From: Knoellia remsis
GTDB lineage: Bacteria; Actinomycetota; Actinomycetes; Actinomycetales; Dermatophilaceae
Length of the DNA stretch: 64,000 nucleotides
NCBI RefSeq assembly: GCF_003002895.1
Contig: NZ_PVTI01000011.1
Location: 1 to 64,000 of the forward strand
Reading direction: 5' to 3'
Both the position numbers and the translations under genes were made by a program. This document shows positions 1 through 64,000 of this stretch, in pieces; position 1 is the first letter of the stretch, and the number at the start of each line of letters is the position of its first letter. Below the pieces are notes generated by a model, which was given only the letters and a program-made list of their open reading frames with translations, had not been told where the DNA came from and did not search any database.

Positions 1-2
1 CC

Positions 3-329
3 AAGACTCGCCACGGCGCCAAAGTCACCAAGACCTACGACACCGCCGCGACCCCGCTGACCCGCCTCCTACGCGACCACCCCAACCTGGTCGACCCCCA
101 CGACGAGCGCGCCCTACACGCCGCGCTGAGCACCGCCAACCCGGCCCAGCTCCGACGCGACATCGACCTCATCCAAGCCAACCTGCTCGAGCTCGCCAAA
201 CGCCGAGGCATCGTCGCGACCCGACGCAAAGCCAACGCCACCTACCTCAACAAGACCAAGGTCAAAAGCACCCGACACACGCGGGCATTCACCGATGAGT
301 CAACGACTCACCCCTCGCGGGCATCTTGA
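3..329 (+). pseudogene. C-terminal end of an integrase-type transposase, cut by the window edge
   Basis: The reading frame entering from the left edge runs to a TGA at 327-329 and encodes about 108 residues, beginning KTRHGAKVTKTYDTAATPL. That wording recalls the C-terminal part of actinobacterial transposases with an integrase (DDE) catalytic domain; the family is assigned from memory and no catalytic residue is visible. The tail is basic. Codons such as CTA, CCA and AAA are more common than in the neighbouring genes, which fits a mobile element. The sequence just past the stop contains repeated GAGTCAAC words (297-340) that may belong to the element's end, but no terminal inverted repeat can be proven because the left end is outside the window. 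It may be an intact gene whose start lies upstream, or a remnant. Confidence 0.55.
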
Positions 330-347
330 CGTGAGTCAACATGAACG

Positions 348-382
348 GTATGCCGCCCGCTCTCGGCGAGCGGGCGGCATAC
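348..382 (-). terminator. Hairpin terminator built from an inverted pair of GTATGCCG words
   Basis: Positions 349-362 and 368-381 are perfect 14-bp inverted repeats around a 5-nt loop. It lies just downstream of the DUF3566 stop (422, minus strand), where the gyrB-gyrA-DUF3566 transcript should end. The arms carry GTATGCCG and CGGCATAC, the 8-mer that recurs across the window. No clear U-tract follows, as is common in GC-rich actinobacteria. Confidence 0.6.
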
Positions 383-421
383 GGGAGGTGCGTGGCCGGC
401 ATACCGGCGAAGCGGGTTCGG

Positions 422-946
422 TCAGTCGTCGGTGAGGGTCAGCTGGAGGCCGCCGACGAGGCTGCTCGACACGTTGTAGAGGAACGCCGACAGGGTCGCG
501 AGCGCCGTCATGAGGATGACGTCGATGACGCCGACGACGATCGCGAGCGAGACGACGCGACCGAAGCCGACGAAGTCCATGATGTCGAAGCTGTTCTCGC
601 CGTCCTGGATGATCTGCCCGACGAGGCCGTTGACCTGCTCGAAGACACCCATGCCGGCGAGGATCATCCACAGCACGGCGACCATGACGACGCCGGCGAT
701 GCCGAGCGCCACGGACAGCAGGAACGACATCTTCATCGCCGACCACGGGTCGACCCGCGAGACGGTGAGCCGGACCCGACGGCCAGTGCCGCGCGGAGCA
801 GCCGCGGCGGACCGGGGCGTCGTCGGCACCGAGTCGGCGCCGGTTGCGCCGTCGGAGGCGGACGCACGGGTCATCGAGCGGGTCGGCTCGGCGGAGCCGC
901 TCGATGCACTGCGCATCGAGGTGCCTGCCTGGTCTGCCGTGCTCAC
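422..946 (-). CDS. DUF3566 transmembrane protein
   Basis: This 174-residue protein belongs to the DUF3566 family, which actinobacteria usually encode directly after gyrA. Its N-terminal 60 residues are Ser/Ala/Thr-rich and likely disordered. From about residue 62 ([20 protein letters not shown]) the family domain begins, with two hydrophobic segments at roughly 72-97 and 128-152. The ATG start at 946 overlaps the gyrA stop by four bases (ATGA), so translation is probably coupled to gyrA. Function is not established; a cell-envelope or division-associated membrane role has been suggested for relatives. A strong hairpin follows the stop. Confidence 0.88.
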
Positions 947-3729
947 TCGTCGCCTCCGTCACCGTCGGTGTCGTTGTTGTCAGTCGACGGTACGCCATCG
1001 GCCTGTTCCCCGGCAGACGCCGCACCGGTGGGTGCCGCACCGGCAGCCTCCTCGGCCGAGGCCTCGTCGACCGGGGCCGCGTCGCCTGCCTCCTCGACCG
1101 GGGCCTCGTCACCGGGGACCTCGTCGACCGGGGTGCCGTCCACGGGGGAGACACCCTCGGCGTCGGCCTCCGCGACCTCCTCCTCGACGACCTTCTCGGC
1201 GTTGCGGGCGACACCGACGATGGCGTCGTTGCGGCCGGGCTTGGCGAACCAGACGCCGGCCGTGTTGCGACCCGTGAGCCGGACCTCGTCGACGCGGGAG
1301 CGGACGATGTTGCCGCGCTCGAAGACGACCATGACCTCGTCGTCCTCGCTGACGGTGAGCGCGCCGACGAGGTCGCCGCCCTTCTCGGTCTGCTTGGCGA
1401 CGGCGACACCGAGGATGCCGCGACCCTTGACGTTCCACTGCGACGCCTTGGACCGCTTCGCCAGGCCGGACTCGAAGACGACGAACACGTCCGGGTCCGA
1501 CCCGACCTCGATGACCGACATCGACAGCAGCGAGTCGTCGCCGCGGAACTTCATGCCGGTGACACCGGACGTCGAGCGACCCATCGGCCGCAGCGTCGCG
1601 TCGTCGGCGTGGAAGCGGACCGACTGGCCCTTGCGCGAGACGAGCAGCAGGTCGTCCTCGGCGCTCGTCAGCCCGGCGCCCACGAGCTCGTCCTCGTCGC
1701 GCAGGTTGACGGCGATGAGGCCGCCGGTGCGGGGGGAGTCGTACTCGCCGAGACGGGTCTTCTTGACGAGGCCGCCCTTGGTGGCGAGCACGAGGTACGG
1801 CGACGACTCGTAGTCGCGCAGCGCGAGCACCTGGGCGATGTGCTCGTCCGGCTGGAACGCCATGATGTTCGCGACGTGCTGGCCCTTGGAGTCGCGGCCG
1901 GCGTCGGGCAGCTCGTAGGCCTTGGTGCGGTAGACCCGGCCGAGGTTGGTGAAGAACAGCAGCCAGTGGTGCGACGTCGTCGTGAAGAAGTGCGCCACGA
2001 CGTCCTCGCCGCGCAGCTGGGCGCCCTTGACGCCCTTGCCGCCGCGCTTCTGCGAGCGGTAGGCGTCGACCTTGGTCCGCTTGGCGTAGCCGCCGCGCGT
2101 GATCGTGACGACGACGTCCTCCTCGGGGATGAGGTCCTCCATCGACATGTCACCGTCGAAGCCGTGGATCGTGGTGCGCCGGTCGTCGCCGTACTTCTCG
2201 ACGATCGCGGCGAGCTCCTCGGACACGATGTCGCGCTGGCGGGCGGGCTTGTCGAGGATGTCCTTGTAGTCCTCGATGAGCGCCTGCAGCCGGTCGTGCT
2301 CCTCGATGATCTTTTGCCGCTCCAGGGCCGCGAGCCGGCGCAGCTGGAGGTTGAGGATCGCGCGCGCCTGGACCTCGTCGACGTCGAGGAGCTCGATGAG
2401 CCCGTCGCGCGCCTCCTCGACCGTGGGGCTGCGGCGGATGAGCGCGATGACCTCGTCGAGCATGTCGAGGGCCTTGAGGTAGCCGCGCAGGATGTGGATC
2501 TCTTCTTCGGCCTTCTTGAGCCGGTATGCCGTGCGCCGCTGGATGACGTCGATCTGGTGGTCGACCCAGTGCCGGATGAAGGCGTCGATCGGCAGCGTGC
2601 GCGGCACCCCGTCGACGAGGGCGAGCATGTTCGCGCCGAAGTTCGTCTGCAGCTGGGTGTGCTTGAAGAGGTTGTTGAGGACGACCTTCGCGACCGCGTC
2701 GCGCTTGAGCACGATGACGAGGCGCTGGCCCGTGCGCCCGGACGTCTCGTCGCGGATGTCGGCGATGCCCTGGAGGCGGCCCTCCTTGACGTGCTCGGCG
2801 ATCTTCTGGGCGAGGCTGTCGGGGTTGACCTGGTAGGGCAGCTCGGAGACGACGAGGCACTGCCGGCCCTGGATCTCCTCGACCTCGACGACGGCGCGCA
2901 TGATGATCGAGCCGCGGCCGGTGCGGTAGGCGTCCTCGATGCCGGAGCGGCCCATGATGAGCGCACCGGTCGGGAAGTCGGGCCCGGTGATCCGGGCCAT
3001 GACGGCCTCGAGGGTCTCGTCCCGGCTGGCCTCGGGGTTGTCGAGGACCCACTGCGCGGCGTTCGCGACCTCGCCGAGGTTGTGCGGCGGGATCTGGGTG
3101 GCCATGCCGACGGCGATGCCAGCAGAGCCGTTGACGAGCAGGTTCGGGAAGCGCGCCGGGAGCACCGTCGGCTCCAGCGTCTTGCCGTCGTAGTTCGGCG
3201 CGAAGTCGACGGTCTCCTCGTCGATGTCCCGCACCATCTCCATCGACAGCGGCGCCATCCGGCACTCGGTGTACCGCGGGGCGGCGGCCGGGTCGTCGCC
3301 GGGGCTGCCGAAGTTGCCCTGCCCCTGCACGAGCGGGTAGCGCAGCGCCCAGTCCTGCACGAGCCGGACGAGGGCGTCATAGATCGCGCTGTCGCCGTGC
3401 GGGTGGTACTGGCCCATGACGTCGCCGACGACGCGGCTGCACTTGTTGAAGCCGCGGTCGGGCCGGTACCCGCCGTCGTACATCGCGTAGAGCACGCGCC
3501 GGTGCACCGGCTTGAGGCCGTCGCGCACATCCGGCAGCGCGCGCGACACGATCACCGACATCGCGTACTCGATGTAGCTCCGCTGCATCTCGGTGTTGAG
3601 GTCGATCGGCTCGATCCGGTCGCTTTCACCGGGCGACCGGTCGTGCATCACCGACCCCTGGTCACCGGTGTCCTCGGTGTCCACGTCGGTGTCCAGGTCG
3701 TTGTCCGTGCCGTCGATGTCGTCAGCCAT
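943..3729 (-). CDS. gyrA: DNA gyrase subunit A
   Basis: GyrA is the DNA-cleaving and rejoining subunit of the A2B2 gyrase that introduces negative supercoils. The 928-residue protein has an acidic extension of about 40 residues before the conserved start ([18 protein letters not shown]). The catalytic tyrosine is Y153 in PRYTECRM. The quinolone-resistance region reads [14 protein letters not shown], with Ser114 and Asp118 in the drug-sensitive state. The GyrA box appears as QKRGGKG in the C-terminal beta-pinwheel, which is needed for DNA wrapping. An acidic, Ala/Glu/Asp-rich tail of about 65 residues follows the pinwheel, longer than in many homologues. It is transcribed after gyrB across a 198-bp gap holding a palindromic repeat, and its stop overlaps the DUF3566 gene. 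Confidence 0.98.
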
Positions 3730-3814
3730 CAGTTCCCTTGTCCTTCAGTCACATTCATGCGGCCGTATGCCGCGTCAGTAGCGTTCGTGGGTGCGCTCGC
3801 CGTCGGTGCCGCTC

Positions 3815-3895
3815 GTGTCCCGAACCCGTCCAATTGGTGAGTTTTTCCCGGGGCCGCTCGTGTCCCGAACCGTCCAATTGGGTGAGATCGGGACG
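3815..3895. repeat. Duplicated palindromic repeat (family A) between gyrB and gyrA
   Basis: Two nearly identical copies (3815-3841 and 3860-3895) lie in the gyrB-gyrA gap. The full copy has GTCCCGA/TCGGGAC ends and an inner CCAATTGG palindrome. The second copy matches 33 of 36 bases of a stretch at 13518-13553 inside an unrelated coding gene, showing that this is a dispersed element rather than a local gyrase operator. It may still act as a transcript-processing or attenuation hairpin in the gyr mRNA. Confidence 0.7.
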
Positions 3896-3927
3896 CGAAG
3901 GTGAGCGGACGGCATACGCAACCGGCC

Positions 3928-6099
<2,172 letters not shown>

Positions 6100-6334
6100 T
6101 CATGCCGCGCGCCCGGGGCTGGTGCGGGTGACCGCTGGTGGCCCGGGGCGCGACGTTCACCCCAAAGTTTACCTGTCAGCTCCGACAAAGCTCGCCACTG
6201 GAGGCCCGTGGAGGCGGTTTTCTCGGATTCCCACGGGTGGCGACGACCCGGCATACGGTCCCCACCCCTCCAGCGCGCCCTGACGGCGTTTTCTCACGCT
6301 CGGCGATTCGGGTCCCCGAACGTGCGGCGCTGGG

Positions 6335-6340
6335 TACGCT
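6335..6340 (+). promoter_or_regulatory. -10 element placed for leaderless transcription of the 6348 lipoprotein gene
   Basis: TACGCT matches the actinobacterial -10 pattern TAnnnT and ends seven bases before the ATG at 6348. No ribosome binding site is visible before that ATG. This spacing places the transcription start on or next to the A of the start codon, so the mRNA is probably leaderless. The rest of the 6076-6347 gap shows only a possible gyrB -10 on the other strand. Confidence 0.5.
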
Positions 6341-6347
6341 CCGGTGC

Positions 6348-7016
6348 ATGAAGCGCCGCCTGCCCGCCCTCGCCGCTCTCTGCGCGCTCACCGTCACCGG
6401 GTGCACCCAGGCCGCACCCACACGGGACGGCACGCCCGCGCCGGCGGGGTCGACCACGGGCGCGTCGACGCCCTCGGCATCTGCCTCGAGCGCCCCGTCC
6501 CTGCCGAGCGGCTACGCCTGGCACCCGGTCGAGGACGCCGGACTGCGGTTCGCCGGTCCCGCGGAGTGGGTCGCGATTGACCCCGAGGAACTGGCCGCCG
6601 CCGGGGACGACGCCATGATGAAGGATCTCGCCGACCGCATGGGTGTGAGCGTGTCGCAGTTCAGGGCGGTCATGACCAACGCTGACCTCATCCTCACGGC
6701 GCCGCCGAAGGATGGCTTCGCCGACAGCATCAATGCCATCGTCGTCCCGCTCACCGACCTCCCCACCGAAGCACAGCTCACGGCGCAGCTCGGCAGTCTC
6801 GTCGACGGTGACGTCACCTACACGGCGACCGAGACTCCGGCGGGTCGGGCCGTCATGGCGCGCTACGCCATCGCGGCGGGCAACCTGGCCGTGCAGGGCA
6901 GCTCGATCTTCGTCAAGGGTCCCGAGGGCGTTCTCAACGTCACCGTGACGACCCGCGACGCCGCCCGGACCGAGCAGGTCAGCGCGGTCGTGCTGGACTC
7001 GCTGTCCGAGACATGA
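6348..7016 (+). CDS. Secreted lipoprotein of unknown function
   Basis: The 222-residue product has a lipoprotein signal peptide: basic MKRR, a hydrophobic stretch, then a lipobox VTGC with the lipidated cysteine near residue 20. A Thr/Ser/Ala/Pro-rich spacer follows to about residue 60, and then a folded domain (GYAWHPVEDAGLRFAGPAEW onward) of about 160 residues ending near the C-terminus. This looks like the small PsbP/LpqN-like class of actinobacterial surface lipoproteins, but I do not recognise a named family. The start at 6348 is chosen because it gives a complete signal peptide and sits seven bases after a -10 element. It is convergent with the next lipoprotein gene, with only 33 bp between them. 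Confidence 0.8.
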   Translation: MKRRLPALAALCALTVTGCTQAAPTRDGTPAPAGSTTGASTPSASASSAPSLPSGYAWHPVEDAGLRFAGPAEWVAIDPEELAAAGDDAMMKDLADRMGVSVSQFRAVMTNADLILTAPPKDGFADSINAIVVPLTDLPTEAQLTAQLGSLVDGDVTYTATETPAGRAVMARYAIAAGNLAVQGSSIFVKGPEGVLNVTVTTRDAARTEQVSAVVLDSLSET

Positions 7017-7049
7017 GGCCCGGCCTGGCCCCTGCCCGGGCCGCCCGCG

Positions 7050-7766
7050 TCAGCGGCCGTGGGTGAAGAAGGTCCAGGTGCCGTCCTCGGCGATGCCGAC
7101 GCGTGGGCCGGTGTAGCCGCCGTCGGTCTTCTTCATGTCGGCCGCCTGGGCGCTGGTGATGAGGCCGGCGTTCACGGCCGCGGTCCACTCGGCGTCGTTC
7201 TCCTTGAAGTCCTCGGAGAAGACGCGCGGTGCGACGCTCCCGTCGAACGTCGCCACCTGCGGCATCGTCAGGAGCGTCGCGAGCCACGTGTAGTTCTGCG
7301 TCGACGACGCGGTGAAGGTCGCCGACGCGGGGCGCTCGCCGGCGAACCCGGTCCCGTCCTTGGTCGCGATCGCGATGAGCGCCTTGCCGTTGCAGGCCTT
7401 GGCGGCGGTATGCAGCGCGCGCGCCTTCGCGGCCGCCGCGCTCGACAGGCCGGTGACGTTGACGGCACCGGCCTTGCCCGCGGGGCAGGACGCTGCCGTC
7501 CCGCTCGCCGACGGTGCCGGCGGCAGGGTGGGGGTGGCCGCGCCCGACGGCTCCGCAGTGCCCGACGGTGCTGCGGTGCCCGAGGAGGGCGGGCTCGTGG
7601 ACGCCGACGGGCCGGCCGAGGTGGCGCTCGTCGTCGGGCCGGAGCCTGACGGCGCCACGGTCGGCTCGTCGTCGGAGCAGCCCGCGAGCGCGAGCGCAGC
7701 GAGCAGCACTGGAGCGGCCGCACGAGCGGCGCGGCGAGCGGGCTGGGAGGTGCCGCGGGGCGTCAT
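7050..7766 (-). CDS. Secreted lipoprotein with a Ser/Thr/Pro-rich linker, unknown function
   Basis: The 238-residue protein starts MTPRGTSQPARRAARA and has a lipobox LAGC, which would anchor it to the outer face of the membrane. About 60 residues of Ser/Thr/Pro/Ala linker follow. The mature domain (from about residue 95) contains two Cys residues (ASCPAG and KACNG) that could form a disulfide, and ends VGIAEDGTWTFFTHGR. I do not recognise the family. The ATG at 7766 is supported by TACGGT (7779-7774 on the minus strand) seven bases upstream and by the lack of a ribosome binding site, again a leaderless arrangement. Confidence 0.75.
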   Translation of the reverse strand: MTPRGTSQPARRAARAAAPVLLAALALAGCSDDEPTVAPSGSGPTTSATSAGPSASTSPPSSGTAAPSGTAEPSGAATPTLPPAPSASGTAASCPAGKAGAVNVTGLSSAAAAKARALHTAAKACNGKALIAIATKDGTGFAGERPASATFTASSTQNYTWLATLLTMPQVATFDGSVAPRVFSEDFKENDAEWTAAVNAGLITSAQAADMKKTDGGYTGPRVGIAEDGTWTFFTHGR

Positions 7767-7807
7767 ACCGATCACCGTAACGGAAGTGACTGGTGTGACT
7801 GGGGAGG

Positions 7808-8290
7808 TCAGGGCTGGGCGGAGAGGGAGCGTTCGCAGACCGCGCGGACGTCGTCGGGGATCGGGACGGTGTGCCGCCCGGCGCGGTCGATGTAGACCTG
7901 CGCCCACAGCCCGTGCGCGGCGATGTCGTCGCTGCCGTCGGCGAAGAGGCCGAACGCGAAGGTGACGCTCTTGGTGCCGATGCGTTCGACACGCACGCCG
8001 ACGTCGATGGGGTGCGGGTAGGCGAGCTCGGAGTAGAACCGGCACGACGACTCCGCGACGACACCGAGGGTCGGGGTGCTCGTCTCGTCGATGCCGGTCT
8101 CGCGGATGAGCCAGGCGTTGAGGACCGAGTCGAAGAGCTCGTAGTAGACGGCGTTGTTGAGGTGGCCGTACATGTCGTTGTCGGCCCACCGCGTGCTCAC
8201 CCGCTGGACCTCGGGGAAGTCCTCGCGCCGCAGCGTCCTCGGGTCGCGGGTGGTGCCGGTCGAGGTTGGGTGTGCGGCAGGTGAGCTCAT
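7808..8290 (-). CDS. Acyl-CoA thioesterase, 4HBT hotdog family
   Basis: This 160-residue cytoplasmic protein should hydrolyse acyl-CoA thioesters. The hotdog-fold signature is clear: STRWADNDMYGHLNNAVYYELFDS, in which the Asp of the ADND segment and the GH-x-N-N-A-V-Y-Y helix match the 4HBT active-site region of the YbgC/FadM type. The remaining beta-strands (SCRFYSELAYPHPIDVGVRV, SVTFAFGLFA) follow the usual order. The start at 8290 gives a normal family length; TAGCGT at 8303-8298 on the minus strand sits seven bases upstream, so it may be leaderless. A longer frame to 8359 exists but adds a non-conserved extension. Substrate is unknown. Confidence 0.88.
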   Translation of the reverse strand: MSSPAAHPTSTGTTRDPRTLRREDFPEVQRVSTRWADNDMYGHLNNAVYYELFDSVLNAWLIRETGIDETSTPTLGVVAESSCRFYSELAYPHPIDVGVRVERIGTKSVTFAFGLFADGSDDIAAHGLWAQVYIDRAGRHTVPIPDDVRAVCERSLSAQP

Positions 8291-8373
8291 GCGCACAACG
8301 CTAGCGGCCGGCATACCCGGCGGACTGGCCGACCGCGGCCGCACGGCCAGTCCGGGCATGTGGTCCCGCAGTG

Positions 8374-8432
8374 CTCTGATCTTGCGTCGTCCTTTGGGCC
8401 AGGGTGGTCCAAAGGACGACGCAAGATCAGAG
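8374..8432. repeat. Perfect 24-bp inverted repeat (palindromic element family C)
   Basis: Arms at 8374-8397 and 8409-8432 are perfectly complementary over 24 bp around an 11-nt loop. The element lies 86 bp downstream of the ABC ATPase stop (8518, minus strand) and upstream of the thioesterase gene, so it could end the importer transcript. No U-run follows on either strand, and the arms are longer and more perfect than the other terminators here, which suggests a mobile or dispersed palindrome. Confidence 0.75.
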
Positions 8433-8517
8433 TGTCAGCGTCGAGAGGATCCCAAGGTCGGCGTGGGACGTGTGGGGCGCCCAGACCGAGCGCGCTGGAT
8501 TCGCGCCGGACCCGCAG

Positions 8518-9708
8518 TCAGTCGGGGGTCGGCAGGGTGTGGTCGCCGACGAGGAGGCTCGGGACGAGGCCCGGCTGGATCGACGCGACGACCTCGGTCC
8601 CGACGGGATAGCGGACCGAGTGCGGCTGCCACGAGCGGACCGTGCGCCCGGACGGCAGCCGGACCGTGTGCAGGACGAACGCGCCGTGGTACTCGACCCG
8701 CTCGACGACCGCCCGCGCACGCGCGACCCCGTCGCCTCCGTCCGCGGGCAGCGTCAGCGTCAGCGCCACCTCGTGCGGCCGCACCACCACCTCGGCCTCG
8801 CGTGCGTCGACGTCGGTGCGCACCATGACTCGGCCGAGCTCGCTCATCAGCCCGTGCTCGTCGGCCACCACCGGCAGGAAGTCCGCGTCCCCCATGAAGG
8901 ACGCGACGAACCGACTCACCGGCCGCTCGAACACCTCCGCCGGGGTGCCCAGCTGCTCCACGACACCGGCGCGCATGACTCCGATCCGGTCGCCGACGGT
9001 GAGTGCCTCGGTCTGGTCGTGCGTCACGAGGATCGCCGTCGTGCCCGTGGCACGCAGGGCGTCGACCGTGTCGGTCCGGACCCGGGCGCGCAGCGACTCG
9101 TCGAGCGAGGAGAACGGCTCGTCGAGCAGCACGACCTCCGGACGCGGCGCGAGCGAACGGGCGAGCGCGATGCGCTGCTGCTCACCACCGGAGAGCTCGT
9201 GCGGGTAACGATCAACCGTGTGCGGCAGGTGGACGAGCTCGAGCACCTTCCGCACACGGGCGTCCTGCTCCGCGCGCGCCACTCCCGCGAGCCCGAACCG
9301 GATGTTGTCGCCCACGGTGAGGTGCGGGAACAGCGCGTGCTCCTGGAAGACGAGCCCGACGCGCCGCTTCTCGGGCGGCACCCACGCACCCCGCCCCGCG
9401 ACCGTCGCGTCACCGACGCGCACCTCGCCGGCGTCCGGACGTTCCAGCCCGGCGACGAGTCGCAGCAGCGTCGACTTGCCGCAGCCGGACGGCCCGATGA
9501 GCGCGACGATCTCGCCCGCTTCGACGGCGAGGTCCAGCTCGCACACGGCCGGGGTGTCACCGTAGGACTTCGAGACGGTGCGCAGCGCGAGCGCCGGATC
9601 CCGTTGTGCCCCAGTGTCATTCGTTTCGTATGCCGTCCGCGCACCCACGTGGGTCTCGCGCGCGTCGTCCGGGGTTGCGTCCCGTCCCACCGTGGCCTCG
9701 CTCGTCAT
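8518..9708 (-). CDS. Ferric-iron type ABC transporter ATP-binding protein (FbpC-like)
   Basis: This 396-residue ATPase energises the importer made with the two upstream genes. After about 40 unconserved residues, the nucleotide-binding domain shows Walker A GPSGCGKST, Q-loop FQEHALFPH, signature LSGGEQQR, Walker B VVLLDEPFSSLDE and switch His in VTHDQTEAL. A C-terminal TOBE-like regulatory domain (from about residue 290, VVVRPHEVAL) is typical of FbpC/PotA-type importers. The ATG overlaps the permease stop as ATGA (9705-9708), so the three genes form a tight operon. The partner binding protein points to Fe3+ as substrate. Confidence 0.9.
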   Translation of the reverse strand: MTSEATVGRDATPDDARETHVGARTAYETNDTGAQRDPALALRTVSKSYGDTPAVCELDLAVEAGEIVALIGPSGCGKSTLLRLVAGLERPDAGEVRVGDATVAGRGAWVPPEKRRVGLVFQEHALFPHLTVGDNIRFGLAGVARAEQDARVRKVLELVHLPHTVDRYPHELSGGEQQRIALARSLAPRPEVVLLDEPFSSLDESLRARVRTDTVDALRATGTTAILVTHDQTEALTVGDRIGVMRAGVVEQLGTPAEVFERPVSRFVASFMGDADFLPVVADEHGLMSELGRVMVRTDVDAREAEVVVRPHEVALTLTLPADGGDGVARARAVVERVEYHGAFVLHTVRLPSGRTVRSWQPHSVRYPVGTEVVASIQPGLVPSLLVGDHTLPTPD

Positions 9709-11417
9709 GACAGCTCCTGACGGTGCGGCTCGGCGAGACGGACCTGCCGCACGAGGAAGTACACCGGGACGATCGCGAGCGCGACGATGAGCAGGGCGGG
9801 CAGGGCGGCCTGCTCCCAGAAGTTCTCGTTGGCCAGCTCGTAGACCGACACCGACAGCGTGGTGAAGCCGAACGGTCGCAGGAGCAGCACGAGGGGCAAC
9901 TCCTTCACGGCGTCGACGGCGACGAGGACGAGCGCGACCGCGATGCCCGAGCGTGACAGCGGCAGGTGCACCCGGCGCAGCACCCGCCATGGCGAGGACC
10001 CGAGCGAGAAGGCCGAGTTCGTCACCGACGGCGAGATCGTCGCGAAGCTCGCGTCGACCGCCTGGTACGCCGGCGCGAGGAAGCGCACGACGTAGCTCGC
10101 AAGGATACCGAGGACCGACCCGGTGACGACGAGCCCGGTCCCACCCGCCACGCCGAGTGCCTCGAGCCAGCCGTCGAGGGCCGCGAACGCGACGAGGACG
10201 CCGATCCCGATGACGGCGCCCGGGACGGCATACCCGAAGGTTGTGAGCTGAGCGGCCGCACGCGCGAGCCGGCCTCCGGTGACGCGTACCCCGTGCGTCA
10301 CGACGAGCGCCAGCCCGACACACGCGAGCGCGGCAAGCGCGGCCATCACCCCGCTGTTGGCGAGGTTCATCGCGAACCGGCCCGTCGAGAGCGACGACGA
10401 GTCCGCCGCCGTCGCGGTCACGGCCCACCACACGAGCCGCGCGACCGGCAGGACGAAGGCAAGCAACAGCACCGACCACGCCGCCGCGGCCGCCCACCAG
10501 CGCGCCGCCCCGGTGAGCACCGTGGGAGCGGCGGGTGGACGATGACCGCCGCGGGCGTCATACCGCGCACCACCGCGCAGGATCCGCTCACCGGTGAGCA
10601 CGAGCACCGCGAAGGCGAGGACGAGGACGGACAGCTGAGCCGCCGACGCGAAGTCGAACGAGCCCTTCCACGTGAGGTAGACGCCGACCGAGACGGTGCG
10701 GACGGTGAAGTACTGGACCGTGGCGAAGTCGGTGAGCGTCTCCATCATGACGACGGCGAGGCCACCGGCGATCGCGGGGCGGGCCAGCGGCAGTAGCACC
10801 TGCCGGAAGGCGCGCCACGGCGACGCGCCGAGCATGCGCGCGGCGTCCCACGTGACCTGCCCCTGACCGCGAAAAGCCGCTCGGGACAACAGGTAGACGT
10901 AGGGATAGAGCGTCAGCGACAGCACGACCGGCGCTCCGAGCGGGCCGGACAGCCACTCGACGAACCCCGACGTCCCGACCGTCGCCCGCGCCGCCCGCGC
11001 CGGACCACCGGCCGGCCCGAACGTCGACAGGACGAGGAAACCCAGCACGTAGGCCGGCATCGCGAGGGGCAGCACGAGCAGCCAGGAGAGCCAGCGACGG
11101 CCCGGGAAGTCGTAGGCCGTGACGAGCCAGGCGAGCCCGACACCGAGGACAGTCGTGCCGAGGGCGACGGCGGCGAGGAGCGCGACCGTCGTGACGACCA
11201 TCTCGCCGAGACCGCGGGGCCAGGCGCTGTCACCGACGGACGCGAGCGCCTCGACGAGGACGGCGACGACGGGGATGCAGACGATCGCGGCGATGAGGAC
11301 GACGAGGGCGGACCACGCGGGGCGTCCCGTCCCGGTCAGGCGGACGCGGCGCGCCCGGGCGAGGCGTCCGTCGGCTGCGCGACACGCGCCGCGCGCCTCG
11401 GTCGCCGGGACGGTCAC
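9705..11417 (-). CDS. Ferric-iron type ABC transporter permease (FbpB-like, fused double unit)
   Basis: The 570-residue membrane protein has about twelve hydrophobic segments arranged as two homologous halves, as in FbpB permeases that form both transmembrane units in one chain. The coupling (EAA-like) loops are visible in each half: AARMLGASPWRAFRQVLLPLA and NSAFSLGSSPWRVLRRVHLPLS. The start is taken as the GTG at 11417, which overlaps the stop of the binding-protein gene (GTGA); longer upstream frame is antisense to nothing conserved and lacks membrane character. It works with the 8518 ATPase and the 11414 binding protein. Confidence 0.9.
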   Translation of the reverse strand: MTVPATEARGACRAADGRLARARRVRLTGTGRPAWSALVVLIAAIVCIPVVAVLVEALASVGDSAWPRGLGEMVVTTVALLAAVALGTTVLGVGLAWLVTAYDFPGRRWLSWLLVLPLAMPAYVLGFLVLSTFGPAGGPARAARATVGTSGFVEWLSGPLGAPVVLSLTLYPYVYLLSRAAFRGQGQVTWDAARMLGASPWRAFRQVLLPLARPAIAGGLAVVMMETLTDFATVQYFTVRTVSVGVYLTWKGSFDFASAAQLSVLVLAFAVLVLTGERILRGGARYDARGGHRPPAAPTVLTGAARWWAAAAAWSVLLLAFVLPVARLVWWAVTATAADSSSLSTGRFAMNLANSGVMAALAALACVGLALVVTHGVRVTGGRLARAAAQLTTFGYAVPGAVIGIGVLVAFAALDGWLEALGVAGGTGLVVTGSVLGILASYVVRFLAPAYQAVDASFATISPSVTNSAFSLGSSPWRVLRRVHLPLSRSGIAVALVLVAVDAVKELPLVLLLRPFGFTTLSVSVYELANENFWEQAALPALLIVALAIVPVYFLVRQVRLAEPHRQELS

Positions 11418-12451
11418 TTGTAGCCGGCCTCGGCGAGAAGCTCGACGGCCTCGGCGTTCTGCGACCCGTAGGCCTCGGCGGAGAGCGGCATCCGCTTGAA
11501 CTCGCCGAACTTCGCGATCATCGGCTCGGGCTTCACGTCGGGGTTGACGGGGTACTCGTGGTTGCCGTCGACGAACGCGCTCTGCCCCTTCGTCGCGAGC
11601 CACTCGATGAGCTGCTGCGCCTGGGCGGCGTTGTCGGAGGTCTTGACGACGCCCGCGCCGGAGATGTTGACGTGCGTGCCGGCGCCCTGCTGGCTCGCCC
11701 AGTAGAGCTTCACCTTGAGGTTGGGGTTCTTCTTGAGCTCGCGGGCGACGTAGTAGTGGTTCGTGATGCCGACGTCGCAGGTGCCGGCGTCGATGGCCTT
11801 GATGAGCTCGACGTCGTTGGACTTGATCTGGACCCCGTTGGCGACCCAGCCCTTGACGATCTCGAGGGTCTTCTCGCGGCCCTCGAGCCCGATGAGGCTG
11901 GCGACGAGGCTCTGCGTGTACGCCGACGTGGCGTCGCGCATGCAGAGGCGACCCTTCCACTTCGGGTCGGCGAGGCCGGCATACGTGTCCTTGGGGTCGA
12001 AGTCCGCGGGCTTGACCTTGTCGGGGTTGTACGTCGTCGTGCGGGCCCGCATCGCGAGGCCGAACCAGCGGTTCTCGCTGTCGCGCAGGTCGGCGGGGAC
12101 GGCCTTGTCGAGGGCGGGGGACTGGAGCGGCTTGAGGACGTCCTGCTGCGCGGCGTTCCACAGGTTGCCCGCGTCGACGGTCATGAAGACGTCGGCCTCA
12201 CCGTCGGCGCCCTCGGCCTTGATGCGCTGGAGCAGCTCGGCGTCGTTGCCGCTGATGAACTCGATGGAGATGCCGGTCTCGTCCTGGAAGTCCTTGAACG
12301 CACCCTCGAGCGCATAGTGCCGCGCCGAGTAGATCTGCAGGTCGGCGTTGCTGCCGCCGATGCCGAGCACGCCGCACCCGGCGAGGGGAGCGGTGACGGC
12401 GAGGGCGGCGACGCCGGCGAGCGCGGCGCGGGTGGGACGGCGAGAGGGCAC
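11414..12451 (-). CDS. Ferric iron-binding lipoprotein of an ABC importer (FutA/FbpA-like)
   Basis: This 345-residue extracellular binding protein captures Fe3+ for the importer. The lipobox is LAGC near residue 25, followed by GVLGIGGSNADLQIYSARHY, the typical first strand and Tyr of FutA/FbpA proteins. The adjacent tyrosines in ITNHYYVARELKK correspond to the iron-binding pair of the family. The GTG start at 12451 has a good ribosome binding site (AGGAG seven bases upstream). An IdeR/DtxR-like box (12496-12514) lies in the divergent promoter region, so expression is probably repressed when iron is sufficient. Confidence 0.92.
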   Translation of the reverse strand: MPSRRPTRAALAGVAALAVTAPLAGCGVLGIGGSNADLQIYSARHYALEGAFKDFQDETGISIEFISGNDAELLQRIKAEGADGEADVFMTVDAGNLWNAAQQDVLKPLQSPALDKAVPADLRDSENRWFGLAMRARTTTYNPDKVKPADFDPKDTYAGLADPKWKGRLCMRDATSAYTQSLVASLIGLEGREKTLEIVKGWVANGVQIKSNDVELIKAIDAGTCDVGITNHYYVARELKKNPNLKVKLYWASQQGAGTHVNISGAGVVKTSDNAAQAQQLIEWLATKGQSAFVDGNHEYPVNPDVKPEPMIAKFGEFKRMPLSAEAYGSQNAEAVELLAEAGYK

Positions 12452-12495
12452 GAAGGACTCCTGGGCTGACACGGAGGGTGACGGTGCATTGTGTC

Positions 12496-12514
12496 GCAGG
12501 TTAGGCAAGCCTGT
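12496..12514. promoter_or_regulatory. Probable IdeR/DtxR iron box in a divergent promoter
   Basis: The 19-bp site GCAGGTTAGGCAAGCCTGT matches 13 of 19 positions of the IdeR/DtxR consensus and keeps the core AGGTTAGGC..GCCT. It sits between the iron-importer operon (start 12451, minus) and the adenylation-acyltransferase gene (start 12540, plus), at the -35 position of the latter. Both directions could be repressed by iron-loaded IdeR. Confidence 0.65.
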
Positions 12515-12525
12515 CCAAACCCCCC

Positions 12526-12531
12526 TATCAT
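12526..12531 (+). promoter_or_regulatory. -10 element for the adenylation-acyltransferase gene
   Basis: TATCAT is close to the TATAAT consensus and ends eight bases before the GTG at 12540. No ribosome binding site precedes that GTG, so the transcript is probably leaderless. The upstream iron box overlaps the expected -35 region. Confidence 0.55.
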
Positions 12532-12539
12532 GCGGGGTT

Positions 12540-15353
12540 GTGACGACCGTGGCCGGCGCCCGTGACCGCGTCGCCCTCGTCGGGCGGCTGCGGTCGTTCG
12601 GTGACGCCGTGGCGCTCACCTGGGTCGGTGGTTCCGGTGGTCTCGAGACGTTGACGTATGCCGGCCTCGCGGCGCGCGTGGACGCGCGTCGACGCGCGCT
12701 TGGGGAGACCCCGCGGCTCGTCGCCATTGAGATGTCGAACGACGTCGAGACCGTGGTGACGCTGCTCGCCTGCCTCGCCGGCGGGCACCCGGCGCTGTGT
12801 GCGTCCCCGGGAGGTCCCGGACCCGCTGCGCCGCAGGAGCCGTCGTGGTGGGAGGCGTGGGACCCGGACGTCGTGGCCCGCGGTGACGCGCTGGTCTCGC
12901 GGCGGGCCGGGACGGCGCACGACCTGCACCCCGACCTCGCGCTGCTGCTCTCGACCTCGGGCAGCACCGGCTCGCCCAAGCTCGTCCGGCTCTCGGCCGC
13001 GAACGTCGACTGCAACGCGGCCCAGATCGTCGACGCGCTCGCGATCACGGGCGACGACGTCGCGGCGACGACGCTGCCGCTGCAGTACTGCTACGGGCTG
13101 TCGGTCCTGCTGAGCCACCTGTCGGTGGGGGCGTCGGTGCTGCTCACCGACCTGTCCGTCGTGGACGAGTGCTTCTGGTCGGCCTTCGTCGCGGCGGGCG
13201 GGACGACCTTGGCCGGGGTGCCCTACACCTTCGACCTCCTCGACGCCGCCGGGTTCGCGTCGCGGGAGCTGCCGCGGCTGCGCTCGGTCACCCAGGCCGG
13301 CGGACGGCTCGCGCCAGACGCCGTGCGCCGCTGGGCCCGCCTCGGCGAGGAGCGGGGCTTCGACTTCACGGTGATGTACGGCCAGACCGAGGCGACCGCC
13401 CGGATGGCGACGCTCCCGGCGCGGCTGGCGTCGGAGAACCCGACGTCGATCGGGGTCGCGGTGCGGGGCGGGCACTTCGCCCTGGCACCCGTGGAGGACG
13501 ACATGGCCGCTGACTCCGTGTCCCCAACCGTCCACTTGGGTGAGCTCGGGACGGGTGGGGTTGGTGAGCTCACCTACGAGGGCGGCAACGTCATGATGGG
13601 CTACGCCCTCGAGCCGGCCGACCTGGCACGCGGCGCCGAGGTGACCACGCTGCATACCGGCGACCTCGCCCGCTTCACCGCCGACGGGCTCGTCGAGATC
13701 GTCGGACGGCTCGGACGCTTCGCCAAGGTCGTCGGGCTGCGGCTCGACCTCGACCGGATCGAACGCGATCTGGGCGACCTTCCGGGGCTGGACCACACGG
13801 CATACGTCATGGACGGCGGCGACCGCCTGCTCGTCACGGTCGTCGACGCGACGGATTCCGTTGTCGCGCAGGTGCGTTCGTTCGTCAGTGACCGGTATGC
13901 CGTCCCGCGCGCCGCCGTCGTCGTCGCACCCGTCGCAGCAGCCGACGTCCCCCGGACCGCGTCCGGCAAGGTGGACAGACCAAGCCTCACCGAGCGACTT
14001 ATTGCGCTTTCCGGCACCACGGAGCGACTTATTGCGCTTTCCGGCCGCACTGCGGACGAGTCACCGATGTCGGAACGGGCCGGAAAGCGCAATAAGTCGG
14101 ACCAGAACGGGACCGGCGTGAATCTCGCCGAGGGGATCCGTGGGATCTATGCGGACGTGCTCGACCGGCCGGACGCGTCGGTCGACGACAGCTTCGTGAC
14201 GTTGCGCGGTGACTCGCTCTCGTACGTCGAGGCGTCGGTCCGCCTCGAAGGGCTCCTCGGAACGCTCCCGCCGTCGTGGCACGTCCGCCCGATTCGGGAG
14301 CTCGCCGAGCTCGCCGCACCGACCGCCCACGACGATGCACCGGACCGGGCGCCGAACCGCTTGTCGTGGCTGCGGCTGCGCTCGCTCGAGACCTCTCTCG
14401 TCCTGCGGGCACTCGCCATCGTCGCGATCGTGCTCACCCACGCGGAGGTCATCGAGGTCCGCGGTGGCGCGCACGTCCTGCTCGCGGTCGCCGGGTTCGC
14501 GTTCGCGCGGTTCCAGCTGTCGGGGGAGAGCCGGGCCGGTCGGGTCGCGCACGTCCTGGAGTCGTTGACCCGGATCGCGCTGCCCGCGATGGTGTGGGTC
14601 GCGGTGCTCGTGCTCATCGACGAGCGCTACTCGTGGTGGAACGCTGCCCTGCTCACGTCGGTGGCCGGGGACGACGTCAACGCGCAGTGGCGGTACTGGT
14701 TCGTCGAGGCGGTCGTCCAGATCCTCGCGCTGCTCGCGGTGCTGCTCGTGATCCCGTGGGTGGACCGGCTCGAGCGGGCCCGTCCGTTCGCGGTGCCGCT
14801 GGCCCTCGCGGTCGCGGGGCTGGTCTTCCGGTTCGGGCTCGTCCCGGTCGGGACGCACCACGTCAACGGCCGGGCCGCGATGGTGCTGTGGCTCTTCGCC
14901 CTCGGCTGGGCGATGGCCCGGGCCTCGGCGACGTGGCAGCGCTGGCTGCTCACGGCATACGTCCTCGCCGTGGTTCCGGGGTTCTTCGGTGGCGACATGG
15001 AGCGGGAGTGGACGATCGTCGCGGGGTTGCTCGTGCTCACGTGGGTGCGGGCGGTCAGGGTGCCGGCGTTCGTCGTGCCGCTGCTCGTGCCGCTCGCGTC
15101 GGCGTCGCTGTTCATCTACCTCGTGCAGTGGGAGGTCATGGGGCGCGTGGGGTACTCGCTGCTCGGGGCGTGCGTCGCCGTGCTCACCGGATGGATCGCG
15201 TGGCGGGGTGCGTCACCCATCGTCGAGCCGGTGGCCCGCTGGGTCGGGGCTCAGAGCTCGAGGGTCCTGTCGAAGAGCTCTCGCACGGGCCGCGGCAGCG
15301 CCGGCTCGGGGATGGTGACGTCGAGCGGCGGCTCCTCGCAGCTCACGCCGTAG
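12540..15353 (+). CDS. Three-domain protein: AMP-forming adenylation domain, acyl carrier domain, membrane acyltransferase
   Basis: The 937-residue protein joins an adenylation domain (about 1-480; ATP-binding motif STSGSTGSPK, A5-like YGQTEATAR, and GELTYEGGNVMMGY), a carrier domain (about 525-590; phosphopantetheine Ser559 in RGDSLSYVE), and an acyltransferase-3-like domain with about ten membrane segments (from about 610). The layout suggests that an acyl or aminoacyl group is activated, loaded on the carrier and passed to an acceptor by the membrane domain, like DltA, DltC and DltB combined; the substrate is unknown. Two dispersed palindromic repeats lie in frame within it (residues 327-338 and 485-520). 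The GTG start is chosen from the -10 element eight bases upstream. The 3' end overlaps the convergent protease gene by 103 bp. Confidence 0.85.
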   Translation: MTTVAGARDRVALVGRLRSFGDAVALTWVGGSGGLETLTYAGLAARVDARRRALGETPRLVAIEMSNDVETVVTLLACLAGGHPALCASPGGPGPAAPQEPSWWEAWDPDVVARGDALVSRRAGTAHDLHPDLALLLSTSGSTGSPKLVRLSAANVDCNAAQIVDALAITGDDVAATTLPLQYCYGLSVLLSHLSVGASVLLTDLSVVDECFWSAFVAAGGTTLAGVPYTFDLLDAAGFASRELPRLRSVTQAGGRLAPDAVRRWARLGEERGFDFTVMYGQTEATARMATLPARLASENPTSIGVAVRGGHFALAPVEDDMAADSVSPTVHLGELGTGGVGELTYEGGNVMMGYALEPADLARGAEVTTLHTGDLARFTADGLVEIVGRLGRFAKVVGLRLDLDRIERDLGDLPGLDHTAYVMDGGDRLLVTVVDATDSVVAQVRSFVSDRYAVPRAAVVVAPVAAADVPRTASGKVDRPSLTERLIALSGTTERLIALSGRTADESPMSERAGKRNKSDQNGTGVNLAEGIRGIYADVLDRPDASVDDSFVTLRGDSLSYVEASVRLEGLLGTLPPSWHVRPIRELAELAAPTAHDDAPDRAPNRLSWLRLRSLETSLVLRALAIVAIVLTHAEVIEVRGGAHVLLAVAGFAFARFQLSGESRAGRVAHVLESLTRIALPAMVWVAVLVLIDERYSWWNAALLTSVAGDDVNAQWRYWFVEAVVQILALLAVLLVIPWVDRLERARPFAVPLALAVAGLVFRFGLVPVGTHHVNGRAAMVLWLFALGWAMARASATWQRWLLTAYVLAVVPGFFGGDMEREWTIVAGLLVLTWVRAVRVPAFVVPLLVPLASASLFIYLVQWEVMGRVGYSLLGACVAVLTGWIAWRGASPIVEPVARWVGAQSSRVLSKSSRTGRGSAGSGMVTSSGGSSQLTP
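13518..13553. repeat. Palindromic element family A inside a coding gene
   Basis: These 36 bases match the gyrB-gyrA intergenic copy (3860-3895) at 33 positions. They start exactly on a codon boundary and add twelve residues (VSPTVHLGELGT) to the adenylation domain between FALAPVED and GVGELTYEGG, where family members normally have a short surface loop. Confidence 0.7.
13992..14099. repeat. Palindromic element family B inside a coding gene
   Basis: A 24-bp unit occurs twice in direct orientation (13992-14015 and 14022-14045), and a 21-bp inverted copy lies at 14079-14099, able to pair with either. All three copies are in codon phase and encode ERLIALSG twice and AGKRNKS once. The stretch falls in the linker between the adenylation and carrier domains, so the reading frame survives. 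AT-rich codons (CTT ATT, AAT AAG) are unlike the rest of the gene. Confidence 0.8.
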
Positions 15354-16849
15354 CGGAACGCGTCGGGGACCATCCGCTCCTGCGCCAGCCGCCTGAGGGT
15401 GGGGCTGCTGAGCAGCGTGCGCCACTCGTCGGCGTCACCCCGGGGGAGCTCGGCCAGGTCGACGGTGCGCTCGCGAACCATGCCCGCGACGCCGCCGGTG
15501 CGCCGGACGCTCACCTGCTGCGGCGCGCCCTCGCTCGGAGTGGTGTCGGGGTCCGAGTCGGGTGCCGGCTCCGGCCGGGGCCCAGGGGTGGGGCTCGGTG
15601 CGGGTGTCGGGCTGGGTGACGGCGTGGGGCTGGGCGAGGGCTCTGGGGTCGGGGTGGGCTGTGGCGTCTCGCCGCCCGGTCCGCCGGTGTCGCCGCCATC
15701 CGTCCCCGCGCCGTCCGTGACGCCCACGGCGCGCCACGCGTCACGCACGGCAGCCACCTCGGGTGAGTCCGCGCCATACAGGCTCTCCGCCGCGGTCTCG
15801 GTGAGGGCAGCGAAGGTGGGGAAGTCGCAGTCGGCCTTGATGTCGCCGGTGATGGCGCCGTACCAGATCGCGCCGGGCCGCTCCCACGCGTTGCCGCCGA
15901 GGGTCGTCGCGACGAGGTGGAACGCCTTGTTCGGGATGCCGGAGTTGATGTGCACGCCGCCGTTGTCGTCGTCGGTGACGACGTAGCCGTCCATGTGCCC
16001 GGCCTGCGGGTCCTTGCCGAGGCGCGGGTCGTCGTAGGCGGTGCCCGGCTCCTTCATCGAGCGCAGGCCGACGCCCTGGACGCCGGGGGCGAGCAGTTCG
16101 GCGCCGATGATCCAGTCGGACTGCTCGGCGCTCTGGCCGAGGGTGCGCTGCTTGACGAGGATGCCGAAGACGTCCGAGACGTGCTCGTTGAGGGCTCCGG
16201 ACTGGTCCTGGTAGTTCAGGCCGGAGGTGTATTGCGTGACGCCGTGCGCGAGCTCGTGCCCGATGACGTCGAGGCTGCGGGTGAACCCGAGGAGAATCTC
16301 GCCGTCGCCGTCGCCGAAGACCATCTGGGTGCCGTCCCAGAAGGCGTTGTCGTAGTTCGTGCCGTAGTGGACGGTGGCGATGAGGCCGAGCCCGCGGTCG
16401 TCGAGGGAGTTGCGCCCGTATGCCGCGTTCCACAGTTCCCAGGTCGCGCCGAGCCCGTCGTAGGCCTCGTTGACCGCGGTGTCGTCGGTGGGCGGGTCGC
16501 CCTCCTTGCGGACCTGGGTGCCGGGGAGGTCGGTCGTGTTCTTGGCGTCGTGGATGAGCCGGTTCGGCGCCTCCTCGGTGGCGCGAGCCTCGCTGCGGCT
16601 GACGCTCGGGCTGGGGCTGGCGGTGGGGCTGGTCGTCGGGTCCGGCTGGAGCGAGCGCTGGCGGGCCATCCGCTCGTAGCGGAGCTTGTCGAGGCGCAGC
16701 GTCTCGCGGGCGCGTTCCTCGAGGTGCGGCTGGCCGGAGGTGGCGAGTGCCTCGAGGACGTAGGGCGGGACGATCGAGCAGCACACCGGGCTCGGCGCGG
16801 GCTCGTGCTTGGCGGGCGTCGAGGTCAGGGGCTGGTCGGTGCTGCTCAT
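15251..16849 (-). CDS. M4 (thermolysin/protealysin-type) metalloprotease with C-terminal emfourin-like domain
   Basis: The 532-residue protein has a zinc protease core with HELAH at 198-202, the third zinc ligand Glu221 in GALNEHVSDVFG, and the catalytic His segment DNGGVHINSGIPNKAFH. There is no signal peptide; the short propeptide begins CCSIVPPYVLEAL, as in protealysins, which are made without a classical leader. A Pro/Thr/Ser linker (about 385-440) leads to a C-terminal domain of about 85 residues (VSVRRTGGVAGMVRERTVDL onward, then FRYGVS) that resembles emfourin, the protealysin inhibitor normally encoded as a separate gene. The enzyme may therefore be self-restrained until cleaved; this is inference. 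The gene converges on the acyltransferase gene. Confidence 0.85.
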   Translation of the reverse strand: MSSTDQPLTSTPAKHEPAPSPVCCSIVPPYVLEALATSGQPHLEERARETLRLDKLRYERMARQRSLQPDPTTSPTASPSPSVSRSEARATEEAPNRLIHDAKNTTDLPGTQVRKEGDPPTDDTAVNEAYDGLGATWELWNAAYGRNSLDDRGLGLIATVHYGTNYDNAFWDGTQMVFGDGDGEILLGFTRSLDVIGHELAHGVTQYTSGLNYQDQSGALNEHVSDVFGILVKQRTLGQSAEQSDWIIGAELLAPGVQGVGLRSMKEPGTAYDDPRLGKDPQAGHMDGYVVTDDDNGGVHINSGIPNKAFHLVATTLGGNAWERPGAIWYGAITGDIKADCDFPTFAALTETAAESLYGADSPEVAAVRDAWRAVGVTDGAGTDGGDTGGPGGETPQPTPTPEPSPSPTPSPSPTPAPSPTPGPRPEPAPDSDPDTTPSEGAPQQVSVRRTGGVAGMVRERTVDLAELPRGDADEWRTLLSSPTLRRLAQERMVPDAFRYGVSCEEPPLDVTIPEPALPRPVRELFDRTLEL

Positions 16850-16948
16850 GCGTCCATCCTCACCCTCGGCACCGACACCCGCACCCCGAGGGACGGCCGG
16901 TCCGGTTCAGACCGGTCGGGCTGGGCCCGTGAGGGCGCACTGCCGTCG

Positions 16949-18193
16949 TCAGCGCCCGGGAACCCAGACGAGCGCGTCCCCGACCGGACGCTGCACGTTC
17001 CCGCTGCCGCTCGGGGTGTTCACCGGACCCGCTGCAGTGGCCATCGTGGTCGAGCCACCTCCGTCGAGGTTGACGGCGTCCACGAGTCCCAGGGATCGGG
17101 CGACCGCGGCGGTTTCCGCGATGGTGGTGCCGACACTGCTCGTCATGCGACCGTCGATCGTCGCCAGGACGATGGTGCCCTCCGCGGTGCGACCCATGAG
17201 CGTGCGCGGGTTGCGGCCGAAGAAGCTGCCCGTCCCGACGGGAGCAACGACTCGGCCGTCCTCCGTCAGTCGGTACCGCCCATTGACGCCATACGTCTTC
17301 GGGGTGAGGGGAAGCCGGTTGCCCACGGCGTCCTCGACCGACTGGCGCAGGGTCAAGCACGTCGTGGGACCGGCCACGGCCTGCAGCGCCGTGACCTCCG
17401 GACCCGTGGCCTGCACCGCCGACTGTCCCGCGGACAGGGCGGTTCCCCGCGTCGTCCAACTCGTGCGGACGACGCATCCGCGACGGTCCAGCACGACCTC
17501 GGCACCCGGACCGGATGGAGTGCGGGCACCGAACTCCGGGGTGATCCAGTCCGTCTCCCCGGTCGCGCCCGGCGGGTGGTTGACGGCGTTGATGGTGACC
17601 GTGGCTCCAGTGCGCCTGTCGACCGCCGAGCCGGACCACTGCACCTTCCCGAACACCATCCGGCCGCTCTGACCGTCGAAGACGACATCCTCCTCCGCCG
17701 GGTCCGTGGTCGGTTCGGACAGCAGCGTGCCCTCGAAGACCCCGAGCCCCACCGGGTCCCCGGGGTACTGCGCACTCGCCGTGAAGGTGAAGAACGAGGC
17801 ATTGGTGCCGATGAGGCCGCCAGTGAACCCCACGAGGTCCGACACGCTCTCGGTGCGGGCCAGGTCGGGACCGTAGGTCGCGACGAGTCGACCGCGCGCT
17901 GCCGCAGGCTCGATCGTCAGGGTGTTGACCACCCACGGGCCCTCGTCGGTGGTGGCGATGTCCTCGGGTGCCGCGGGGGTCGCACCGCGCACGATTCGGG
18001 TGAGCGTCACTCCACGGGCGAGCGTCGTGCTGGTCCGGGTCTCCGGCAGCGTCGCCACGCCGAGCGGCAGGGCGTCGGTCGCGGCCGAGCCGGGACTGGA
18101 GGCGGTCGGGGTCGCGGCGGGGGCAGGGGCCGCAGCGATGGACAGAGCGAGTCCCGCGGGAACGGCCGCGCAGAGGAGGCGTCTCAGGATCAT
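16949..18193 (-). CDS. Secreted phosphodiester glycosidase (NAGPA domain)
   Basis: This 414-residue exported protein has a signal peptide (MILRRLLCAAVPAGLALSIA, AxA-type cleavage near residue 26) and a C-terminal NAGPA/DUF2233 domain. Family motifs are RNPRTLMGRTAEGTIVLATI and the glycine-rich NLDGGGSTTM near residues 373-382. Relatives remove alpha-N-acetylglucosamine from phosphodiesters or act on teichoic-acid-like polymers; here a cell-wall glycan substrate is likely but unproven. The N-terminal 200 residues form an additional beta-rich domain. No partner gene is obvious; it lies at the dciA end of the block that separates gyrB from dciA. Confidence 0.85.
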   Translation of the reverse strand: MILRRLLCAAVPAGLALSIAAAPAPAATPTASSPGSAATDALPLGVATLPETRTSTTLARGVTLTRIVRGATPAAPEDIATTDEGPWVVNTLTIEPAAARGRLVATYGPDLARTESVSDLVGFTGGLIGTNASFFTFTASAQYPGDPVGLGVFEGTLLSEPTTDPAEEDVVFDGQSGRMVFGKVQWSGSAVDRRTGATVTINAVNHPPGATGETDWITPEFGARTPSGPGAEVVLDRRGCVVRTSWTTRGTALSAGQSAVQATGPEVTALQAVAGPTTCLTLRQSVEDAVGNRLPLTPKTYGVNGRYRLTEDGRVVAPVGTGSFFGRNPRTLMGRTAEGTIVLATIDGRMTSSVGTTIAETAAVARSLGLVDAVNLDGGGSTTMATAAGPVNTPSGSGNVQRPVGDALVWVPGR

Positions 18194-18274
18194 GGGTCCG
18201 ACGGTCTCCCACGGTCGCCGGCGGTGGGCGAGCGCGAGGTGAACGGTCGGCGAACCTCTGCGCGCCCCGCGCGC

Positions 18275-18919
18275 TCAGCCGTAGGTGTCCCGCGGTCCAC
18301 GGCCGTCCTGGACCCGCCGTCCGCCGCGGGACCACGACGGCGCGCTCGGCCCGACGACCCGGATCGCGCTCACCGTCCCCTCACCGACCTCACGGGCCAG
18401 CGCACCCATGAGCGTGTTCGACATGAGCCGCAGGTTCGTCGCCCAGGCCGTCGAGTCGGCGCGCACGGTGAGCACCGTGTCGACGAACTCCACCGGCCGG
18501 CAGTGCTGCGCGACCTCCGGACCGACGATCGACTCCCACCGGCCGATCACCGAGCCGACGGCGACGTCGACCTTCCACCCGCGCTCGGAGACGAACGCGT
18601 CGAGCTCGTCCCCGAGCAGCTGCGGGTCCCGGCCACCCCGCCGGGACTCACCCCCACCCCCGGTGACGTCCCGGAACCGGCGCTTCGGCTTCACCCCCGG
18701 GCGCAGCCCCTTGGCCCGGGCCGCCGCTCGCGCCCGGGCCAGCGCGTCCGCGGGAGCCGACTCGAGGTCCTCGAGCGCCGCGTCATTCGCGGCCCTCTCG
18801 TCGACAGCCGCCGCGTCCCCGACCGTTTCACGTGAAACCTCACCACCGTCGCCGGATCCGCCCGATCCACGTCGTCGCGAATCCCCTTCTCCCACAACGG
18901 AATTCACGTCGTCACTCAC
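18275..18919 (-). CDS. dciA: DciA-type helicase loader (DUF721)
   Basis: DciA helps load the replicative helicase DnaB in bacteria that lack DnaC. The 214-residue protein has a long charged N-terminal region and a C-terminal DUF721 domain (about 110-195: [39 protein letters not shown]). The gene overlaps the recF stop by eight bases (18912-18919) and completes the dnaN-gnd-recF-dciA run. A parS site lies within its 5' region and is read as the residues VSRET. Confidence 0.9.
18825..18838. promoter_or_regulatory. parS: parS centromere site inside dciA
   Basis: The 14-mer GTTTCACGTGAAAC is a perfect palindrome and matches the actinobacterial parS consensus bound by ParB. It is about 10 kb from the parAB genes, on the other side of oriC. 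Confidence 0.93.
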
Positions 18920-20108
18920 GCGCGGTCACCTCACCCAGCGACACGGCATACGTCCGGCCGCGCAGCGCCTCGGGAACGTCCGCCTCGACCGCGGCGGTGA
19001 TGAGCACCTGCTCACAGTCGGCGACCATCGCCGCGAGGCGCTCGCGCCGGCCCGAGTCGAGCTCGGCGAAGACGTCGTCGAGGATGAGGATCGGGTCGTC
19101 ACCGAGGTCGTGGCGGAGCAGCTGGTATGCCGCGAGCCGCAGTCCCAGCGCGAAGCTCCAGGACTCGCCGTGGCTGGCATATCCCTTCGCCGGCAGCTCC
19201 CCGAGGGAGAGCACGACGTCGTCGCGGTGCGGTCCGACGAGGTTGACCCCGCGCTCGATCTCCTGGTCGCGGACCTCGGCGTAGGACTCGACGAGCTCGT
19301 CGTGGATCTCGGCGATCTCCGGCACCTCCCCGGCGGCGATCCGCGAGGCGATCGGCTCCCGCAGCGAGGAACGGTAGGAGACCCGGGCGTCGGACTGCCC
19401 TGCGCTCACCTCGTCGTAGGCCTTGCCGAGCAACGGTCCGAGGTCGCGCAGCAACCGCAGCCGGGCATAGATGAGCGGCACCGCGACGGCGGAGAGTTGG
19501 GCGTTCCACACGTCGAGGGTGTGTAGGGCGCTCTCGCGCGCCTCGTCGGCGTCGACCCCCTCGACGGGACGCCGCCGCTTGCCCCGGCCGCGCAGCACCG
19601 GCGCCGCGGACTTCAGCAGGGCGCCGCGCTGCTTGAGGATCTTGTCGTGGTCGGCCCGCACCGCGGCCCACTTGGGCTGGCGCAGCACGAGCAGGTCGTC
19701 GAGGAAGCGTCGCCGCTCCGACGGGTCACCCTTGACGAGCGCCAGGTCCTCCGGCGCGAAGAGGACGGTCCGGACCTGGCCGAGCACGTCCCGGGTGCGC
19801 GTCAGCGGCGACTTGCCCAGGCGTGCCCGGTTGGCCCGGCCCGGCGTGATCTCGAGCTCGACGAGCGTCTCCCGCCCGTCGCGCACGACCGCGCCACGGA
19901 TCACCGCCTGCTGTGCCCCGAAACGGACGAGCGGTGCGTCCGCCGACACCCGGTGCGAGGACAGGGTCGCGAGGTAGCCGATCGCCTCGACGAGGTTGGT
20001 CTTGCCCTGCCCGTTGAGCCCGACGAAGGTCGTGATGCCGGGCTCGAGGGCGACCTCGGCGCTGGGGTAGCTGCGGAAGTCGCCGACGGAGAGGTGCCGG
20101 ACGTACAC
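18912..20108 (-). CDS. recF: DNA replication and repair protein RecF
   Basis: RecF is an SMC-like ATPase that helps load RecA at gaps and stalled forks. The 398-residue protein has Walker [10 protein letters not shown] near residue 33, the ABC-type signature region, and a Walker B/D-loop [16 protein letters not shown] near residue 340. The GTG start at 20108 ([13 protein letters not shown]) gives the normal N-terminus. It lies 11 bp after gnd and overlaps dciA, so the three are probably cotranscribed. Confidence 0.97.
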
Positions 20109-20119
20109 CGTGGGGGTGC

Positions 20120-21307
20120 TCAGGCCTTCTTCGCAGCGGCCTTGCGCGTCGTGGCCTTCTTCGCGGCCGCCTTGCGCGTCGACGCCGAACCCGCGGCCCG
20201 GCCACCCGTCGAGCGCGCCCGGGTCGAGCCGGTGCCCGACGTCGGACCAGCCGCAGAACCCGTCGATCCCGAACCCGACGACGGACCAGCCGCCGCGGCC
20301 TTGCGACCCACGGCCGCAGCCTTCTTCGCGCTCTTGACCGGCTTCTCCTTGCGGGCGGCCTTGCGCTTCGAGGCCTCCGGGGTCTTGACGCCCTTCGTCG
20401 CCTCGGCGCGCAGCTGGTCACCCTCGGCGATCGTCATGACCTGGTGTCCACCGAACTGGCCACGCAGTGCCGCGACGGCCTGCATCGTCGGCGAGGACTC
20501 CTGGCGCGAGGCGAACCGCGCGAACAGCGACGCCGAGATGACCGGCATCGGCACGGCGAGGTTGATCGCCTCCTCGACGGTCCAGCGGCCCTCGCCGGAG
20601 TCGGCCGTGTAGTCCGAGACGTCCTCGAGCGTGGGGTTCTCCTCGAGCGCCTTGACCATGAGGTCGAGCAGCCAGGACCGCACGACGGTGCCGCGGCTCC
20701 ACGCCTTGAACGAGCCGGGCACGTCCTTGACGATGTCCTTCTTCTCGAGCAGCTCGTAGCCCTCGGCGTACGCGGCCATGAGGCCGTACTCGATCCCGTT
20801 GTGGACCATCTTCACGTAGTGGCCCGCACCGGTGTCGCCGGCGTGGACGAAGCCCTCGTCGCGCGGACCCTCCGGCCGCAGTGCGTCGAAGATCGGCATC
20901 GCCTTGGCGACGTTGGCCTTCGTGCCGCCGACCATGAGGCCGTAGCCGTTCTCGAGGCCCCAGATGCCGCCGGAGACACCGCAGTCGAGGTAGCCGATGC
21001 CCTTGGCCTTGAGCAGCTTCTCGTTCTCGAGGTCGTCGGTGAACTTGCTGTTCCCGCCGTCGATGACGAGGTCGCCCTTGTCGAGCAGCTCGGAGAGCTT
21101 CTTGATCGTCTCGCGGGTCGGGTCACCGTGCGGGACCATGACCCACACGACGCGCGGCGCGTCGAGCGCCTTGACGAGTGCGGGCAGCGACTTCACGTCG
21201 GAGACGGCGGGGTTGCGGTCGTAGCCCACGACCTCGTGGCCCGCGCGGCGGATGCGCTCGCGCATGTTGCCGCCCATCTTGCCCAGGCCGATGAGTCCCA
21301 GCTGCAT
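20120..21307 (-). CDS. gnd: 6-phosphogluconate dehydrogenase (decarboxylating) with basic C-terminal tail
   Basis: The enzyme oxidises 6-phosphogluconate to ribulose-5-phosphate and CO2 in the pentose phosphate pathway. The catalytic part (about 1-300) has the Rossmann motif [12 protein letters not shown], the substrate motifs GGNSKF and [13 protein letters not shown], and the active-site Lys in [10 protein letters not shown]. Its length fits the short, YqeC/GntZ-type enzyme. About 95 extra residues follow, rich in Lys, Ala, Ser and Arg with KAAAKKA-type repeats, resembling the tails of histone H1-like or HupS proteins. The start at 21307 has AAGGGG upstream and removes a non-conserved extension. 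Its place between dnaN and recF is common in actinobacteria. Confidence 0.93.
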
Positions 21308-21393
21308 TGCTACCCCTTCACGTTGGTGCGAAAAGCGTTGTGGTGAGTGAATTTTCGTGTCCACGGTGCGTGGTCGCCGCGGTGCGTCGTCCT

Positions 21394-21417
21394 CGTATGC
21401 CGGCCGCGCGGCATACG
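21394..21417 (-). terminator. Palindromic hairpin after dnaN made of an inverted pair of GTATGCCG words
   Basis: GTATGCCG (21395-21402) and CGGCATAC (21409-21416) face each other across six bases, giving arms extended by one C-G pair. The site is 36 bp past the dnaN stop on the minus strand, where a terminator is expected before gnd. Confidence 0.55.
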
Positions 21418-21452
21418 TGCGACCGCGAGACCACCGCCCACGCTACGCCGCC

Positions 21453-22586
21453 TCAGGACGCGAAACGCACCGGCATGATGACGTAGCGGTAGCTCGTGTC
21501 CGCCTCGCCGTCGGCCTCGGCCTGTCCGGAGAGCACGGCGGGCCGCGACGGCTGCGTGAACGAGAGCCGGCTGAAGTCGGTGCCGACGGCGCCGAGGCCG
21601 TCGAGGAGGAAGCCGGGGTTGAAGGCGACCTCGATGTCCGGGCCGGTGAGCGTCGCCTCGACGGCCTCGCTCGCCTGGGCGTCCTCACCGGTGCCGGCCT
21701 CGATGGCGACCTGGCCCTCGGTGAACCGCAGCCGCACCGGGGTGTTGCGCTCGGCGACGAGGGCGACACGCTTGACGGCCTCGACGAGCTCGGCCGTGCT
21801 GACGACGGCCTCGGTGTCCGAGGAGGTCGGGAAGATCGAGCTCACCTTGGGGTACTCGCCGTCGAGGAGCCGCGTCGTCGTGCGCCGCGAGCCGGCCTCG
21901 AAGCCGACGAGCCCGTCACCGCCGGCCGCGTCGCCGAGGGCGACCTCGATCGAGCCCGAGGCGCCCAGCGAACGCGCCGTGTCGGTGAGCGTGCGCGCCG
22001 GGACGAGGACGACGTGGCTCGCGGAGCTGTCGCTCGGGTTCCACGTGAGCTCGCGCATGGCGAGGCGGTAGCGGTCGGTCGCGAGGAGGGTCATCGTGTC
22101 GCCCTCGATCTCGACCCGCACGCCGGTGAGAATCGGCAAGGTGTCGCCGCGGTCGGCTGCGACCGACACCTGGCTCACCGCCTGGGTGAAGAGCTGGCCG
22201 TCGATCGAGCCGCTCGCCTCGGGCGAGGTCGGCAGCGTCGGGTAGTCCTCGGACGGCATCTGCAGCAGCGAGAACCGGCTCGAGCCGCAGGTGACCTGGA
22301 CCTTGGAGCCCGAGGCCTCGACGTCGACCGGCTTGTTCGGCAGGTTGCGCGAGATGTCCGCGAGCAGGCGTCCTAGCACGAGCACGGTGCCGGCCTCGCT
22401 GACCTCGGCGGGCACGGTGAGTCGCGCGGAGACCTCGTAGTCGAACGCCGAGAGCGTCACGGTCCCCTCGTCGCTGGCCTCGATGAGGATGCCGGCGAGG
22501 ACGGGCACGGGCGGACGCGCGGGCAGCCCACGGGCCACCCAGGTGACCGCCTCGGCCAGGACCTCACGCTCGACGCGGAACTTCAC
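21453..22586 (-). CDS. dnaN: DNA polymerase III beta subunit (sliding clamp)
   Basis: DnaN forms the ring that tethers polymerase III to DNA. The 377-residue length is normal and the three clamp folds can be followed: KFRVEREVLAEAVTWV at the start, DRGDTLPILTGVRVEI and LLATDRYRLAMREL in the middle, and the conserved end YVIMPVRFAS. The GTG at 22586 is chosen over upstream codons because it gives the conserved N-terminus and has GAGG six bases before it. A GTATGCCG word overlaps the start region (CGGCATAC 22586-22593). Confidence 0.97.
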   Translation of the reverse strand: MKFRVEREVLAEAVTWVARGLPARPPVPVLAGILIEASDEGTVTLSAFDYEVSARLTVPAEVSEAGTVLVLGRLLADISRNLPNKPVDVEASGSKVQVTCGSSRFSLLQMPSEDYPTLPTSPEASGSIDGQLFTQAVSQVSVAADRGDTLPILTGVRVEIEGDTMTLLATDRYRLAMRELTWNPSDSSASHVVLVPARTLTDTARSLGASGSIEVALGDAAGGDGLVGFEAGSRRTTTRLLDGEYPKVSSIFPTSSDTEAVVSTAELVEAVKRVALVAERNTPVRLRFTEGQVAIEAGTGEDAQASEAVEATLTGPDIEVAFNPGFLLDGLGAVGTDFSRLSFTQPSRPAVLSGQAEADGEADTSYRYVIMPVRFAS

Positions 22587-23293
22587 GGCATACCTCACTG
22601 TTTTCTGGGCGTACTTGGGGAGGCGAGCCCTCGGCTCGCACACGACGCAGCCCGCTCAGCGACGTGCCGTGCAGCACGGCGCAGGCGGGACCACAGACCC
22701 TAGTACACGAGCGTGACACTCGGCACCCGCACGGAGCGCTCGGTCTGGGGCTGTGCGGGTCGGGTCGGGTCGTTCCACAGGCAGGTCATCGGGGCAGGAC
22801 ATCAGGTTGAGGGATCTCATCAGAGTTGTCGGAGGTGTGGATCCTGTGGACAACGGTCTCTTCGCGCAGGTCAGGGTGGGTTTCAGGGTCGTGGACGACG
22901 CGTGGACCGGGTGTGGACGCGTCGTGGCTGGCTGTTGAGGGTTCGTATGCCGTCCCGTGGCGTCCACGAACCTGTCACCCGCCGTCCACGTCCGTCCTGT
23001 GGTTGTCCACAGTTGTCCACAGCTTCTGGGGACAAACCGGGGAATCTCGGCGTCCCCAACCCGTCCCCACACCGTCCACAGACCTGTCCACACCCGGTTT
23101 CCCACATGGTTGTCCACAGGGCGTGGATGAGGGTTCGTGCGGCAGGGCCCACGTGTCGTGCGGGGACTGCGCAGGTGACGAAACGATGACGGCGGACCCA
23201 CAGCTGTGGACAACCGTGTGGACGAGTGGCGTTCCGGGCGCGATGGCGGGTGCGTCAGGGTGGCGCGGCAGGGTGAAGCGTCAGCGTGGCGCG
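22587..23293. other. oriC: Chromosomal replication origin oriC with DnaA boxes
   Basis: The 707-bp gap between dnaA and dnaN has no gene and carries clustered DnaA boxes. Perfect TTGTCCACA boxes (either strand) are at 22845-22853, 23003-23011, 23013-23021, 23110-23118 and 23205-23213. Many one- or two-mismatch boxes (for example CTGTCCACA near 23083 and TGTGGACGC near 22917) fill the space between. The two boxes at 23003-23021 are spaced 10 bp apart, one helical turn. This is the normal actinobacterial origin layout. No strongly AT-rich unwinding element stands out; the least GC-rich part is about 22797-22835. Confidence 0.93.
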
Positions 23294-24901
23294 TCAGCGG
23301 GACTGTTGCTTGATCCGGTTCGTCAGCTCGGTGACCTGGTTGTAGATCGCCCGGCGCTCGGCCATGAGCTGGCGGATCTTCTTGTCGGCGTGCATGACCG
23401 TGGTGTGGTCGCGGCCGCCGAACTGCTGGCCGATCTTGGGCAGGGACAGGTCGGTGAGCTCGCGGCAGAGGTACATCGCGATCTGCCGGGCCGTGACGAG
23501 CACGCGCGAGCGGGACTGGCCCTGCAGGTCCTCGAGGGTGAGGCCGAAGTAGGCCGCCGTCTGCGCCATGATCGTCGCCGGCGTGATCTGGCTCGCCGAG
23601 TCGTGCGGGATGAGGTCCTTGAGGACGATCTCCGCGAGCGAGATGTCGACCGGCTGCCGGTTGAGGTTGGCGAAGGCCGTGACGCGGATGAGCGCGCCCT
23701 CGAGCTCGCGGATGTTCGTCGTGATCCGTGACGCGATGAACTCGAGCACGTCGTCGGGGACCGAGAGCTTCTCCTGGGCGGCCTTCTTGCGCAGGATCGC
23801 GATGCGGGTCTCGAGGTCGGGCGGCTGCACGTCGGTCATGAGCCCCCACTCGAACCGGCTGCGCATCCGCTCCTCGAAGCCGCTGAGCAGCTTGGGCGGG
23901 AGGTCGCTTGTGATGACGACCTGCTTGTTCGCGTTGTGGAGGGTGTTGAACGTGTGGAAGAACTCCTCCTGGGTCTGCACCTTGCCCTGGAGGAACTGGA
24001 TGTCGTCGATGAGCAGCACGTCGACGTCGCGGTAGCGGCGCTGGAAGTTCGCGGCCTTGTCGTCGCGGATGCTGTTGATGAAGTCGTTGGTGAACTCCTC
24101 GGAGTTCACGTAGCGCACCTTCACGTGCGGGAAGAGGTTGCGCGCGTAGTGGCCGATGGCGTGCAGCAGGTGGGTTTTGCCCAGCCCGGACTCGCCGTAG
24201 ATGAACAGGGGGTTGTACGCCTTGGCCGGCGTCTCCGCGACGGCGAGGGCCGCCGCGTTGGCGAACCGGTTGCTCGCGCCGATGACGAAGGTGTCGAAGG
24301 TGTACTTCGGGTTGAGCCGGGTGAGCTCGACCTGCTCCGGGACGGTCGCGCCGGGGCGGGGTCGCAGTGCGCCGGGTGCCGGGGTCGCGGTCGTCGCAGG
24401 CGGGGCTCCGGCGCCGGCGGTCCCCGCGTGGTCGGGGCGGGAGCCGTCCTGCTCGATGTCCACGTCGTCGTCGACGAGCGCGATGCCGTCGAGCTCGGCG
24501 CGTCGCTTGGCCCGGCGACCGTCGGCGTCGGTAGCCGGGGCGTCGGACCCCGAGGCAGGGCCCCCCTGGGTGGGGCCTGCCGTGCTCGCCTCCGGTGTGG
24601 CGGCGGGCTCCGGGTCATTCGCCTCGGGAGCCGGCGCGTCGGCGAGGGACTGGTCGACGGTGACGGCGAGCCGGACGTCGTGGCCGAGCTGGCTGCTCAG
24701 CGTCTCGGTGACCCGCTCCCGCAGCCGGGTCTCGACGATGTCCTTGGTGAAGTCGTTGGGGACGGCGATGAGTGCGGTGTCGTCGAGCAGTCCCACGAGC
24801 CGGGCGAGCGAGAGAAAGGCCCGCTGTTGCACGGGGATCCCGTCGTTGTCGAGGGCATCGAGGGTCGTGCGCCAGATCTGGTCCATCCCCACGTCCGGCA
24901 C
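23294..24901 (-). CDS. dnaA: Chromosomal replication initiator DnaA
   Basis: DnaA binds the boxes in oriC, melts the origin and recruits the helicase. The 535-residue protein has domain I (about 1-90, [11 protein letters not shown]), a long variable domain II rich in Ala, Pro, Asp and Gly, the AAA+ domain III with Walker [11 protein letters not shown], Walker [11 protein letters not shown] and sensor motifs, and DNA-binding domain IV with the signature [15 protein letters not shown]. The GTG start at 24901 follows a GGAAGGAAC stretch. A DnaA box upstream suggests autoregulation. Confidence 0.98.
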
Positions 24902-24942
24902 CGGACCACCCGTTCCTTCCCTGCTCCGCTCGCGTCATGCCC

Positions 24943-24964
24943 TGTGTCCACAGGGTTGTCCACA
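24943..24964 (-). promoter_or_regulatory. DnaA boxes in the dnaA upstream region
   Basis: A perfect TTGTCCACA at 24956-24964 and a near copy (GTGTCCACA, 24944-24952) lie 43-63 bp upstream of the dnaA start, a position suited to DnaA repressing its own promoter. The 424-bp dnaA-rpmH gap (24902-25325) otherwise holds divergent promoters, one GTATGCCG word at 24973, and no gene that I can see. Confidence 0.7.
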
Positions 24965-25146
24965 GTCTGTGGGTATGCCGCGAGACGCTAACAACCCGGT
25001 GCCGGGGCGGCAACTCCGGAGCCGTGGTTGTGCGGGGACCCCGCGAGAGTTCTTGTGCCGGACCCGGCGTGTCGTGCCGTGGTCCGGACGTCGTGAGGTG
25101 AGAGCATAGGCGGTTCGGCGTCTGCCGTGGGCGCTTCCGTGCGAGT

Positions 25147-25176
25147 TTGACCACGATGACGGCTCTCCCGTACCGT
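25147..25176 (+). promoter_or_regulatory. Promoter of the rpmH operon
   Basis: TTGACC (25147-25152) and TACCGT (25171-25176) are separated by 18 bp, giving a standard -35/-10 pair. The leader to the rpmH GTG would be about 140 nt. A second TTGACA at 25175-25180 could be an alternative -35. Confidence 0.5.
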
Positions 25177-25325
25177 TGACAGGCCTGTTGCGGCGGCCGG
25201 TGACGCATGTCCTGCGCACCCTGAGCCCGCACGGCCACGAGCCAGCACCACCAGTACCAACCCGAAGCCAGACCCTCCCGGCCGACCGTCGTGGGGGATC
25301 GCCGCCCCTCGAGAAGAGATCGACC

Positions 25326-25463
25326 GTGAGCAAGCGTACGTTCCAGCCCAACAACCGTCGCCGGGCCAAGACCCACGGCTTCCGCCTGCGCATGCGCACC
25401 CGCGCGGGCCGCGCCATCCTCTCCGCCCGCCGCCGCAAGGGCCGCTCCGAGCTCTCCGCCTGA
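25326..25463 (+). CDS. rpmH: 50S ribosomal protein L34
   Basis: The 45-residue basic protein ([20 protein letters not shown] then [18 protein letters not shown]) is a full match to bacterial L34. It starts with GTG at 25326, preceded by GAGAAGAG as the ribosome binding site. It leads the conserved rpmH-rnpA-yidD-yidC-jag-rsmG operon that runs away from oriC. Confidence 0.98.
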
Positions 25464-25471
25464 GGCTGACG

Positions 25472-25837
25472 GTGCTGCCGGCGCGGCACCGACTGCGTGA
25501 GCGGTCGGACTTCGCGTCGGCGATCCGGGCCCCCGGTGCGACGCGAGCCGGATCGAGGATCCTCGTGGTGCACGCCAACGTGACCGACTCTCGTGCGGGA
25601 CTCCCGCCGCGGGTCGGTTTCGTCGTGTCCAGGGCCGTGGGCAACGCCGTCGTCCGCAACCGGACCAAGCGCCGACTGCGCGCGGTCTTCGCAGGCGAGC
25701 TGGCCGGCATACCGGATGGCGTCGACGTCGTCGTCCGAGCGCAACCGGCCGCTGCGACGGCCACCTTCGCGGAACTCTCCGAAGCGCTGAAACTGTTGCT
25801 GCACAAGGCAATTCGTCGTCTCGAGGCGTCCGTATGA
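25472..25837 (+). CDS. rnpA: Ribonuclease P protein component
   Basis: RnpA is the protein cofactor of the RNase P ribozyme that trims tRNA 5' leaders. The 121-residue protein carries the RNP motif as VSRAVGNAVVRNRTKRRLR, starts LPARHRLRERSDFASAIR, and follows rpmH by 8 bp. Its stop overlaps the yidD start (ATGA), indicating coupled translation. Confidence 0.97.
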   Translation: MLPARHRLRERSDFASAIRAPGATRAGSRILVVHANVTDSRAGLPPRVGFVVSRAVGNAVVRNRTKRRLRAVFAGELAGIPDGVDVVVRAQPAAATATFAELSEALKLLLHKAIRRLEASV

Positions 25838-26160
25838 CGCTCGGTCAGGTCGCGGCACAGCCTCTCGTCTGGGTCGTGCGCGCCTACCAGCTGCTCATCT
25901 CGCCGATGACCCCGGCGACGTGCCGCTACTTCCCGTCCTGCTCCGCGTATGCCGTGACGGCTTTGCGTCGGCACGGCCTGTTCCGGGGAACCTGGCTCAC
26001 GCTCCGGCGGTTGGGCAGGTGTCACCCGTGGACAGCCGGCGGCGTCGACCACGTGCCGCCGCTTCCGGGACATCCCGACGACGGTGAGCTCATCGCACGT
26101 CACATCCCGCCGACGCCGAGCGAGCCGGCCTCGCAGCAGTCGACGAGTGCACAGACTTGA
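25834..26160 (+). CDS. yidD: Membrane protein insertion efficiency factor YidD
   Basis: YidD is a small membrane-associated protein thought to help YidC insert membrane proteins. The 108-residue product has the family core AYQLLISPMTPATCRYFPSC then SAYAVTALRRHG and LRRLGRCHPWTAGGVD, with three conserved cysteines. The tail after residue 85 is unconserved. It overlaps rnpA and is followed after 70 bp by yidC. Confidence 0.95.
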   Translation: MTLGQVAAQPLVWVVRAYQLLISPMTPATCRYFPSCSAYAVTALRRHGLFRGTWLTLRRLGRCHPWTAGGVDHVPPLPGHPDDGELIARHIPPTPSEPASQQSTSAQT

Positions 26161-26230
26161 CCACTGACCCGTCTGCCAGCAGCGGACGGGCCAACCCCGG
26201 CGGTGACGCCGACCCGACACGAAGGACAGC

Positions 26231-27193
26231 ATGGGCGACTTCTTCAACAGCGTGCTCCGACCGATCGAGCTTCTCGTCGCGTGGATCATGTATGGCTTCC
26301 ACGAGGTCTTCACGACGCTCGGCCTCGACCCGGCCTCCGGTCTGGCGTGGGGCCTGTCGATCATCGGCCTCGTCATCGTCATGCGGGCCGCAATGATCCC
26401 GCTGTTCGTCAAGCAGATCAACGCCTCGCGCAAGATGCAGCTCATCCAGCCCGAGTTGCAGAAGATCCAGAAGAAGTACAAGGGCAAGACCGACCCTGAG
26501 TCCCGCCAGGCGATGACCCAGGAGACGATGGCGCTCTACAAGAAGGAGGGCACCAACCCGTTCTCCTCGTGTCTGCCCATCCTCGTGCAGTCGCCGTTCT
26601 TCTTCGGTCTCTTCCGCGTGCTCAACGGACTCGACGAGATCGGTGCGGGGAAGCAGGAGGCCATCGGCCCGATCACCCGCGAGGTCGCGGGTCAGGCCGA
26701 GCAGGCCACGATCTTCGGTGCCCAGCTGTCCGACACCTTCCTCGGGGCGAACAACCCGGCGACCTACATCGTCACGGTCGTCCTCATCATCCTCATGTCG
26801 CTGACGACGTTCCTGACGCAACGTCAGCTCATGACGAAGAACATGCCGGCGTCCGCGCTGGACAACCCGTTCGCGAAGCAGCAGAAGCTGATCATGTACG
26901 TCATGCCGATCGTCTTCGCGGTCTCTGGCATCAACTTCCCGATCGGTGTCCTCCTCTACTGGTTCACGACGAACGTGTGGTCGATGGTCCAGCAGTTCTA
27001 CGTCATCCGGAACCGTCCCGCCCCCGGCTCGGCCGCGGAGAAGGCGTACCACGAGCGGCTCGCCAGGCGCGGCAAGCCGATCCCCGGTGAGGCCGAGCGC
27101 AAGGCGGCCGAGGCGAAGGCGGCCGAGGAGGCCGCGGCCGGGCAGGGCCAGCGCGTCCAGCCCAAGGGCAAGAAGCGCGCCAAGAAGAAGTGA
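26231..27193 (+). CDS. yidC: Membrane protein insertase YidC
   Basis: YidC inserts and folds inner-membrane proteins, alone or with SecYEG. The 320-residue protein is the short Gram-positive type. It has five hydrophobic segments, beginning with LVAWIMYGFHEVF and WGLSIIGLVIVMRAAMIPL; the conserved Arg in that second segment (VMRAAMIPL) is the hydrophilic-groove residue. The cytoplasmic loop QLIQPELQKIQKKYKGKTDP is typical. The C-terminal 60 residues are Lys/Ala/Glu-rich, ending GKKRAKKK, which suits ribosome contact. Confidence 0.97.
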   Translation: MGDFFNSVLRPIELLVAWIMYGFHEVFTTLGLDPASGLAWGLSIIGLVIVMRAAMIPLFVKQINASRKMQLIQPELQKIQKKYKGKTDPESRQAMTQETMALYKKEGTNPFSSCLPILVQSPFFFGLFRVLNGLDEIGAGKQEAIGPITREVAGQAEQATIFGAQLSDTFLGANNPATYIVTVVLIILMSLTTFLTQRQLMTKNMPASALDNPFAKQQKLIMYVMPIVFAVSGINFPIGVLLYWFTTNVWSMVQQFYVIRNRPAPGSAAEKAYHERLARRGKPIPGEAERKAAEAKAAEEAAAGQGQRVQPKGKKRAKKK

Positions 27194-27296
27194 CCACCAC
27201 GCCGTGTCACGGTCCGGCCGGAATGATGCCCTGACCTGCGACGATACGGCTCAGCACGGGTCGGCGCGACGCCGGCCACCACGAGAGGAACCACCC

Positions 27297-28016
27297 ATGA
27301 CCGAGACGAGTGACGTCACCGAACAGAGCGCAGCGGAGGCCTCGTCGAACGCTGTTGTCGACGAGACCGTCGAGAACGACGCAACCCGCGAGACCGCCGC
27401 CCCTGAGGGCGTGACCGGCGTGCCCGCACGCGACCAGGCCCCCGCCGAGACGGACGCCAGCGACACGGACACCGAGACCACGGACACCGACGACACCGCG
27501 GGCGAGGCTGCTCCGGCCGCACGACGGGAGCGCGCCGAGCGCGCCGAGCCGGCCGACCTCGAGAAGGAGGGTGAGGTCGCGGCCGACTTCCTCGAGACAC
27601 TCCTCGACATCTGCGACCTCGACGGTGACATCGACGTCGACATCGACGGTGACCGTGCCGCGGTCGCTGTGGTCGACTCCGAGGAGGGCCGCGTTCCGCG
27701 CCGCCTCGTCGGAGACAACGGCAAGGTGCTCGACGCGCTCCAGGAGCTGACCCGCCTCGCGGTGCAGTCCGCCACCGGTCAGCGCAGCCGGCTCATGCTC
27801 GACGTCGCGGGTCACCGCGCCGGTCGCCGCGCTGAGCTCGTCGAGATCGCAAAGTCCGCCATCGCGTCGGTCAAGGACTCCGGTGAGCGCGCCGAGCTCG
27901 AGCCCATGACGGCCTTCGAGCGCAAGGTCGTCCACGACGAGGTCCTCGCCGCTGGGCTCGTCTCCGAGTCCGAGGGCGCTGAACCGCGACGCTTCGTCGT
28001 CGTCCTGCCCGCGTGA
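27297..28016 (+). CDS. jag: Jag/KhpB-type RNA-binding protein with R3H domain
   Basis: This 239-residue protein has a long acidic, Thr/Asp-rich N-terminal region (1-85), a KH-like domain (about 95-165, VAADFLETLLDICDLDGDID onward and PRRLVGDNGKVLDAL), and a C-terminal R3H domain ending EPRRFVVVLPA. Such proteins bind RNA and, in Gram-positives, influence cell elongation and division. The ATG at 27297 has GAGAGGAAC upstream. The stop overlaps the rsmG GTG start (GTGA). Confidence 0.93.
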   Translation: MTETSDVTEQSAAEASSNAVVDETVENDATRETAAPEGVTGVPARDQAPAETDASDTDTETTDTDDTAGEAAPAARRERAERAEPADLEKEGEVAADFLETLLDICDLDGDIDVDIDGDRAAVAVVDSEEGRVPRRLVGDNGKVLDALQELTRLAVQSATGQRSRLMLDVAGHRAGRRAELVEIAKSAIASVKDSGERAELEPMTAFERKVVHDEVLAAGLVSESEGAEPRRFVVVLPA

Positions 28017-28735
28017 GCGATGTTTCACGTGAAACGGTGACGCCCGACCAGGGCGTCACCGAGCCGCCAGCCGCACCACTGCCCCCCGAGGGCGGGGGTG
28101 CGGCTGCGGTCTTTGGCGACCGTATGCCGTCCGCTCACCGTTTCGTCGAGATCCTCGCCGACACGGGTGTGAGCCACGGTCTCATCGGCCCCCGGGAGGT
28201 TCCGCGCCTGTGGGAGCGCCACGTCCTCAACTGCGCTGTCATCGAAGACGGCTTCCCGGAGGGCGCCCGCGTCATCGATGTTGGCTCGGGTGCCGGTCTG
28301 CCGGGCGTGGCCCTCGCGATCGCCCGCCCGGACCTCGAGCTGCACCTCGTCGAGCCCATGCTCCGCCGCACCGACTGGCTCACCGCGACCGTCAGCGACC
28401 TCGGGCTCGACAATGTCACCGTCCACCGGGGTCGTGCCGAGGAGTTCGCCGGCACGCTCTCCGCACCGTGGGTGACCGCTCGAGCCGTCGCCCGCACCGC
28501 CAAGCTCGCCCGCTGGTGCGTCCCCCTCCTCACCGACGGCGGCACCCTCGTCGCGATGAAGGGCCGGTCCGCCCAGGAGGAGCTCGACGCCGACCGCCGC
28601 GACCTCACCAAGCTCGGCCTCGTGAACGCCACCCTCACCCCACACGGCACCGACGTCCTCGACGAGCCCACGATGACCCTCGATCTCACCTTCCGCAGGA
28701 AGCGCACCCCAGCCAAGCCCCGCCGCCAACGCTGA
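28013..28735 (+). CDS. rsmG: 16S rRNA (guanine527-N7)-methyltransferase RsmG
   Basis: RsmG methylates G527 of 16S rRNA using S-adenosylmethionine. The 240-residue protein has a 35-residue disordered start, then AHRFVEILADTGVSHGLIGP and the SAM-binding motif VIDVGSGAGLPGVALAIARP. The catalytic-region segments LVEPMLRRTDWL and LVAMKGRSAQEEL are as in the family. The start codon region is built over a parS site, giving the residues VSRET at positions 4-8. Confidence 0.96.
   Translation: MSDVSRETVTPDQGVTEPPAAPLPPEGGGAAAVFGDRMPSAHRFVEILADTGVSHGLIGPREVPRLWERHVLNCAVIEDGFPEGARVIDVGSGAGLPGVALAIARPDLELHLVEPMLRRTDWLTATVSDLGLDNVTVHRGRAEEFAGTLSAPWVTARAVARTAKLARWCVPLLTDGGTLVAMKGRSAQEELDADRRDLTKLGLVNATLTPHGTDVLDEPTMTLDLTFRRKRTPAKPRRQR
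28022..28035. promoter_or_regulatory. parS: parS centromere site at the start of rsmG
   Basis: A perfect GTTTCACGTGAAAC lies within the first eight codons of rsmG. Confidence 0.93.
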
Positions 28736-28857
28736 CTGGCTCCCGAACCGAACAACCGGTGCGCAAGGTGAGGGACCAACGGGGAGTGACCAAGCGCGAA
28801 CAGTTCTCGCGGCTCTGAGCCGAGAATCACGGAAGCCGCGCGTCTGCAGGGAGCGAC

Positions 28858-28950
28858 GGTGAGGGTGCGGGGCGCTGGCTGGGTCTGGCGGGAAGCGCGG
28901 AGTGCGGTCTACGCGCGCAGCGCGGATGGATAGCGCCGCGCACCCTCACC
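28858..28950 (+). repeat. Structured repeat, copy 1 (possible non-coding RNA), between rsmG and parA
   Basis: Arms at 28858-28876 and 28932-28950 pair over 19 positions with a single mismatch and enclose a 55-nt core. The core starts GGCTGGGTCTGGCGGGA, contains an inner hairpin (GTGCG, loop of five, CGCGC) and ends GCGGATGGAT. A second copy at 31550-31647 has nearly the same core but a stem of different sequence that still pairs. A smaller hairpin at 28803-28827, after rsmG, may terminate the upstream operon. Confidence 0.7.
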
Positions 28951-28974
28951 AGAGCGACCCTCACCCAAGCAAGC

Positions 28975-28988
28975 GTTTCACGTGAAAC
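28975..28988. promoter_or_regulatory. parS: parS centromere site upstream of parA
   Basis: A perfect GTTTCACGTGAAAC in the rsmG-parA gap, 18 bp before the likely parA start, so ParB bound here could also regulate parAB. Confidence 0.93.
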
Positions 28989-29006
28989 ATCGAGGCGAGG
29001 TTTGGC

Positions 29007-30323
29007 GTGTTGCCCATGAGTCAGGTTGGATGGGGTGTCCTGATCGTTGATCGTGAGGTGGGCTCCAGAATGGCTGTTGAGACCGAGCGTCGGGTCGTAC
29101 CCGGGATCGGGTTTCCGGCCCTTCCCGGCTCACCGACTTCACCGCTGGGCTGGCCCGGTGAGGACGGCGTTGTACGTGGCGCCGTTTCACGTGAAACGTC
29201 GCCCGATCCAGCTCACGCTGCCGTCGCTGACGGGACAGTGCGCGGCACCACTGTCGGTGCCATCAGCGAGACTGCGAGCGTGAGCGACGAAGGAACTGAG
29301 ACGGCGGATGTTTCACGTGAAACGGACCCTCCCGCCGCGGCGGGCGATGACGCCGTCGCGGAGTCAGACAAGGCTGCCGACGCCCTCGCGAACGTGACCG
29401 TGCGTGACGACGCGGTGCCCGAGACCGACGAGGACACTCCGCTCGCCCGTGCCGTGGCCGAGGATGCTCGCAAGCGCGAGGCCCTCGTCGGACGCGAGCT
29501 GCCGCGCCCCGCCGAGACGCGCATTCTCACCGTCGCGAACCAGAAGGGCGGTGTCGGCAAGACCACCACCGCCGTCAACATCGCTGCAGCGCTGGCTCAG
29601 GGCGGCGCCACCGTGCTCGTCATCGACCTCGACCCCCAGGGGAACGCGAGTACCGCACTCGGGATCGAGCACCACTCCGAGGTGCCGAGCATCTACGACG
29701 TGCTCGTCGACGGTGACCCGCTGAGCACGGTTGTCCAGCCGTGCCCGGACATCGAGGGTCTCTTTTGTGCGCCGGCCACGATCGACCTCGCCGGCGCGGA
29801 GATCGAGCTCGTGTCGCTCGTGGCACGAGAGACTCGGCTCAAGAAGGCGATCACGGCCTACACCCAAGAGCTCGCCGAGCAGGGATCGACGCTCGACTAC
29901 GTGTTCATCGACTGCCCGCCGAGCCTGGGGCTGCTGACGGTGAACGCGTTCGTTGCGGCGGGCGAGGTCTTCATCCCGATCCAGTGCGAGTACTACGCGC
30001 TGGAGGGGCTGTCGCAGCTGCTTCGCAACATCGAGCTCATCCGGGACCACCTCAACCCCGCACTGCACGTGTCGACGATCCTGCTCACCATGTATGACGG
30101 CCGCACGCGCCTGTCTGCCCAGGTCGCCGACGAGGTGCGCAGCCACTTCGCGGAGCAGACCCTCAAGGCCACCGTGCCCCGGTCGGTGCGCATCTCCGAG
30201 GCACCGAGCCACGGCCAGACCGTCATGACCTACGACCCCAACAGCAGCGGCGCCCTCTCCTACCTCGAGGCCGCCTCCGAGATGGCGGCGCTCGGCGCCG
30301 AGAAGAGCGAGGACCGTTCATGA
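29007..30323 (+). CDS. parA: Chromosome partitioning ATPase ParA (Soj)
   Basis: ParA is the deviant-Walker ATPase that moves ParB-parS complexes apart. The ATPase domain begins near residue 170 ([20 protein letters not shown]) and has the A' and B motifs [17 protein letters not shown] and [14 protein letters not shown]. About 165 residues of low-complexity sequence precede it. Two parS sites are read within that extension as VSRET. The start is uncertain: the GTG at 29007 has GCGAGG six bases upstream, while ATGs at 29016 and 29070 lack a good site. The stop overlaps the parB ATG (ATGA). Confidence 0.93.
29184..29197. promoter_or_regulatory. parS: parS centromere site inside parA (first)
   Basis: A perfect GTTTCACGTGAAAC in the 5' part of parA, in frame as VSRET. 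Confidence 0.93.
29310..29323. promoter_or_regulatory. parS: parS centromere site inside parA (second)
   Basis: A perfect GTTTCACGTGAAAC 126 bp (42 codons) after the previous site, again in frame as VSRET. Confidence 0.93.
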
Positions 30324-31441
30324 GCGACAAGCGACGCGCCCTGGGCCGTGGTCTCGGAGCCCTCATTCCGCCGGGCAGCGGCAGCACCGCGACCCGCCCG
30401 ACCGACGTGTTCTTCAAGGAGCAGCATCCCGCGAGCGACACCGACGAGTCGCCCGCCGAGAGCGAGTCCGTCCCAGCCGCCGAGCCCTCCACCGGGTCTG
30501 TGTCTGCGCCCGGTGAGGACGCATCGTCGCAGGTCAGCGCAACAAACGCTCCCTCCGACGGCGCCACCGACGCCGCCGTGACGAGTGCCGCCCAGAACGA
30601 CGGGGACGAGCTCGTGCCGGTGCCGGGCGCTCGCTTCGCCGACGTCCCGCTCGACGCGATCCGGCCCAACCCGCGACAGCCGCGGACGGTCTTCGACGAG
30701 GACGAGCTGGCCGAGCTCGTGCACAGTGTCCGCGAGGTCGGCGTGATGCAGCCGATCGTCGTCCGGCCCGTCCCCGCAGACGCCACCGACGTGCCCGAGG
30801 GCGTCGAGTTCGAGCTCATCATGGGTGAGCGTCGCTGGCGCGCCAGCCGTGAGGCCGGCAAGGAGTCGATCCCGGCGATCGTCAAGGACACCGAGGACGA
30901 CGACCTCCTGCGGGACGCGCTCCTCGAGAACCTGCACCGCAGCCAGCTCAACGCCCTCGAGGAGGCGGCGGCCTACCAGCAGCTGCTCGACGACTTCGGC
31001 TGCACCCAGGACGAGCTCGCCACGCGCATCGGCCGCTCCCGCCCGCAGATCAGCAACACGCTGCGCCTGCTCAAGCTGCCGCCGCTCGTCGCCCGCCGGG
31101 TCGCCGCCGGCGTCCTCTCCGCCGGTCACGCTCGTGCCCTTCTCGGCCTCCCCGACGGCGCCGCCATGGAGCGTCTCGCCCAGCGCATCGTCGCCGAGGG
31201 CCTCTCCGTCCGCTCCGTCGAGGAGATCGTCACCCTCGGCGGCGACGACCCCAAGCCGTCCACCCGCCGTCCCCGCGCCGGCGGCCGACACCCCCAGCTC
31301 GACGACCTCGCCGCCGGTCTCTCCGACCGTCTCGAAACCCGCGTCGGCATCACCCTGGGCAAGAACCGCGGCAAGGTCACGATTGACTTCGCCTCCGTCG
31401 AGGACCTCAACCGCATCCTCGACGCCATGAACCTCCGCTAA
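30320..31441 (+). CDS. parB: Chromosome partitioning protein ParB
   Basis: ParB is the CTPase clamp that loads at parS and spreads on DNA. The 373-residue protein has a variable acidic N-terminus (1-105), then the CTP-binding segments [17 protein letters not shown] and [20 protein letters not shown], the [14 protein letters not shown] region, the helix-turn-helix [20 protein letters not shown] that reads parS, and a C-terminal dimerisation domain ending [15 protein letters not shown]. It shares an operon with parA. Confidence 0.97.
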
Positions 31442-31549
31442 GGCCCGGACGACGAGCCGCACCACGAACCCGCAAGACACCAGGGTTCCGCGGGCGACCC
31501 GGCCGTGAACCACACGGTGGGCGACGGCGGCCACAGAGCCAGCGCCGCA

Positions 31550-31647
31550 GTGAGGTGCGCCGCGCGACGCTGGCTGGGTCTGGCGGGAGACGCGAGTGCG
31601 TTCTACGCGCGAGCGGCGGATGGATAGCGTCGCGCGGCCTACCTCAC
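31550..31647 (+). repeat. Structured repeat, copy 2 (possible non-coding RNA), downstream of parB
   Basis: Arms at 31550-31571 and 31626-31647 form a 22-position stem with one mismatch and one G-T wobble. The enclosed 54-nt core matches copy 1 (28877-28931) over most of its length, including GGCTGGGTCTGGCGGGA and GCGGATGGAT. The flanking 350-bp gap (31442-31791) between parB and trxA holds this element and the terminator at 31741-31772, and no gene that I can see. Confidence 0.7.
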
Positions 31648-31740
31648 GGAGGTGTGACGCCATCCCACCTCGCGGAGGCGCGCTGGAAACGAAGCCGAGA
31701 CAACGAAAACTCTTGCGAGACAACGCAGTTCGCGCACACG

Positions 31741-31772
31741 ACGAAGCCCCGGCCAAGTGACCGGGGCTTCGT
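31741..31772. terminator. Terminator between parB and trxA
   Basis: Perfect 12-bp arms (31741-31752 and 31761-31772; ACGAAGCCCCGG and its complement) around an 8-nt loop. It lies 19 bp past the trxA stop on the minus strand and could also stop transcripts from parB. Confidence 0.8.
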
Positions 31773-31791
31773 TGATGCGCGAGGAGTCGCG

Positions 31792-32127
31792 TCAGTTGAT
31801 GAAGGGCTCGAGCTCGCGGAGCAGCTTCGGCTTCGGCATGGCACCGACGATCGTCTTGACGATCTCGCCGTCCTTGTAGACGTGCATCGTCGGGATGGAG
31901 GTGATGCCGAGGCGACCGGTCACCTGGGGGTTCTCGTCGGTGTTGAGCTTGACGACATCGAGCTTGTCGGAGTGGTCGCGGGCGATCTCCTCGAGCACGG
32001 GCGCGATGGCCTTGCACGGGCCGCACCACGGAGCCCAGAAGTCGACGAGGGTGACCTTGCCGTTCTTGAGGACGTCGGCCTCGAAGGACGCGTCGTCGGT
32101 CGTGCGGGTTGCGGTGTCGGTAGCCAT
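31792..32127 (-). CDS. trxA: Thioredoxin
   Basis: Thioredoxin reduces protein disulfides in the cytoplasm with electrons from TrxB. The 111-residue protein has the active site WCGPC (34-38) in VTLVDFWAPWCGPCK and the cis-Pro segment GITSIPTMHVYKDG. The ATG at 32127 is preceded by GAAAGGACC. It follows trxB by 112 bp. Confidence 0.97.
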   Translation of the reverse strand: MATDTATRTTDDASFEADVLKNGKVTLVDFWAPWCGPCKAIAPVLEEIARDHSDKLDVVKLNTDENPQVTGRLGITSIPTMHVYKDGEIVKTIVGAMPKPKLLRELEPFIN

Positions 32128-32239
32128 GGTGGGTCCTTTCGGCGGGGGGCTGCTCCGGGGTCGAGGCAGTCAGTCTGGTGGTCGGGTCGGACAGTCGGGT
32201 CGGACAGGGTCGTGAAGCCGGCGGTCGGTGACCGGCGGA

Positions 32240-33238
32240 TCAGGGTGCGATGAGCGCGGCGTCCGGGGCCGGCATACCGGCCTGCTCGTGCGCGGCGAGG
32301 AAGCGCTCGGCGTCGAGCGCCGCGGCGCAACCGGAACCGGCGGCGGTGATGGCCTGCCGGTACGTGTGGTCGACGAGGTCGCCGCAGGCGAAGACGCCGG
32401 GGATGTTCGTCAGCGTCGAGCGGCCCTGGACGAGGACGTAGCCCTCCGGGTCGAGGTCGACGACACCCCGGACGAGCTCGTTGCGCGGGTCGTGGCCGAT
32501 GGCGATGAACAGACCGGACACAGGCAGGTCCGACTCGGCGCCGGTCACGGTGTCACGCAGCGTCACCGAGGTGAGCTTGTCGCCGCCGTGGATGCCGACG
32601 ACCTCGCTGTTCCACGCGAACCGGATCTTGTCGTTGGTGAGGGCACGCTCGGCCATGATCTTGCTCGCGCGCAGCTCGTCGCGACGGTGGATGATCGTCA
32701 CCGAGCGGGCGAACTTCGTGAGGAAGGTGGCCTCCTCGACGGCGGAGTCGCCGCCGCCGACGACGGCGATGTCCTGGTCACGGAAGAAGAACCCGTCGCA
32801 CGTCGCACACCAGGAGACCCCGTGGCCGGAGAGGCGCTTCTCGTCAGGGAGCCCGAGCTCGCGGTAGGCCGAGCCCATGGCGAGGATGACCGAGCGGGCG
32901 CGCCACGTGCGGCCCTCGCCGTCGACGACGCTCTTGATCTCGCCGTCGAGGGAGACCGACGTGACGTCGTCAGTGATCAGCTCGGCGCCGAACCGCTCGG
33001 CCTGGGCGCGCATCTGCTCCATGAGGTCGGGCCCCATGATCCCGTCCTTGAAGCCCGGGAAGTTCTCGACCTCGGTGGTGTTCATGAGGGCTCCGCCGGC
33101 GGTGACGGCCCCCTCGAAGACGACCGGGCGAAGGTTCGCTCGGGCGGCATACACGGCCGCGGTGTACCCGGCCGGGCCGGAACCGATGATGATGACGTCA
33201 CGCACTTCTTGCGTGTCTGTCGCGGAGCTCACGAACAC
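32240..33238 (-). CDS. trxB: Thioredoxin reductase (NADPH)
   Basis: This 332-residue FAD enzyme passes electrons from NADPH to thioredoxin. The FAD motif is [19 protein letters not shown], the redox-active pair is Cys144/Cys147 in [11 protein letters not shown], the NADPH motif is [12 protein letters not shown], and [16 protein letters not shown] closes the FAD site. Start is GTG at 33238; a second in-frame GTG (33232) is possible. Confidence 0.97.
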
Positions 33239-33259
33239 CGTCCCTAGTGGCTGTCATGG

Positions 33260-33286
33260 CGGACCACCGCAACATACGGTGGTCCG
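33260..33286 (-). terminator. Hairpin after the putative anti-sigma gene
   Basis: CGGACCACCG (33260-33269) and CGGTGGTCCG (33277-33286) pair perfectly around a 7-nt loop, between the stop at 33351 and the trxB start, so sigM transcription probably ends here. Confidence 0.7.
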
Positions 33287-33350
33287 TGGGGGTCTTGGCT
33301 ACAACCGATCCTAGGCGGTCGGTGTTCCCGGAGCGCGGCGTGACCCGCGG

Positions 33351-34163
33351 TCAGGGCAGCGCGATCGGTCCGGCGAGCAACGCCGGGTCGCCGGTCGTGC
33401 AGCGGCGTTCCACGGCGTATGCCGTCCGCGCGCCTCCCGCGGTCACGACGAGGACCGCGGCGGGGGCTCCGTCGACGTTCCCGAGGTCGACCTGTGCGCC
33501 GGTCGCGGCGGGCAGGCCGAGCGCCTCGAGGCAGGAGCGCACGCCGATCTCGGTGCCGATGGGGCCGATGGCCGGGGACTCGGCGGCGAGTGGACGGGTC
33601 GGCGACGCGGACTCGTCACCCGGGTCGGGGACCTGGGTGGCCAGTCGGGCCGAGTCGTAGTCCCGCCCGGACATGCGCACGACGACCGGCCCCTCGTCAG
33701 GGGCGGAACCCATGGCAGGAGCACCGTCCTGCTCCTCGAAGGACTTCGCGCTCTCCCGCGACATCGTGCCGGTGCTCGACTCGGCGCTGTCGGCACCGGA
33801 GGACGCGGCATCGAGGGACGGGCCGCCGCCGACGAGCCCGAGCGGACCGGCGAGCAGGACTCCACCGAGCACGAGGGCCACCGCCGCGACGGCCGCGACG
33901 GGCGCGAACCGTGCCCACCCGGAGCGAGGCGTCCCGGACGCGCCGGACCCGGCCTGCGCACTGCCTTCGGAACCCCACTCCTCGGGGGCGGGCAGGTCGG
34001 CGAGGCGCGACTGGATCCGAGCCACGAGGTCGTCCGGCATGGGCCCGGGGTCGGGCAGCGAGCGCAGCAGCTCGCGCATGCCCGTGGGGTCTCGTTCCTC
34101 AGGGCCGGGACCGCCGGGCCGGGGACCGATGGGGCCACCGGGGTCGGACGTCGGACCGGTCAT
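33351..34163 (-). CDS. Putative membrane anti-sigma factor next to sigM
   Basis: The 270-residue protein has a cytoplasmic N-terminus with a short helical segment (GMRELLRSLPDPGPMPDDLV then ARIQSRLADL), one membrane span (about 83-108, APVAAVAAVALVLGGVLLAG), and a C-terminal extracytoplasmic part with two Cys residues. Topology and position directly after sigM suggest that it holds SigM inactive at the membrane, as RsmA does for mycobacterial SigM, though sequence similarity is not obvious to me. A strong ribosome binding site, GGGAGG, lies nine bases before the ATG. Confidence 0.65.
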   Translation of the reverse strand: MTGPTSDPGGPIGPRPGGPGPEERDPTGMRELLRSLPDPGPMPDDLVARIQSRLADLPAPEEWGSEGSAQAGSGASGTPRSGWARFAPVAAVAAVALVLGGVLLAGPLGLVGGGPSLDAASSGADSAESSTGTMSRESAKSFEEQDGAPAMGSAPDEGPVVVRMSGRDYDSARLATQVPDPGDESASPTRPLAAESPAIGPIGTEIGVRSCLEALGLPAATGAQVDLGNVDGAPAAVLVVTAGGARTAYAVERRCTTGDPALLAGPIALP

Positions 34164-34263
34164 GAGCGCTCACCTCCCTCGAGGGCGTGTCGTGGTGCGG
34201 GTCCGGGCACGGTCAGCCGCGCCGGGACCGGGGGATGGACACGGGGGTACATGGAGTACGACG

Positions 34264-34851
34264 TCACGAGAGCCCTTCCGGTTCCCGCGCCGGTCCGGTC
34301 CGACCCGGACTGCCCTCACCCAGCAGCTCGGCGAGCGCCGACCGGCCCCGGGCGCACCGCGACTTCACCGTGCCCTCCGCGACCTCGAGGACAGCCGCGG
34401 CCTCACTCACCGGCATACCGTGCATGTCGACGAGGACGAGCGCGAGGCGCTGGTGCTCGGGCAGGCGAGCCAGGGCGGCCCACACGTCCAGCGCCGTCTC
34501 GGCAGCGTCGTGCCGGTCCAGCGGGTCGACGACGTCGATGTCGGCCGCATCCCCGGCCCGCCGCAGCACGTCGCGCTCGCGGCGCATCCGGTCGAGGCAG
34601 GCGTTGACGACGATGCGGTGCAGCCACGTCGAGACCGCCGCGTCCCCGCGGTAGGACCCGGCCCGCCGGAACGCGTTGACGAACCCGTCCTGCACGGCGT
34701 CCGCGGCGAGCTCGCGGTCACCGCAGGTCCGCATCGCCACCGCCCACAGCCGGTCCCGGTGGCGCCGGAACAGCTCACCGAAGGCGTCCCGGTCCCCGGC
34801 CACGTGGCGCGACACGAGGGCGCGGTCGTCCACGCCCTCGTCGTCGCTCAT
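34264..34851 (-). CDS. sigM: ECF sigma factor SigM
   Basis: A 195-residue group 4 sigma factor that directs RNA polymerase to a stress regulon. Region 2 is FGELFRRHRDRLWAVAMRTC and DAVQDGFVNAFRRAGSYRG; region 4 is LARLPEHQRLALVLVDMHGM followed by the helix-turn-helix VSEAAAVLEVAEGTVKSRC. Its neighbours (trxA, trxB, putative anti-sigma factor, pseudokinase) match the actinobacterial SigM locus. The C-terminal 20 residues are unconserved. Confidence 0.88.
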   Translation of the reverse strand: MSDDEGVDDRALVSRHVAGDRDAFGELFRRHRDRLWAVAMRTCGDRELAADAVQDGFVNAFRRAGSYRGDAAVSTWLHRIVVNACLDRMRRERDVLRRAGDAADIDVVDPLDRHDAAETALDVWAALARLPEHQRLALVLVDMHGMPVSEAAAVLEVAEGTVKSRCARGRSALAELLGEGSPGRTGPAREPEGLS

Positions 34852-34880
34852 CTCAGCTCACGTCTCGCGGTCCGGGCACG

Positions 34881-37223
34881 TCAGTTCGTGACCTCGACCT
34901 CGCCGAGGATGGCGCGGTAGCGACCGGTGTCGTCACGGGTGAGGTTGGTGAACCAGACGATGACGTACTGGCCCTGCACGCCGTCCTTCACCGGGAAGGC
35001 GACCTCGCCGTCCGCGTCGTTGCGCTCGCCGATCTTCGTGGCGCCGTCGAGGGAGCGCTCGCTGCCGATGTAGACCGCGACGTCGGCGCGGTTGCCGAGG
35101 GTGAGCGTGACGTTGCGGGCGACGACGTTGGGGCCGAGGTCGACGACCACGCCGACGCCGTCCTTGAGGCCGCCGAGCTTGGCCGAGTTGTAGCCCTCGG
35201 ACTGCCACGTCGTCGAGGGGTCACCGTCGAAGACGCGGGGCGCGCGGGTGCCGTTCTCGCGCCCGTCGCCCTGCGGGTCGAACGCGTCCGCCCCGAGGAT
35301 CTGCAGCGGCTGGCCCGTCGTCGGCGACGGCGAGGCGGACGCCCCCGCCCCCGAGCCGCTGGCCGACGGTGTCGGGGAGACACTGCGCCCGGGAACACCG
35401 CCGAAGTCGAGGTCGGTGTTGGACCCGATGCGGGAGACCCCGAAGGCACCGATGATGAGGGCGAGCACGAGGAACGCCCCGACGATCGCGAGCGCCGTGC
35501 GGGACTCGTCCTTGGTCAGTGGCTCCGACGGCACGAGGGGGGCAGGTGCCTCGAGGAGCGCCTCGGTCCCCGTGCCGGGCCGGACCTGCTCGCCCTCCTG
35601 GGTGAGGCCGGGGGCGTTGGGTGCGGTGATGCGCTCGTGGAAGCCGCGTCGCTCGGCCGCCCGTTCTGCGGCGCGCTCGCTCACCTGGCGGCTCACCGAG
35701 CCGACCCGGGAGCCGAACCGGCTCACCGCACCGGCGACCGCCGAGCCCGCGCCGGCCATGGCTGCGCTCGCAGCGGATGCCGCTGCTGCGGCGCTCGCGG
35801 CCGCGGAGGGGCCGGAGCGCTCGCCGGTGCCGGCGTCACCGTCCGTCGTGGTCTCGTCGGTGTCGTCGTCCGTATGCCGTCCCGCGCGGGCGGTGCCCGT
35901 CTCACCGTCGCCGTCCGGCGAGGGGTGCGACGCCGTGTCCCGGACCACCGGCAGGACGGCGGTGCCGCTGTCGCCGGCAGAGTCCGACGGCTCCGACGGC
36001 TCGGACGGGTCCGTGGTCCTGGAGGTGCCCGCGGTGCCCGCGCCACCCGCGCCACCCGCAGCGCTCGTGGCCCGTGCGGCACCAGCGGTGTCGCGGCGCA
36101 GCGGGATGGCCTCGGTCACCGCGACGTCGGACGCGGGTTCGGCGGTGCCGATCTCGTCACGTGGCGTCGTGTCGACCTCGGCCTCGGTCTGGGCGTTCGT
36201 CGTGGACCCGGCGGCGGTCGACGGCGCGTCGCCGGTCGGTCGGCGCAGCACGCGCGTGGGCGACTCGTCGGCCTCCCAGTCGGGGTCGTCGACCGACACG
36301 TCGTCATCGTCGCGCGCCGGGGTAGTGAGCGCCGGGGTGCTGAGCGCGGCCGGGGTGATCTTCGAGGGGACGGGCTCGGTCGACGCACTCAACGCGGCGG
36401 GGATGCGCGGGTCGGTGTCGTCGCTGACGCCGAGACCGGTGCCGGCGATCGTCGAGCGGCCGGCCACCTGGCGCGACGGCCACGGCGCGATCTGGCGGGC
36501 GAAGTCACCCGGCGAGGTCGGACCCTGGTCGTCACCGAGAGTGAGCCGACACAGCGCGTCGAGGTCACGCGGCACGCCGGCCGCGATCTCGGACGGTGCG
36601 GGCACACCACCGAGGATGCGCGGCGCCGCCCCGAGCGAGGTCTCCCCGGCGCCCGGCCACAGACCGGTCAGGCCGGCATACGTCAAGGAGACGACGCCGA
36701 TGGCGTCGCGCCGCGACGCCTCCTCGGACTCGAGGTCGTCGACCTCGGCGAGCGCCGCCGCGGTCGCCACCCCACGGAGACGGACGTCACCGTCGATGGT
36801 GCGGAACACGTCCTCGGGGCGCAGGTCGAGGTGGTGCAGGCCCCGCTGGCGGGCGGCCTCGAGACCGGTCGCGACCTCGCCGACGATGCGGCGGACCTCG
36901 TCCGCGGGCAGTCCACCGTCGTGCACGAGCTGGGCGAGCGAGCGACTCTGGCTGGTGTCGGCCTCGACGACGAAGGCGACGCCGCGCTCGCGGCCGACGT
37001 CGAGCACCCGCTGCAACGTCGCCGTGTCGAGCCCTGCGGCGCGACGAGCGGAGTCGAGGACGGCGCTCGTGCGCGGGTCACTCTCGGGCAGGCAGAGGAT
37101 GACGACGGGGCGACCGAGGGTCGTGTCGTCGGCGGTCCACCGCTCGAAGCCACGCCGCTTCTCGATCCTGCGTGAGGTGGTGTACCGCCCGTCGAGGGTG
37201 GTTCCGGGTCCGACGCCCTCCAA
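34881..37223 (-). CDS. Membrane pseudokinase with extracellular discoidin-like domain
   Basis: The 780-residue protein has a kinase-like domain (about 1-250) that lacks key residues: the Lys of the VAIK motif is not found (VVILCLPE), the catalytic loop is HHLDLRPEDVF with Asp replacing Asn, and the DFG motif is missing (VRLRGVATA). It is therefore a pseudokinase. A disordered Thr/Ser/Ala region (250-570) precedes one membrane span (about 580-600), then a C-terminal domain (from about 640, LQILGADAFDPQGDG) like the outer domain of the mycobacterial MurJ fusion Rv3910. The start is a TTG at 37223 with GGAAGGGG upstream. murJ is normally the neighbour or fusion partner, but is not here. Confidence 0.8.
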   Translation of the reverse strand: MEGVGPGTTLDGRYTTSRRIEKRRGFERWTADDTTLGRPVVILCLPESDPRTSAVLDSARRAAGLDTATLQRVLDVGRERGVAFVVEADTSQSRSLAQLVHDGGLPADEVRRIVGEVATGLEAARQRGLHHLDLRPEDVFRTIDGDVRLRGVATAAALAEVDDLESEEASRRDAIGVVSLTYAGLTGLWPGAGETSLGAAPRILGGVPAPSEIAAGVPRDLDALCRLTLGDDQGPTSPGDFARQIAPWPSRQVAGRSTIAGTGLGVSDDTDPRIPAALSASTEPVPSKITPAALSTPALTTPARDDDDVSVDDPDWEADESPTRVLRRPTGDAPSTAAGSTTNAQTEAEVDTTPRDEIGTAEPASDVAVTEAIPLRRDTAGAARATSAAGGAGGAGTAGTSRTTDPSEPSEPSDSAGDSGTAVLPVVRDTASHPSPDGDGETGTARAGRHTDDDTDETTTDGDAGTGERSGPSAAASAAAAASAASAAMAGAGSAVAGAVSRFGSRVGSVSRQVSERAAERAAERRGFHERITAPNAPGLTQEGEQVRPGTGTEALLEAPAPLVPSEPLTKDESRTALAIVGAFLVLALIIGAFGVSRIGSNTDLDFGGVPGRSVSPTPSASGSGAGASASPSPTTGQPLQILGADAFDPQGDGRENGTRAPRVFDGDPSTTWQSEGYNSAKLGGLKDGVGVVVDLGPNVVARNVTLTLGNRADVAVYIGSERSLDGATKIGERNDADGEVAFPVKDGVQGQYVIVWFTNLTRDDTGRYRAILGEVEVTN

Positions 37224-37287
37224 CAGGTGCCCCTTCCGCTGAGATGGTGGCGCCCATCCTAGGTCGGTTGAGGCCGCACACGCCGGG

Positions 37288-37770
37288 TCAGTCCCCGGCG
37301 AGCCGCTGCCAGGCCAGGCGGGCGATGCGCCGCTCGTTGGGGAAGGTCAGGTGGCGGTGGGCGTCGCGCAGCGGGAGCCACGCGACGTCGATGGCCTCCT
37401 GGTCGGGGTCGTTCTCGATGGTGAGGTCGCCACCGACGGCCTCGAGGAGGTAGTGGTGCACGTACTTGTGGATGCGCCGGTCGCCCACGGCGAACCAGTA
37501 GTCGATGGTGCCGAGCTCGATGAGCACGCGCCCTTCGATACCGGTCTCCTCGGCGACCTCGCGCGCTGCGGTCTGCGGCAGGGTCTCGGCGCCCTCGATG
37601 TGCCCCTTGGGCAGGCACCACTCGACCCGACCGGCGCGGTTGCGGCGGGCGATGACCGCGATCCGGGCCTGCCCGTCGTGGACGTCGACGACGATGCCGC
37701 CGGCGGAACGCTCCTCGACCGCGGGGAGCCGCCGGGGGACCCGGGGCGGCTCTGCTGCGGCGTGACTCAC
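37288..37770 (-). CDS. NUDIX hydrolase
   Basis: A 160-residue pyrophosphohydrolase of nucleoside-diphosphate derivatives. The Nudix box is GHIEGAETLPQTAAREVAEETG with the metal-binding REVAEE core. The GTG at 37770 is six bases after TACAGT on the minus strand (37782-37777), which suggests leaderless transcription; the product then begins SHAAAEPPRVPRR. It is divergent from the CCA-adding enzyme gene, the conserved arrangement in actinobacteria. Exact substrate is unknown. Confidence 0.9.
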   Translation of the reverse strand: MSHAAAEPPRVPRRLPAVEERSAGGIVVDVHDGQARIAVIARRNRAGRVEWCLPKGHIEGAETLPQTAAREVAEETGIEGRVLIELGTIDYWFAVGDRRIHKYVHHYLLEAVGGDLTIENDPDQEAIDVAWLPLRDAHRHLTFPNERRIARLAWQRLAGD

Positions 37771-37889
37771 CCTGTCACTGTAACCACGAGGGGTGCGACG
37801 GCGTCTGCGCCGACGGCGCGCTCCCGCGCTCGTGGCGACGGCGCTCGCGCGCGGGTTCGCAACGCGTCGGTCCCGGTGGTGCCGCGCCC

Positions 37890-37895
37890 TATCCT
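37890..37895 (+). promoter_or_regulatory. -10 element of the CCA tRNA nucleotidyltransferase gene
   Basis: TATCCT ends eight bases before the GTG at 37904, with no ribosome binding site between them, so this gene too is probably leaderless. Confidence 0.5.
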
Positions 37896-37903
37896 TGGTG
37901 CCC

Positions 37904-39379
37904 GTGCCTGACCCCTCGCCCTCCGACGCCCTCATGGAGCAGGCCGTCGCGCGGCTCGCCCCCGTCCTTCCCGTCCTGACCGACCTCGGCCGCCGGTTCG
38001 AGGCGGCGGGACACGAGCTCGCCCTCGTCGGCGGACCGGTGCGTGACCTCTTCCTCGACCGGACCCCGAGCGACCTCGACTTCACCACGAGCGCCTCCCC
38101 GGACGAGACCGAGGCGATCCTCGCGGAGTGGGGCACGGCGACGTGGGACATGGGTCGCGACTTCGGCACCATAGGCGCCCGCCGCCGCGTCGACGGCGAG
38201 GAGACGATCGTCGAGATCACGACCTATCGCGCCGACGCCTACGACGGCGTGACCCGCAAGCCCGTCGTCGCCTTCGGCGACTCGCTCGAGGACGACCTCG
38301 TCCGCCGTGACTTCACCGTCAACGCGATGGCGCTGCGGCTCCCGACGCTGGAGTTCGTCGACCCGTATGCCGGCCTGCGCGACCTCGCGGAGGGCGTCCT
38401 GCGGACGCCGTCCCCGCCGGAGGTGAGCTTCGGCGACGACCCACTGCGGATGATGCGGGCGGTCCGGTTCGTCGCCCAGCTCGGGCTCGCGCCCGCGCCC
38501 GAGGTCCTTGCGGCGATGTCGGACATGGCGGCCTCGATCGAGATCGTCTCCGCCGAACGGGTGCGCGACGAGCTCGTCAAGCTCCTCCTCGCACCCCGGC
38601 CCCGCGCGGGACTGGAGCTGCTCACCGAAAGCGGGCTCGCGGCATACGTCATCCCCGAGCTGCCAGCCCTCCAGCTCGAGATCGACGAGCACCACCGGCA
38701 CAAGGATGTCTACCGGCACTCGCTCACCGTGCTCGACCAGGCCATCGCCCTCGAGGGTCCGGCGGACGGACCGGAGGAGTCGGTGCCCGGCCCGGACCTC
38801 GTGCTGCGCCTCGCGGCCCTGCTGCACGACATCGGCAAGCCGGCGACGCGACGCTTCGAGCCCGGGGGCGGGGTGAGCTTCCACCACCACGAGGTCGTGG
38901 GCGCGAAGCTCACCGCGAAGCGGCTCAAGGCGCTGCGGTTCGACAAGGACACCGTCAAGGCGGTGTCGCGGCTCGTCGAGCTGCACCTGCGCTTCCACGG
39001 CTACGGCGACGGGGCGTGGACCGACTCGGCGGTGCGGCGCTACGTCACCGACGCGGGGCCGCTGCTGCAGCGCCTGCACCGGCTCACCCGCTCGGACTCG
39101 ACGACCCGCAACGTCCGCAAGGCGCAGCGCCTCTCCCGCAGCTACGACGAGCTCGAGGCCCGCATCGACCGGCTCCTCGAGCAGGAGGAGCTGGGCAAGG
39201 TGCGTCCCGAGCTCGACGGCAACGAGATCGCGCAGGTGCTCGGGATCGCGCCGGGGCCGGTGCTGGGCCGGGCCTACAAGCACCTCCTGGCCGTGCGGCT
39301 GGACGAGGGCCCGATCGGCAAGGATGCGGCCACGGAGCGGCTGCTCGCATGGTGGGCAGAGCAGCCGGAGAGTGGTTGA
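37904..39379 (+). CDS. cca: CCA tRNA nucleotidyltransferase
   Basis: This enzyme adds or repairs the 3' CCA of tRNAs. The 491-residue protein has the class II polymerase beta motifs LVGGPVRDLFLDRTPSDLDF (GG-x-VRD and DxD) and RRDFTVNAMAL, the RNA-binding helices around DDPLRMMRAVRFVAQL, and a C-terminal HD domain (LAALLHDIGKPATRR, FHHHEVVGAK). The chosen GTG at 37904 gives the usual family length; the upstream frame is Arg-rich and not conserved. A weak hairpin (39374-39397) overlaps the stop. Confidence 0.95.
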   Translation: MPDPSPSDALMEQAVARLAPVLPVLTDLGRRFEAAGHELALVGGPVRDLFLDRTPSDLDFTTSASPDETEAILAEWGTATWDMGRDFGTIGARRRVDGEETIVEITTYRADAYDGVTRKPVVAFGDSLEDDLVRRDFTVNAMALRLPTLEFVDPYAGLRDLAEGVLRTPSPPEVSFGDDPLRMMRAVRFVAQLGLAPAPEVLAAMSDMAASIEIVSAERVRDELVKLLLAPRPRAGLELLTESGLAAYVIPELPALQLEIDEHHRHKDVYRHSLTVLDQAIALEGPADGPEESVPGPDLVLRLAALLHDIGKPATRRFEPGGGVSFHHHEVVGAKLTAKRLKALRFDKDTVKAVSRLVELHLRFHGYGDGAWTDSAVRRYVTDAGPLLQRLHRLTRSDSTTRNVRKAQRLSRSYDELEARIDRLLEQEELGKVRPELDGNEIAQVLGIAPGPVLGRAYKHLLAVRLDEGPIGKDAATERLLAWWAEQPESG

Positions 39380-39397
39380 CCCGACGTAGTGTCAACC
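39374..39397 (+). terminator. Small hairpin overlapping the cca stop codon
   Basis: GGTTGAC (39374-39380) and GTCAACC (39391-39397) are perfect inverted repeats with a 10-nt loop, placed just before the iron box of the next gene. It may insulate the siderophore operon from cca readthrough. Confidence 0.4.
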
Positions 39398-39419
39398 CCC
39401 GGTGAGGGGCCTACTTGGG

Positions 39420-39438
39420 TTAGGTTAGCCTAACCTTC
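39420..39438 (+). promoter_or_regulatory. IdeR/DtxR iron box overlapping the -10 of the siderophore importer
   Basis: TTAGGTTAGCCTAACCTTC matches 17 of 19 positions of the IdeR consensus. It ends at the base before the GTG start at 39439. TAGCCT within it (39426-39431) is a TAnnnT -10 placed seven bases from that GTG, so the transcript is probably leaderless and iron-loaded IdeR would sit directly on the core promoter. Confidence 0.85.
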
Positions 39439-40428
39439 GTGATTATCTCCCTCCTCTCCCGCTCCCGATCCACCTCTCGACCTGCCCTCACGGCGGCCGC
39501 CGCCGCGGCCGCGGTCGTCGCCCTCGCCGGCTGTGGCAGCCCGGAACAGCAGGCGTCCGCCGCAGCGCCCCAGTCCGGCGAGAGCCGCACCGTCACGACG
39601 ATGCTCGGCGAGGTGACCGTCCCGGCGACGATCGACAAGGTCGTCGTGCTCGAGGGCCGGCGTGACCTCGACATCGCCCTGTCCCTGGGCCTCCCCGTCA
39701 CCGGGGTGGCGGCCATGCAGCCCGGCGAGATGGACCTGCCGGCGCCGATCCCGGCGAAGCTCACGGCTGGGGCCAAGGAGCTCTTCCTGCGCGGCCAGGT
39801 CAACCTCGAGGCGATCGCCGCCGCCGCGCCCGACGTCATCATCAGCCGGTTCTCCGACGTCGAGCCGATCCGCGCCGAGCTCTCCGCCATCGCGCCCGTC
39901 CTCGTCGTGGGTGACCAGGACACGTCGACCTGGCAGGACGACCTGCGCCTCGTCGCGAAGGCGACCGGTCGGGAGGACCGCGCGACCGAGCTCATCACGG
40001 CATACGACAACCGCGTGGCCGGCCTCAAGAAGACCTACGCCGACGTCCTGAAGGACAACACCTTCGCTCCGATGAACTACGACCTGGAGAGCGACTCCAC
40101 CGACACCCGCGCCAAGCGGCTCCTGTCCACCGTCATGACCGACGTCGGAATGAAGCCGTCGGCCGCCTGGACCTCCTCGCTCGACGGCACGAAGGCCGAG
40201 TACGGACCGGAGCAGCTCAAGGTCGGCTACGGCGACGCCGACGGCATCGTCGCCATCGTGAGCGAGCCGAAGGCGTGGGCGCAGGTGCAGGCCAAGCCGC
40301 TCTTCAAGCAGCTCCCCGCCGTCGCGCAGGGCCACGTGGTCCGCTCGGACCGGCGCACGCACGAGGGCGCGGCGCTCACCGCCGACGCCGCGCTCGACGT
40401 GGTCGAGCAGCTGCTCAAGACCTTCTGA
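39439..40428 (+). CDS. Iron-siderophore binding lipoprotein (FecB/FepB family)
   Basis: The 329-residue lipoprotein has a signal peptide with lipobox LAGC (near residue 32) and a periplasmic-binding-protein fold of the TroA/FepB type: VPATIDKVVVLEGRRDLDIA, then NLEAIAAAAPDVIISR and APVLVV. It should bind a ferric siderophore outside the cell and deliver it to the two permeases that follow. Start is the GTG adjoining the iron box. The next gene starts 5 bp after its stop. Confidence 0.92.
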   Translation: MIISLLSRSRSTSRPALTAAAAAAAVVALAGCGSPEQQASAAAPQSGESRTVTTMLGEVTVPATIDKVVVLEGRRDLDIALSLGLPVTGVAAMQPGEMDLPAPIPAKLTAGAKELFLRGQVNLEAIAAAAPDVIISRFSDVEPIRAELSAIAPVLVVGDQDTSTWQDDLRLVAKATGREDRATELITAYDNRVAGLKKTYADVLKDNTFAPMNYDLESDSTDTRAKRLLSTVMTDVGMKPSAAWTSSLDGTKAEYGPEQLKVGYGDADGIVAIVSEPKAWAQVQAKPLFKQLPAVAQGHVVRSDRRTHEGAALTADAALDVVEQLLKTF

Positions 40429-40433
40429 GCCTC

Positions 40434-41498
40434 GTGACGACCTCGACGTTGACGCGGGCAGGGACAGCGGCGGCGACACCGGTGTCGACGCCTGCGTCGG
40501 TCCGGTGGAAACCGTTGGTGCTCATGGCGATCGGGGCCTGTGTCCTGTCCGTCGTCCTGAGCCTGTTCGTAGGTGGTCTGGGCCTCGACCCGGCAACCGT
40601 CTGGGAGGCGCTGCGCGGATCGGCCGGTGCCGAGGCCGAGGCGGTCGTGCTCGGCCAGCGCGTGCCGCGCACCGTCCTCGGGGTGCTGGGCGGCGCGGCG
40701 CTCGCGACCGCCGGGGCCGTGATCCAGGGGCACACCCGCAACCCGCTCGCCGACCCGGGGCTGCTCGGCGTGACGGCTGGCGCGAGCCTCGCCGTCGTCC
40801 TCGCCGTGTCCGTGTTCGGGCTCGCCACTCCCGGCGGCTACCTCTGGTTCGCCTTCGGTGGCGCGGCGCTGGGATCGGTCCTCGTGACCGCCCTCGGCCT
40901 CGTCACCGGGCGCCGGCGCGACGGCTCACCGGCGGCTCTCGTGCTGGCGGGGGCGGGCATCTCGGCGCTGCTCAGCACGATCACCGGGGTCGTGCTCCTG
41001 CTCGACGTCACGACGCTCGACGTCTTCCGGTTCTGGACCGTCGGGTCCCTCACCGGGGGACGCGGGACCGAGGTGATCCTCCCCGTCACGCCGCTGCTGC
41101 TCGCCGGCCTGGTGCTCGCCGTGGCCCACGCGCCGACGCTCAACACCCTCTCGCTCGGCGACGACGTCGCCCGCTCCCTCGGCAGCGGCCTGGTGTCGGC
41201 GCGGCTCGTCGGCCTCACCGCGGTGACGCTGCTCGTCGGGTCGGCGACGGCGCTCGTCGGGTCGCTGGGCTTCATCGGCCTCATCGCACCGCACGTCGTC
41301 CGGCGCTTCAGCGGTCCGGACCACCGGGTCCTGCTCCCGGTGTGCGCCTTCGCCGGCGGCAGCCTCGTCGTCCTCGCCGACGTCGTGGGCCGCATGGTCG
41401 TCCGGCCGGCGGAGCTGCCCGTCGGGATCGTCCTCGCCGTCGTCGGCGGACCGATCTTCCTCCTCGTCGTCGTGCGGCTGCTGCGGGGTGCGCGATGA
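40434..41498 (+). CDS. Iron-siderophore ABC transporter permease, FecCD family (first)
   Basis: The 354-residue FecCD/BtuC-family permease has about nine hydrophobic segments. Family landmarks are LGQRVPRTVLGVLGGAALAT, AVIQGHTRNPLADPGLLGVT, and LGFIGLIAPHVVRRFSGPDH near the C-terminus, which forms the contact with the ATPase. The GTG at 40434 begins VTTSTLTRAG. Its stop overlaps the start of the second permease (ATGA), indicating an obligate pair. Confidence 0.93.
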   Translation: MTTSTLTRAGTAAATPVSTPASVRWKPLVLMAIGACVLSVVLSLFVGGLGLDPATVWEALRGSAGAEAEAVVLGQRVPRTVLGVLGGAALATAGAVIQGHTRNPLADPGLLGVTAGASLAVVLAVSVFGLATPGGYLWFAFGGAALGSVLVTALGLVTGRRRDGSPAALVLAGAGISALLSTITGVVLLLDVTTLDVFRFWTVGSLTGGRGTEVILPVTPLLLAGLVLAVAHAPTLNTLSLGDDVARSLGSGLVSARLVGLTAVTLLVGSATALVGSLGFIGLIAPHVVRRFSGPDHRVLLPVCAFAGGSLVVLADVVGRMVVRPAELPVGIVLAVVGGPIFLLVVVRLLRGAR

Positions 41499-42571
41499 GC
41501 GTCCTCCCTGCCCGTATGCCGCGTGGCCGCCGATCGGGCGCCCGGGTGCCGGTGCGCGTGGGCCCGGTGTCCGCGCGCGTCTCGCTCCGCACCGTTCTCG
41601 TCTCGGCCCTCGCGGTGGTGACGACCGGCGTCGTCGTGGTCCTCGCCCTGACCGCCGGGGACTACCCGCTCAGTCCCGGCCAGGTCGTCGCGGTACTGCT
41701 CGGAGGTGGGGACGCGGGGGCGCGTCTCGTCGTCATCGACCTCCGGCTCGCCCGGGTCGTGCTCGGTCTGCTCGCCGGGGCGATGCTCGGGGTGGCCGGG
41801 GCCATCGTCCAGACGACGACCCGCAACGGGCTCGCCAGCCCGGACCTGCTCGGCGTCACGGCCGGTGCCGGTGCCGGTGCCGTGGCCATGCTCGTGCTCA
41901 CCGGCCCGGGCACCGTCCTCGCGACGCCCGTCGCAGCGCTGCTCGGTGGGCTCGCGGCCGCGGCGCTCGTGGCCTTGTTGTTGAGGTATGCCGGCAGCAC
42001 CGGCCTGCAGGTGCTCCTCGTCGGCGTGGGCGTGTCGGCGTTCTTCGGAGGGCTGACCAGCTGGCTGCTGCTCGTCGCGAGCATCGACGACCTGGCCCGG
42101 GCCAACGTCTGGCTCACCGGGTCGCTGGGTGAGCGCGGCGCCGCCGAGGCGACAGTCCTCGCCGTGACCCTCGCGGTGACGGCCGTCGTCCTCGTGCCGC
42201 TGGCCGCCCGGCTGCCCGCGCTCGAGCTCGGTCGTGACGTGGCCGCCGCCCTGGGTCATCGACCGGCGCGAGCCGAGGCCGGGCTGCTCCTGTGTGCCGT
42301 GGCGCTGACGTCGGCGACCGTGGCGATGGTCGGCCCCATCGGGTTCGTCGCGCTCGTCGCCCCCCACCTGGCGCGGATGGCCAGCGGAGCGCCTCGCGCG
42401 TCACTGGTCGTCTCGGGCCTCGTCGGTGCCGCCGTCGTCACGGCCAGCGACCTCGTGGCCCGGGTCGCCTTCGCCCCCCTGCTCCTGCCGACCGGGGCCG
42501 TGACGGCCGCGGTCGGCGCTCCGTTCCTCATCTGGCTGCTCGTCCTCGGGCGGAAGGGATTCACCTCATGA
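41495..42571 (+). CDS. Iron-siderophore ABC transporter permease, FecCD family (second)
   Basis: A 358-residue partner permease of the same family: DLRLARVVLGLLAGAMLGVA, IVQTTTRNGLASPDLLGVTA and VGPIGFVALVAPHLARMASG are the matching landmarks. The N-terminal 30 residues are Arg-rich and cytoplasmic. The stop overlaps the ATPase ATG by four bases. Confidence 0.93.
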   Translation: MSVLPARMPRGRRSGARVPVRVGPVSARVSLRTVLVSALAVVTTGVVVVLALTAGDYPLSPGQVVAVLLGGGDAGARLVVIDLRLARVVLGLLAGAMLGVAGAIVQTTTRNGLASPDLLGVTAGAGAGAVAMLVLTGPGTVLATPVAALLGGLAAAALVALLLRYAGSTGLQVLLVGVGVSAFFGGLTSWLLLVASIDDLARANVWLTGSLGERGAAEATVLAVTLAVTAVVLVPLAARLPALELGRDVAAALGHRPARAEAGLLLCAVALTSATVAMVGPIGFVALVAPHLARMASGAPRASLVVSGLVGAAVVTASDLVARVAFAPLLLPTGAVTAAVGAPFLIWLLVLGRKGFTS

Positions 42572-43389
42572 CCGCCTTCCACATCGACTCCCTGACCGTG
42601 CGGTTCGGGGAGCGCGCCGCACTCGACGACGTCACGCTCACGCTGCCGCGGCACACGGTGACCGCGATCGTCGGCCCGAACGGCTGCGGCAAGTCGACGC
42701 TCCTGCGCAGCCTCGCCCGACTCCTCCGCCCGACGCAGGGGCGCGTGCTCCTCGGCGACGAGGACGTCTCGGGGATCGACCGGCGCGACTTCGCGCGCCG
42801 GGTGGCGCTGCTGCCGCAAGGACCCCAGGCGCCGGACAACCTCAGCGTCATCGACCTCGTGGCCCGTGGACGCGACCCCTACCGCCGGTGGTTCGACCAG
42901 TGGTCGCGGCCGGACGAGGACATCGTCACCGACGCCCTGCGCCGCACCGGGCTGGAGGACGTGGCCGACCGCCCCCTCGAGACGCTGTCCGGCGGGCAGC
43001 GGCAACGGGCGTGGGTCGCGCTCGCGCTGGCGCAACGCACCGACATCCTGCTGCTGGACGAGCCGACGACCTACCTCGACCTCGCGCACCAGCTCGACGT
43101 CCTCGACACGGTGACCGAGCTGCACCGTCGCGACGGCGTGACGGTGGTGATGGTGCTGCACGACCTGAGCCTTGCCGCGCGGTATGCGGACCACGTCGTC
43201 GCGATGCGGTCGGGCGGAGTGGTCGAGGCCGGTCCGGTCGCCGAGGTGATCACCCCGGCGATGCTGCGCGCCGTCTTCGACGTCGAAGCCCAGATCGTGC
43301 CCGACCCGGACACCGGCCGGCCGCTCATCGTGCCCCGGGGCGGTGCCCACACCTGGCGTACCGTCACTCAGCCGGTCCCAGTCGGCTGA
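42568..43389 (+). CDS. Iron-siderophore ABC transporter ATP-binding protein (FecE/FepC)
   Basis: The 273-residue ATPase energises the FecCD-type importer. Walker A is GPNGCGKST, the Q-loop lies in VALLPQGPQAP, the signature is LSGGQRQR, Walker B is ILLLDEPTTYLDL, and the switch His is in VLHDLSLAARYADH. It completes the four-gene operon that begins at 39439 under IdeR control. Confidence 0.95.
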   Translation: MTAFHIDSLTVRFGERAALDDVTLTLPRHTVTAIVGPNGCGKSTLLRSLARLLRPTQGRVLLGDEDVSGIDRRDFARRVALLPQGPQAPDNLSVIDLVARGRDPYRRWFDQWSRPDEDIVTDALRRTGLEDVADRPLETLSGGQRQRAWVALALAQRTDILLLDEPTTYLDLAHQLDVLDTVTELHRRDGVTVVMVLHDLSLAARYADHVVAMRSGGVVEAGPVAEVITPAMLRAVFDVEAQIVPDPDTGRPLIVPRGGAHTWRTVTQPVPVG

Positions 43390-43409
43390 CTCGTGGAAGG
43401 GTGTCGAAG

Positions 43410-44069
43410 GTGTCCCGCACCCGATCCCGACCGGTCCTGATGGCTGAGCGCGGTTCGATGAGGATCGGGGTACTGGTCGGCGGGATCGTCGCTTTCGTCG
43501 GGCTGGTGGGGATCGCCGTCATCCTCGGGGTGTTCCTCACGGCAGCGCGCAAGGACAGCGCACCAGCGCTCGCGGTGACCGCGGCATACACGGTCAGCCC
43601 CGTCGCGGACGGGACCGAGGTGAGCGTTGTCGTGGAGGCCGTCGAGGGGTTGTTGCCCGAGGAGCTCGAGGTGGCGCCCACCGAGGTCGATCCCCGGTTC
43701 CTCAACGAGAGCAACCCGGAGCAGGAGCCGCGCCAGCTCAGCTCACCGGCGCGTCGCACGGACGTCAGGGTGACGCGGCTCTCCGACAGGTCGGCGACGG
43801 TCATATACACGCTGACGCCACGCCCGGACGGTCGCCGCACGGTGGTGCTGGGCACCCCGTTCACAGGCACTCGGAGCGAGTTGGTCACGGCGTCCGTCAC
43901 GGGCGAGGTGATCTCCTGCCTCGTCCCAGTCCGCCGCCAGACGAATGGAAGCGATGTCTGGGCGGCCACGTGCCCCAGCGACGGACCGACGTACAGCTCG
44001 GCACCCGACCAGGAGGAGTACATCGCGCTCGCGGCATGGGTGCGCTTGGTCCTCGCAGCCCCGGCGTGA
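43410..44069 (+). CDS. Membrane-anchored protein of unknown function
   Basis: The predicted 219-residue protein has a short cytoplasmic N-terminus, one hydrophobic segment (MRIGVLVGGIVAFVGLVGIA onward) and an extracytoplasmic beta-rich domain with two Cys residues (VISCLVPV and WAATCPSD). I do not recognise a family. The GTG at 43410 is preferred because GGAAGGG lies eight bases upstream; ATGs at 43440 and 43458 are alternatives. It starts 20 bp after the siderophore ATPase gene and may be cotranscribed with it, but nothing in it points to iron. A strong hairpin follows. Confidence 0.65.
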   Translation: MSRTRSRPVLMAERGSMRIGVLVGGIVAFVGLVGIAVILGVFLTAARKDSAPALAVTAAYTVSPVADGTEVSVVVEAVEGLLPEELEVAPTEVDPRFLNESNPEQEPRQLSSPARRTDVRVTRLSDRSATVIYTLTPRPDGRRTVVLGTPFTGTRSELVTASVTGEVISCLVPVRRQTNGSDVWAATCPSDGPTYSSAPDQEEYIALAAWVRLVLAAPA

Positions 44070-44130
44070 CCGAGACCTGGTCGCGGGGTGGAAGCACCCA
44101 TGTGCCGCGGCGAAGGGTCTCGTGATGGCA

Positions 44131-44154
44131 GCGATGGGGAGTTCTCCCCATCGC
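44131..44154 (+). terminator. Terminator after the siderophore operon region
   Basis: GCGATGGGGAG (44131-44141) and CTCCCCATCGC (44144-44154) are perfect 11-bp arms with almost no loop. It precedes TAGGCT (44175-44180), a possible -10 for the next gene, so it separates the iron cluster from the signalling cluster. Confidence 0.7.
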
Positions 44155-44242
44155 GGCGGCCGGAGGGGCGCGGCTAGGCTGATTCGGATCATGCACGGCG
44201 TCGTCGTCGGCGCGTCCCTCGACCCCTTCGGAGGTGGCCCGA

Positions 44243-44734
44243 ATGCCCACGGTGGGCCATCCCAGCGCGCTCAGTCCGCAGCTGCCGCGGATCGAGGTCT
44301 CGCTCCCGGACGGATGGGGCGCCGAGCCCGGGGGCGATGCCCTCCTGCGGGCCACCCGCGACACGGGAGGCGCGCAGGCGCCGGTGCTCACGGCATACGT
44401 GCACACGTCGCGCGACGAGACCAGTGACCGACTCGTCGACGACCTCGCGAACGCCGCGCACACCCATCCCGACGGCGAGGTCGACCCGACGTTCGAGGTC
44501 GAGATCGAGGACCGCACCTGGACCGGGCTCAACGTGTCGTGGGTCGAGGACGGGGACACCGTCTATCTCGTCCACCTCGTCACCGCGCTGCCCGCGGGCG
44601 AGGTGACCCAGCACGTGCGGCTCACCGGCCGTGTCGGGGGACCGGACTCCGAGGCGGACTACGACGAGGTGCAGGGCATCCTCGAGACCGTGCGCGTCAC
44701 GCCGTCCGACGGCGCGAGCGGGACGGCCTCGTGA
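44243..44734 (+). CDS. Small protein of unknown function heading the phosphatase-kinase cluster
   Basis: The 163-residue cytoplasmic protein (RIEVSLPDGWGAEPGG, APVLTAYVHTSRDETSDRLV, EDRTWTGLNVSWVEDGDTVY) looks like the LpqN/PsbP-like fold seen in actinobacterial lipoproteins, but without a signal peptide; this is a weak impression. The ATG at 44243 has GGAGG eight bases upstream. Its stop overlaps the phosphatase start (GTGA), so it belongs to that operon. Confidence 0.65.
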   Translation: MPTVGHPSALSPQLPRIEVSLPDGWGAEPGGDALLRATRDTGGAQAPVLTAYVHTSRDETSDRLVDDLANAAHTHPDGEVDPTFEVEIEDRTWTGLNVSWVEDGDTVYLVHLVTALPAGEVTQHVRLTGRVGGPDSEADYDEVQGILETVRVTPSDGASGTAS

Positions 44735-45546
44735 GCGGGCACTACGCCTCGCTCACCGGCGCAGGGGTGCGCGTCCGCTCCGGCTCGGCGACGCACGTCG
44801 GCCGCGTGCGCGACCACAACGAGGACAGCCTCATCGACGAGGGGTTCGTCTGGGCCGTCGCCGACGGGATGGGCGGTCACGCCGCTGGCGAGGTCGCGAG
44901 CGGCATCGCGGTGCAGTGCCTCGGTGAGCTCAACACCCGCACCCGCGTGCGGTCCGAGGACGTCGTCGCCCTCATCCGCCGGATGAACACCGCGATCCTG
45001 CGCTCCGCGGCCGAGCACCCCGAGCAGACCGGCATGGGCACGACCCTCGCCGGGCTCACCGTCGTCGACGCCGGCGGCGCCGACCACTGGATCGTCTTCA
45101 ACGTCGGTGACTCGCGCGTCTACCGCTTCCTCGGCAACCGGATGAGCCTCGTCACCCAGGACCACTCCGAGGTCCGCGAGATGGTCGACGCCGGCCTCAT
45201 CACCGCCGAGGAGGCCCAGCGCCACCCGCTGCGCAACATCATCACCCGATCGCTCGGCACCGACCCGGGCCCGAACGCCGACGTCTGGGTGTTCCCGCCG
45301 CACCCCGGGGAGCGGTTCGTCCTGTGCAGCGACGGCCTGTCCAACGAGCTCGACGACCGCACGATCATGGTCGCCCTCCAGAAGTACGACGACCCGCAGA
45401 CCGCCGCGGACGAGCTGTGCCGGGCGGCGGTCGAGGCGGGCGGACGTGACAACATCAGCGTGGTTGTCGTCGCCTTCGACTCCGACGAGGATGAGGACGA
45501 CGAAGACGCCGACACGGCCCCGCGCCACACCCTGTTGCCGACCTGA
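44731..45546 (+). CDS. PP2C-family Ser/Thr protein phosphatase
   Basis: A 271-residue metal-dependent phosphatase that should reverse the kinase encoded downstream. PP2C motifs appear in order: GRVRDHNEDS, VADGMGGHAAGEVAS, GMGTTLAGLTV, NVGDSRVYRF, LCSDGLSNELDD and GGRDNISVVVV, with the metal-binding Asp residues intact. The C-terminal 20 residues are acidic. The protein is soluble, without the membrane anchor found in mycobacterial PstP. It is followed by the FHA-protein gene after 10 bp. Confidence 0.93.
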   Translation: MSGHYASLTGAGVRVRSGSATHVGRVRDHNEDSLIDEGFVWAVADGMGGHAAGEVASGIAVQCLGELNTRTRVRSEDVVALIRRMNTAILRSAAEHPEQTGMGTTLAGLTVVDAGGADHWIVFNVGDSRVYRFLGNRMSLVTQDHSEVREMVDAGLITAEEAQRHPLRNIITRSLGTDPGPNADVWVFPPHPGERFVLCSDGLSNELDDRTIMVALQKYDDPQTAADELCRAAVEAGGRDNISVVVVAFDSDEDEDDEDADTAPRHTLLPT

Positions 45547-45556
45547 GGACCGAACC

Positions 45557-47323
45557 GTGAGCAGCACCGAGGTCACGACCCAGCCCGCGAGGGGCTGGGT
45601 CTCGCTCTCCGCCGGGGACCGGCACCTTCTCGTGCGCGGCCCCGAGGACCTGGCCGGCGAGCTCGAGACCGCGCTCGCGGACGGCGTCCCGGCGGTGCTC
45701 GCCGTGCTCACGCGGGACGGGCTCGGGTCGCTGCCCGAGTTCGCGGTCGTCGACGCATCGGGGGAGCAGGTGCGCGTCGTCGTCGCCGGGTCCGCCGTCG
45801 TGCGCGCCGACGGCGCCGAGGTGTCCGCCGACGGCCGTATGCCGTGGCGCGACATCGATGTCGACGCCGCCTCCGTGGAGCTGACCTCGGGTGCGAAGGG
45901 CGGCTGGCGCCGCCCGTCGCGGCTCGCTCGGGGTGCCGCTGCCGCCGGTGCTGGGGCTGGCGCTGCCGGTGCCGCCGGTATTGCTGCGGCCGATAGCGGC
46001 GTCGATGACGGCGTCCGGCTCGCCAGGACACCGGTGGAGCCGGACCCGCAGCCTGAACCGGACCCGCAGCCGGAGCCGGAGTCCGTGGCCGAATGGCCTC
46101 CCTCGGACGAGGAGGACATGGCCCACGCGGACGTGGCCGACGAGGTCCAGCCCGAGCCCGAGCGGGATGTCCACGACCCTGAGCCGCAGCCGGAGGTCCG
46201 CGAGCGCGAGCCCGAGCCGCAGCCCGAACCTGAGCCGGAGGCGCGAGAGCCCGAGACGGTCACGGAGGCGCCGGCCGACCGCGCGCCCGAGGCCGAGCGC
46301 GACGCCGCCCCGGCCGACCAGCGCGCGGCCGACGACGCCGCGCAGCAGCCGCCGCAGGCCCCGCCGGTGCCGCCGGCCGACCTGACGCTCCCGCCGTCGG
46401 AGGAGTACGCCGGCGCCGCTCCCGCGGAGCGCGTCGCCCCCGAACCGGCCCCGAAGCCGGAGAAGAAGACGCTCATCGACAGCGTGCCCTGGCGCACCCT
46501 GCCGGAAGACGGCGCCGGACCCGACGAGTCCGACCGGGCACCCGAGCCCGAGCGCGAGGCCGCGCCGGCCGCTGCCCCGGCCGTCCCGCCACCGCCGCCG
46601 CCCCCGGGAGGCGCGCCCGCGGCATACGAGGACGAACCGGCGCAGCCGGACCCCGAACCGGCTCCCGACCCCCGCGACGGCCCCACCGGGCCGGACAACT
46701 GGGGCATGACCGGGCCGTCGCCGATGGGCGAGCCGGACGCGCCCGCGCCCAGCCCGGTCGACACGACCTCGCCGCCGCAACCGCCACCGATGCCGCCGGC
46801 GGACGTGACGATGGACCGTGGCTCGATGGGCCTGCCCGCGAACGACGGGCCGCCGGACAGCCCGATCGTCCTCGCCGTCATCTGCCCGGCCGGGCACCAC
46901 TCGTCCCCGCACGCGAGCGTGTGCCGCGTGTGTGGCCGCGACATCCCGACCCAGCAGCCGTTCCAGACGCCGCGCCCCCAGCTCGGCGTCCTCCGAGTCT
47001 CGACGGGCGGGCTCGTGCCCCTCGACCGCGGCATCCTGCTCGGCCGCTCCCCGAAGGTGAACTCCGACCTGCCGCCGAGCAGCCGGCCCCACCTCGTGCG
47101 TCTCGCCTCGGCCGAGAACGACATCTCCCGCAACCACGCCGAGGTCATCCTCGAGGGCTGGCACGTGCTCGTGCGCGACCTCGGCTCGACGAACGGGACG
47201 ACGGTCACCCTCCCCGGTCAGGAGCCGGTCCGGCTGCGCCCGACCGAGGACTTCGGCATCGAGCCCGGCGCGGTCCTCACCCTCGCCGACGAGGTGTCGC
47301 TCACCTACGAGGTGGCCGAGTGA
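45557..47323 (+). CDS. Zinc-ribbon and FHA-domain protein with long Pro/Glu-rich linker
   Basis: The 588-residue protein has an N-terminal domain (1-115, GWVSLSAGDRHLLVRGPEDL), a Pro/Glu/Ala-rich linker (about 150-430) full of PEP and PQPEPEP words, a zinc-ribbon-like CPAGHHSSPHASVCRVCGR (about 438-456), and a C-terminal FHA domain (GRSP, NDISRNHAEVILEGW, DLGSTNGTTV) that binds phosphothreonine. It is a likely reader or substrate of the kinase encoded next. The start has GAGGA seven bases upstream; the stop overlaps the kinase GTG. Confidence 0.9.
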   Translation: MSSTEVTTQPARGWVSLSAGDRHLLVRGPEDLAGELETALADGVPAVLAVLTRDGLGSLPEFAVVDASGEQVRVVVAGSAVVRADGAEVSADGRMPWRDIDVDAASVELTSGAKGGWRRPSRLARGAAAAGAGAGAAGAAGIAAADSGVDDGVRLARTPVEPDPQPEPDPQPEPESVAEWPPSDEEDMAHADVADEVQPEPERDVHDPEPQPEVREREPEPQPEPEPEAREPETVTEAPADRAPEAERDAAPADQRAADDAAQQPPQAPPVPPADLTLPPSEEYAGAAPAERVAPEPAPKPEKKTLIDSVPWRTLPEDGAGPDESDRAPEPEREAAPAAAPAVPPPPPPPGGAPAAYEDEPAQPDPEPAPDPRDGPTGPDNWGMTGPSPMGEPDAPAPSPVDTTSPPQPPPMPPADVTMDRGSMGLPANDGPPDSPIVLAVICPAGHHSSPHASVCRVCGRDIPTQQPFQTPRPQLGVLRVSTGGLVPLDRGILLGRSPKVNSDLPPSSRPHLVRLASAENDISRNHAEVILEGWHVLVRDLGSTNGTTVTLPGQEPVRLRPTEDFGIEPGAVLTLADEVSLTYEVAE

Positions 47324-48804
47324 GCCGGAGCGCTCCCGGTCCGGCACCGGAGATCCCCGGGCTCGTCTACCGACAGCCGCTCGGTTCCGGTGGGTATGCC
47401 GACGTCTTCCTCTACGAGCAGCAGTCGCCGCGGATGCCGGTGGCGGTCAAGGTGCTCAAGCGTGAGGGCCTGACACCGGCGATCCGCAGGCAGTTCGTCG
47501 AGGAGGCCAACACCATGGCCCAGCTCGCGGACCACCCCTACATCGTGCAGGTCTTCCGCAGCGAGCAGCTGCCCGACGGCGGCGCCTACCTCGTCATGAA
47601 GTACTACCCGCCGCCCAACCTCGCCACCCGGGCGAAGCGGGACCGGCTCGGCGTCGAGGAGGTGCTGCGCACCGGCATCCAGCTCGCGAGCGCCGTCGAG
47701 ACCGCGCACCGGGCGGGCATCATCCACCGCGACATCAAGCCGGCGAACGTCCTCGTCAGCCAGTACGGCGCACCCGGTCTCACCGACTTCGGCATCGCCG
47801 GCCGCGGCACCAGCCAGGACGAGCACGACGAGGACGTCGGCGTCTCGGTGCCGTGGTCCCCGCCGGAGGTGCTCTACGGACAGAGCAACGGCGACGCCCG
47901 CAGTGACGTCTACTCCCTCGCCGCGACCCTGTGGCACCTGCTCGTCGGGCGCTCGCCGTTCGAGCAGCCGGGAGGCGACAACTCGGCATACGCGCTCATG
48001 CCCCGGATCCGCGCGACGCCGGTGCCGCACACCGGCCGCGCCGACGTCCCGCTCAGCCTCGAGCGGCTCCTCGGCCACGCGATGTCGAAGAAGCCCGACG
48101 CCCGTCCGCAGACCGCGCTCGAGTTCGCGCGCGGACTCCAGGCGATCGAGCAGGAGCAGCGGTTCGCGCGCACGCCGATCGTCGTCCTCGACGAGTCCGG
48201 GCACACGACGGTCGCCGACACCCCGGCGCCGTCGCCGGAGCAGGAGGACCCCGACCGCACGAGCGTGCGGGCGCCCGCAGTCGCGTCGGCGCAGACGCAC
48301 CTGCCGAACCGGGCGAGCGCGCCGGCCAGCGAGGCTCCCGCCGACGACGGGCCGCAGCCGACGACCATCAGCGGCGGCGCGCTGCTCGGGGCCATCGGCG
48401 TCCTCGTGCTCGCCCTCGTCGGGGCTCTCGTCTGGGCGATCGGTTTCCGCGGCGACGACGCCCCGACCGAGGCGTCGACCAACGCCCCCAGCGCCAGTGT
48501 CACGCCCGGCGGTGGCGGCGGTCCGGTCGTCGACATCCCCGAGCAGCCGCTCATCGACGGTCGGCCGGTCGCGGGCGGGGTCGCGTTCACCTGGCAGTAC
48601 GCCGGCGTGCGCAAGGGCGACTTCTACCGAATGCGCATCGCCGCGAGCGAGGCCGCCGTGGCAGAGGCCGAGGTCACGACGGTGCGCGAGATGCCCCACC
48701 AGGTCAGTGCCAAGCCCGGGCAGACGGTGTGCGCGCAGGTGGCCGTGGCGCGCGCTGCGGGCTCGACCTCGGCATACTCTGCGATCAAGTGCGTGACGGG
48801 GTAG
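47320..48804 (+). CDS. Membrane Ser/Thr protein kinase (Hanks type)
   Basis: The 494-residue kinase has an intact catalytic domain: glycine loop LGSGGYADVF, Lys44 in VAVKVL, catalytic HRDIKPANV, DFG in LTDFGIAG, and the APE-like SPPE. A disordered segment (about 285-350) leads to a membrane span (about 355-378, LLGAIGVLVLALVGALVWAI) and an extracellular fibronectin-like domain (VAGGVAFTWQYAGVRKGDFY) of about 90 residues. It resembles PknB-class sensors without PASTA repeats. With the phosphatase and FHA protein before it, it forms a compact phospho-signalling operon. Confidence 0.92.
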   Translation: MSRSAPGPAPEIPGLVYRQPLGSGGYADVFLYEQQSPRMPVAVKVLKREGLTPAIRRQFVEEANTMAQLADHPYIVQVFRSEQLPDGGAYLVMKYYPPPNLATRAKRDRLGVEEVLRTGIQLASAVETAHRAGIIHRDIKPANVLVSQYGAPGLTDFGIAGRGTSQDEHDEDVGVSVPWSPPEVLYGQSNGDARSDVYSLAATLWHLLVGRSPFEQPGGDNSAYALMPRIRATPVPHTGRADVPLSLERLLGHAMSKKPDARPQTALEFARGLQAIEQEQRFARTPIVVLDESGHTTVADTPAPSPEQEDPDRTSVRAPAVASAQTHLPNRASAPASEAPADDGPQPTTISGGALLGAIGVLVLALVGALVWAIGFRGDDAPTEASTNAPSASVTPGGGGGPVVDIPEQPLIDGRPVAGGVAFTWQYAGVRKGDFYRMRIAASEAAVAEAEVTTVREMPHQVSAKPGQTVCAQVAVARAAGSTSAYSAIKCVTG

Positions 48805-48879
48805 CCCGCCGCACACGGACACAGCCCGTCCAGGAACACAGCCGCAGTGACAGTGACGCAGTGAGGGGAGCATGACGCG

Positions 48880-49590
48880 ATGGCCGTGACGGTGGAGTTC
48901 TGCGGTGAGGAGTTCCGCGCGCCCGAGGACGCGCCGCTGACGATCGGCCGGGTCGCCGACGTCGAGATCGACGACAACCCGTACCTGCACCGGGTCTTCC
49001 TCCAGGTCGTCCACGAGCACGGGCTGTGGTGGCTCGCCAACGTCGGCTCGACGCTCACCGCGACGGTCGCCGACCGCAAGGGCCTCTTCCAGGCGTGGCT
49101 CTCGCCGGGCGCGCGGATCCCGCTCGCGCTCGAGTCCTTCACCGTGTGGTTCACCGCCGGCCCGACGACCTACGACTTCGACATCACCGTCGACGACGCG
49201 AGCTTCACCTCCGTCGAGACCGACAAGGAGCTCGAGCCCGAGGACTCGCCCGGCGAGACGACGGTGGGCCGGGTGTCGATGACGCCGGACCAGAAGCTGC
49301 TCGTCGTCGCTCTCTGCGAGAGCTTCCTGCGGACCTCGTATGCCGGCCAGGGCCAGATCCCGTCGTCGGCCCAGGCGGCCGGTCGCCTCGGGTGGACGAC
49401 GACGAAGTTCAACCGCAAGCTCGACAACGTCTGCCAGAAGCTCGCCGACGCCGGCATCCGCGGGCTGCACGGCGGACCGGGCAAGCTCGCGAGCAACCGC
49501 AAGTCGCGGCTCGTCGAGCACGCCCTGTCGACGCGGATGGTCACCGAGGCCGACCTCGCCCTCCTCGACGGGCTCGGCGACGACCACTGA
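48880..49590 (+). CDS. FHA-like/winged-helix regulatory protein
   Basis: The 236-residue protein has a beta-rich N-terminal half (TVEFCGEEFRAPEDAPLTIG, NPYLHRVFLQVVHEHGLWWL) that resembles a degenerate FHA domain: the GR turn is present, but the SxxH and N residues are not conserved. The C-terminal half (about 140-230) looks like a winged helix: MTPDQKLLVVALCESFLRTS, AAGRLGWTTTKFNRKLDNVC. It may be the transcription or signalling output of the kinase cluster; this is inference. GAGGGGAG lies about ten bases before the ATG. Confidence 0.7.
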   Translation: MAVTVEFCGEEFRAPEDAPLTIGRVADVEIDDNPYLHRVFLQVVHEHGLWWLANVGSTLTATVADRKGLFQAWLSPGARIPLALESFTVWFTAGPTTYDFDITVDDASFTSVETDKELEPEDSPGETTVGRVSMTPDQKLLVVALCESFLRTSYAGQGQIPSSAQAAGRLGWTTTKFNRKLDNVCQKLADAGIRGLHGGPGKLASNRKSRLVEHALSTRMVTEADLALLDGLGDDH

Positions 49591-49899
49591 CCCGCACGAC
49601 GCGTGGGGCGGTCGCGTGGGGCGCCCGACGCGTGAGGCGGGCACGCGTGGCGCGCGGCCGGCATACGGTGACCGGCACAGCGGCATACGGTGACTGGCCC
49701 ATCCGGGTCGTGGGCGCTGGCTATCGCGGAATGCCGGCAAGCGGGTAGCATGCGGCGCGGCACGGCTGCGCTTTCCTGTCCATGGCTCGAACGGGCGTTG
49801 TGCCACAGCAGTACCCACGGGGGGTGACTGGGCTCGGGGGCCGTGCAGGGTCTTCCGCGTCGGGTTCACCCCGCCCAGCGACGAGAGGACCCCGACCCC
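49591..49899 (+). other. 309-bp gap before moxR with possible promoter and two GTATGCCG words
   Basis: The gap contains two direct copies of CGGCATAC (49659-49666 and 49681-49688), repeated GCGTGGGGCG-like words near 49604-49625, and TAGCAT (49746-49751), a plausible -10 that would give moxR a leader of about 140 nt. No gene is seen. The long leader could be regulated, but I recognise no riboswitch. Confidence 0.35.
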
Positions 49900-50868
49900 A
49901 TGACGGTCACCCCTGACCAGGCTGCGTGGTTCACCAAGACCTTCGAGGCCATGGTGAGCAACGTCGACAAGGCCGTGCTCGGCAAGGAGCACGTCATCCG
50001 CCTGGCCCTCACGTGCATGCTCTCCGAGGGGCACCTGCTCCTCGAGGACTTCCCGGGCACGGGCAAGACCCAGCTCGCGCGAGCACTGTCGAGCACGGTG
50101 CAGGGGACCAACAGCCGGATCCAGTTCACGCCCGACCTGCTGCCGTCCGACGTCACCGGCGTGACGATCTACGACCCGAACACGAAGAAGTTCGAGTTCC
50201 ACCAGGGTCCGATCTTCGCGACGATCGTCCTCGCCGACGAGATCAACCGCGCCTCGCCCAAGACGCAGTCCGCGCTCCTCGAGGTCATGGAGGAGGCCCG
50301 CGTCACCGTCGACGGTGTCCGGCACGAGGTCGGCGAGCCGTTCATGGTCATCGCGACGCAGAACCCCATCGAGCAGGCCGGCACCTACCGGCTGCCCGAG
50401 GCCCAGCTCGACCGCTTCCTCATGAAGACGACGCTCGGCTACCCCGACCATGACGCGACCGTCCGGGTCCTGCGCGACGCCAAGACCCGGGACCGCACCA
50501 AGGCGCTCGAGCCGGTCGTCACCTCGCAGGTCGTCCTCGACATGGCCGAACTCGCCGACGAGGTGCATGTCGACGACGCGATCCTCGACTACGTCTCGCG
50601 CATCGCCGAGGAGTCGCGCCGGCACGTCAGCGTCCGCCTCGGTTTGTCGGTGCGTGGCTGCCTGGCGTTCATCCGCTGCGCGAAGACGTGGGCCATCGGC
50701 CAGGGCCGCACCCACGTCATCCCCGACGACATCAAGCTGCTCGCCCAGCCGGTGCTCAACCACCGCCTGCTCGTCACGGCCGAGGCCCAGTTCGCCGGCA
50801 TCACCGTCGACCAGGTCATCACCCAGATCCTCGGCGAGGTCGCCCCGCCGACCGAGCGCGTCGCCTGA
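49900..50868 (+). CDS. MoxR-family AAA+ ATPase
   Basis: A 322-residue chaperone-like ATPase. Walker A is EDFPGTGKTQLARAL, Walker B is IVLADEINRASPKTQSALLE, the sensor motif is VIATQNPIEQAGTYRLPEAQ, and the lid ends with a conserved C-terminus. MoxR proteins mature or activate partner proteins, usually with DUF58 and transglutaminase-like partners, exactly the next two genes. The ATG at 49900 follows GAGAGGAC. Confidence 0.93.
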   Translation: MTVTPDQAAWFTKTFEAMVSNVDKAVLGKEHVIRLALTCMLSEGHLLLEDFPGTGKTQLARALSSTVQGTNSRIQFTPDLLPSDVTGVTIYDPNTKKFEFHQGPIFATIVLADEINRASPKTQSALLEVMEEARVTVDGVRHEVGEPFMVIATQNPIEQAGTYRLPEAQLDRFLMKTTLGYPDHDATVRVLRDAKTRDRTKALEPVVTSQVVLDMAELADEVHVDDAILDYVSRIAEESRRHVSVRLGLSVRGCLAFIRCAKTWAIGQGRTHVIPDDIKLLAQPVLNHRLLVTAEAQFAGITVDQVITQILGEVAPPTERVA

Positions 50869-50878
50869 GCACCTGACG

Positions 50879-52639
50879 ATGTCCGAGCCGGTGGAGCCCG
50901 ACGAGGGCGCGACGACGTCACGCTCGCAGCTGCGACGCGGCGGCGGGCGGCGCGCTTCGGCGACCCCTCCGGCAACGCCTCCGGCGACCCCTCCGCCTAC
51001 GCCGGCAACGCCTCCGGCAACGCCGAGCTCCGCGCCACCCCGCACTCAGCACCCCGCCCAAGTCCCCGTCGCGCCCGACGAGGACGAGGCGACCGTCTCC
51101 CGGTCCTCGCTCAAGGTCCGGCCGGCGCAGGACCAACCCCAGCGCCGCCGGGCGGACAGCTCGTCGACGGCATCGGGCGGGTCGCGCTGGCGCAGCCTGC
51201 TCGGCCTGCGCCAGCCGGAGCAGGACACCCAGGAGGTGCGCCGCGCCGGCGGGCAGGGCATCGGGTCCGCCGGAACGAGCGGACCGGACGGGACGAGCGG
51301 GCCGGGCGGCACGCGCGGACAGAGCGGACGCTCGACGCGTCGCCGCCCCGAGCTGCCGACCATCACGCTGCCGCGGGTGCAGATCCCGTCGGCCATCACC
51401 GACACCGGCGCGCGCATCCTCGACCTCACCGGCGAGCGCATCAAGCCGCTGGCCGAGCGTTCCGAGCCGGTGTGGCGACCCGTGCTGCGGGTTCTCGGCT
51501 GGGTCTCGCCGCTCGGGTGGACCGTCTTCGTCCTCGGGCTCGTCGCGTGGTTCCTCGCCGCTCGGTACGAATGGACCGAGCTGGCCATGGTCGCGGTCGC
51601 GTGCCTCGTGCTGTTCCTCGCCTGCGTCGCGCTCGCGATCGGGCACGCCAAGGTCGAGATCCGCACCGAGGTCGACCCGACGCGCGTCACCGTCGGCGAC
51701 ACCGCCACCGGTCGCATCGAGGTCCGCAACCTCTCCGGGCGCGGCATGCTGCCGCTCCTCGTCGAGCTGCCCGTCGGGCGGTCCGCCGCCCGGTTCACGC
51801 TGCCCTCGCTCGGGTCGGGCAAGTCGCACGAGGAGCTCTTCGTCGTCCCGACCGAGCGTCGTGGCGTCATCCAGGTGGGGCCGGCGACGACCGTCCACGG
51901 CGACCCGCTCGGCCTCGTCCGCCGCACCATGGAGTGGACCGAGCAGACCGAGCTCTTCGTCCACCCCGAGACGACGTCGCTCGAGCCCCTCGGCGCCGGT
52001 CTGCTGCGCGACCTCGAGGGTGAGGTCACGCCCGACCTCTCGATGTCCGACCTCGCCTTCCACGCGCTGCGCGAGTACCAGCCGGGCGACGACCGGCGCT
52101 ACATCCACTGGCGCTCCAGCGCCAAGCACGGCCGGCTCCTCGTCCGGCAGTTCCTCGACACCCGCCGCTCCCACCTCGCGGTCGTCGTCGACACCTCGCC
52201 CGAGGTCTACACCGGCGAAGATGCGGCGGTCGAGCTCGCGATCTCGTGCGCGGCGTCGCTCGCGGTCCGGTCCATCATGGACGAGCAGGACACGACGGTC
52301 GTCGTCGGCTCCGAGCAGATCTCGCGGCAGACCGCGCCACTCACCCTCGACACGTTCTCGCGGACCGAGGTCCAGCCCGTCGACGTGTTCGCGGCAACCG
52401 GTGACGCAGCGGCCCTGGCCCCCGACGCGAGCATCGCCGTGCTCGTCACCGGCCCGCACCGCCCGTTCATCCAGGTCCAGCGCGCCCTCGGCCAGTTCGA
52501 GGTCGAGGTCATCAAGGTCGCCCTCGTCGTCGACCCCGACGCGCAGGTGGGGGTCCGTCGCGGCGCCGGCCTGACCATCCTCACGGTGCGCGAGCTCGCC
52601 GACCTGCGCCGTGTCCTCTTCGCCGGAGCCCTCGTATGA
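50879..52639 (+). CDS. DUF58 membrane protein, MoxR partner
   Basis: The 586-residue protein starts with a long disordered region (1-190) with Ala-Thr-Pro-Pro repeats and Gly/Ser stretches, then two membrane spans (about 215-250, PLGWTVFVLGLVAWFLAARY and AMVAVACLVLFLACVALAIG), a beta domain, and the DUF58 core with the signature REYQPGDDRRYIHWRSSAKH followed by a VWA-like fold (HLAVVVDTSPEVY). DUF58 proteins work with MoxR and transglutaminase-like proteins at the envelope; the mechanism is not known. Its stop overlaps the next ATG. Confidence 0.9.
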   Translation: MSEPVEPDEGATTSRSQLRRGGGRRASATPPATPPATPPPTPATPPATPSSAPPRTQHPAQVPVAPDEDEATVSRSSLKVRPAQDQPQRRRADSSSTASGGSRWRSLLGLRQPEQDTQEVRRAGGQGIGSAGTSGPDGTSGPGGTRGQSGRSTRRRPELPTITLPRVQIPSAITDTGARILDLTGERIKPLAERSEPVWRPVLRVLGWVSPLGWTVFVLGLVAWFLAARYEWTELAMVAVACLVLFLACVALAIGHAKVEIRTEVDPTRVTVGDTATGRIEVRNLSGRGMLPLLVELPVGRSAARFTLPSLGSGKSHEELFVVPTERRGVIQVGPATTVHGDPLGLVRRTMEWTEQTELFVHPETTSLEPLGAGLLRDLEGEVTPDLSMSDLAFHALREYQPGDDRRYIHWRSSAKHGRLLVRQFLDTRRSHLAVVVDTSPEVYTGEDAAVELAISCAASLAVRSIMDEQDTTVVVGSEQISRQTAPLTLDTFSRTEVQPVDVFAATGDAAALAPDASIAVLVTGPHRPFIQVQRALGQFEVEVIKVALVVDPDAQVGVRRGAGLTILTVRELADLRRVLFAGALV

Positions 52640-55044
52640 GCGAAGCCACCCAGAGCCGTCGCGAGCTGCGCGAGGAGCAGCAGGCCTCGCGGAGCCTGTC
52701 GATGCCGTCGTTCGGTATGCCGTCCCGTGACGCCCTCGTCGACCTCGCCTTCGCGCTCGTCCTCGTGGGGATCGCGCTCGTGGGCTTCCGCACCGGCTTC
52801 ATCGGCTGGGAGTGGGTGCTCGCAGCCGGTGCCGGGGTCGTGCTCGGCACCCTCGTCGCCCACGTCGCCGTCGCCCGATCGTGGCCGCTCGTCCTCACCG
52901 CACTCGTCCTCGTCGCCGTGCACTTCCTCCTCGGTGGGCCGTTCGCCGTCCGCGGGGACCTCATCGGCGGCGTCGTCCCGAGCCTGCAGACGCTGCGCGA
53001 CCTCGCGACGGCTCCGGTCACGGGGTGGAAGGAGTGGCTCACCCTCCTGCCGCCGGTCGATGCCCGCGGTCCACTCGTGGCCCTGCCGTGGGTCACGGGA
53101 CTGGTCGGCTCGGCGCTGACCTACGGCGTGGCCCGGCGGTTCCGCAGCGTCAGTGCCGCGGCGATCGCCCCGGTGGTCCTGCTCGCCGGCAGCATCGCCC
53201 TCGGCACCCAGCAGCCGGCGGCCAAGCTCGTCCAGGGTGTCGTCTTCGCGCTCGTCCTCATCCTGTGGCTCGTGGCCCGCTCGGCTCGCACGCGCGCTGC
53301 GCTCCAGAACGGCGCCGGCCGGCAGGCCCGCACCGTCACCGGGGTCGCGCTCCTCGCCGTCGCCGCGGTGGCCGGAACCTTCCTCGGACCGTTCCTGCCG
53401 GGGACCGACGAGGGGGCTGCGCGGGCGGTCGTCCGCAGCGAGCTCACGCCGCCCTACGACGTCGCCCAGTTCACCAGCCCGTTGTCGGGGTTCCGGGAGT
53501 ACACCGAGCCGAACGCCGCCGAGCTCTACGACAAGGAGATCCTCTCGGTCTCCGGCCTGCCCGACGGCACTCCCGTGCGGTTCGCGACCCTCGACAGCTA
53601 CGACGGCCTCGTCTGGGGTGCCGCCGACCGGGCCATGGACGGCACGCCGTTCCAGCAGGTCGGGTCGCGCATCGCGCCGCGTGCCACGGGTGAGAGCGCG
53701 ACCGTGACCGTGACCGTTCCGGAGGGCGGCTACGACGGGGTGTGGCTCCCGCTCGCCGGGTCGACGACCGGTATCAGCTTCACCGGCGCACGCAGTGACG
53801 ACCTCGCCGACGCGTTGTGGCTCAACACCGCGACCGAGACCGCCGCGGTCCCGGCGTCGATCGGCCCGGGTGACAGCTACACCTTCGACACCGTGCTCAC
53901 GGGGGAGTACTCGACGAAGCTCCCCGCCGAGCTCGACGTCGCGAGCGGCGGCCAGATCTCGCAGGACACGAGCTTCCTCGACAGCAAGCTCGACGCCTGG
54001 ACCGGTCAGGAGAGCGGCGCCTGGCAGAAGCTCGTCGCCGTCGCGAAGACCATGAGCTCCGAGGGTGCCTACACCGACGGTGGGACGGCGAACTCCTACG
54101 AGAAGGTCTACCTGCCCGGTCACAGCCTCGGCCGACTCAGCCGCTTCGTCGGCTCGACCCAGCTCGCGGGCAACGACGAGCAGTACGCCGCGACCCTCGC
54201 CCTCGTCGGCAACCGCCTCGGCATCCCGAGCCGGGTCGTCATGGGCGCCATCCCCGAGGCCGGCGGCGTCGTCAAGGGCAAGGACGTGCACGCCTGGGTC
54301 GAGGTGCAGCAGGACAACGGCACGTGGCACGCCCTGCTGCCGTCGACGTTCCTGCCCGACCGCAACAAGAAGCCCAACGAGCAGCAGCTCAAGTCGGAGG
54401 AGCAGAAGGTCGGCGCCCAGGTGCCGCCGCCCGCCGGTGTCAACCCGCCGTCGGTGCTCCAAGGTCCCGACCAGGCCCAGAACGCCACGGACATCAAGAA
54501 GAAGAAGCGCAACCCGCTCGACATCGGTGCCTGGCCGCTCTGGCTCAAGATCCTCGTCCTCGGCATCCTCCTGCCGATCCTGCTCGCCGTCGGGATCTGG
54601 GCGCTCATCCGCTGGCTCAAGGCGCGTCGTCGCCGCAAGCACGCGACGACCGGTCCGACGCCGGCGCGCGCGGCGTGGGTGTGGCGCGACCTCGTGAGCG
54701 ACGCCCGTAGCCTCGGTGTCGCCGTCCCGCGGGGCGCGACCCGGCTCGAGCAGGCCGCGGCCTTCCCCGAGGGGGTCACGGCCGCCCCCATCGCGGCAGG
54801 CGCGAACGCCGCCGTCTTCGGCCCGGGTGACCCGGAGCCCGAGGTCGCGGTGGGTCTGCTCGAGGAGGCCGACGGGGTTCGCCGCGAGCTGCGCGGTCAC
54901 ACCTCCCGCTGGCGCCGCCTGCGCTCCGACCTCAGCCTGCGCCCGTTCTTCGAACGCGACCCGCGGACGCGGACGGCGGCTCGCCGCCTCCCGTCGCTGC
55001 CCGCGCTGCGCCGGACCAAGGCCACGGGCGGTGCCTCCGCGTGA
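52636..55044 (+). CDS. Transglutaminase-like (TgpA-type) membrane protein lacking the catalytic Cys
   Basis: The 802-residue protein has about six membrane spans in the first 260 residues, an extracellular region, a transglutaminase-like core (about 475-570), a further membrane span (about 635-660, LWLKILVLGILLPILLAVGI) and a cytoplasmic tail. In the core the segment GNDEQYAATLALVGNRLGIP aligns with the GxCxQ active site, but the Cys position holds Asp514; His552 (DVHAWVEV) is kept. It is probably not a transglutaminase or protease by the classical mechanism and may act as a scaffold or binding protein. It overlaps both neighbours (ATGA and GTGA). Confidence 0.88.
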   Translation: MSEATQSRRELREEQQASRSLSMPSFGMPSRDALVDLAFALVLVGIALVGFRTGFIGWEWVLAAGAGVVLGTLVAHVAVARSWPLVLTALVLVAVHFLLGGPFAVRGDLIGGVVPSLQTLRDLATAPVTGWKEWLTLLPPVDARGPLVALPWVTGLVGSALTYGVARRFRSVSAAAIAPVVLLAGSIALGTQQPAAKLVQGVVFALVLILWLVARSARTRAALQNGAGRQARTVTGVALLAVAAVAGTFLGPFLPGTDEGAARAVVRSELTPPYDVAQFTSPLSGFREYTEPNAAELYDKEILSVSGLPDGTPVRFATLDSYDGLVWGAADRAMDGTPFQQVGSRIAPRATGESATVTVTVPEGGYDGVWLPLAGSTTGISFTGARSDDLADALWLNTATETAAVPASIGPGDSYTFDTVLTGEYSTKLPAELDVASGGQISQDTSFLDSKLDAWTGQESGAWQKLVAVAKTMSSEGAYTDGGTANSYEKVYLPGHSLGRLSRFVGSTQLAGNDEQYAATLALVGNRLGIPSRVVMGAIPEAGGVVKGKDVHAWVEVQQDNGTWHALLPSTFLPDRNKKPNEQQLKSEEQKVGAQVPPPAGVNPPSVLQGPDQAQNATDIKKKKRNPLDIGAWPLWLKILVLGILLPILLAVGIWALIRWLKARRRRKHATTGPTPARAAWVWRDLVSDARSLGVAVPRGATRLEQAAAFPEGVTAAPIAAGANAAVFGPGDPEPEVAVGLLEEADGVRRELRGHTSRWRRLRSDLSLRPFFERDPRTRTAARRLPSLPALRRTKATGGASA

Positions 55045-58000
55045 GACTTCCGGGGGGACGTGGCGCCGCCGGTAGCGGCGGGAGTCGGCGCACCCGCGCC
55101 GACCGGCGCCGGGGCCGCATCGCGTCGGCGACCGTCGTCGCCGTCGCGGCGGCGTCGTTGGTGTATGCCGCGGTGTCGTCGCAGGGTGCGACGGTTCACG
55201 AGGCCGATGTCGGGGATGGTGGGGTGTGGATCACCTCGGATGTGCAGGCGAAGTTCGGTCGGCTGAACAAGGCCGTGTCTCAGCTGGACGCGGGTGTGGC
55301 CGCGGATGTGGCTCCGGGGTCGGGGATCGACGTGCTGCAGGATGGCAGTGCGGTGGTGGCGTGGTCGAAGGCGACGGCTCAGCTGCAGCCGATCGATGTG
55401 CGGACGGCGCAGCTGCGTGAGGAGACGGCGACGGCGCCGGCGGTGCCGGAGCGGGCTCCTGGTCGGGTGGTGCCGACGTTCGTGGGTCTGCGGGGTGGCA
55501 CGTTGGCGGCGGTGGACCCGAAGTCGGGCAAGGTGTGGGCGCAGCGGGTCGACACTCGCAAGGGCATCGACTCGTTGTCCGGGCTCGGTACGGGGGCCAA
55601 GCCGCTTGCGACGGTGGGTGCGGATGCGGTTCTCGCGGTCGGTGAGGACGGAGCCGTTCACGTCGCCTCGGGCGCGAAGGGCACGGTCACGACGATTCGT
55701 CCCGTGGGGGAGAAGTTCGCCAAGCCGATCACGGTGGACAGTGGTGCCAAGGGCACGCTCCTGCAGGTCACAGCCGTCGGCGGGGACTGGGTGGTCTACA
55801 ACCCCGAGCGCGACACCGTGCACAGCGCAGGCAACACCGACGGTGCCGCCGCGGGTTTCGCGGCGACCGAGGGTGAGCGTGCGTATGCCGTCCTGCAGGC
55901 TCCCGGACCGGCATCCGGTTCCGTGGCGGTCGCCGGAGGCAACGGTCTCCGGATGGTGCCCCTGGAAGGCGGAGTCGGCCAGGGCGGGATCGAGATCTCC
56001 GAACGTGTGGGTCGCAGCGGCGGCGTCCCGCTGCCGGCGAGGCCGGTGGTGCTCCGGGGTTGTGTGCACGGTGCATGGTCCGAGCCGGGCAAGGTGTTCT
56101 ACGGCGCCAACTGTGGACGCCAGCAGCCGGTGCCGACGGGCACGATCGAGAACGTCAGCGAGACCCCGCTGCGCGATGGTGTGGCCTTCCGCGTGAACCG
56201 TGGCGTGATCGTGCTCAACGACCTCGACAACGGCAGTGCGTGGGACCTGCTGCAGGACAAGCAGAAGATCGACAACTGGGATGCGCTCATCCCGCCGCCG
56301 CAGCGCGACGACGACAACAAGAAGAAGGACAAGAACCTCGTCGACGACGCGGTCCAGCAGCAGCCGCCGGAGGCCAAGCCCGACGACCTGCGGGTCCGCG
56401 CCGGACGCACGAGCAAGCTGCATGTCCTCGACAACGACACCGACGCGGCCGGCTCCGTCCTCGCCATCGACCCGGCCGACGTGAGCGCCCCGTCGAACCC
56501 CGATGTGCGCGTCTCCGTTGCGGCCGACGGCCAGAGTGTGGATGTCAACGTGCCTGCCGGCACCACGGCGCCCTTCCAGTTCACCTACCGCGTCGGCAAC
56601 GGCACGGTGAAGTCCAAGACCCGCGCCACCGTCAAGGTGAGCATCGTCGACGACGCCACCAACAACGCCCCGTTCCTCCGGCCCGGACAGGCCAAGCTCG
56701 CGAAGACGGCATACCCGGTCCTCGCGGGCAAGCGCATCTCGGTGCCGGTCGCGGCGGACTGGCGTGACCCGGAGTCCGACCCGGTCATCGCGACGGTCGA
56801 CGGTGAGGGCCTCAGCATCGATGGACAGGGACGCCTGTCGTACCTGGCTCCGCCGGAGCCCGGCAAGGGTGCGGTCGAGTACGTCGCCGACGACGGTCGC
56901 GGCGGGCGCACCAAGGGTTCGGTGCCCGTCGAGGTCATCGCGTTGACCGAGACGCGCCCGCGTCCGCCGGTCACCCAGCCGGACGTCATCCGTGGCGTCG
57001 TCGGCAAGCCGCTGCAGATCGAGCCGCTCGGCAACGACATCGCCGGCGCCGACCCGAGCGACCCCTCGGCTGAGATGCGTCTCGCCGGTGACGTACGCGC
57101 GACCGGCTCCCTCACGACCGACACCAACCTCGACACCGGCGTGGTCACCGTGACGCCGTCTGCGCCCGGGTCCTTCGAGCTGTCGTATGCCGCGCAGGTC
57201 GGCGGTGGCGTCGCGCCGGGTCGGATCCGGGTCGACGTCATCGAGGCGGCCGACCCGGAGGCGCTACCCGTCGCGGTGGGCGACACCGCGACGCTGCGGG
57301 ACCAGTCGCCGACCCTCGTCGACGTGCTGGCCAACGACTACAGCCCGCGGGCGGACGTCCTCGTCACCCAGGCTGCCGGTGGCGCGACCAGTGAGGACTC
57401 GTGGCTCCAGGCGTCGATCTACCAGGGCAGGTGGGTGCGGCTGGTGGCGCTCGAACCCGCGGGGTCGGCGGCCAACGGCACGAGGTCGGGCACGATCCGC
57501 TACACCGTCTCGGACGGGTCGAAGTCGGCCACGGGTCAGGTGACCGTGACCCAGAAGCCGACGCAGGAGCAGAACCCTGTCGTCGAGGACGACTCCGCCG
57601 TGGTGCGCGAGGGCGACACCGTCGCGGTGCCCGTGCTCGACAACGACACCATGGCCGACGGCATACCGCTCTCCATCGACCCGAAGTCGGTCAAGGTCCT
57701 CGGTGACGGGGCCCAGCAGACCGCCTTCGCCTCCGGCAACGTCGTCCGGTTCGTCCCGTGGCAGCGCGGACTCACCGCCGAGGCCACCGTCACGATCGAG
57801 TACGCCGCGTACCCCGAGGGGATGCCCGAGCGGGCTCAGACCGGTCGCATCTCCGTGCGGGTCACCCCGCTGCCGACGACGGCCCGACCGAACCAGGTGC
57901 CGGTGGCGCGCAGCTTCAGCTCGTCGGTGACGGCCGGTGACCCGCTCACGATCACGGTGCCGACGAGTGGCGTCGACCCCGACGGTGACACGGTCGGTGT

Positions 58001-61000
58001 GACCGGCATCGTCGGGGCCCAGGACGGCGCCCTCGACCTCAAGTTCGGTCGGGTCGTCTCTACGGGCCCCTCGACGATCCGCTACGAGTCCTTCCCGACC
58101 GCTTCGGGCACCGAGGTCATCCCGTACGAGGTGGTCGACAGGTTCGGCGGCGTGAGCCGGGCGTTCGTCCGGGTCGGGGTGGTGGCACCGGGTGACCCGC
58201 AGCCGCCGGTCGCGGTCGACGACACCGTCACCGCCGCCCCGGGCAAGACCGTCTCGGTGCCGGTCACGGCCAACGACCTCATCGCCCGCGGTGACTCGGT
58301 GGAGCTGCTGTGGAAGGAGTCCAACCCGGGCGAGGACCTCACTGCGTGGAAGGTCGACGAGGAGCAACAGACGGTCTCGACGAAGGTTCCCGACGAGGGT
58401 GCCCCCGTGCACGACTTCGTGTACGGCATCAGCAACGGGGTGTTCGACCCCTCACGCGCCAGCCTGCTCGTGCGCGGGCAGAAGGACTTCATCAACCCAC
58501 CGACAGCCACTGATGACGTCGCCAAGCCGAAACCGGGGGAGACCTCGACGGTGGTGGACGTCCTCGCCAACGACACCGACATCGACTCCGACCCGAGCAC
58601 CCTGAAGATCGTCGAGGTCCTCTCCCCGAACGCCACGGTCGAGAGCGGCAAGGTTCGCGTCACGATCACCGAGCAGCCGCAGACCGTCCCCTACGTCATC
58701 GAGGACGAGGACGGCGCCCGGGCCATGGCGGTGATCTATGTCCCGCGGGGCGACGGAGGGACACCGTTCGTCGTCGAGGGCGCGCTCATCGAGATGGACA
58801 AGGACGCCACGAAGACCGTCGCGCTCTCCGACTATGTGAAGTCCCCCCAGTCCCGGGTCCTCGGGGTCACCTCGCCCGAGACGATCTCGACCGCGCCCTC
58901 GGCCAACCTGTCGTTGACCGCGGAGGGGGGCCAGCTCACGCTCACGTCCTCGGGTGCCTATGTCGGACCGGCCTCGGTGATGTTCGAGGTCTCCGACCAG
59001 CAGAGCGAGGACCAGAAGGACGTCAACACGGCATACGTCTCGGTGCCGGTGCAGGTCGGGCCCAAGGTGGCGCTGCTGCGCTGCCCGAGCACCGCGGTGA
59101 CGATCCTCGCGGGTGGCAACCCGCGCGAGCTCGACATCCCGTCACTGTGTCGGGCCTGGCTGCCCGTGGGCCTGTCCATGGACGACGTCGAGTTCACCTC
59201 GCAGTGGCAGAGCGAGCCCGCCGACCTGCGCACCGAGCGCAGCGGCACCGGACAGCGGCTCGTGACTCTCAGCGCAGGTTCCGGCGCCCGGTCCGGCAAG
59301 GGTGTGCTCCGGGTCGGGGTTCGCGGGTCCGACGTCACCGCAGCCATCAACGTCACGGTCGTCGGCGCCCCGACCGAGCAGCAGACGGCCACCGATCCGG
59401 CGACGAGCATGCCCCCGCCGCGACTGCGACCCATGACGATCAACGGGCTCAAGGAGGGCGACAGCCAGCAGCTGGACGTGCGCTCCTACCTCGACTCGCC
59501 CCTCGAGAACCCCGAGTGCACGATCGTCGCGGCAGCCGTCACCAGCGGGCAGGGCCTCCAGGTCTCACGCAGCGGCTGCGTCCTCACCGTCACCGCCGGG
59601 GCGAAGCCGGGTCCGAGCGGTCGCATCTCGGTCAACGTCAGCGACGGACCCAACCGACAAGCCGTCGGCGCGGTTGCGGTGACCATGCTGGGGCGCCCCG
59701 GTGCGCCGACCGCCGTTGCGGCACAGGCCGATCGGGACGCCGGCGGCCGAGCACGCGTCTCCTGGACCGCCCCGGCCTACGACGGCGGTGCACCGATCCG
59801 CACCTACACCGTGAAGTGGACCGGCGGCTCCACGGGCAGCCAGGACTGCTCCGCCTCCCCGTGCACCATCGCCGGTCTGACCAACGGCAAGGACTACTTC
59901 TTCACCGTCACGGCGACCAACCTCGTCGGCGAGGGCGACCCCGGTGGTCCCAGCAATGCCGCCCGACCCGACACCAAGCCGGGGCCGGTCGGTGGGGTGA
60001 CCATGGCCGGCCGCGGCGACGGGTCGTTGACGATCAGGTGGTCGCCGCCGGAGAACAAGGGCTCGGCGGTGAGCAAGTACGTCGTCCGCCTCGTCCCCAC
60101 CGGTGGCGGCAGCCCGCGCCTCGTCGAGGTGGCCGCTCCTGCGACGACGACGACGGTCAGCGGCCTCGACAACATGAGCCAGTACTCCGTCGCCGCGCAG
60201 GCCTACAACGAGGCCGGGCCCGGACCCTTCGGGACGGCCGCGACGATGCAGTCCGCCGGCAAGCCACCGGCGCCGACGGGCCTCAAGCTCACCCCGAGCG
60301 GGCCTGGCCCCAACGCCGACCTCGCCTCGCTCACCCTCACGTGGAACACCACGAGCCCCAACGGCCCGCCGCTCAAGCACTACACCGTCCGCAAGCGCGT
60401 CAACGGCGGGGCGTGGCAGGTCCTGCGGACCGTCGCCGCGGGAACGACCCGCACCACCGACCAGGTGAGCTACGACGGCAAGCGCTATGAGTACACCGTC
60501 TCGGCGACCAACGGCGCCGACCTCGAGGGTGCCCCCTCGACGCCGCAGTCGTTCACGTCCGTCGGACAGCCCTCGACGCCTCGGATCACGAGCGCCACGA
60601 CACCCAAGTCCGACTACGAGGCCACGGTGACCGTGAGCCTCGGCCAGCCGCGCTCCGGGGCGTTCACCTCGCTGACATGGCGCTCCTCCTCCGGGCGCAG
60701 CGGGGTCATCCCCTGCTCGGCATCGACGTGCCCGGCCGGCGGCACCCGGACCTTCACGACGTCGGCGCTGCCGCTCGGACAGCAGACCATCACGGTCACG
60801 ACGTACAACGGCACGATGTCGTCGCAGCCCTCCAACGGGGTGGGTGTCTCCCCGTACGGCCCGACGCCCCGCCCGGAGCCGAACGGCGGCTCGACGAGCG
60901 GCAAGACCGTCACGTTCCGCTGGACCCTGCCCACCAACGGCCGCCCCATCACCAAGGTCGTCATCTCGGGCGCCAGGTCCTACAACGGCTCACCCATCAC

Positions 61001-61424
61001 CTCCACGTCGGTCACCGCCGCCAACTACAACCAGGACGTCACCATCCGCATCACCGCCTACTCGGCCGCGGGAGCCTCGCCGGTGCTCACGATGACCCGT
61101 CGCACCGGCCCACCGCCGGCGCCGCAGGTGACCAACGTCAGGTATGGGCCGTACTACGTCGACTACGACGGAGGCATCGGTGAGTGCGGGTACTCGCCGG
61201 GCTGCCCGCGGGTCTACTTCGACTACGCCAACTTCCCCACGGGCAACGGCACCTACCTGTGCCAGTCCGAGGGCGCCGGCAACGTCGGCCCCAAGGCGTT
61301 CACCAGCTCGGGCACGGGAACGGTCCAGGGCTGGTGCATCTTCGCCAAGGGCGGCGTCGGGCGCGTCCGGATCACCGCAACCGTGGGCGGCCAGAGCGCC
61401 ACCTCGGACTGGACGAACTGGTAG
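55041..61424 (+). CDS. Giant Ig-like/fibronectin type III surface protein (first of a tandem pair)
   Basis: The 2127-residue protein has a short basic N-terminus, one membrane span (about 27-46) and a huge extracellular part. An N-terminal region (50-430) has propeller-like strands. From about 455 come tandem Ig/cadherin-like domains marked by recurring ND motifs (LDNDTD near 463, LANDYS near 763, LDNDTM near 867, TANDLI near 1077, LANDTD near 1175). Fibronectin type III domains start near 1553, 1648 and 1743, followed by two related beta domains and a Cys-containing C-terminal domain (GECGYSPGCPRVYFDY, near 2045). There is no LPxTG sorting signal. Adhesion or a wall-spanning structural role is likely. 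The GTG overlaps the previous stop (GTGA). Confidence 0.85.
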   Translation: MRLPGGRGAAGSGGSRRTRADRRRGRIASATVVAVAAASLVYAAVSSQGATVHEADVGDGGVWITSDVQAKFGRLNKAVSQLDAGVAADVAPGSGIDVLQDGSAVVAWSKATAQLQPIDVRTAQLREETATAPAVPERAPGRVVPTFVGLRGGTLAAVDPKSGKVWAQRVDTRKGIDSLSGLGTGAKPLATVGADAVLAVGEDGAVHVASGAKGTVTTIRPVGEKFAKPITVDSGAKGTLLQVTAVGGDWVVYNPERDTVHSAGNTDGAAAGFAATEGERAYAVLQAPGPASGSVAVAGGNGLRMVPLEGGVGQGGIEISERVGRSGGVPLPARPVVLRGCVHGAWSEPGKVFYGANCGRQQPVPTGTIENVSETPLRDGVAFRVNRGVIVLNDLDNGSAWDLLQDKQKIDNWDALIPPPQRDDDNKKKDKNLVDDAVQQQPPEAKPDDLRVRAGRTSKLHVLDNDTDAAGSVLAIDPADVSAPSNPDVRVSVAADGQSVDVNVPAGTTAPFQFTYRVGNGTVKSKTRATVKVSIVDDATNNAPFLRPGQAKLAKTAYPVLAGKRISVPVAADWRDPESDPVIATVDGEGLSIDGQGRLSYLAPPEPGKGAVEYVADDGRGGRTKGSVPVEVIALTETRPRPPVTQPDVIRGVVGKPLQIEPLGNDIAGADPSDPSAEMRLAGDVRATGSLTTDTNLDTGVVTVTPSAPGSFELSYAAQVGGGVAPGRIRVDVIEAADPEALPVAVGDTATLRDQSPTLVDVLANDYSPRADVLVTQAAGGATSEDSWLQASIYQGRWVRLVALEPAGSAANGTRSGTIRYTVSDGSKSATGQVTVTQKPTQEQNPVVEDDSAVVREGDTVAVPVLDNDTMADGIPLSIDPKSVKVLGDGAQQTAFASGNVVRFVPWQRGLTAEATVTIEYAAYPEGMPERAQTGRISVRVTPLPTTARPNQVPVARSFSSSVTAGDPLTITVPTSGVDPDGDTVGVTGIVGAQDGALDLKFGRVVSTGPSTIRYESFPTASGTEVIPYEVVDRFGGVSRAFVRVGVVAPGDPQPPVAVDDTVTAAPGKTVSVPVTANDLIARGDSVELLWKESNPGEDLTAWKVDEEQQTVSTKVPDEGAPVHDFVYGISNGVFDPSRASLLVRGQKDFINPPTATDDVAKPKPGETSTVVDVLANDTDIDSDPSTLKIVEVLSPNATVESGKVRVTITEQPQTVPYVIEDEDGARAMAVIYVPRGDGGTPFVVEGALIEMDKDATKTVALSDYVKSPQSRVLGVTSPETISTAPSANLSLTAEGGQLTLTSSGAYVGPASVMFEVSDQQSEDQKDVNTAYVSVPVQVGPKVALLRCPSTAVTILAGGNPRELDIPSLCRAWLPVGLSMDDVEFTSQWQSEPADLRTERSGTGQRLVTLSAGSGARSGKGVLRVGVRGSDVTAAINVTVVGAPTEQQTATDPATSMPPPRLRPMTINGLKEGDSQQLDVRSYLDSPLENPECTIVAAAVTSGQGLQVSRSGCVLTVTAGAKPGPSGRISVNVSDGPNRQAVGAVAVTMLGRPGAPTAVAAQADRDAGGRARVSWTAPAYDGGAPIRTYTVKWTGGSTGSQDCSASPCTIAGLTNGKDYFFTVTATNLVGEGDPGGPSNAARPDTKPGPVGGVTMAGRGDGSLTIRWSPPENKGSAVSKYVVRLVPTGGGSPRLVEVAAPATTTTVSGLDNMSQYSVAAQAYNEAGPGPFGTAATMQSAGKPPAPTGLKLTPSGPGPNADLASLTLTWNTTSPNGPPLKHYTVRKRVNGGAWQVLRTVAAGTTRTTDQVSYDGKRYEYTVSATNGADLEGAPSTPQSFTSVGQPSTPRITSATTPKSDYEATVTVSLGQPRSGAFTSLTWRSSSGRSGVIPCSASTCPAGGTRTFTTSALPLGQQTITVTTYNGTMSSQPSNGVGVSPYGPTPRPEPNGGSTSGKTVTFRWTLPTNGRPITKVVISGARSYNGSPITSTSVTAANYNQDVTIRITAYSAAGASPVLTMTRRTGPPPAPQVTNVRYGPYYVDYDGGIGECGYSPGCPRVYFDYANFPTGNGTYLCQSEGAGNVGPKAFTSSGTGTVQGWCIFAKGGVGRVRITATVGGQSATSDWTNW

Positions 61425-61441
61425 CACGGTGGCAGTGAGGC

Positions 61442-61455
61442 GGGGAGCTCTCCCC
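61442..61455 (+). terminator. Short hairpin between the two giant genes
   Basis: GGGGAG and CTCCCC form a compact inverted repeat 18 bp after the stop at 61424. Its sequence resembles the loop-proximal half of the 44131-44154 terminator. The 123-bp gap otherwise holds only the ribosome binding site of the next gene. Confidence 0.4.
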
Positions 61456-61547
61456 ATTCCCGCAGGTCAGCGCCCTGTGCGATCCTTGACCGCGGGGATG
61501 ACCAGCCCGATGGGCGTGGTCATGTGAGCCAGGAGAACCAGAGAGAC

Positions 61548-64000
61548 ATGACACGAGCAGGACGAGCGACGCGTATGCCGCGTGGGCGACGTGGGGTCGC
61601 CTCCGTCGGCGTGCTCGCGGTCACCGCATCGATGCTGCTGTATGCCGCGGTCACCAGTGAGGGGACGACCGTCCACGAGGCCGACGTCGGCGACGGTGGC
61701 GTCTGGGTCTCCTCGAGCGCGCAGGCCAAATACGGCCGACTCAACACCCAAGCGCGCCAGCTCGACGCCGGTGTCTCCACGGCGCTCGCGACCGGGTCCA
61801 AGCTCGACGTCCTCCAGGACGGTGCGGCCGTCGTCGGGGTGGCCACCGGCAACACCCTCATGCCGATCGACGTGCGGACGTCGACGGCTCAGGACTCCGG
61901 CGCCGCGGCTCCCGCTCCGGTCTCCGTCGACGGCCAGTTCACCCCGGCGACGGTGGACATGCGTGGCGGCACCATCGCGGCGGTCGACCCCAAGACCGGC
62001 AAGGTCTGGGCGCAGCGCGTCGACGTCAAGAAGGGCATCGACTCGCTCACCGACGTGAGCACGACGGCCAAGCCGCTCGCGACGATCGGCGGCAACGCCG
62101 CGATCGCCGTCGACGAGCGCGGCACCGTCGTCGCCGCCTCCGGCGCGACCGGCCGCGTCGTCACCATCGCGGCCGCCGGCGACGACCTCGCCAAGCCGGT
62201 CACCGTCACGACGAAGGTCCGGGCCCCCAGCCTCGACGTCACCGCGGTCGGCGACACGTGGGTCCTTTACGACCCGACCAAGGACGAGCTCACCATCGAG
62301 GGCCGGGACGAGCCGATCAGCGCGGGGGCAGCGCTCGGTGACGGACCGGCATACGCGGCACTGCAGCAGCCGGGACCCAAGGCGAGCTCGGTCGTCATCG
62401 CCAACCGCGTCGCCGCGCGACCGGTTCAGCTCGACGGCAGCGGCGAGGGCCAGGGTGGTGTCGAGGTCCAGGAGCAGGCGAACCGCTCGGTCGAGCCGCC
62501 GCTCGTCGCGCGTCCCGTCGTGTTGCGGGGCTGCCTGCACGCCGCGTGGTCCGAGACGGGCAACGTCTTCTACGGCGCGAACTGCGGCCGCGCCAACCCG
62601 GTCGCGGCGGGCACCCTCGCCGGCGGTGGCAAGGGTGTCGTCCGCGACGGCGTCGCCTTCCGGGTCAACCGCGGCAACATCGTCCTCAACCAGCTCGACA
62701 CCGGCGACGTCTGGGACCTCGACTCGACGAAGCAGAAGATCGACAACTGGGACGCGCTCATCCCGCCGACGAAGAAGGACGACGACAACGACAAGAAGGA
62801 CGAGAACGTCGTCGACGACCAGCAGGTGAGCCAGCCGCCCAAGGCGATGCCCGACAACCTGCGGGTGCGGGCCGGCCGGACGAACAAGATCCATCCGCTC
62901 GACAACGACACCGATGCCAAGGGCTCCATCCTCGCCATCGACCCCAAGGACCTCACCCCACCGAGCGCGCAGGATGTCACGGCCACCGTCTCCAGCGACG
63001 GCCAGAGCGTCGACGTCGCGATCCCCCAGAACCCGAGAGCGAGCACGATCACGTTCTCCTACAAGGTGAGCAACGGCAAGGCGAAGCAGAAGGGCTCGGC
63101 CAAGATCGTCCTCACCGTCGTCGGCGACGAGGTCAACACCCCACCGAAGCTGCGTGAGGGCCAGGCCCAGCTCGCCCGCACGACCTACCCCGTCGTCGCC
63201 GGCGGGCGGGTGGCCGCCTCCGTCCTCGGTGACTGGCGCGACGGCGAGAGCGACCCGCTCAGCGTCGAGGCCGTCGACCCGAGCACCGTCATCGACGGAC
63301 AGGGCCGTGTCGGGATCACCGCGGCCGCGAAGCCCGGTCCGGCCACCGTCGCCTACGGCGTCAACGACGGGCGCCTCACGACCAAGGGCGAGGTCGACCT
63401 CACCGTCCTCGACCTCACCGACCCCAAGGCCGTCCCGCCGAAGACCCAGCCGGACGTCGTCCGTGCCGTGCTCGGCAAGCCGGTCCAGCTCGAGCCGCTC
63501 GGCAACGACGTGCCCGGGGCCGACCCCGGTGACCCCGACGCCAAGCTGCGCCTCGCGGGCGAGGTCGTCCCGTCCGGCGCGCTCGACGTCGACACGAACC
63601 TCACCACCGGTGTCGTCACCGTGACGCCCACCGGGCTGGGTTCGACGGAGCTGTCGTATGCCGCGCAGTCCGGTGGGACCGTCGCTCCCGGTCGGATCCG
63701 CGTCGACGTCGTCGAGCCCGCCGACCCGGAGGCGCCGCCGGTCGCCGTGCCCGACGGTGCGACGCTGCGCGACCAGTCCCCGACGATGGTCGACGTCCTC
63801 GCCAACGACTACAGCCCGCGCGCCGACGTCGTCGTCACCCAGAGCGCCACCGCGGCCGGTGACAACCGCTGGCTGCGCCCGACCGTCTACCAGGGCCGCT
63901 GGGTCCGCATTGAGGCCCTCGAGCCGTCGCCGGTCAGCGGCACGGGCAGTCGGCAGGGCACGGTCGAGTACACGATCAGTGACGGCACGAAGCGCACGAC
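61548..64000 (+). CDS. Giant Ig-like surface protein (second of a tandem pair), 3' end outside the window
   Basis: The frame is open from the ATG at 61548 (with AGGAG-like sequence upstream) to the window end, about 817 codons. It starts MTRAGRATRMPRGRRGVASV, has a membrane span at about 17-36, and then repeats the architecture of its neighbour: HEADVGDGGVWVSSSAQAKY against HEADVGDGGVWITSDVQAKF, and LANDYSPRADVVVTQ against LANDYSPRADVLVTQ. It is clearly a paralogue from tandem duplication. Whether it also has fibronectin domains at the C-terminus cannot be seen. Confidence 0.9.
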   Translation, partial: MTRAGRATRMPRGRRGVASVGVLAVTASMLLYAAVTSEGTTVHEADVGDGGVWVSSSAQAKYGRLNTQARQLDAGVSTALATGSKLDVLQDGAAVVGVATGNTLMPIDVRTSTAQDSGAAAPAPVSVDGQFTPATVDMRGGTIAAVDPKTGKVWAQRVDVKKGIDSLTDVSTTAKPLATIGGNAAIAVDERGTVVAASGATGRVVTIAAAGDDLAKPVTVTTKVRAPSLDVTAVGDTWVLYDPTKDELTIEGRDEPISAGAALGDGPAYAALQQPGPKASSVVIANRVAARPVQLDGSGEGQGGVEVQEQANRSVEPPLVARPVVLRGCLHAAWSETGNVFYGANCGRANPVAAGTLAGGGKGVVRDGVAFRVNRGNIVLNQLDTGDVWDLDSTKQKIDNWDALIPPTKKDDDNDKKDENVVDDQQVSQPPKAMPDNLRVRAGRTNKIHPLDNDTDAKGSILAIDPKDLTPPSAQDVTATVSSDGQSVDVAIPQNPRASTITFSYKVSNGKAKQKGSAKIVLTVVGDEVNTPPKLREGQAQLARTTYPVVAGGRVAASVLGDWRDGESDPLSVEAVDPSTVIDGQGRVGITAAAKPGPATVAYGVNDGRLTTKGEVDLTVLDLTDPKAVPPKTQPDVVRAVLGKPVQLEPLGNDVPGADPGDPDAKLRLAGEVVPSGALDVDTNLTTGVVTVTPTGLGSTELSYAAQSGGTVAPGRIRVDVVEPADPEAPPVAVPDGATLRDQSPTMVDVLANDYSPRADVVVTQSATAAGDNRWLRPTVYQGRWVRIEALEPSPVSGTGSRQGTVEYTISDGTKRT

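Follow-up and report, generated by a model that had tools for sequence, protein, structure and literature searches.

A short exact word kept within the family Dermatophilaceae as a probable DNA-uptake sequence

The closest described systems are the uptake words of Neisseriaceae and Pasteurellaceae. In the parts of its description drawn on here, the DUS of Neisseriaceae occurs as thousands of exact short words per genome, in both intergenic and coding DNA, and shows terminator-associated inverted pairs, dialects that follow the phylogeny and related genera without an obvious word (PMC3630211). The USS of Pasteurellaceae, as excerpted from its description, is a short word of high abundance that comes in two dialects, with a wider consensus surrounding its core (PMC12616744). 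PpdA/ComN is the proposed receptor in Pasteurellaceae, and ComP is the receptor in Neisseria. Micrococcus luteus possesses comEA, comEC and two tad clusters, and its transformation requires comEC together with tad genes from both clusters, according to sections of the paper describing it; the main text of this paper contains neither the term "uptake sequence" nor the term "foreign DNA", and the sections drawn on mention no uptake word (PMC4322843). HIP1 (GCGATCGC) of cyanobacteria is an octamer over-represented genome-wide in a clade, as described in part of PMC4390886. No earlier report of an uptake word in actinobacteria was found in the literature.

Here, we analysed the window, that is, the whole 64,000-nt stretch of Knoellia remsis DNA (genome G000, 3.57 Mb), together with related genomes. 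The word GTATGCCG is kept as an exact, strand-neutral 8-mer, against codon preference and within one family. It is probably a DNA-uptake sequence of a Dermatophilaceae lineage that would be read by a Tad-type machine, a reading which the genome evidence supports.

An exact recount identified 59 copies of GTATGCCG in the window, the same number as in the earlier note, with 29 on the forward and 30 on the reverse strand between the first start at 348 and the last end at 63663. The forward copies, all exact matches, are located at 348–355, 2524–2531 (in gyrA), 3765–3772, 5902–5909 (in gyrB), 9628–9635, 12656–12663, 13895–13902, 16418–16425, 19125–19132 (in recF), 21395–21402, 22945–22952, 24973–24980, 25947–25954, 28122–28129, 33417–33424, 35872–35879, 38365–38372, 41514–41521, 41986–41993, 45837–45844, 47394–47401, 49338–49345, 52715–52722, 55163–55170, 55883–55890, 57185–57192, 61573–61580, 61640–61647 and 63656–63663. 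The equally exact reverse copies are located at 375–382, 397–404, 3910–3917, 6249–6256, 8309–8316, 10226–10233, 11977–11984, 13798–13805, 14953–14960, 18944–18951 (in recF), 21409–21416, 22586–22593 (at the dnaN 5' end), 25705–25712, 32270–32277, 33145–33152, 34411–34418, 36674–36681, 38640–38647, 39998–40005, 43582–43589, 44391–44398, 46620–46627, 47984–47991, 48770–48777, 49659–49666, 49681–49688, 56707–56714, 57659–57666, 59029–59036 and 62347–62354. The genes gyrA, gyrB, dnaA, dnaN and recF were identified in the window, and the placement of words in core genes, also claimed earlier, agrees with these coordinates for gyrA, gyrB, recF and dnaN.

Against the 59 observed copies, 100 dinucleotide shuffles of the window yield a mean of 0.65 and a maximum of 3, and a third-order Markov model of the window expects 3.2. 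Under the Markov model, GTATGCCG ranks top among the window 8-mers with at least 10 occurrences (z = 31). The strong excess described in the earlier note therefore stands, but its single figure of about 25-fold gives way to a range, as the fold in the window is about 18 under one null model and about 90 under the other; the word also has three A/T positions and not the four "A/T-limited" ones counted there. The whole genome contains 1622 forward and 1655 reverse copies, a total of 3277 or approximately one per kb, so the excess extends beyond the window, and the concern that it might be confined there falls away. The fixed base after the 7-mer GTATGCC was likewise recovered: all 59 window copies continue with G, and across 464 kb of the genome the next base is G in 436 cases and A, C or T in 2, 3 and 5. 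Near-miss words are barely enriched (335 vs 299). The word is non-palindromic, with CGGCATAC as its complement. Over the 106 word-rich genomes, the strand totals are 100,849 forward and 101,150 reverse. Gap lengths between copies in G000 have a CV of 0.93, which is near random spacing. Collectively, GTATGCCG is short, non-palindromic, present about once per kb genome-wide and equal on the two strands, as uptake words are.

Coding and intergenic copies were compared in a 464-kb sample of G000. There, 263 coding copies stand against 14.7 after codon shuffling, so that the excess survives the codon-shuffle control proposed earlier, and GTATGCCG is the top 8-mer of this test; in intergenic DNA, 163 copies are observed against 1.18 expected. 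The excess thus goes beyond codon use and composition. Furthermore, the word forces rare codons, as had been suspected: TAT is used in 117 of 137 G-Tyr-GCC-G contexts versus 189 of 2273 other Tyr codons, and GCA in 104 of 154 xCG-Ala-TAC contexts versus 898 of 17161 other Ala codons. The density in G000 is 2.78 per kb in intergenic versus 0.65 per kb in genic DNA, a strong intergenic enrichment; twelve other loci show it mildly, and G221, G034 and G002 do not show it.

Inverted word pairs, which the earlier note placed in terminators, are found at two places in the window. The words at 348 and 375 form a long terminator-like hairpin on the forward strand (340–392; -36.4 kcal/mol, z -6.3), and those at 21395 and 21409 a shorter hairpin on the reverse strand (21388–21424; -18.3 kcal/mol, z -1.9). 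In G000, to which this analysis refers, opposite-facing neighbouring words no more than 60 bp apart number 23 against 12.0 expected, and folding of six hand-picked inverted pairs gave z of -6.3 or below in five and -1.9 in one. Inverted pairs with terminator-like hairpins, a feature of uptake words, are therefore present in this genome.

The distribution of the word was examined with absolute counts and cut-offs of our own choice (at least 400 copies of GTATGCCG for word-rich and fewer than 150 for word-poor genomes), because the backward-word control is inflated by words 7 bp apart, for example at 15914 and 15921 of G005:C1. Among the 186 Dermatophilaceae genomes, 106 are word-rich and 66 word-poor, although genome incompleteness may account for some of the low counts (G129, G181 and G008 are 74%, 68% and 89% complete, for instance). 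Outside the family, 273 genomes were sampled, and not one has as many as 400 copies. Words are dense near comEC in the Phycicoccus elongatus, Tetrasphaera, Terrabacter, Humibacillus and Ornithinimicrobium loci. Alignments, which the earlier note had named as a check, show that the word is conserved between word-rich loci: of 606 aligned words, 236 are identical, versus 2890 of 15071 control words, about twice as often, with pairs entered in both directions and the genomes related. The same count gives 8 of 239 words versus 916 of 6294 control words in six word-poor loci, which include L161 (Arsenicicoccus) with 6 words in 22 kb.

Among 20 sampled family genomes that are word-poor or intermediate, five have a one-letter variant as top word and 12 have no comparable word (for example G160 and G184). 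The GGATGCCG dialect, which is firm, is found under the codon-shuffle test in G221, G034 and G178; GGATGCCG is also dense in a second family (f19), where it is the top word in one genome. The GTACGCCG dialect is found under the same test in G002 and G089 and more weakly in G015; the case for it is good, and it is less firm because GTACGCCG has a codon-driven baseline of 186 copies in 891 kb in other actinobacterial loci. The dialects GTACGGCG, CGATGCGG and CGAAGGGG are tentative. Like known uptake words, the word thus has lineage-specific dialects. The scans of other families covered one stretch of up to 20 kb each and skipped 4 of the 20 stretches, which were below 10 kb (f5, f10, f11 and f16), so the absence of words there means little.

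The largest word-free gap in the 464-kb sample spans 8.1 kb, most of which is taken up by an element encoding two integrases. There are 18 words in the 83.7 kb of genes with a GC content under 69%, and 245 in the 321.9 kb of other genes; a possible scarcity of words in foreign DNA is read from this one element and this GC correlation. In a prophage search, a phage portal family is present in 1 of 51 word-rich genomes. A Microbacterium phage of 50 kb and 57% GC carries 7 copies of GGATGCCG, 4 of GTATGCCG and 5 of GTACGCCG.

G000 encodes ComEA, ComEC and two Tad/Flp loci. Of the 186 family genomes, 180 have ComEC, and all 40 chosen genomes have Tad-type ATPases, whether word-rich or word-poor; the machinery therefore does not predict the word. 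The type IV pilus with a ComP-like pilin that the earlier note expected was rejected for G000, since the N_methyl type IV pilin family (PF07963) was not found in this genome; 4 of 186 family genomes are positive. Any uptake pilus in G000 would accordingly have to be of the Tad/Flp type, judging by its gene content. Searches by tblastn of the Tad-A loci of word-rich genomes found an intact Flp pilin missing in two of six: in G078 the Flp match is limited to the first 15 residues, and in G102 no Flp pilin was found, with TadZ, A, B and C present in both. Among those small Tad pilin frames of 21 loci that were listed, no discriminating gene was seen. As ComEC, type IV pilins, Tad ATPases and Tad-A genes all fail to separate word-rich from word-poor genomes, a receptor of the word was not found via gene presence in the family.

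Several other explanations for the word were weighed. Its strand neutrality, near-random spacing and conservation at aligned sites would also fit a binding site, needed about once per kb, for a protein that organises the chromosome (in the nucleoid, in partition or in repair), as would the extended consensus of the intergenic copies in G000 and the failure of uptake machinery to predict the word. We nevertheless consider such a site unlikely: some sister species carry a one-letter variant instead of the word and G160 and G184 have nothing comparable, hairpin-forming inverted pairs after genes are a habit of uptake words, and the scarcity of words in the integrase element and in low-GC genes is not what a core nucleoid site should show. 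Another account is that the word was spread by a REP- or terminator-like repeat dispersed in intergenic DNA, leaving the coding copies as a by-product. In its favour, the intergenic copies of G000 have a 10-base extension in common, and some are situated within longer repeats containing CCAATTGG. The coding copies largely refute this account, and we give it hardly any credence, since 263 of 436 sampled copies are genic, with little or no extension, and in twelve other word-rich loci the extension is much weaker at the same coding density of words (0.68 vs 0.67 per kb).

A mutation, repair or methylation bias of the HIP1 kind might write a single genome-wide word with little near-miss excess, and cyanobacterial HIP1 has a comparable abundance and a link to orphan methyltransferases, according to the part of PMC4390886 concerned. 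Such a bias is highly improbable here, as GTATGCCG is no palindrome and keeps all eight of its positions, more than any one substitution bias can produce, codon choice is overridden, paired hairpins are formed, and the word is conserved between loci at a mean segment identity of 73%. A Chi-like hotspot, which would stop and direct a nuclease of the RecBCD, AddAB or AdnAB type, is also short, non-palindromic, over-represented and lineage-variable (see also PMC8022716, in part), and we judge it very unlikely. Hairpin pairs are not expected of it. About 75% of Chi sites in E. coli are on the leading strand, and the density of GTATGCCG is several-fold above that of E. coli Chi. In the origin window, 30 of the 59 words are co-directional with the fork (29 with another origin position), which departs from a share of 0.75 with P = 6e-5 or less, so a leading-strand bias is not seen there. 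An uptake sequence fits better than a nucleoid site, Chi or a HIP-like word.

The uptake-sequence reading, already put forward in the earlier note by analogy with DUS and USS, is supported by density, exactness, strand balance, codon override, hairpins, family restriction and the dialects of some sister lineages, and the ComEA, ComEC and two Tad loci of G000 are compatible with it. It is weakened by word-poor relatives that keep the machinery, by the two word-rich Tad-A loci in which no intact Flp pilin was found, by the 12 of 20 genomes that have nothing comparable, by the receptor and type IV pilin searches that found none, by the near lack of excess in near-miss words, and by an intergenic enrichment and extension that are strong in G000 but not elsewhere. 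When free DNA is taken up, a surface component of the Tad/Flp machine (or a later ComEA step) would bind the word, and word-bearing fragments would be favoured. ComEC would then move one strand inside, and recombination would copy word-bearing alleles into the chromosome. Over generations, biased uptake may let words pile up in permissive places, namely intergenic DNA, terminators and the Tyr-Ala and Ala-Tyr codon pairs. A shift in receptor preference may give rise to a new dialect. We see an even chance for the wider proposal that this is a third independent origin of self-recognising uptake, the first outside Neisseriaceae and Pasteurellaceae and the first in monoderms, with the dialects GTATGCCG, GGATGCCG, GTACGCCG and perhaps more in at least two actinobacterial families, and with a Tad/Flp minor pilin as the reader instead of a type IVa one. 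If true, self-selective transformation would have had more than two origins and could work through a different pilus, natural competence would be predicted in many actinobacteria, and the word would serve as a tag for transforming such bacteria. The word-rich, word-poor and dialect-switching relatives would then provide a test bed for whether the word spreads by drive or by benefit.

Compared with the known systems, GTATGCCG differs from HIP1, which is palindromic and tied to a methyltransferase. It resembles Chi as a non-palindromic, over-represented and lineage-variable word, but has no leading-strand bias in the origin window, forms hairpin pairs and reaches a higher density. With the Pasteurellaceae USS it shares an extension around the intergenic copies of G000; in contrast to the USS, this extension is strong in the intergenic copies of G000 only, near-misses are scarcely enriched, and the N_methyl family search found no PpdA/ComN-type pilin in G000. 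G000 also differs from the bearers of the Neisseriaceae DUS in belonging to another phylum, in its high GC, in the word itself (an 8-mer), in having no type IV pilin and no ComP-like receptor found, and in its likely use of a Tad/Flp system. Copy number, inverted pairs, dialects and wordless relatives are all features in which GTATGCCG is like the DUS, as far as the latter is described in the parts of its report used here, and ComEA, ComEC and two Tad loci form the same set in G000 as in Micrococcus luteus.

The window contains 59 copies of the 8-mer GTATGCCG (29 on the plus strand and 30 on the minus strand), against expectations of 0.65 from dinucleotide-preserving shuffles and 3.2 from a third-order Markov model, under which the word has the top z among 8-mers seen at least 10 times. 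The high count given in the earlier note is thereby confirmed, and its fixed eighth base also holds, with a G after each GTATGCC of the window. The Knoellia remsis genome (3,573,222 bases, 62 contigs) carries 1622 + 1655 copies, one count per strand, and the excess is therefore not confined to the window. Together, the null models and the genome-wide count indicate that the excess is real and non-local. One-mismatch words total 335 versus 299 expected after masking of the exact words, an excess of almost nil. Strong over-representation in this genome is also seen for CCAATTGG, CAATCAGT, and ACTTATTG.

Genes were called with a simple codon-score script in the window and 400 kb of further stretches (464 kb of 3.57 Mb). 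This sample contains 436 copies: 263 coding, 163 intergenic, and 10 spanning a gene edge. Synonymous-codon permutation (20 rounds) predicts 14.7 coding copies, and a dinucleotide model predicts 1.18 intergenic ones; the word ranks first among 8-mers under these nulls and, as had been claimed, is not a by-product of codon usage. The coding copies are read as xxG-TAT-GCC-Gxx (117), xCG-GCA-TAC (104), or in the remaining four frames (42). The proposal that the word imposes rare codons is borne out, with TAT used for 117 of 137 tyrosines in word contexts versus 189 of 2273 elsewhere, and GCA for 104 of 154 alanines versus 898 of 17161. The density is 2.78 per kb in intergenic and 0.65 per kb in genic DNA; the word counts are 18 in 83.7 kb of genes with less than 69% GC and 245 in 321.9 kb of other genes.

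A stop codon flanks 128 of the intergenic words, and 88 of these begin no more than 80 bp from it. Opposite-facing neighbors at most 60 bp apart number 23 versus 12.0 at random, and five of six selected inverted pairs fold with z of -6.3 to -9.4 (-1.9 in the sixth), in agreement with the inverted pairs in terminators noted earlier; one perfect 38-base hairpin is identical at two sites (stretches L025 and L026). The extension TCCGCGCGCC is common to intergenic copies of K. remsis (0.3-0.8 bit per base), partial in twelve other word-rich loci (44 contexts, at most 0.5 bit), and not recognizable in six Tad-A loci (14 contexts), and thus the common unit is the 8-mer. Gaps between words in the 464-kb sample are near-exponential (n = 429, mean 1057, CV 0.93). 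The only gap above 6 kb spans 8.1 kb, most of it taken up by an element that encodes two phage-integrase-family proteins and adjoins Tad locus B. A longer intergenic repeat, GTATGCCGtccgctcacctt...ctcacccaattggac, follows some words (window 3910; L021 13248 and 13314; L028 15140 and 15207). Five exact GTTTCACGTGAAAC sites, which we take to be parS-type sequences, lie in the window at 18825, 28022, 28975, 29184, and 29310; of these, four are close to an origin-proximal ParA-family gene (29007-30323).

Of 186 genomes of the family, 106 are word-rich (at least 400 copies), 14 intermediate (150-399), and 66 word-poor (below 150). Of its 53 genera, 25 consist solely of rich genomes and 19 solely of poor ones, with 5 mixed and 4 intermediate; rich and poor species share genera g4 (G008 poor), g32 (G083 poor), and g41 (G113 poor). 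None of the 273 non-family genomes in an order-wide sample of 297 reaches 400 copies (maximum 177, G395). Around comEC, in loci retrieved via ComEC alignment, words are dense in Phycicoccus elongatus (22 in 22 kb), a Tetrasphaera MAG (18), Ornithinimicrobium cavernae (16), Humibacillus xanthopallidus (13), and Terrabacter sp. Root85 (12). Arsenicicoccus bolidensis has fewer (6), and the loci of Janibacter indicus (12 kb), Intrasporangium flavum, Dermacoccus abyssi, and an uncultured Phycicoccus have none. Judging from these names, the family is probably Dermatophilaceae/Intrasporangiaceae. Overlapping words at 7-bp spacing occur in G005 (C1, 15914 and 15921), and such overlaps are perhaps the cause of raised backward-control counts in genera g4 and g18. 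The phage portal family PF04860 is found in 1 of 51 word-rich family genomes (G151, 88% complete), which points to a scarcity of such prophages.

Conservation was measured in 13 word-rich and 6 word-poor loci (one of the latter with 6 words), with 400 reordered-letter words as controls and each pair counted in both directions. Between rich loci (73% mean segment identity), 236 of 606 words aligned without gaps are identical (controls 2890/15071, 19%), and between rich and poor loci 8 of 239 are (3%; controls 916/6294, 15%); 38 and 19 gapped sites, respectively, were excluded. The word is thus retained whole in loci rich in it and lost from those poor in it.

In 40-kb scans of 20 family genomes classed as word-poor or intermediate, the top 8-mer was a one-letter relative of GTATGCCG in five (G178, G089, G034, G002, and G015). 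Observed/expected counts, some of them from larger samples, coding (codon-shuffle null) and then intergenic, mark GGATGCCG as a firm dialect word in G221 of a second family, f19 (217/46.1, 30/2.1), G034 (141/26.5, 24/2.3), and G178 (39/6.6, 9/0.5). There is good support for GTACGCCG, upon a codon-driven baseline, in G002 (110/27.7, 10/1.1), G089 (90/19.1, 8/0.9), and G015 (26/8.4, 6/0.5). Tentative further words are GTACGGCG in G083 (67/17.1, 13/1.3), CGATGCGG in G082 (117/27.6, 7/1.9), and CGAAGGGG in G092 (28/5.5, 10/0.2). The other two dialect words are much scarcer in G221, G034, and G002 (4 to 34 copies per 160-180 kb). No comparable word emerged in 12 of the 20 genomes: in G160, G184, G008, and G053 with the codon-shuffle null included, and in G001, G011, G014, G019, G021, G022, G038, and G113 in the 40-kb scan alone. 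The codon-shuffle test leaves a weak word in G008 and an intergenic hairpin repeat in G053. In G053 (genus g27, word-poor; L037, L038, L243-L246), a different repeat, CGCAACTG... and ATTTGCCC, is almost solely intergenic; in G092 (genus g35; L041, L042, L111), CGAAGGGG/CCCCTTCG is over-represented in coding and intergenic DNA and is possibly an unrelated word of similar kind. Markov nulls repeatedly show an excess of CTGCGCGA/TCGCGCAG in several family genomes (G160, G092, G001, G034, and G002).

In the order sample, GGATGCCG density peaks in f19, whose 22 genomes carry 485 (G250) to 4831 (G276) copies, more than 1000 in 20 of them. It exceeds 400 per Mb in 16 and 600 in 12, against a maximum beyond f19 of about 380 (G158, genus g46; runner-up about 290), which places six f19 genomes in or near the background range.

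K. remsis encodes ComEC, ComEA (SLBB and helix-hairpin-helix domains), and two Tad loci. Locus A comprises a TadZ-like protein (assigned from position), TadA, two T2SSF proteins, a sortase, a 45-aa Flp-type pilin, and a TadE-like protein; locus B comprises TadA, two T2SSF proteins, a 71-aa Flp-like protein without Pfam match, two TadE-like proteins (one under the Pfam cut-off), and one Tad/TadG-like protein. Of 186 family genomes, 180 have ComEC, as do all 17 f19 genomes searched; T2SSE-family ATPases occur in all 40 selected genomes, and classical type IV pilins in 4 of the 186 family genomes. With K. remsis queries, all 20 loci examined gave a match to locus-A TadA, and 18 gave one to the Flp pilin. 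The two exceptions, both word-rich, count against a need for Tad locus A: G078 matches in the first 15 residues only and G102 (L115) has no match. In G078, the pilin is cut off after these residues (L097, about 10067-10111). None of these components separates rich from poor genomes. The machinery is kept in word-poor species, and thus either specificity must lie in some further component or DNA uptake proceeds in those species without a word.

Collectively, the results show that GTATGCCG is maintained as an exact word without strand preference, that it is specific to the family, and that some relatives have dialects of it. A Chi site is disfavored by the balance of the word strands near the origin, where 30 of 59 window words are co-directional with the replication fork for an origin at 23 kb and 29 of 59 for one at 25 kb. 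A bias resembling HIP1 is likewise disfavored, as the word is non-palindromic and all eight positions are conserved. Among the rival readings, a nucleoid-protein site is the least unlikely. We infer, by likeness to Neisseriaceae, that GTATGCCG is probably a DNA-uptake word.

Searching the literature for the exact word in both orientations returned one match, the retrieved text of which concerns plant-pathogen typing, and no report of an uptake word in actinobacteria appears among the matches listed from open-licence PubMed Central literature. According to an excerpt of a 2025 paper, Neisseriaceae and Pasteurellaceae are the sole known families (PMC12616744); if the uptake reading is true, GTATGCCG would be novel and lie beyond both. 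In the sections available, Micrococcus luteus is described as having comEA, comEC, and two tad clusters, and its transformation as requiring comEC and genes from both clusters (PMC4322843); K. remsis is alike in possessing ComEA, ComEC, and two Tad clusters. The uptake words of Neisseriaceae, as presented in the consulted portion of the source, comprise eight dialects, with some genomes lacking any and with inverted pairs at terminators (PMC3630211), and dialects and genomes without a comparable word occur in the family of K. remsis too, as do inverted pairs in K. remsis itself.

Follow-up and report, generated by a model that had tools for sequence, protein, structure and literature searches.

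Palindromic repeats of two families in an adenylation gene of Knoellia

The host gene and its inserts

The window analysed here is a stretch of 64,000 nucleotides and forms part of a 3.57-Mb Knoellia genome. It contains a gene for a 937-residue adenylation protein, and two segments of this gene belong to repeat families, which we call A and B. The features needed below are as follows, with coordinates referring to the window in all but the last line.

12540–15353, plus strand: host gene; 937 aa, with an AMP-binding (adenylation) domain, a phosphopantetheine carrier and a membrane C-terminal part
13518–13553, plus strand: family A element in the host gene, translated in frame as V-S-P-T-V-H-L-G-E-L-G-T; forms the core of a net gain of 16 residues at aa ~323–338
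3860–3895, plus strand: family A copy in the gyrB–gyrA gap, with a degenerate second copy just upstream (~3813–3845)
13992–14015, plus strand: family B left arm, first (duplicated) copy; 24 bp identical to 14022–14045
14022–14045, plus strand: family B left arm, second copy (the hairpin partner); arm repeat
14079–14099, minus strand: family B right arm (inverted copy); inverted repeat
14025–14099, plus strand: family B hairpin of 75 bp in the adenylation–carrier linker; hairpin score 22
Contig C22, ~49990–50190, minus strand: gene for CydC (TIGR02868) in the window genome, with four tandem in-frame family A copies at a 54-base period in the membrane/ATPase linker

Profile matches place PF00501 at residues 128–355 of the host protein and PF00550 at residues 532–579; matches to TIGR03098/AA-adenylation score under the curated cut-offs. 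Its nearest solved folds in a Foldseek search are adenylation domains, headed by the A-PCP structure of McyG. Seven other Knoellia genomes carry orthologs at 70–73 per cent. The reading frame stays open through both inserts, as a preliminary description of this locus had stated. With the inserts excluded, dN/dS is approximately 0.25–0.36, so the gene is not decaying; the protein is under purifying selection outside the inserts, with only the linker relaxed. At its 3′ end, the last ~100 bases (15251–15353) overlap a convergent M4 peptidase gene (15251–16849). Matching sequence sits ~4 kb away in relatives, and DNA from between the two genes may have been lost in the window. Elsewhere in the window, two large adjacent genes (55041–61424 and 61611–63998) have long repeats in common (blocks 70–89 per cent identical, 6.47 kb apart) and represent a tandem gene duplication.

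The family A element matches the copy between gyrA (943–3729) and gyrB (3928–6075) at 33 of 36 positions, the figure given in the preliminary description. It is identical at all 36 to intergenic copies on contig C22 of the same genome, at ~62678 and ~62721. In a protein alignment the sixteen inserted residues are absent from each of seven congeneric orthologs. This absence, together with the 36-bp identity to intergenic copies, marks it as a derived and probably young insertion. The gyr-gap copy folds better than its shuffles (z = -4.6) and its terminal GGGACG is paired, but the in-gene copy folds no better than shuffles (z = +0.33). The term ‘palindromic’ therefore suits family A as a family and applies only weakly to the copy in the gene.

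For family B, the two direct copies and one inverted copy described earlier were recovered as identical 20-mers at 13995–14014 (plus), 14025–14044 (plus) and 14080–14099 (minus), where none are expected from 100 shuffles. The hairpin at 14025–14099 has a 22-bp stem and a folding z-score of -7.5, and its 24-bp left arm is repeated 30 bp upstream. Both direct copies start on codon boundaries, as had been claimed for the elements generally, but the inverted copy does not. Placement of the inserts in a loop and a domain linker agrees with the AlphaFold model, in which the family A site is predicted to form a loop between two adenylation-domain strands (pLDDT <50 at aa 321–337) and the family B segment is modelled as disordered (pLDDT <50 at aa 493–522).

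Six of the eight Knoellia orthologs, the window's among them, hold a family B hairpin in this linker, with the left foot in one frame in all six. Its span is 75 bases in four orthologs, 63 in one, and 75 plus the 30-base left-arm duplication in the window, all multiples of three. Of the two remaining orthologs, that of K. aerolata has an eroded hairpin and that of Knoellia sp. Soil729 has none. Hairpin scores are 22, 22, 21, 20, 16 and 12, whereas 60 synonymous-codon shuffles never exceed 12 (11 for the weakest). None of 74 orthologs from genera outside Knoellia has such a hairpin, with scores of 13 or less. The arm sequences differ between species, yet the arms match within each: in a tally across species pairs, which are not independent, 86 differences are both-sided and 30 one-sided. 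In one Knoellia genome (G007) the linker hairpin closely matches an intergenic element of another (G005), in both arms and loop.

Because the same linker is occupied in the same frame in six of eight orthologs, with arms rewritten in step, the family B insertion appears to be old, and would be either ancestral within the genus or repeatedly re-inserted at one spot. The two inserts are separate events of different age. The preliminary description had read two families in one gene as repeated tolerated insertion or as a gene free to vary; the first part fits these two events, but the dN/dS values speak against the second. In the comparison with relatives that it had suggested, the family A residues are missing from the congeners; family B is not specific to the strain. 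We did not find relatives with the same residues encoded by unrelated codons, the pattern it had named for ancestral protein sequence.

Distribution of the repeat families

A genome search, as suggested in the preliminary description, assigned both elements to dispersed families. A family A core pattern has 51 matches in the window genome at three or fewer mismatches, and another core pattern gives 139 sites (81 + 58) at the same threshold; the control count was zero in each case (reversed pattern for the first). Among congeners, again at three or fewer mismatches, K. sinensis has 159 core matches, three others have one to nine each, and four have none. The exact pattern has no match in 95 genomes from other genera of the same family. 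Copies are often tandem and mainly intergenic, with convergent gaps the commonest location. Many contigs of the window assembly break inside tandem family A arrays (the starts of C2, C3, C6, C21, C47 and C54, and the end of C15), so the true copy number is probably above our count. We considered and set aside a CRISPR-like array, since the intervening sequence is itself repeated and the spacing is irregular.

Family B is a hairpin of 62–78 bp with conserved, fully paired feet (CGACTNNTTGC...GCAANNAGTCG) and self-complementary arms. The arms vary between and within genomes; the feet are constant. With feet CGACTNNTTGC/GCAANNAGTCG set 15–45 bases apart, there are 35 hairpins (37–67 bp) in the window genome and 7–24 in each of eight congeners, and none with the reversed patterns. 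At 46–76 bases apart, there are 3–29 pattern matches per Knoellia genome, including 13 in the window genome. Slightly stricter feet match nine of nine Knoellia genomes and, of 140 genomes from the rest of the family, only two, both from one genus. The same feet, with an arm sequence of their own (CACTGCAGCCACC), were seen in another genus of the family (G108:C1:1899615, and three places in G122). Judging from these matches, the feet would either predate the genus Knoellia or have spread between genera.

Element positions were assigned relative to genes called with a simple codon-usage gene-finder script, with not every copy inspected. In a sample from K. aerolata, K. flava and K. locipacati plus one window-genome copy, the median distance from a family B element to the nearest 3′ end is 12 bp, where randomly placed elements would give 201 bp. 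Convergent gaps hold 41 of 88 intergenic copies (18 expected by length, P = 2e-8), and divergent gaps only six (19 expected, P = 2e-4). In five of the 35 window-genome copies, a foot gives the neighbouring gene its stop codon, a TGA within CGACTGATTGC (CGAC-TGA-TTGC). An Rfam scan of nine loci bearing A or B copies returned one tRNA and nothing else. Separately, a near-perfect 28-bp inverted repeat with a 3-base loop at 8374–8432, in the gap between 7808–8200 and 8518–9708, has the look of an ordinary terminator. The word GGCATAC was also considered as over-frequent and dropped, as its count is not clearly beyond Markov expectation from its sub-words.

Copies in other genes and the origin of the inserts

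We looked for in-gene copies among 60 elements, 59 from K. aerolata, K. flava and K. locipacati and one from the window genome. Six lie within genes whose frame is open through the element: CydD-like genes of K. flava and K. locipacati, and genes for an ABC exporter, an MFS protein, a DUF6297-like protein and a peptidase S15 protein. All three phases are used, which indicates that what the copies share is DNA and not peptide. In the ABC proteins the element sits between the membrane and nucleotide-binding domains, and in the MFS protein at about mid-protein. The in-frame copies in further genes fall mostly at domain linkers. Such copies are rare overall, with two repeat-family hairpins within ~750 genes in 860 kb of unselected sequence.

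Some linkers are occupied by different families in different species. In the linker of one ABC exporter (P0002), family B is present in K. locipacati and K. subterranea, family A in the window genome and K. sinensis, and a further palindrome, family C (CTCGCCAATTCC...GGAATTGGCGAG), in K. aerolata, K. flava, Knoellia sp. Soil729 and G007. Family C was seen only once as an intergenic hairpin in the sequence examined, so it is weakly supported as a repeat family. The CydD linker holds family B in five species, another palindrome in one, and none in two. P0002 and CydD were picked because they carry an element in one species, a selection that does not affect occupancy in the remaining species. In CydC, the four tandem family A copies of the window genome have no counterpart in seven congeners, whose linkers contain neither insert nor hairpin. 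That the same few linkers are filled across species, though in-gene copies are rare, is more than plain tolerance of random insertion predicts. This recurrent occupancy may reflect insertion hot spots, replacement of one palindrome by another, or some use for the hairpin.

The account that we consider probable is that these are palindromic elements akin to REPs and Rickettsia palindromic elements (RPEs), which spread as DNA and are tolerated in linkers and loops of Knoellia proteins. Under it, Knoellia would carry several short palindromic (REP-like) families. Most copies would settle directly 3′ of stop codons, where a hairpin would be harmless, or useful as a transcript end. An occasional copy would enter a gene and survive only where it preserves the frame through its length and flanks, where that frame has no stop, and where the 11–25 added residues fall in a loop or domain linker. 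The host gene would have been entered in this way at least twice. The family B hairpin would have entered the adenylation–carrier linker before most of the genus diverged, its arms then changing together. Later, and in the window lineage only, a family A copy would have inserted into a loop on the surface of the adenylation domain, and a duplication of 30 bp (10 codons) would have repeated the left family B arm. The copies, their frames and positions, their absence in relatives and their recurrence in other genes are direct observations. Dispersal, together with presence or absence among genomes, suggests that families A and B have been mobile. The inserts are most likely tolerated passengers; tolerance rather than use, and transcription and translation through them, are what we infer from the sequences.

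Two other accounts, each of which we regard as unlikely, take the recurrent occupancy as their starting point. The linker hairpins could be kept for a function at domain boundaries, as RNA or DNA, whether slowing the ribosome, ending or stabilizing transcripts, or binding a protein, with any family able to refill the place. Most Knoellia species do have unrelated palindromes in the same linkers, the position of intergenic copies at 3′ ends is that of terminators, and the hairpin scores in five species (16–22) exceed both the synonymous shuffles and the non-Knoellia orthologs. Covariation of the arms across orthologs of the host-gene linker can also mean selection on the hairpin, though template switching between arms yields covariation too. 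Against a function, occupancy is patchy: besides the two host-gene orthologs with an eroded or missing hairpin, CydD has none in two species and CydC none in the seven congeners, orthologs outside Knoellia manage without one, and the family A copy in the host gene no longer folds better than shuffles. A stronger form, in which the domain linkers of several Knoellia proteins require a hairpin of any family at the DNA or RNA level, for example to time translation, and the elements live off that demand, seems to us less probable again. Alternatively, an enzyme with a site preference, such as for an existing palindrome or linker sequence, could make recurrence a matter of target choice more than tolerance. 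The P0002 linker, with family C in K. flava and family B in K. locipacati, would fit such hot spots, as would the frequency of nested and tandem copies; however, the linkers differ, no common target sequence was identified, and survivorship in linkers predicts the same picture.

It is very unlikely that the inserts are ordinary fast-changing linker, with the repeats produced by copying one linker elsewhere or by chance. The adenylation–carrier linker does vary in length in every relative (44–78 aa outside Knoellia) and is rich in Ala, Pro and Gly. Yet all nine Knoellia genomes have intergenic hairpins with the same DNA feet, the translation phase differs between genes, the chance expectation is zero, and the in-gene hairpin scores far above synonymous shuffles. 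The intergenic feet, the phases and the shuffles refute this as the main account. Fusion of two neighbouring genes, with the hairpin as the old terminator between them, would suit an insert that lies between two domains and a family that sits 3′ of stop codons. However, the two parts are already joined in orthologs from Streptomyces, Micromonospora, Nocardioides, Microbacterium and others, which have short linkers and no hairpin; these outgroups refute a fusion origin of the linker, which we consider exceedingly improbable.

Relation to known palindromic elements

Family B resembles intrinsic terminators in forming strong hairpins directly 3′ of stop codons, often between convergent genes. Unlike them, it has conserved feet on both sides and copies within open reading frames, and there is no U-tract terminator match in the host-gene region. 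The Knoellia repeats also recall MITEs, likewise short non-coding sequences whose ends are inverted and which occur both inside genes and between them, but nearly the whole family B element is one stem. An unsystematic look found no parent transposon for family B, and no near-identical empty site from which to read a target duplication.

REPs of the GTAG/CGTC type are high-copy palindromes, most of them no further than 20 bp from a 3′ end and in gaps between convergent or tandem genes; they sometimes supply the neighbouring gene’s stop codon, some lie inside genes, and those in recB of two Xanthomonas species are at about the same site (PMC3733652). The Knoellia copies likewise mostly adjoin 3′ ends, sometimes supply a stop codon and are in some cases intragenic. 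REPs measure 20–40 bp and have many copies per genome; family A measures ~33–36 bp with over 100 sites in the window genome, and family B is mostly 62–78 bp with tens of copies. Neither has an unpaired GTAG or CGTC tag, the family B feet and the end of the gyr-gap family A copy being paired, and the arms of family B differ between and within genomes although its feet stay constant. Unlike GTAG-type REPs, which have a RAYT (Y1) transposase, the window genome gave no match in a profile search for PF01797 (one genome searched), with control genomes positive.

Rickettsia is the famous example of palindromic DNA that inserts in frame into protein genes, and intragenic REPs are known in proteobacteria and other groups. 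For the actinobacteria, we found no such description in the open-access papers searched. RPEs comprise several palindrome families inserted in frame in unrelated protein genes, where they are tolerated and often number two or more in a single gene (PMC10969869; PMC3733652). Those studied in R. conorii end in CGTC (PMC3733652). The Knoellia elements have no such end, and the likeness meant here is one of behaviour. As a likeness it stands, as the preliminary description had proposed: the families are dispersed, the frame is kept in several unrelated protein genes, and there are relatives without the inserted residues (seven of seven congeners for family A) or without the hairpin (all 74 non-Knoellia orthologs for family B). 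Knoellia differs in being a free-living, GC-rich soil actinobacterium in which most copies are intergenic and a minority lie in genes.

With nine genomes and different families in the same linkers, the genus offers a clean test between tolerated junk and working hairpins at domain borders. The length and sequence of linkers in multidomain enzymes can, on this evidence, evolve by ready-made cassettes of 11–25 residues. By analogy, Knoellia appears to offer a free-living counterpart of the protein-invading palindromes of Rickettsia.
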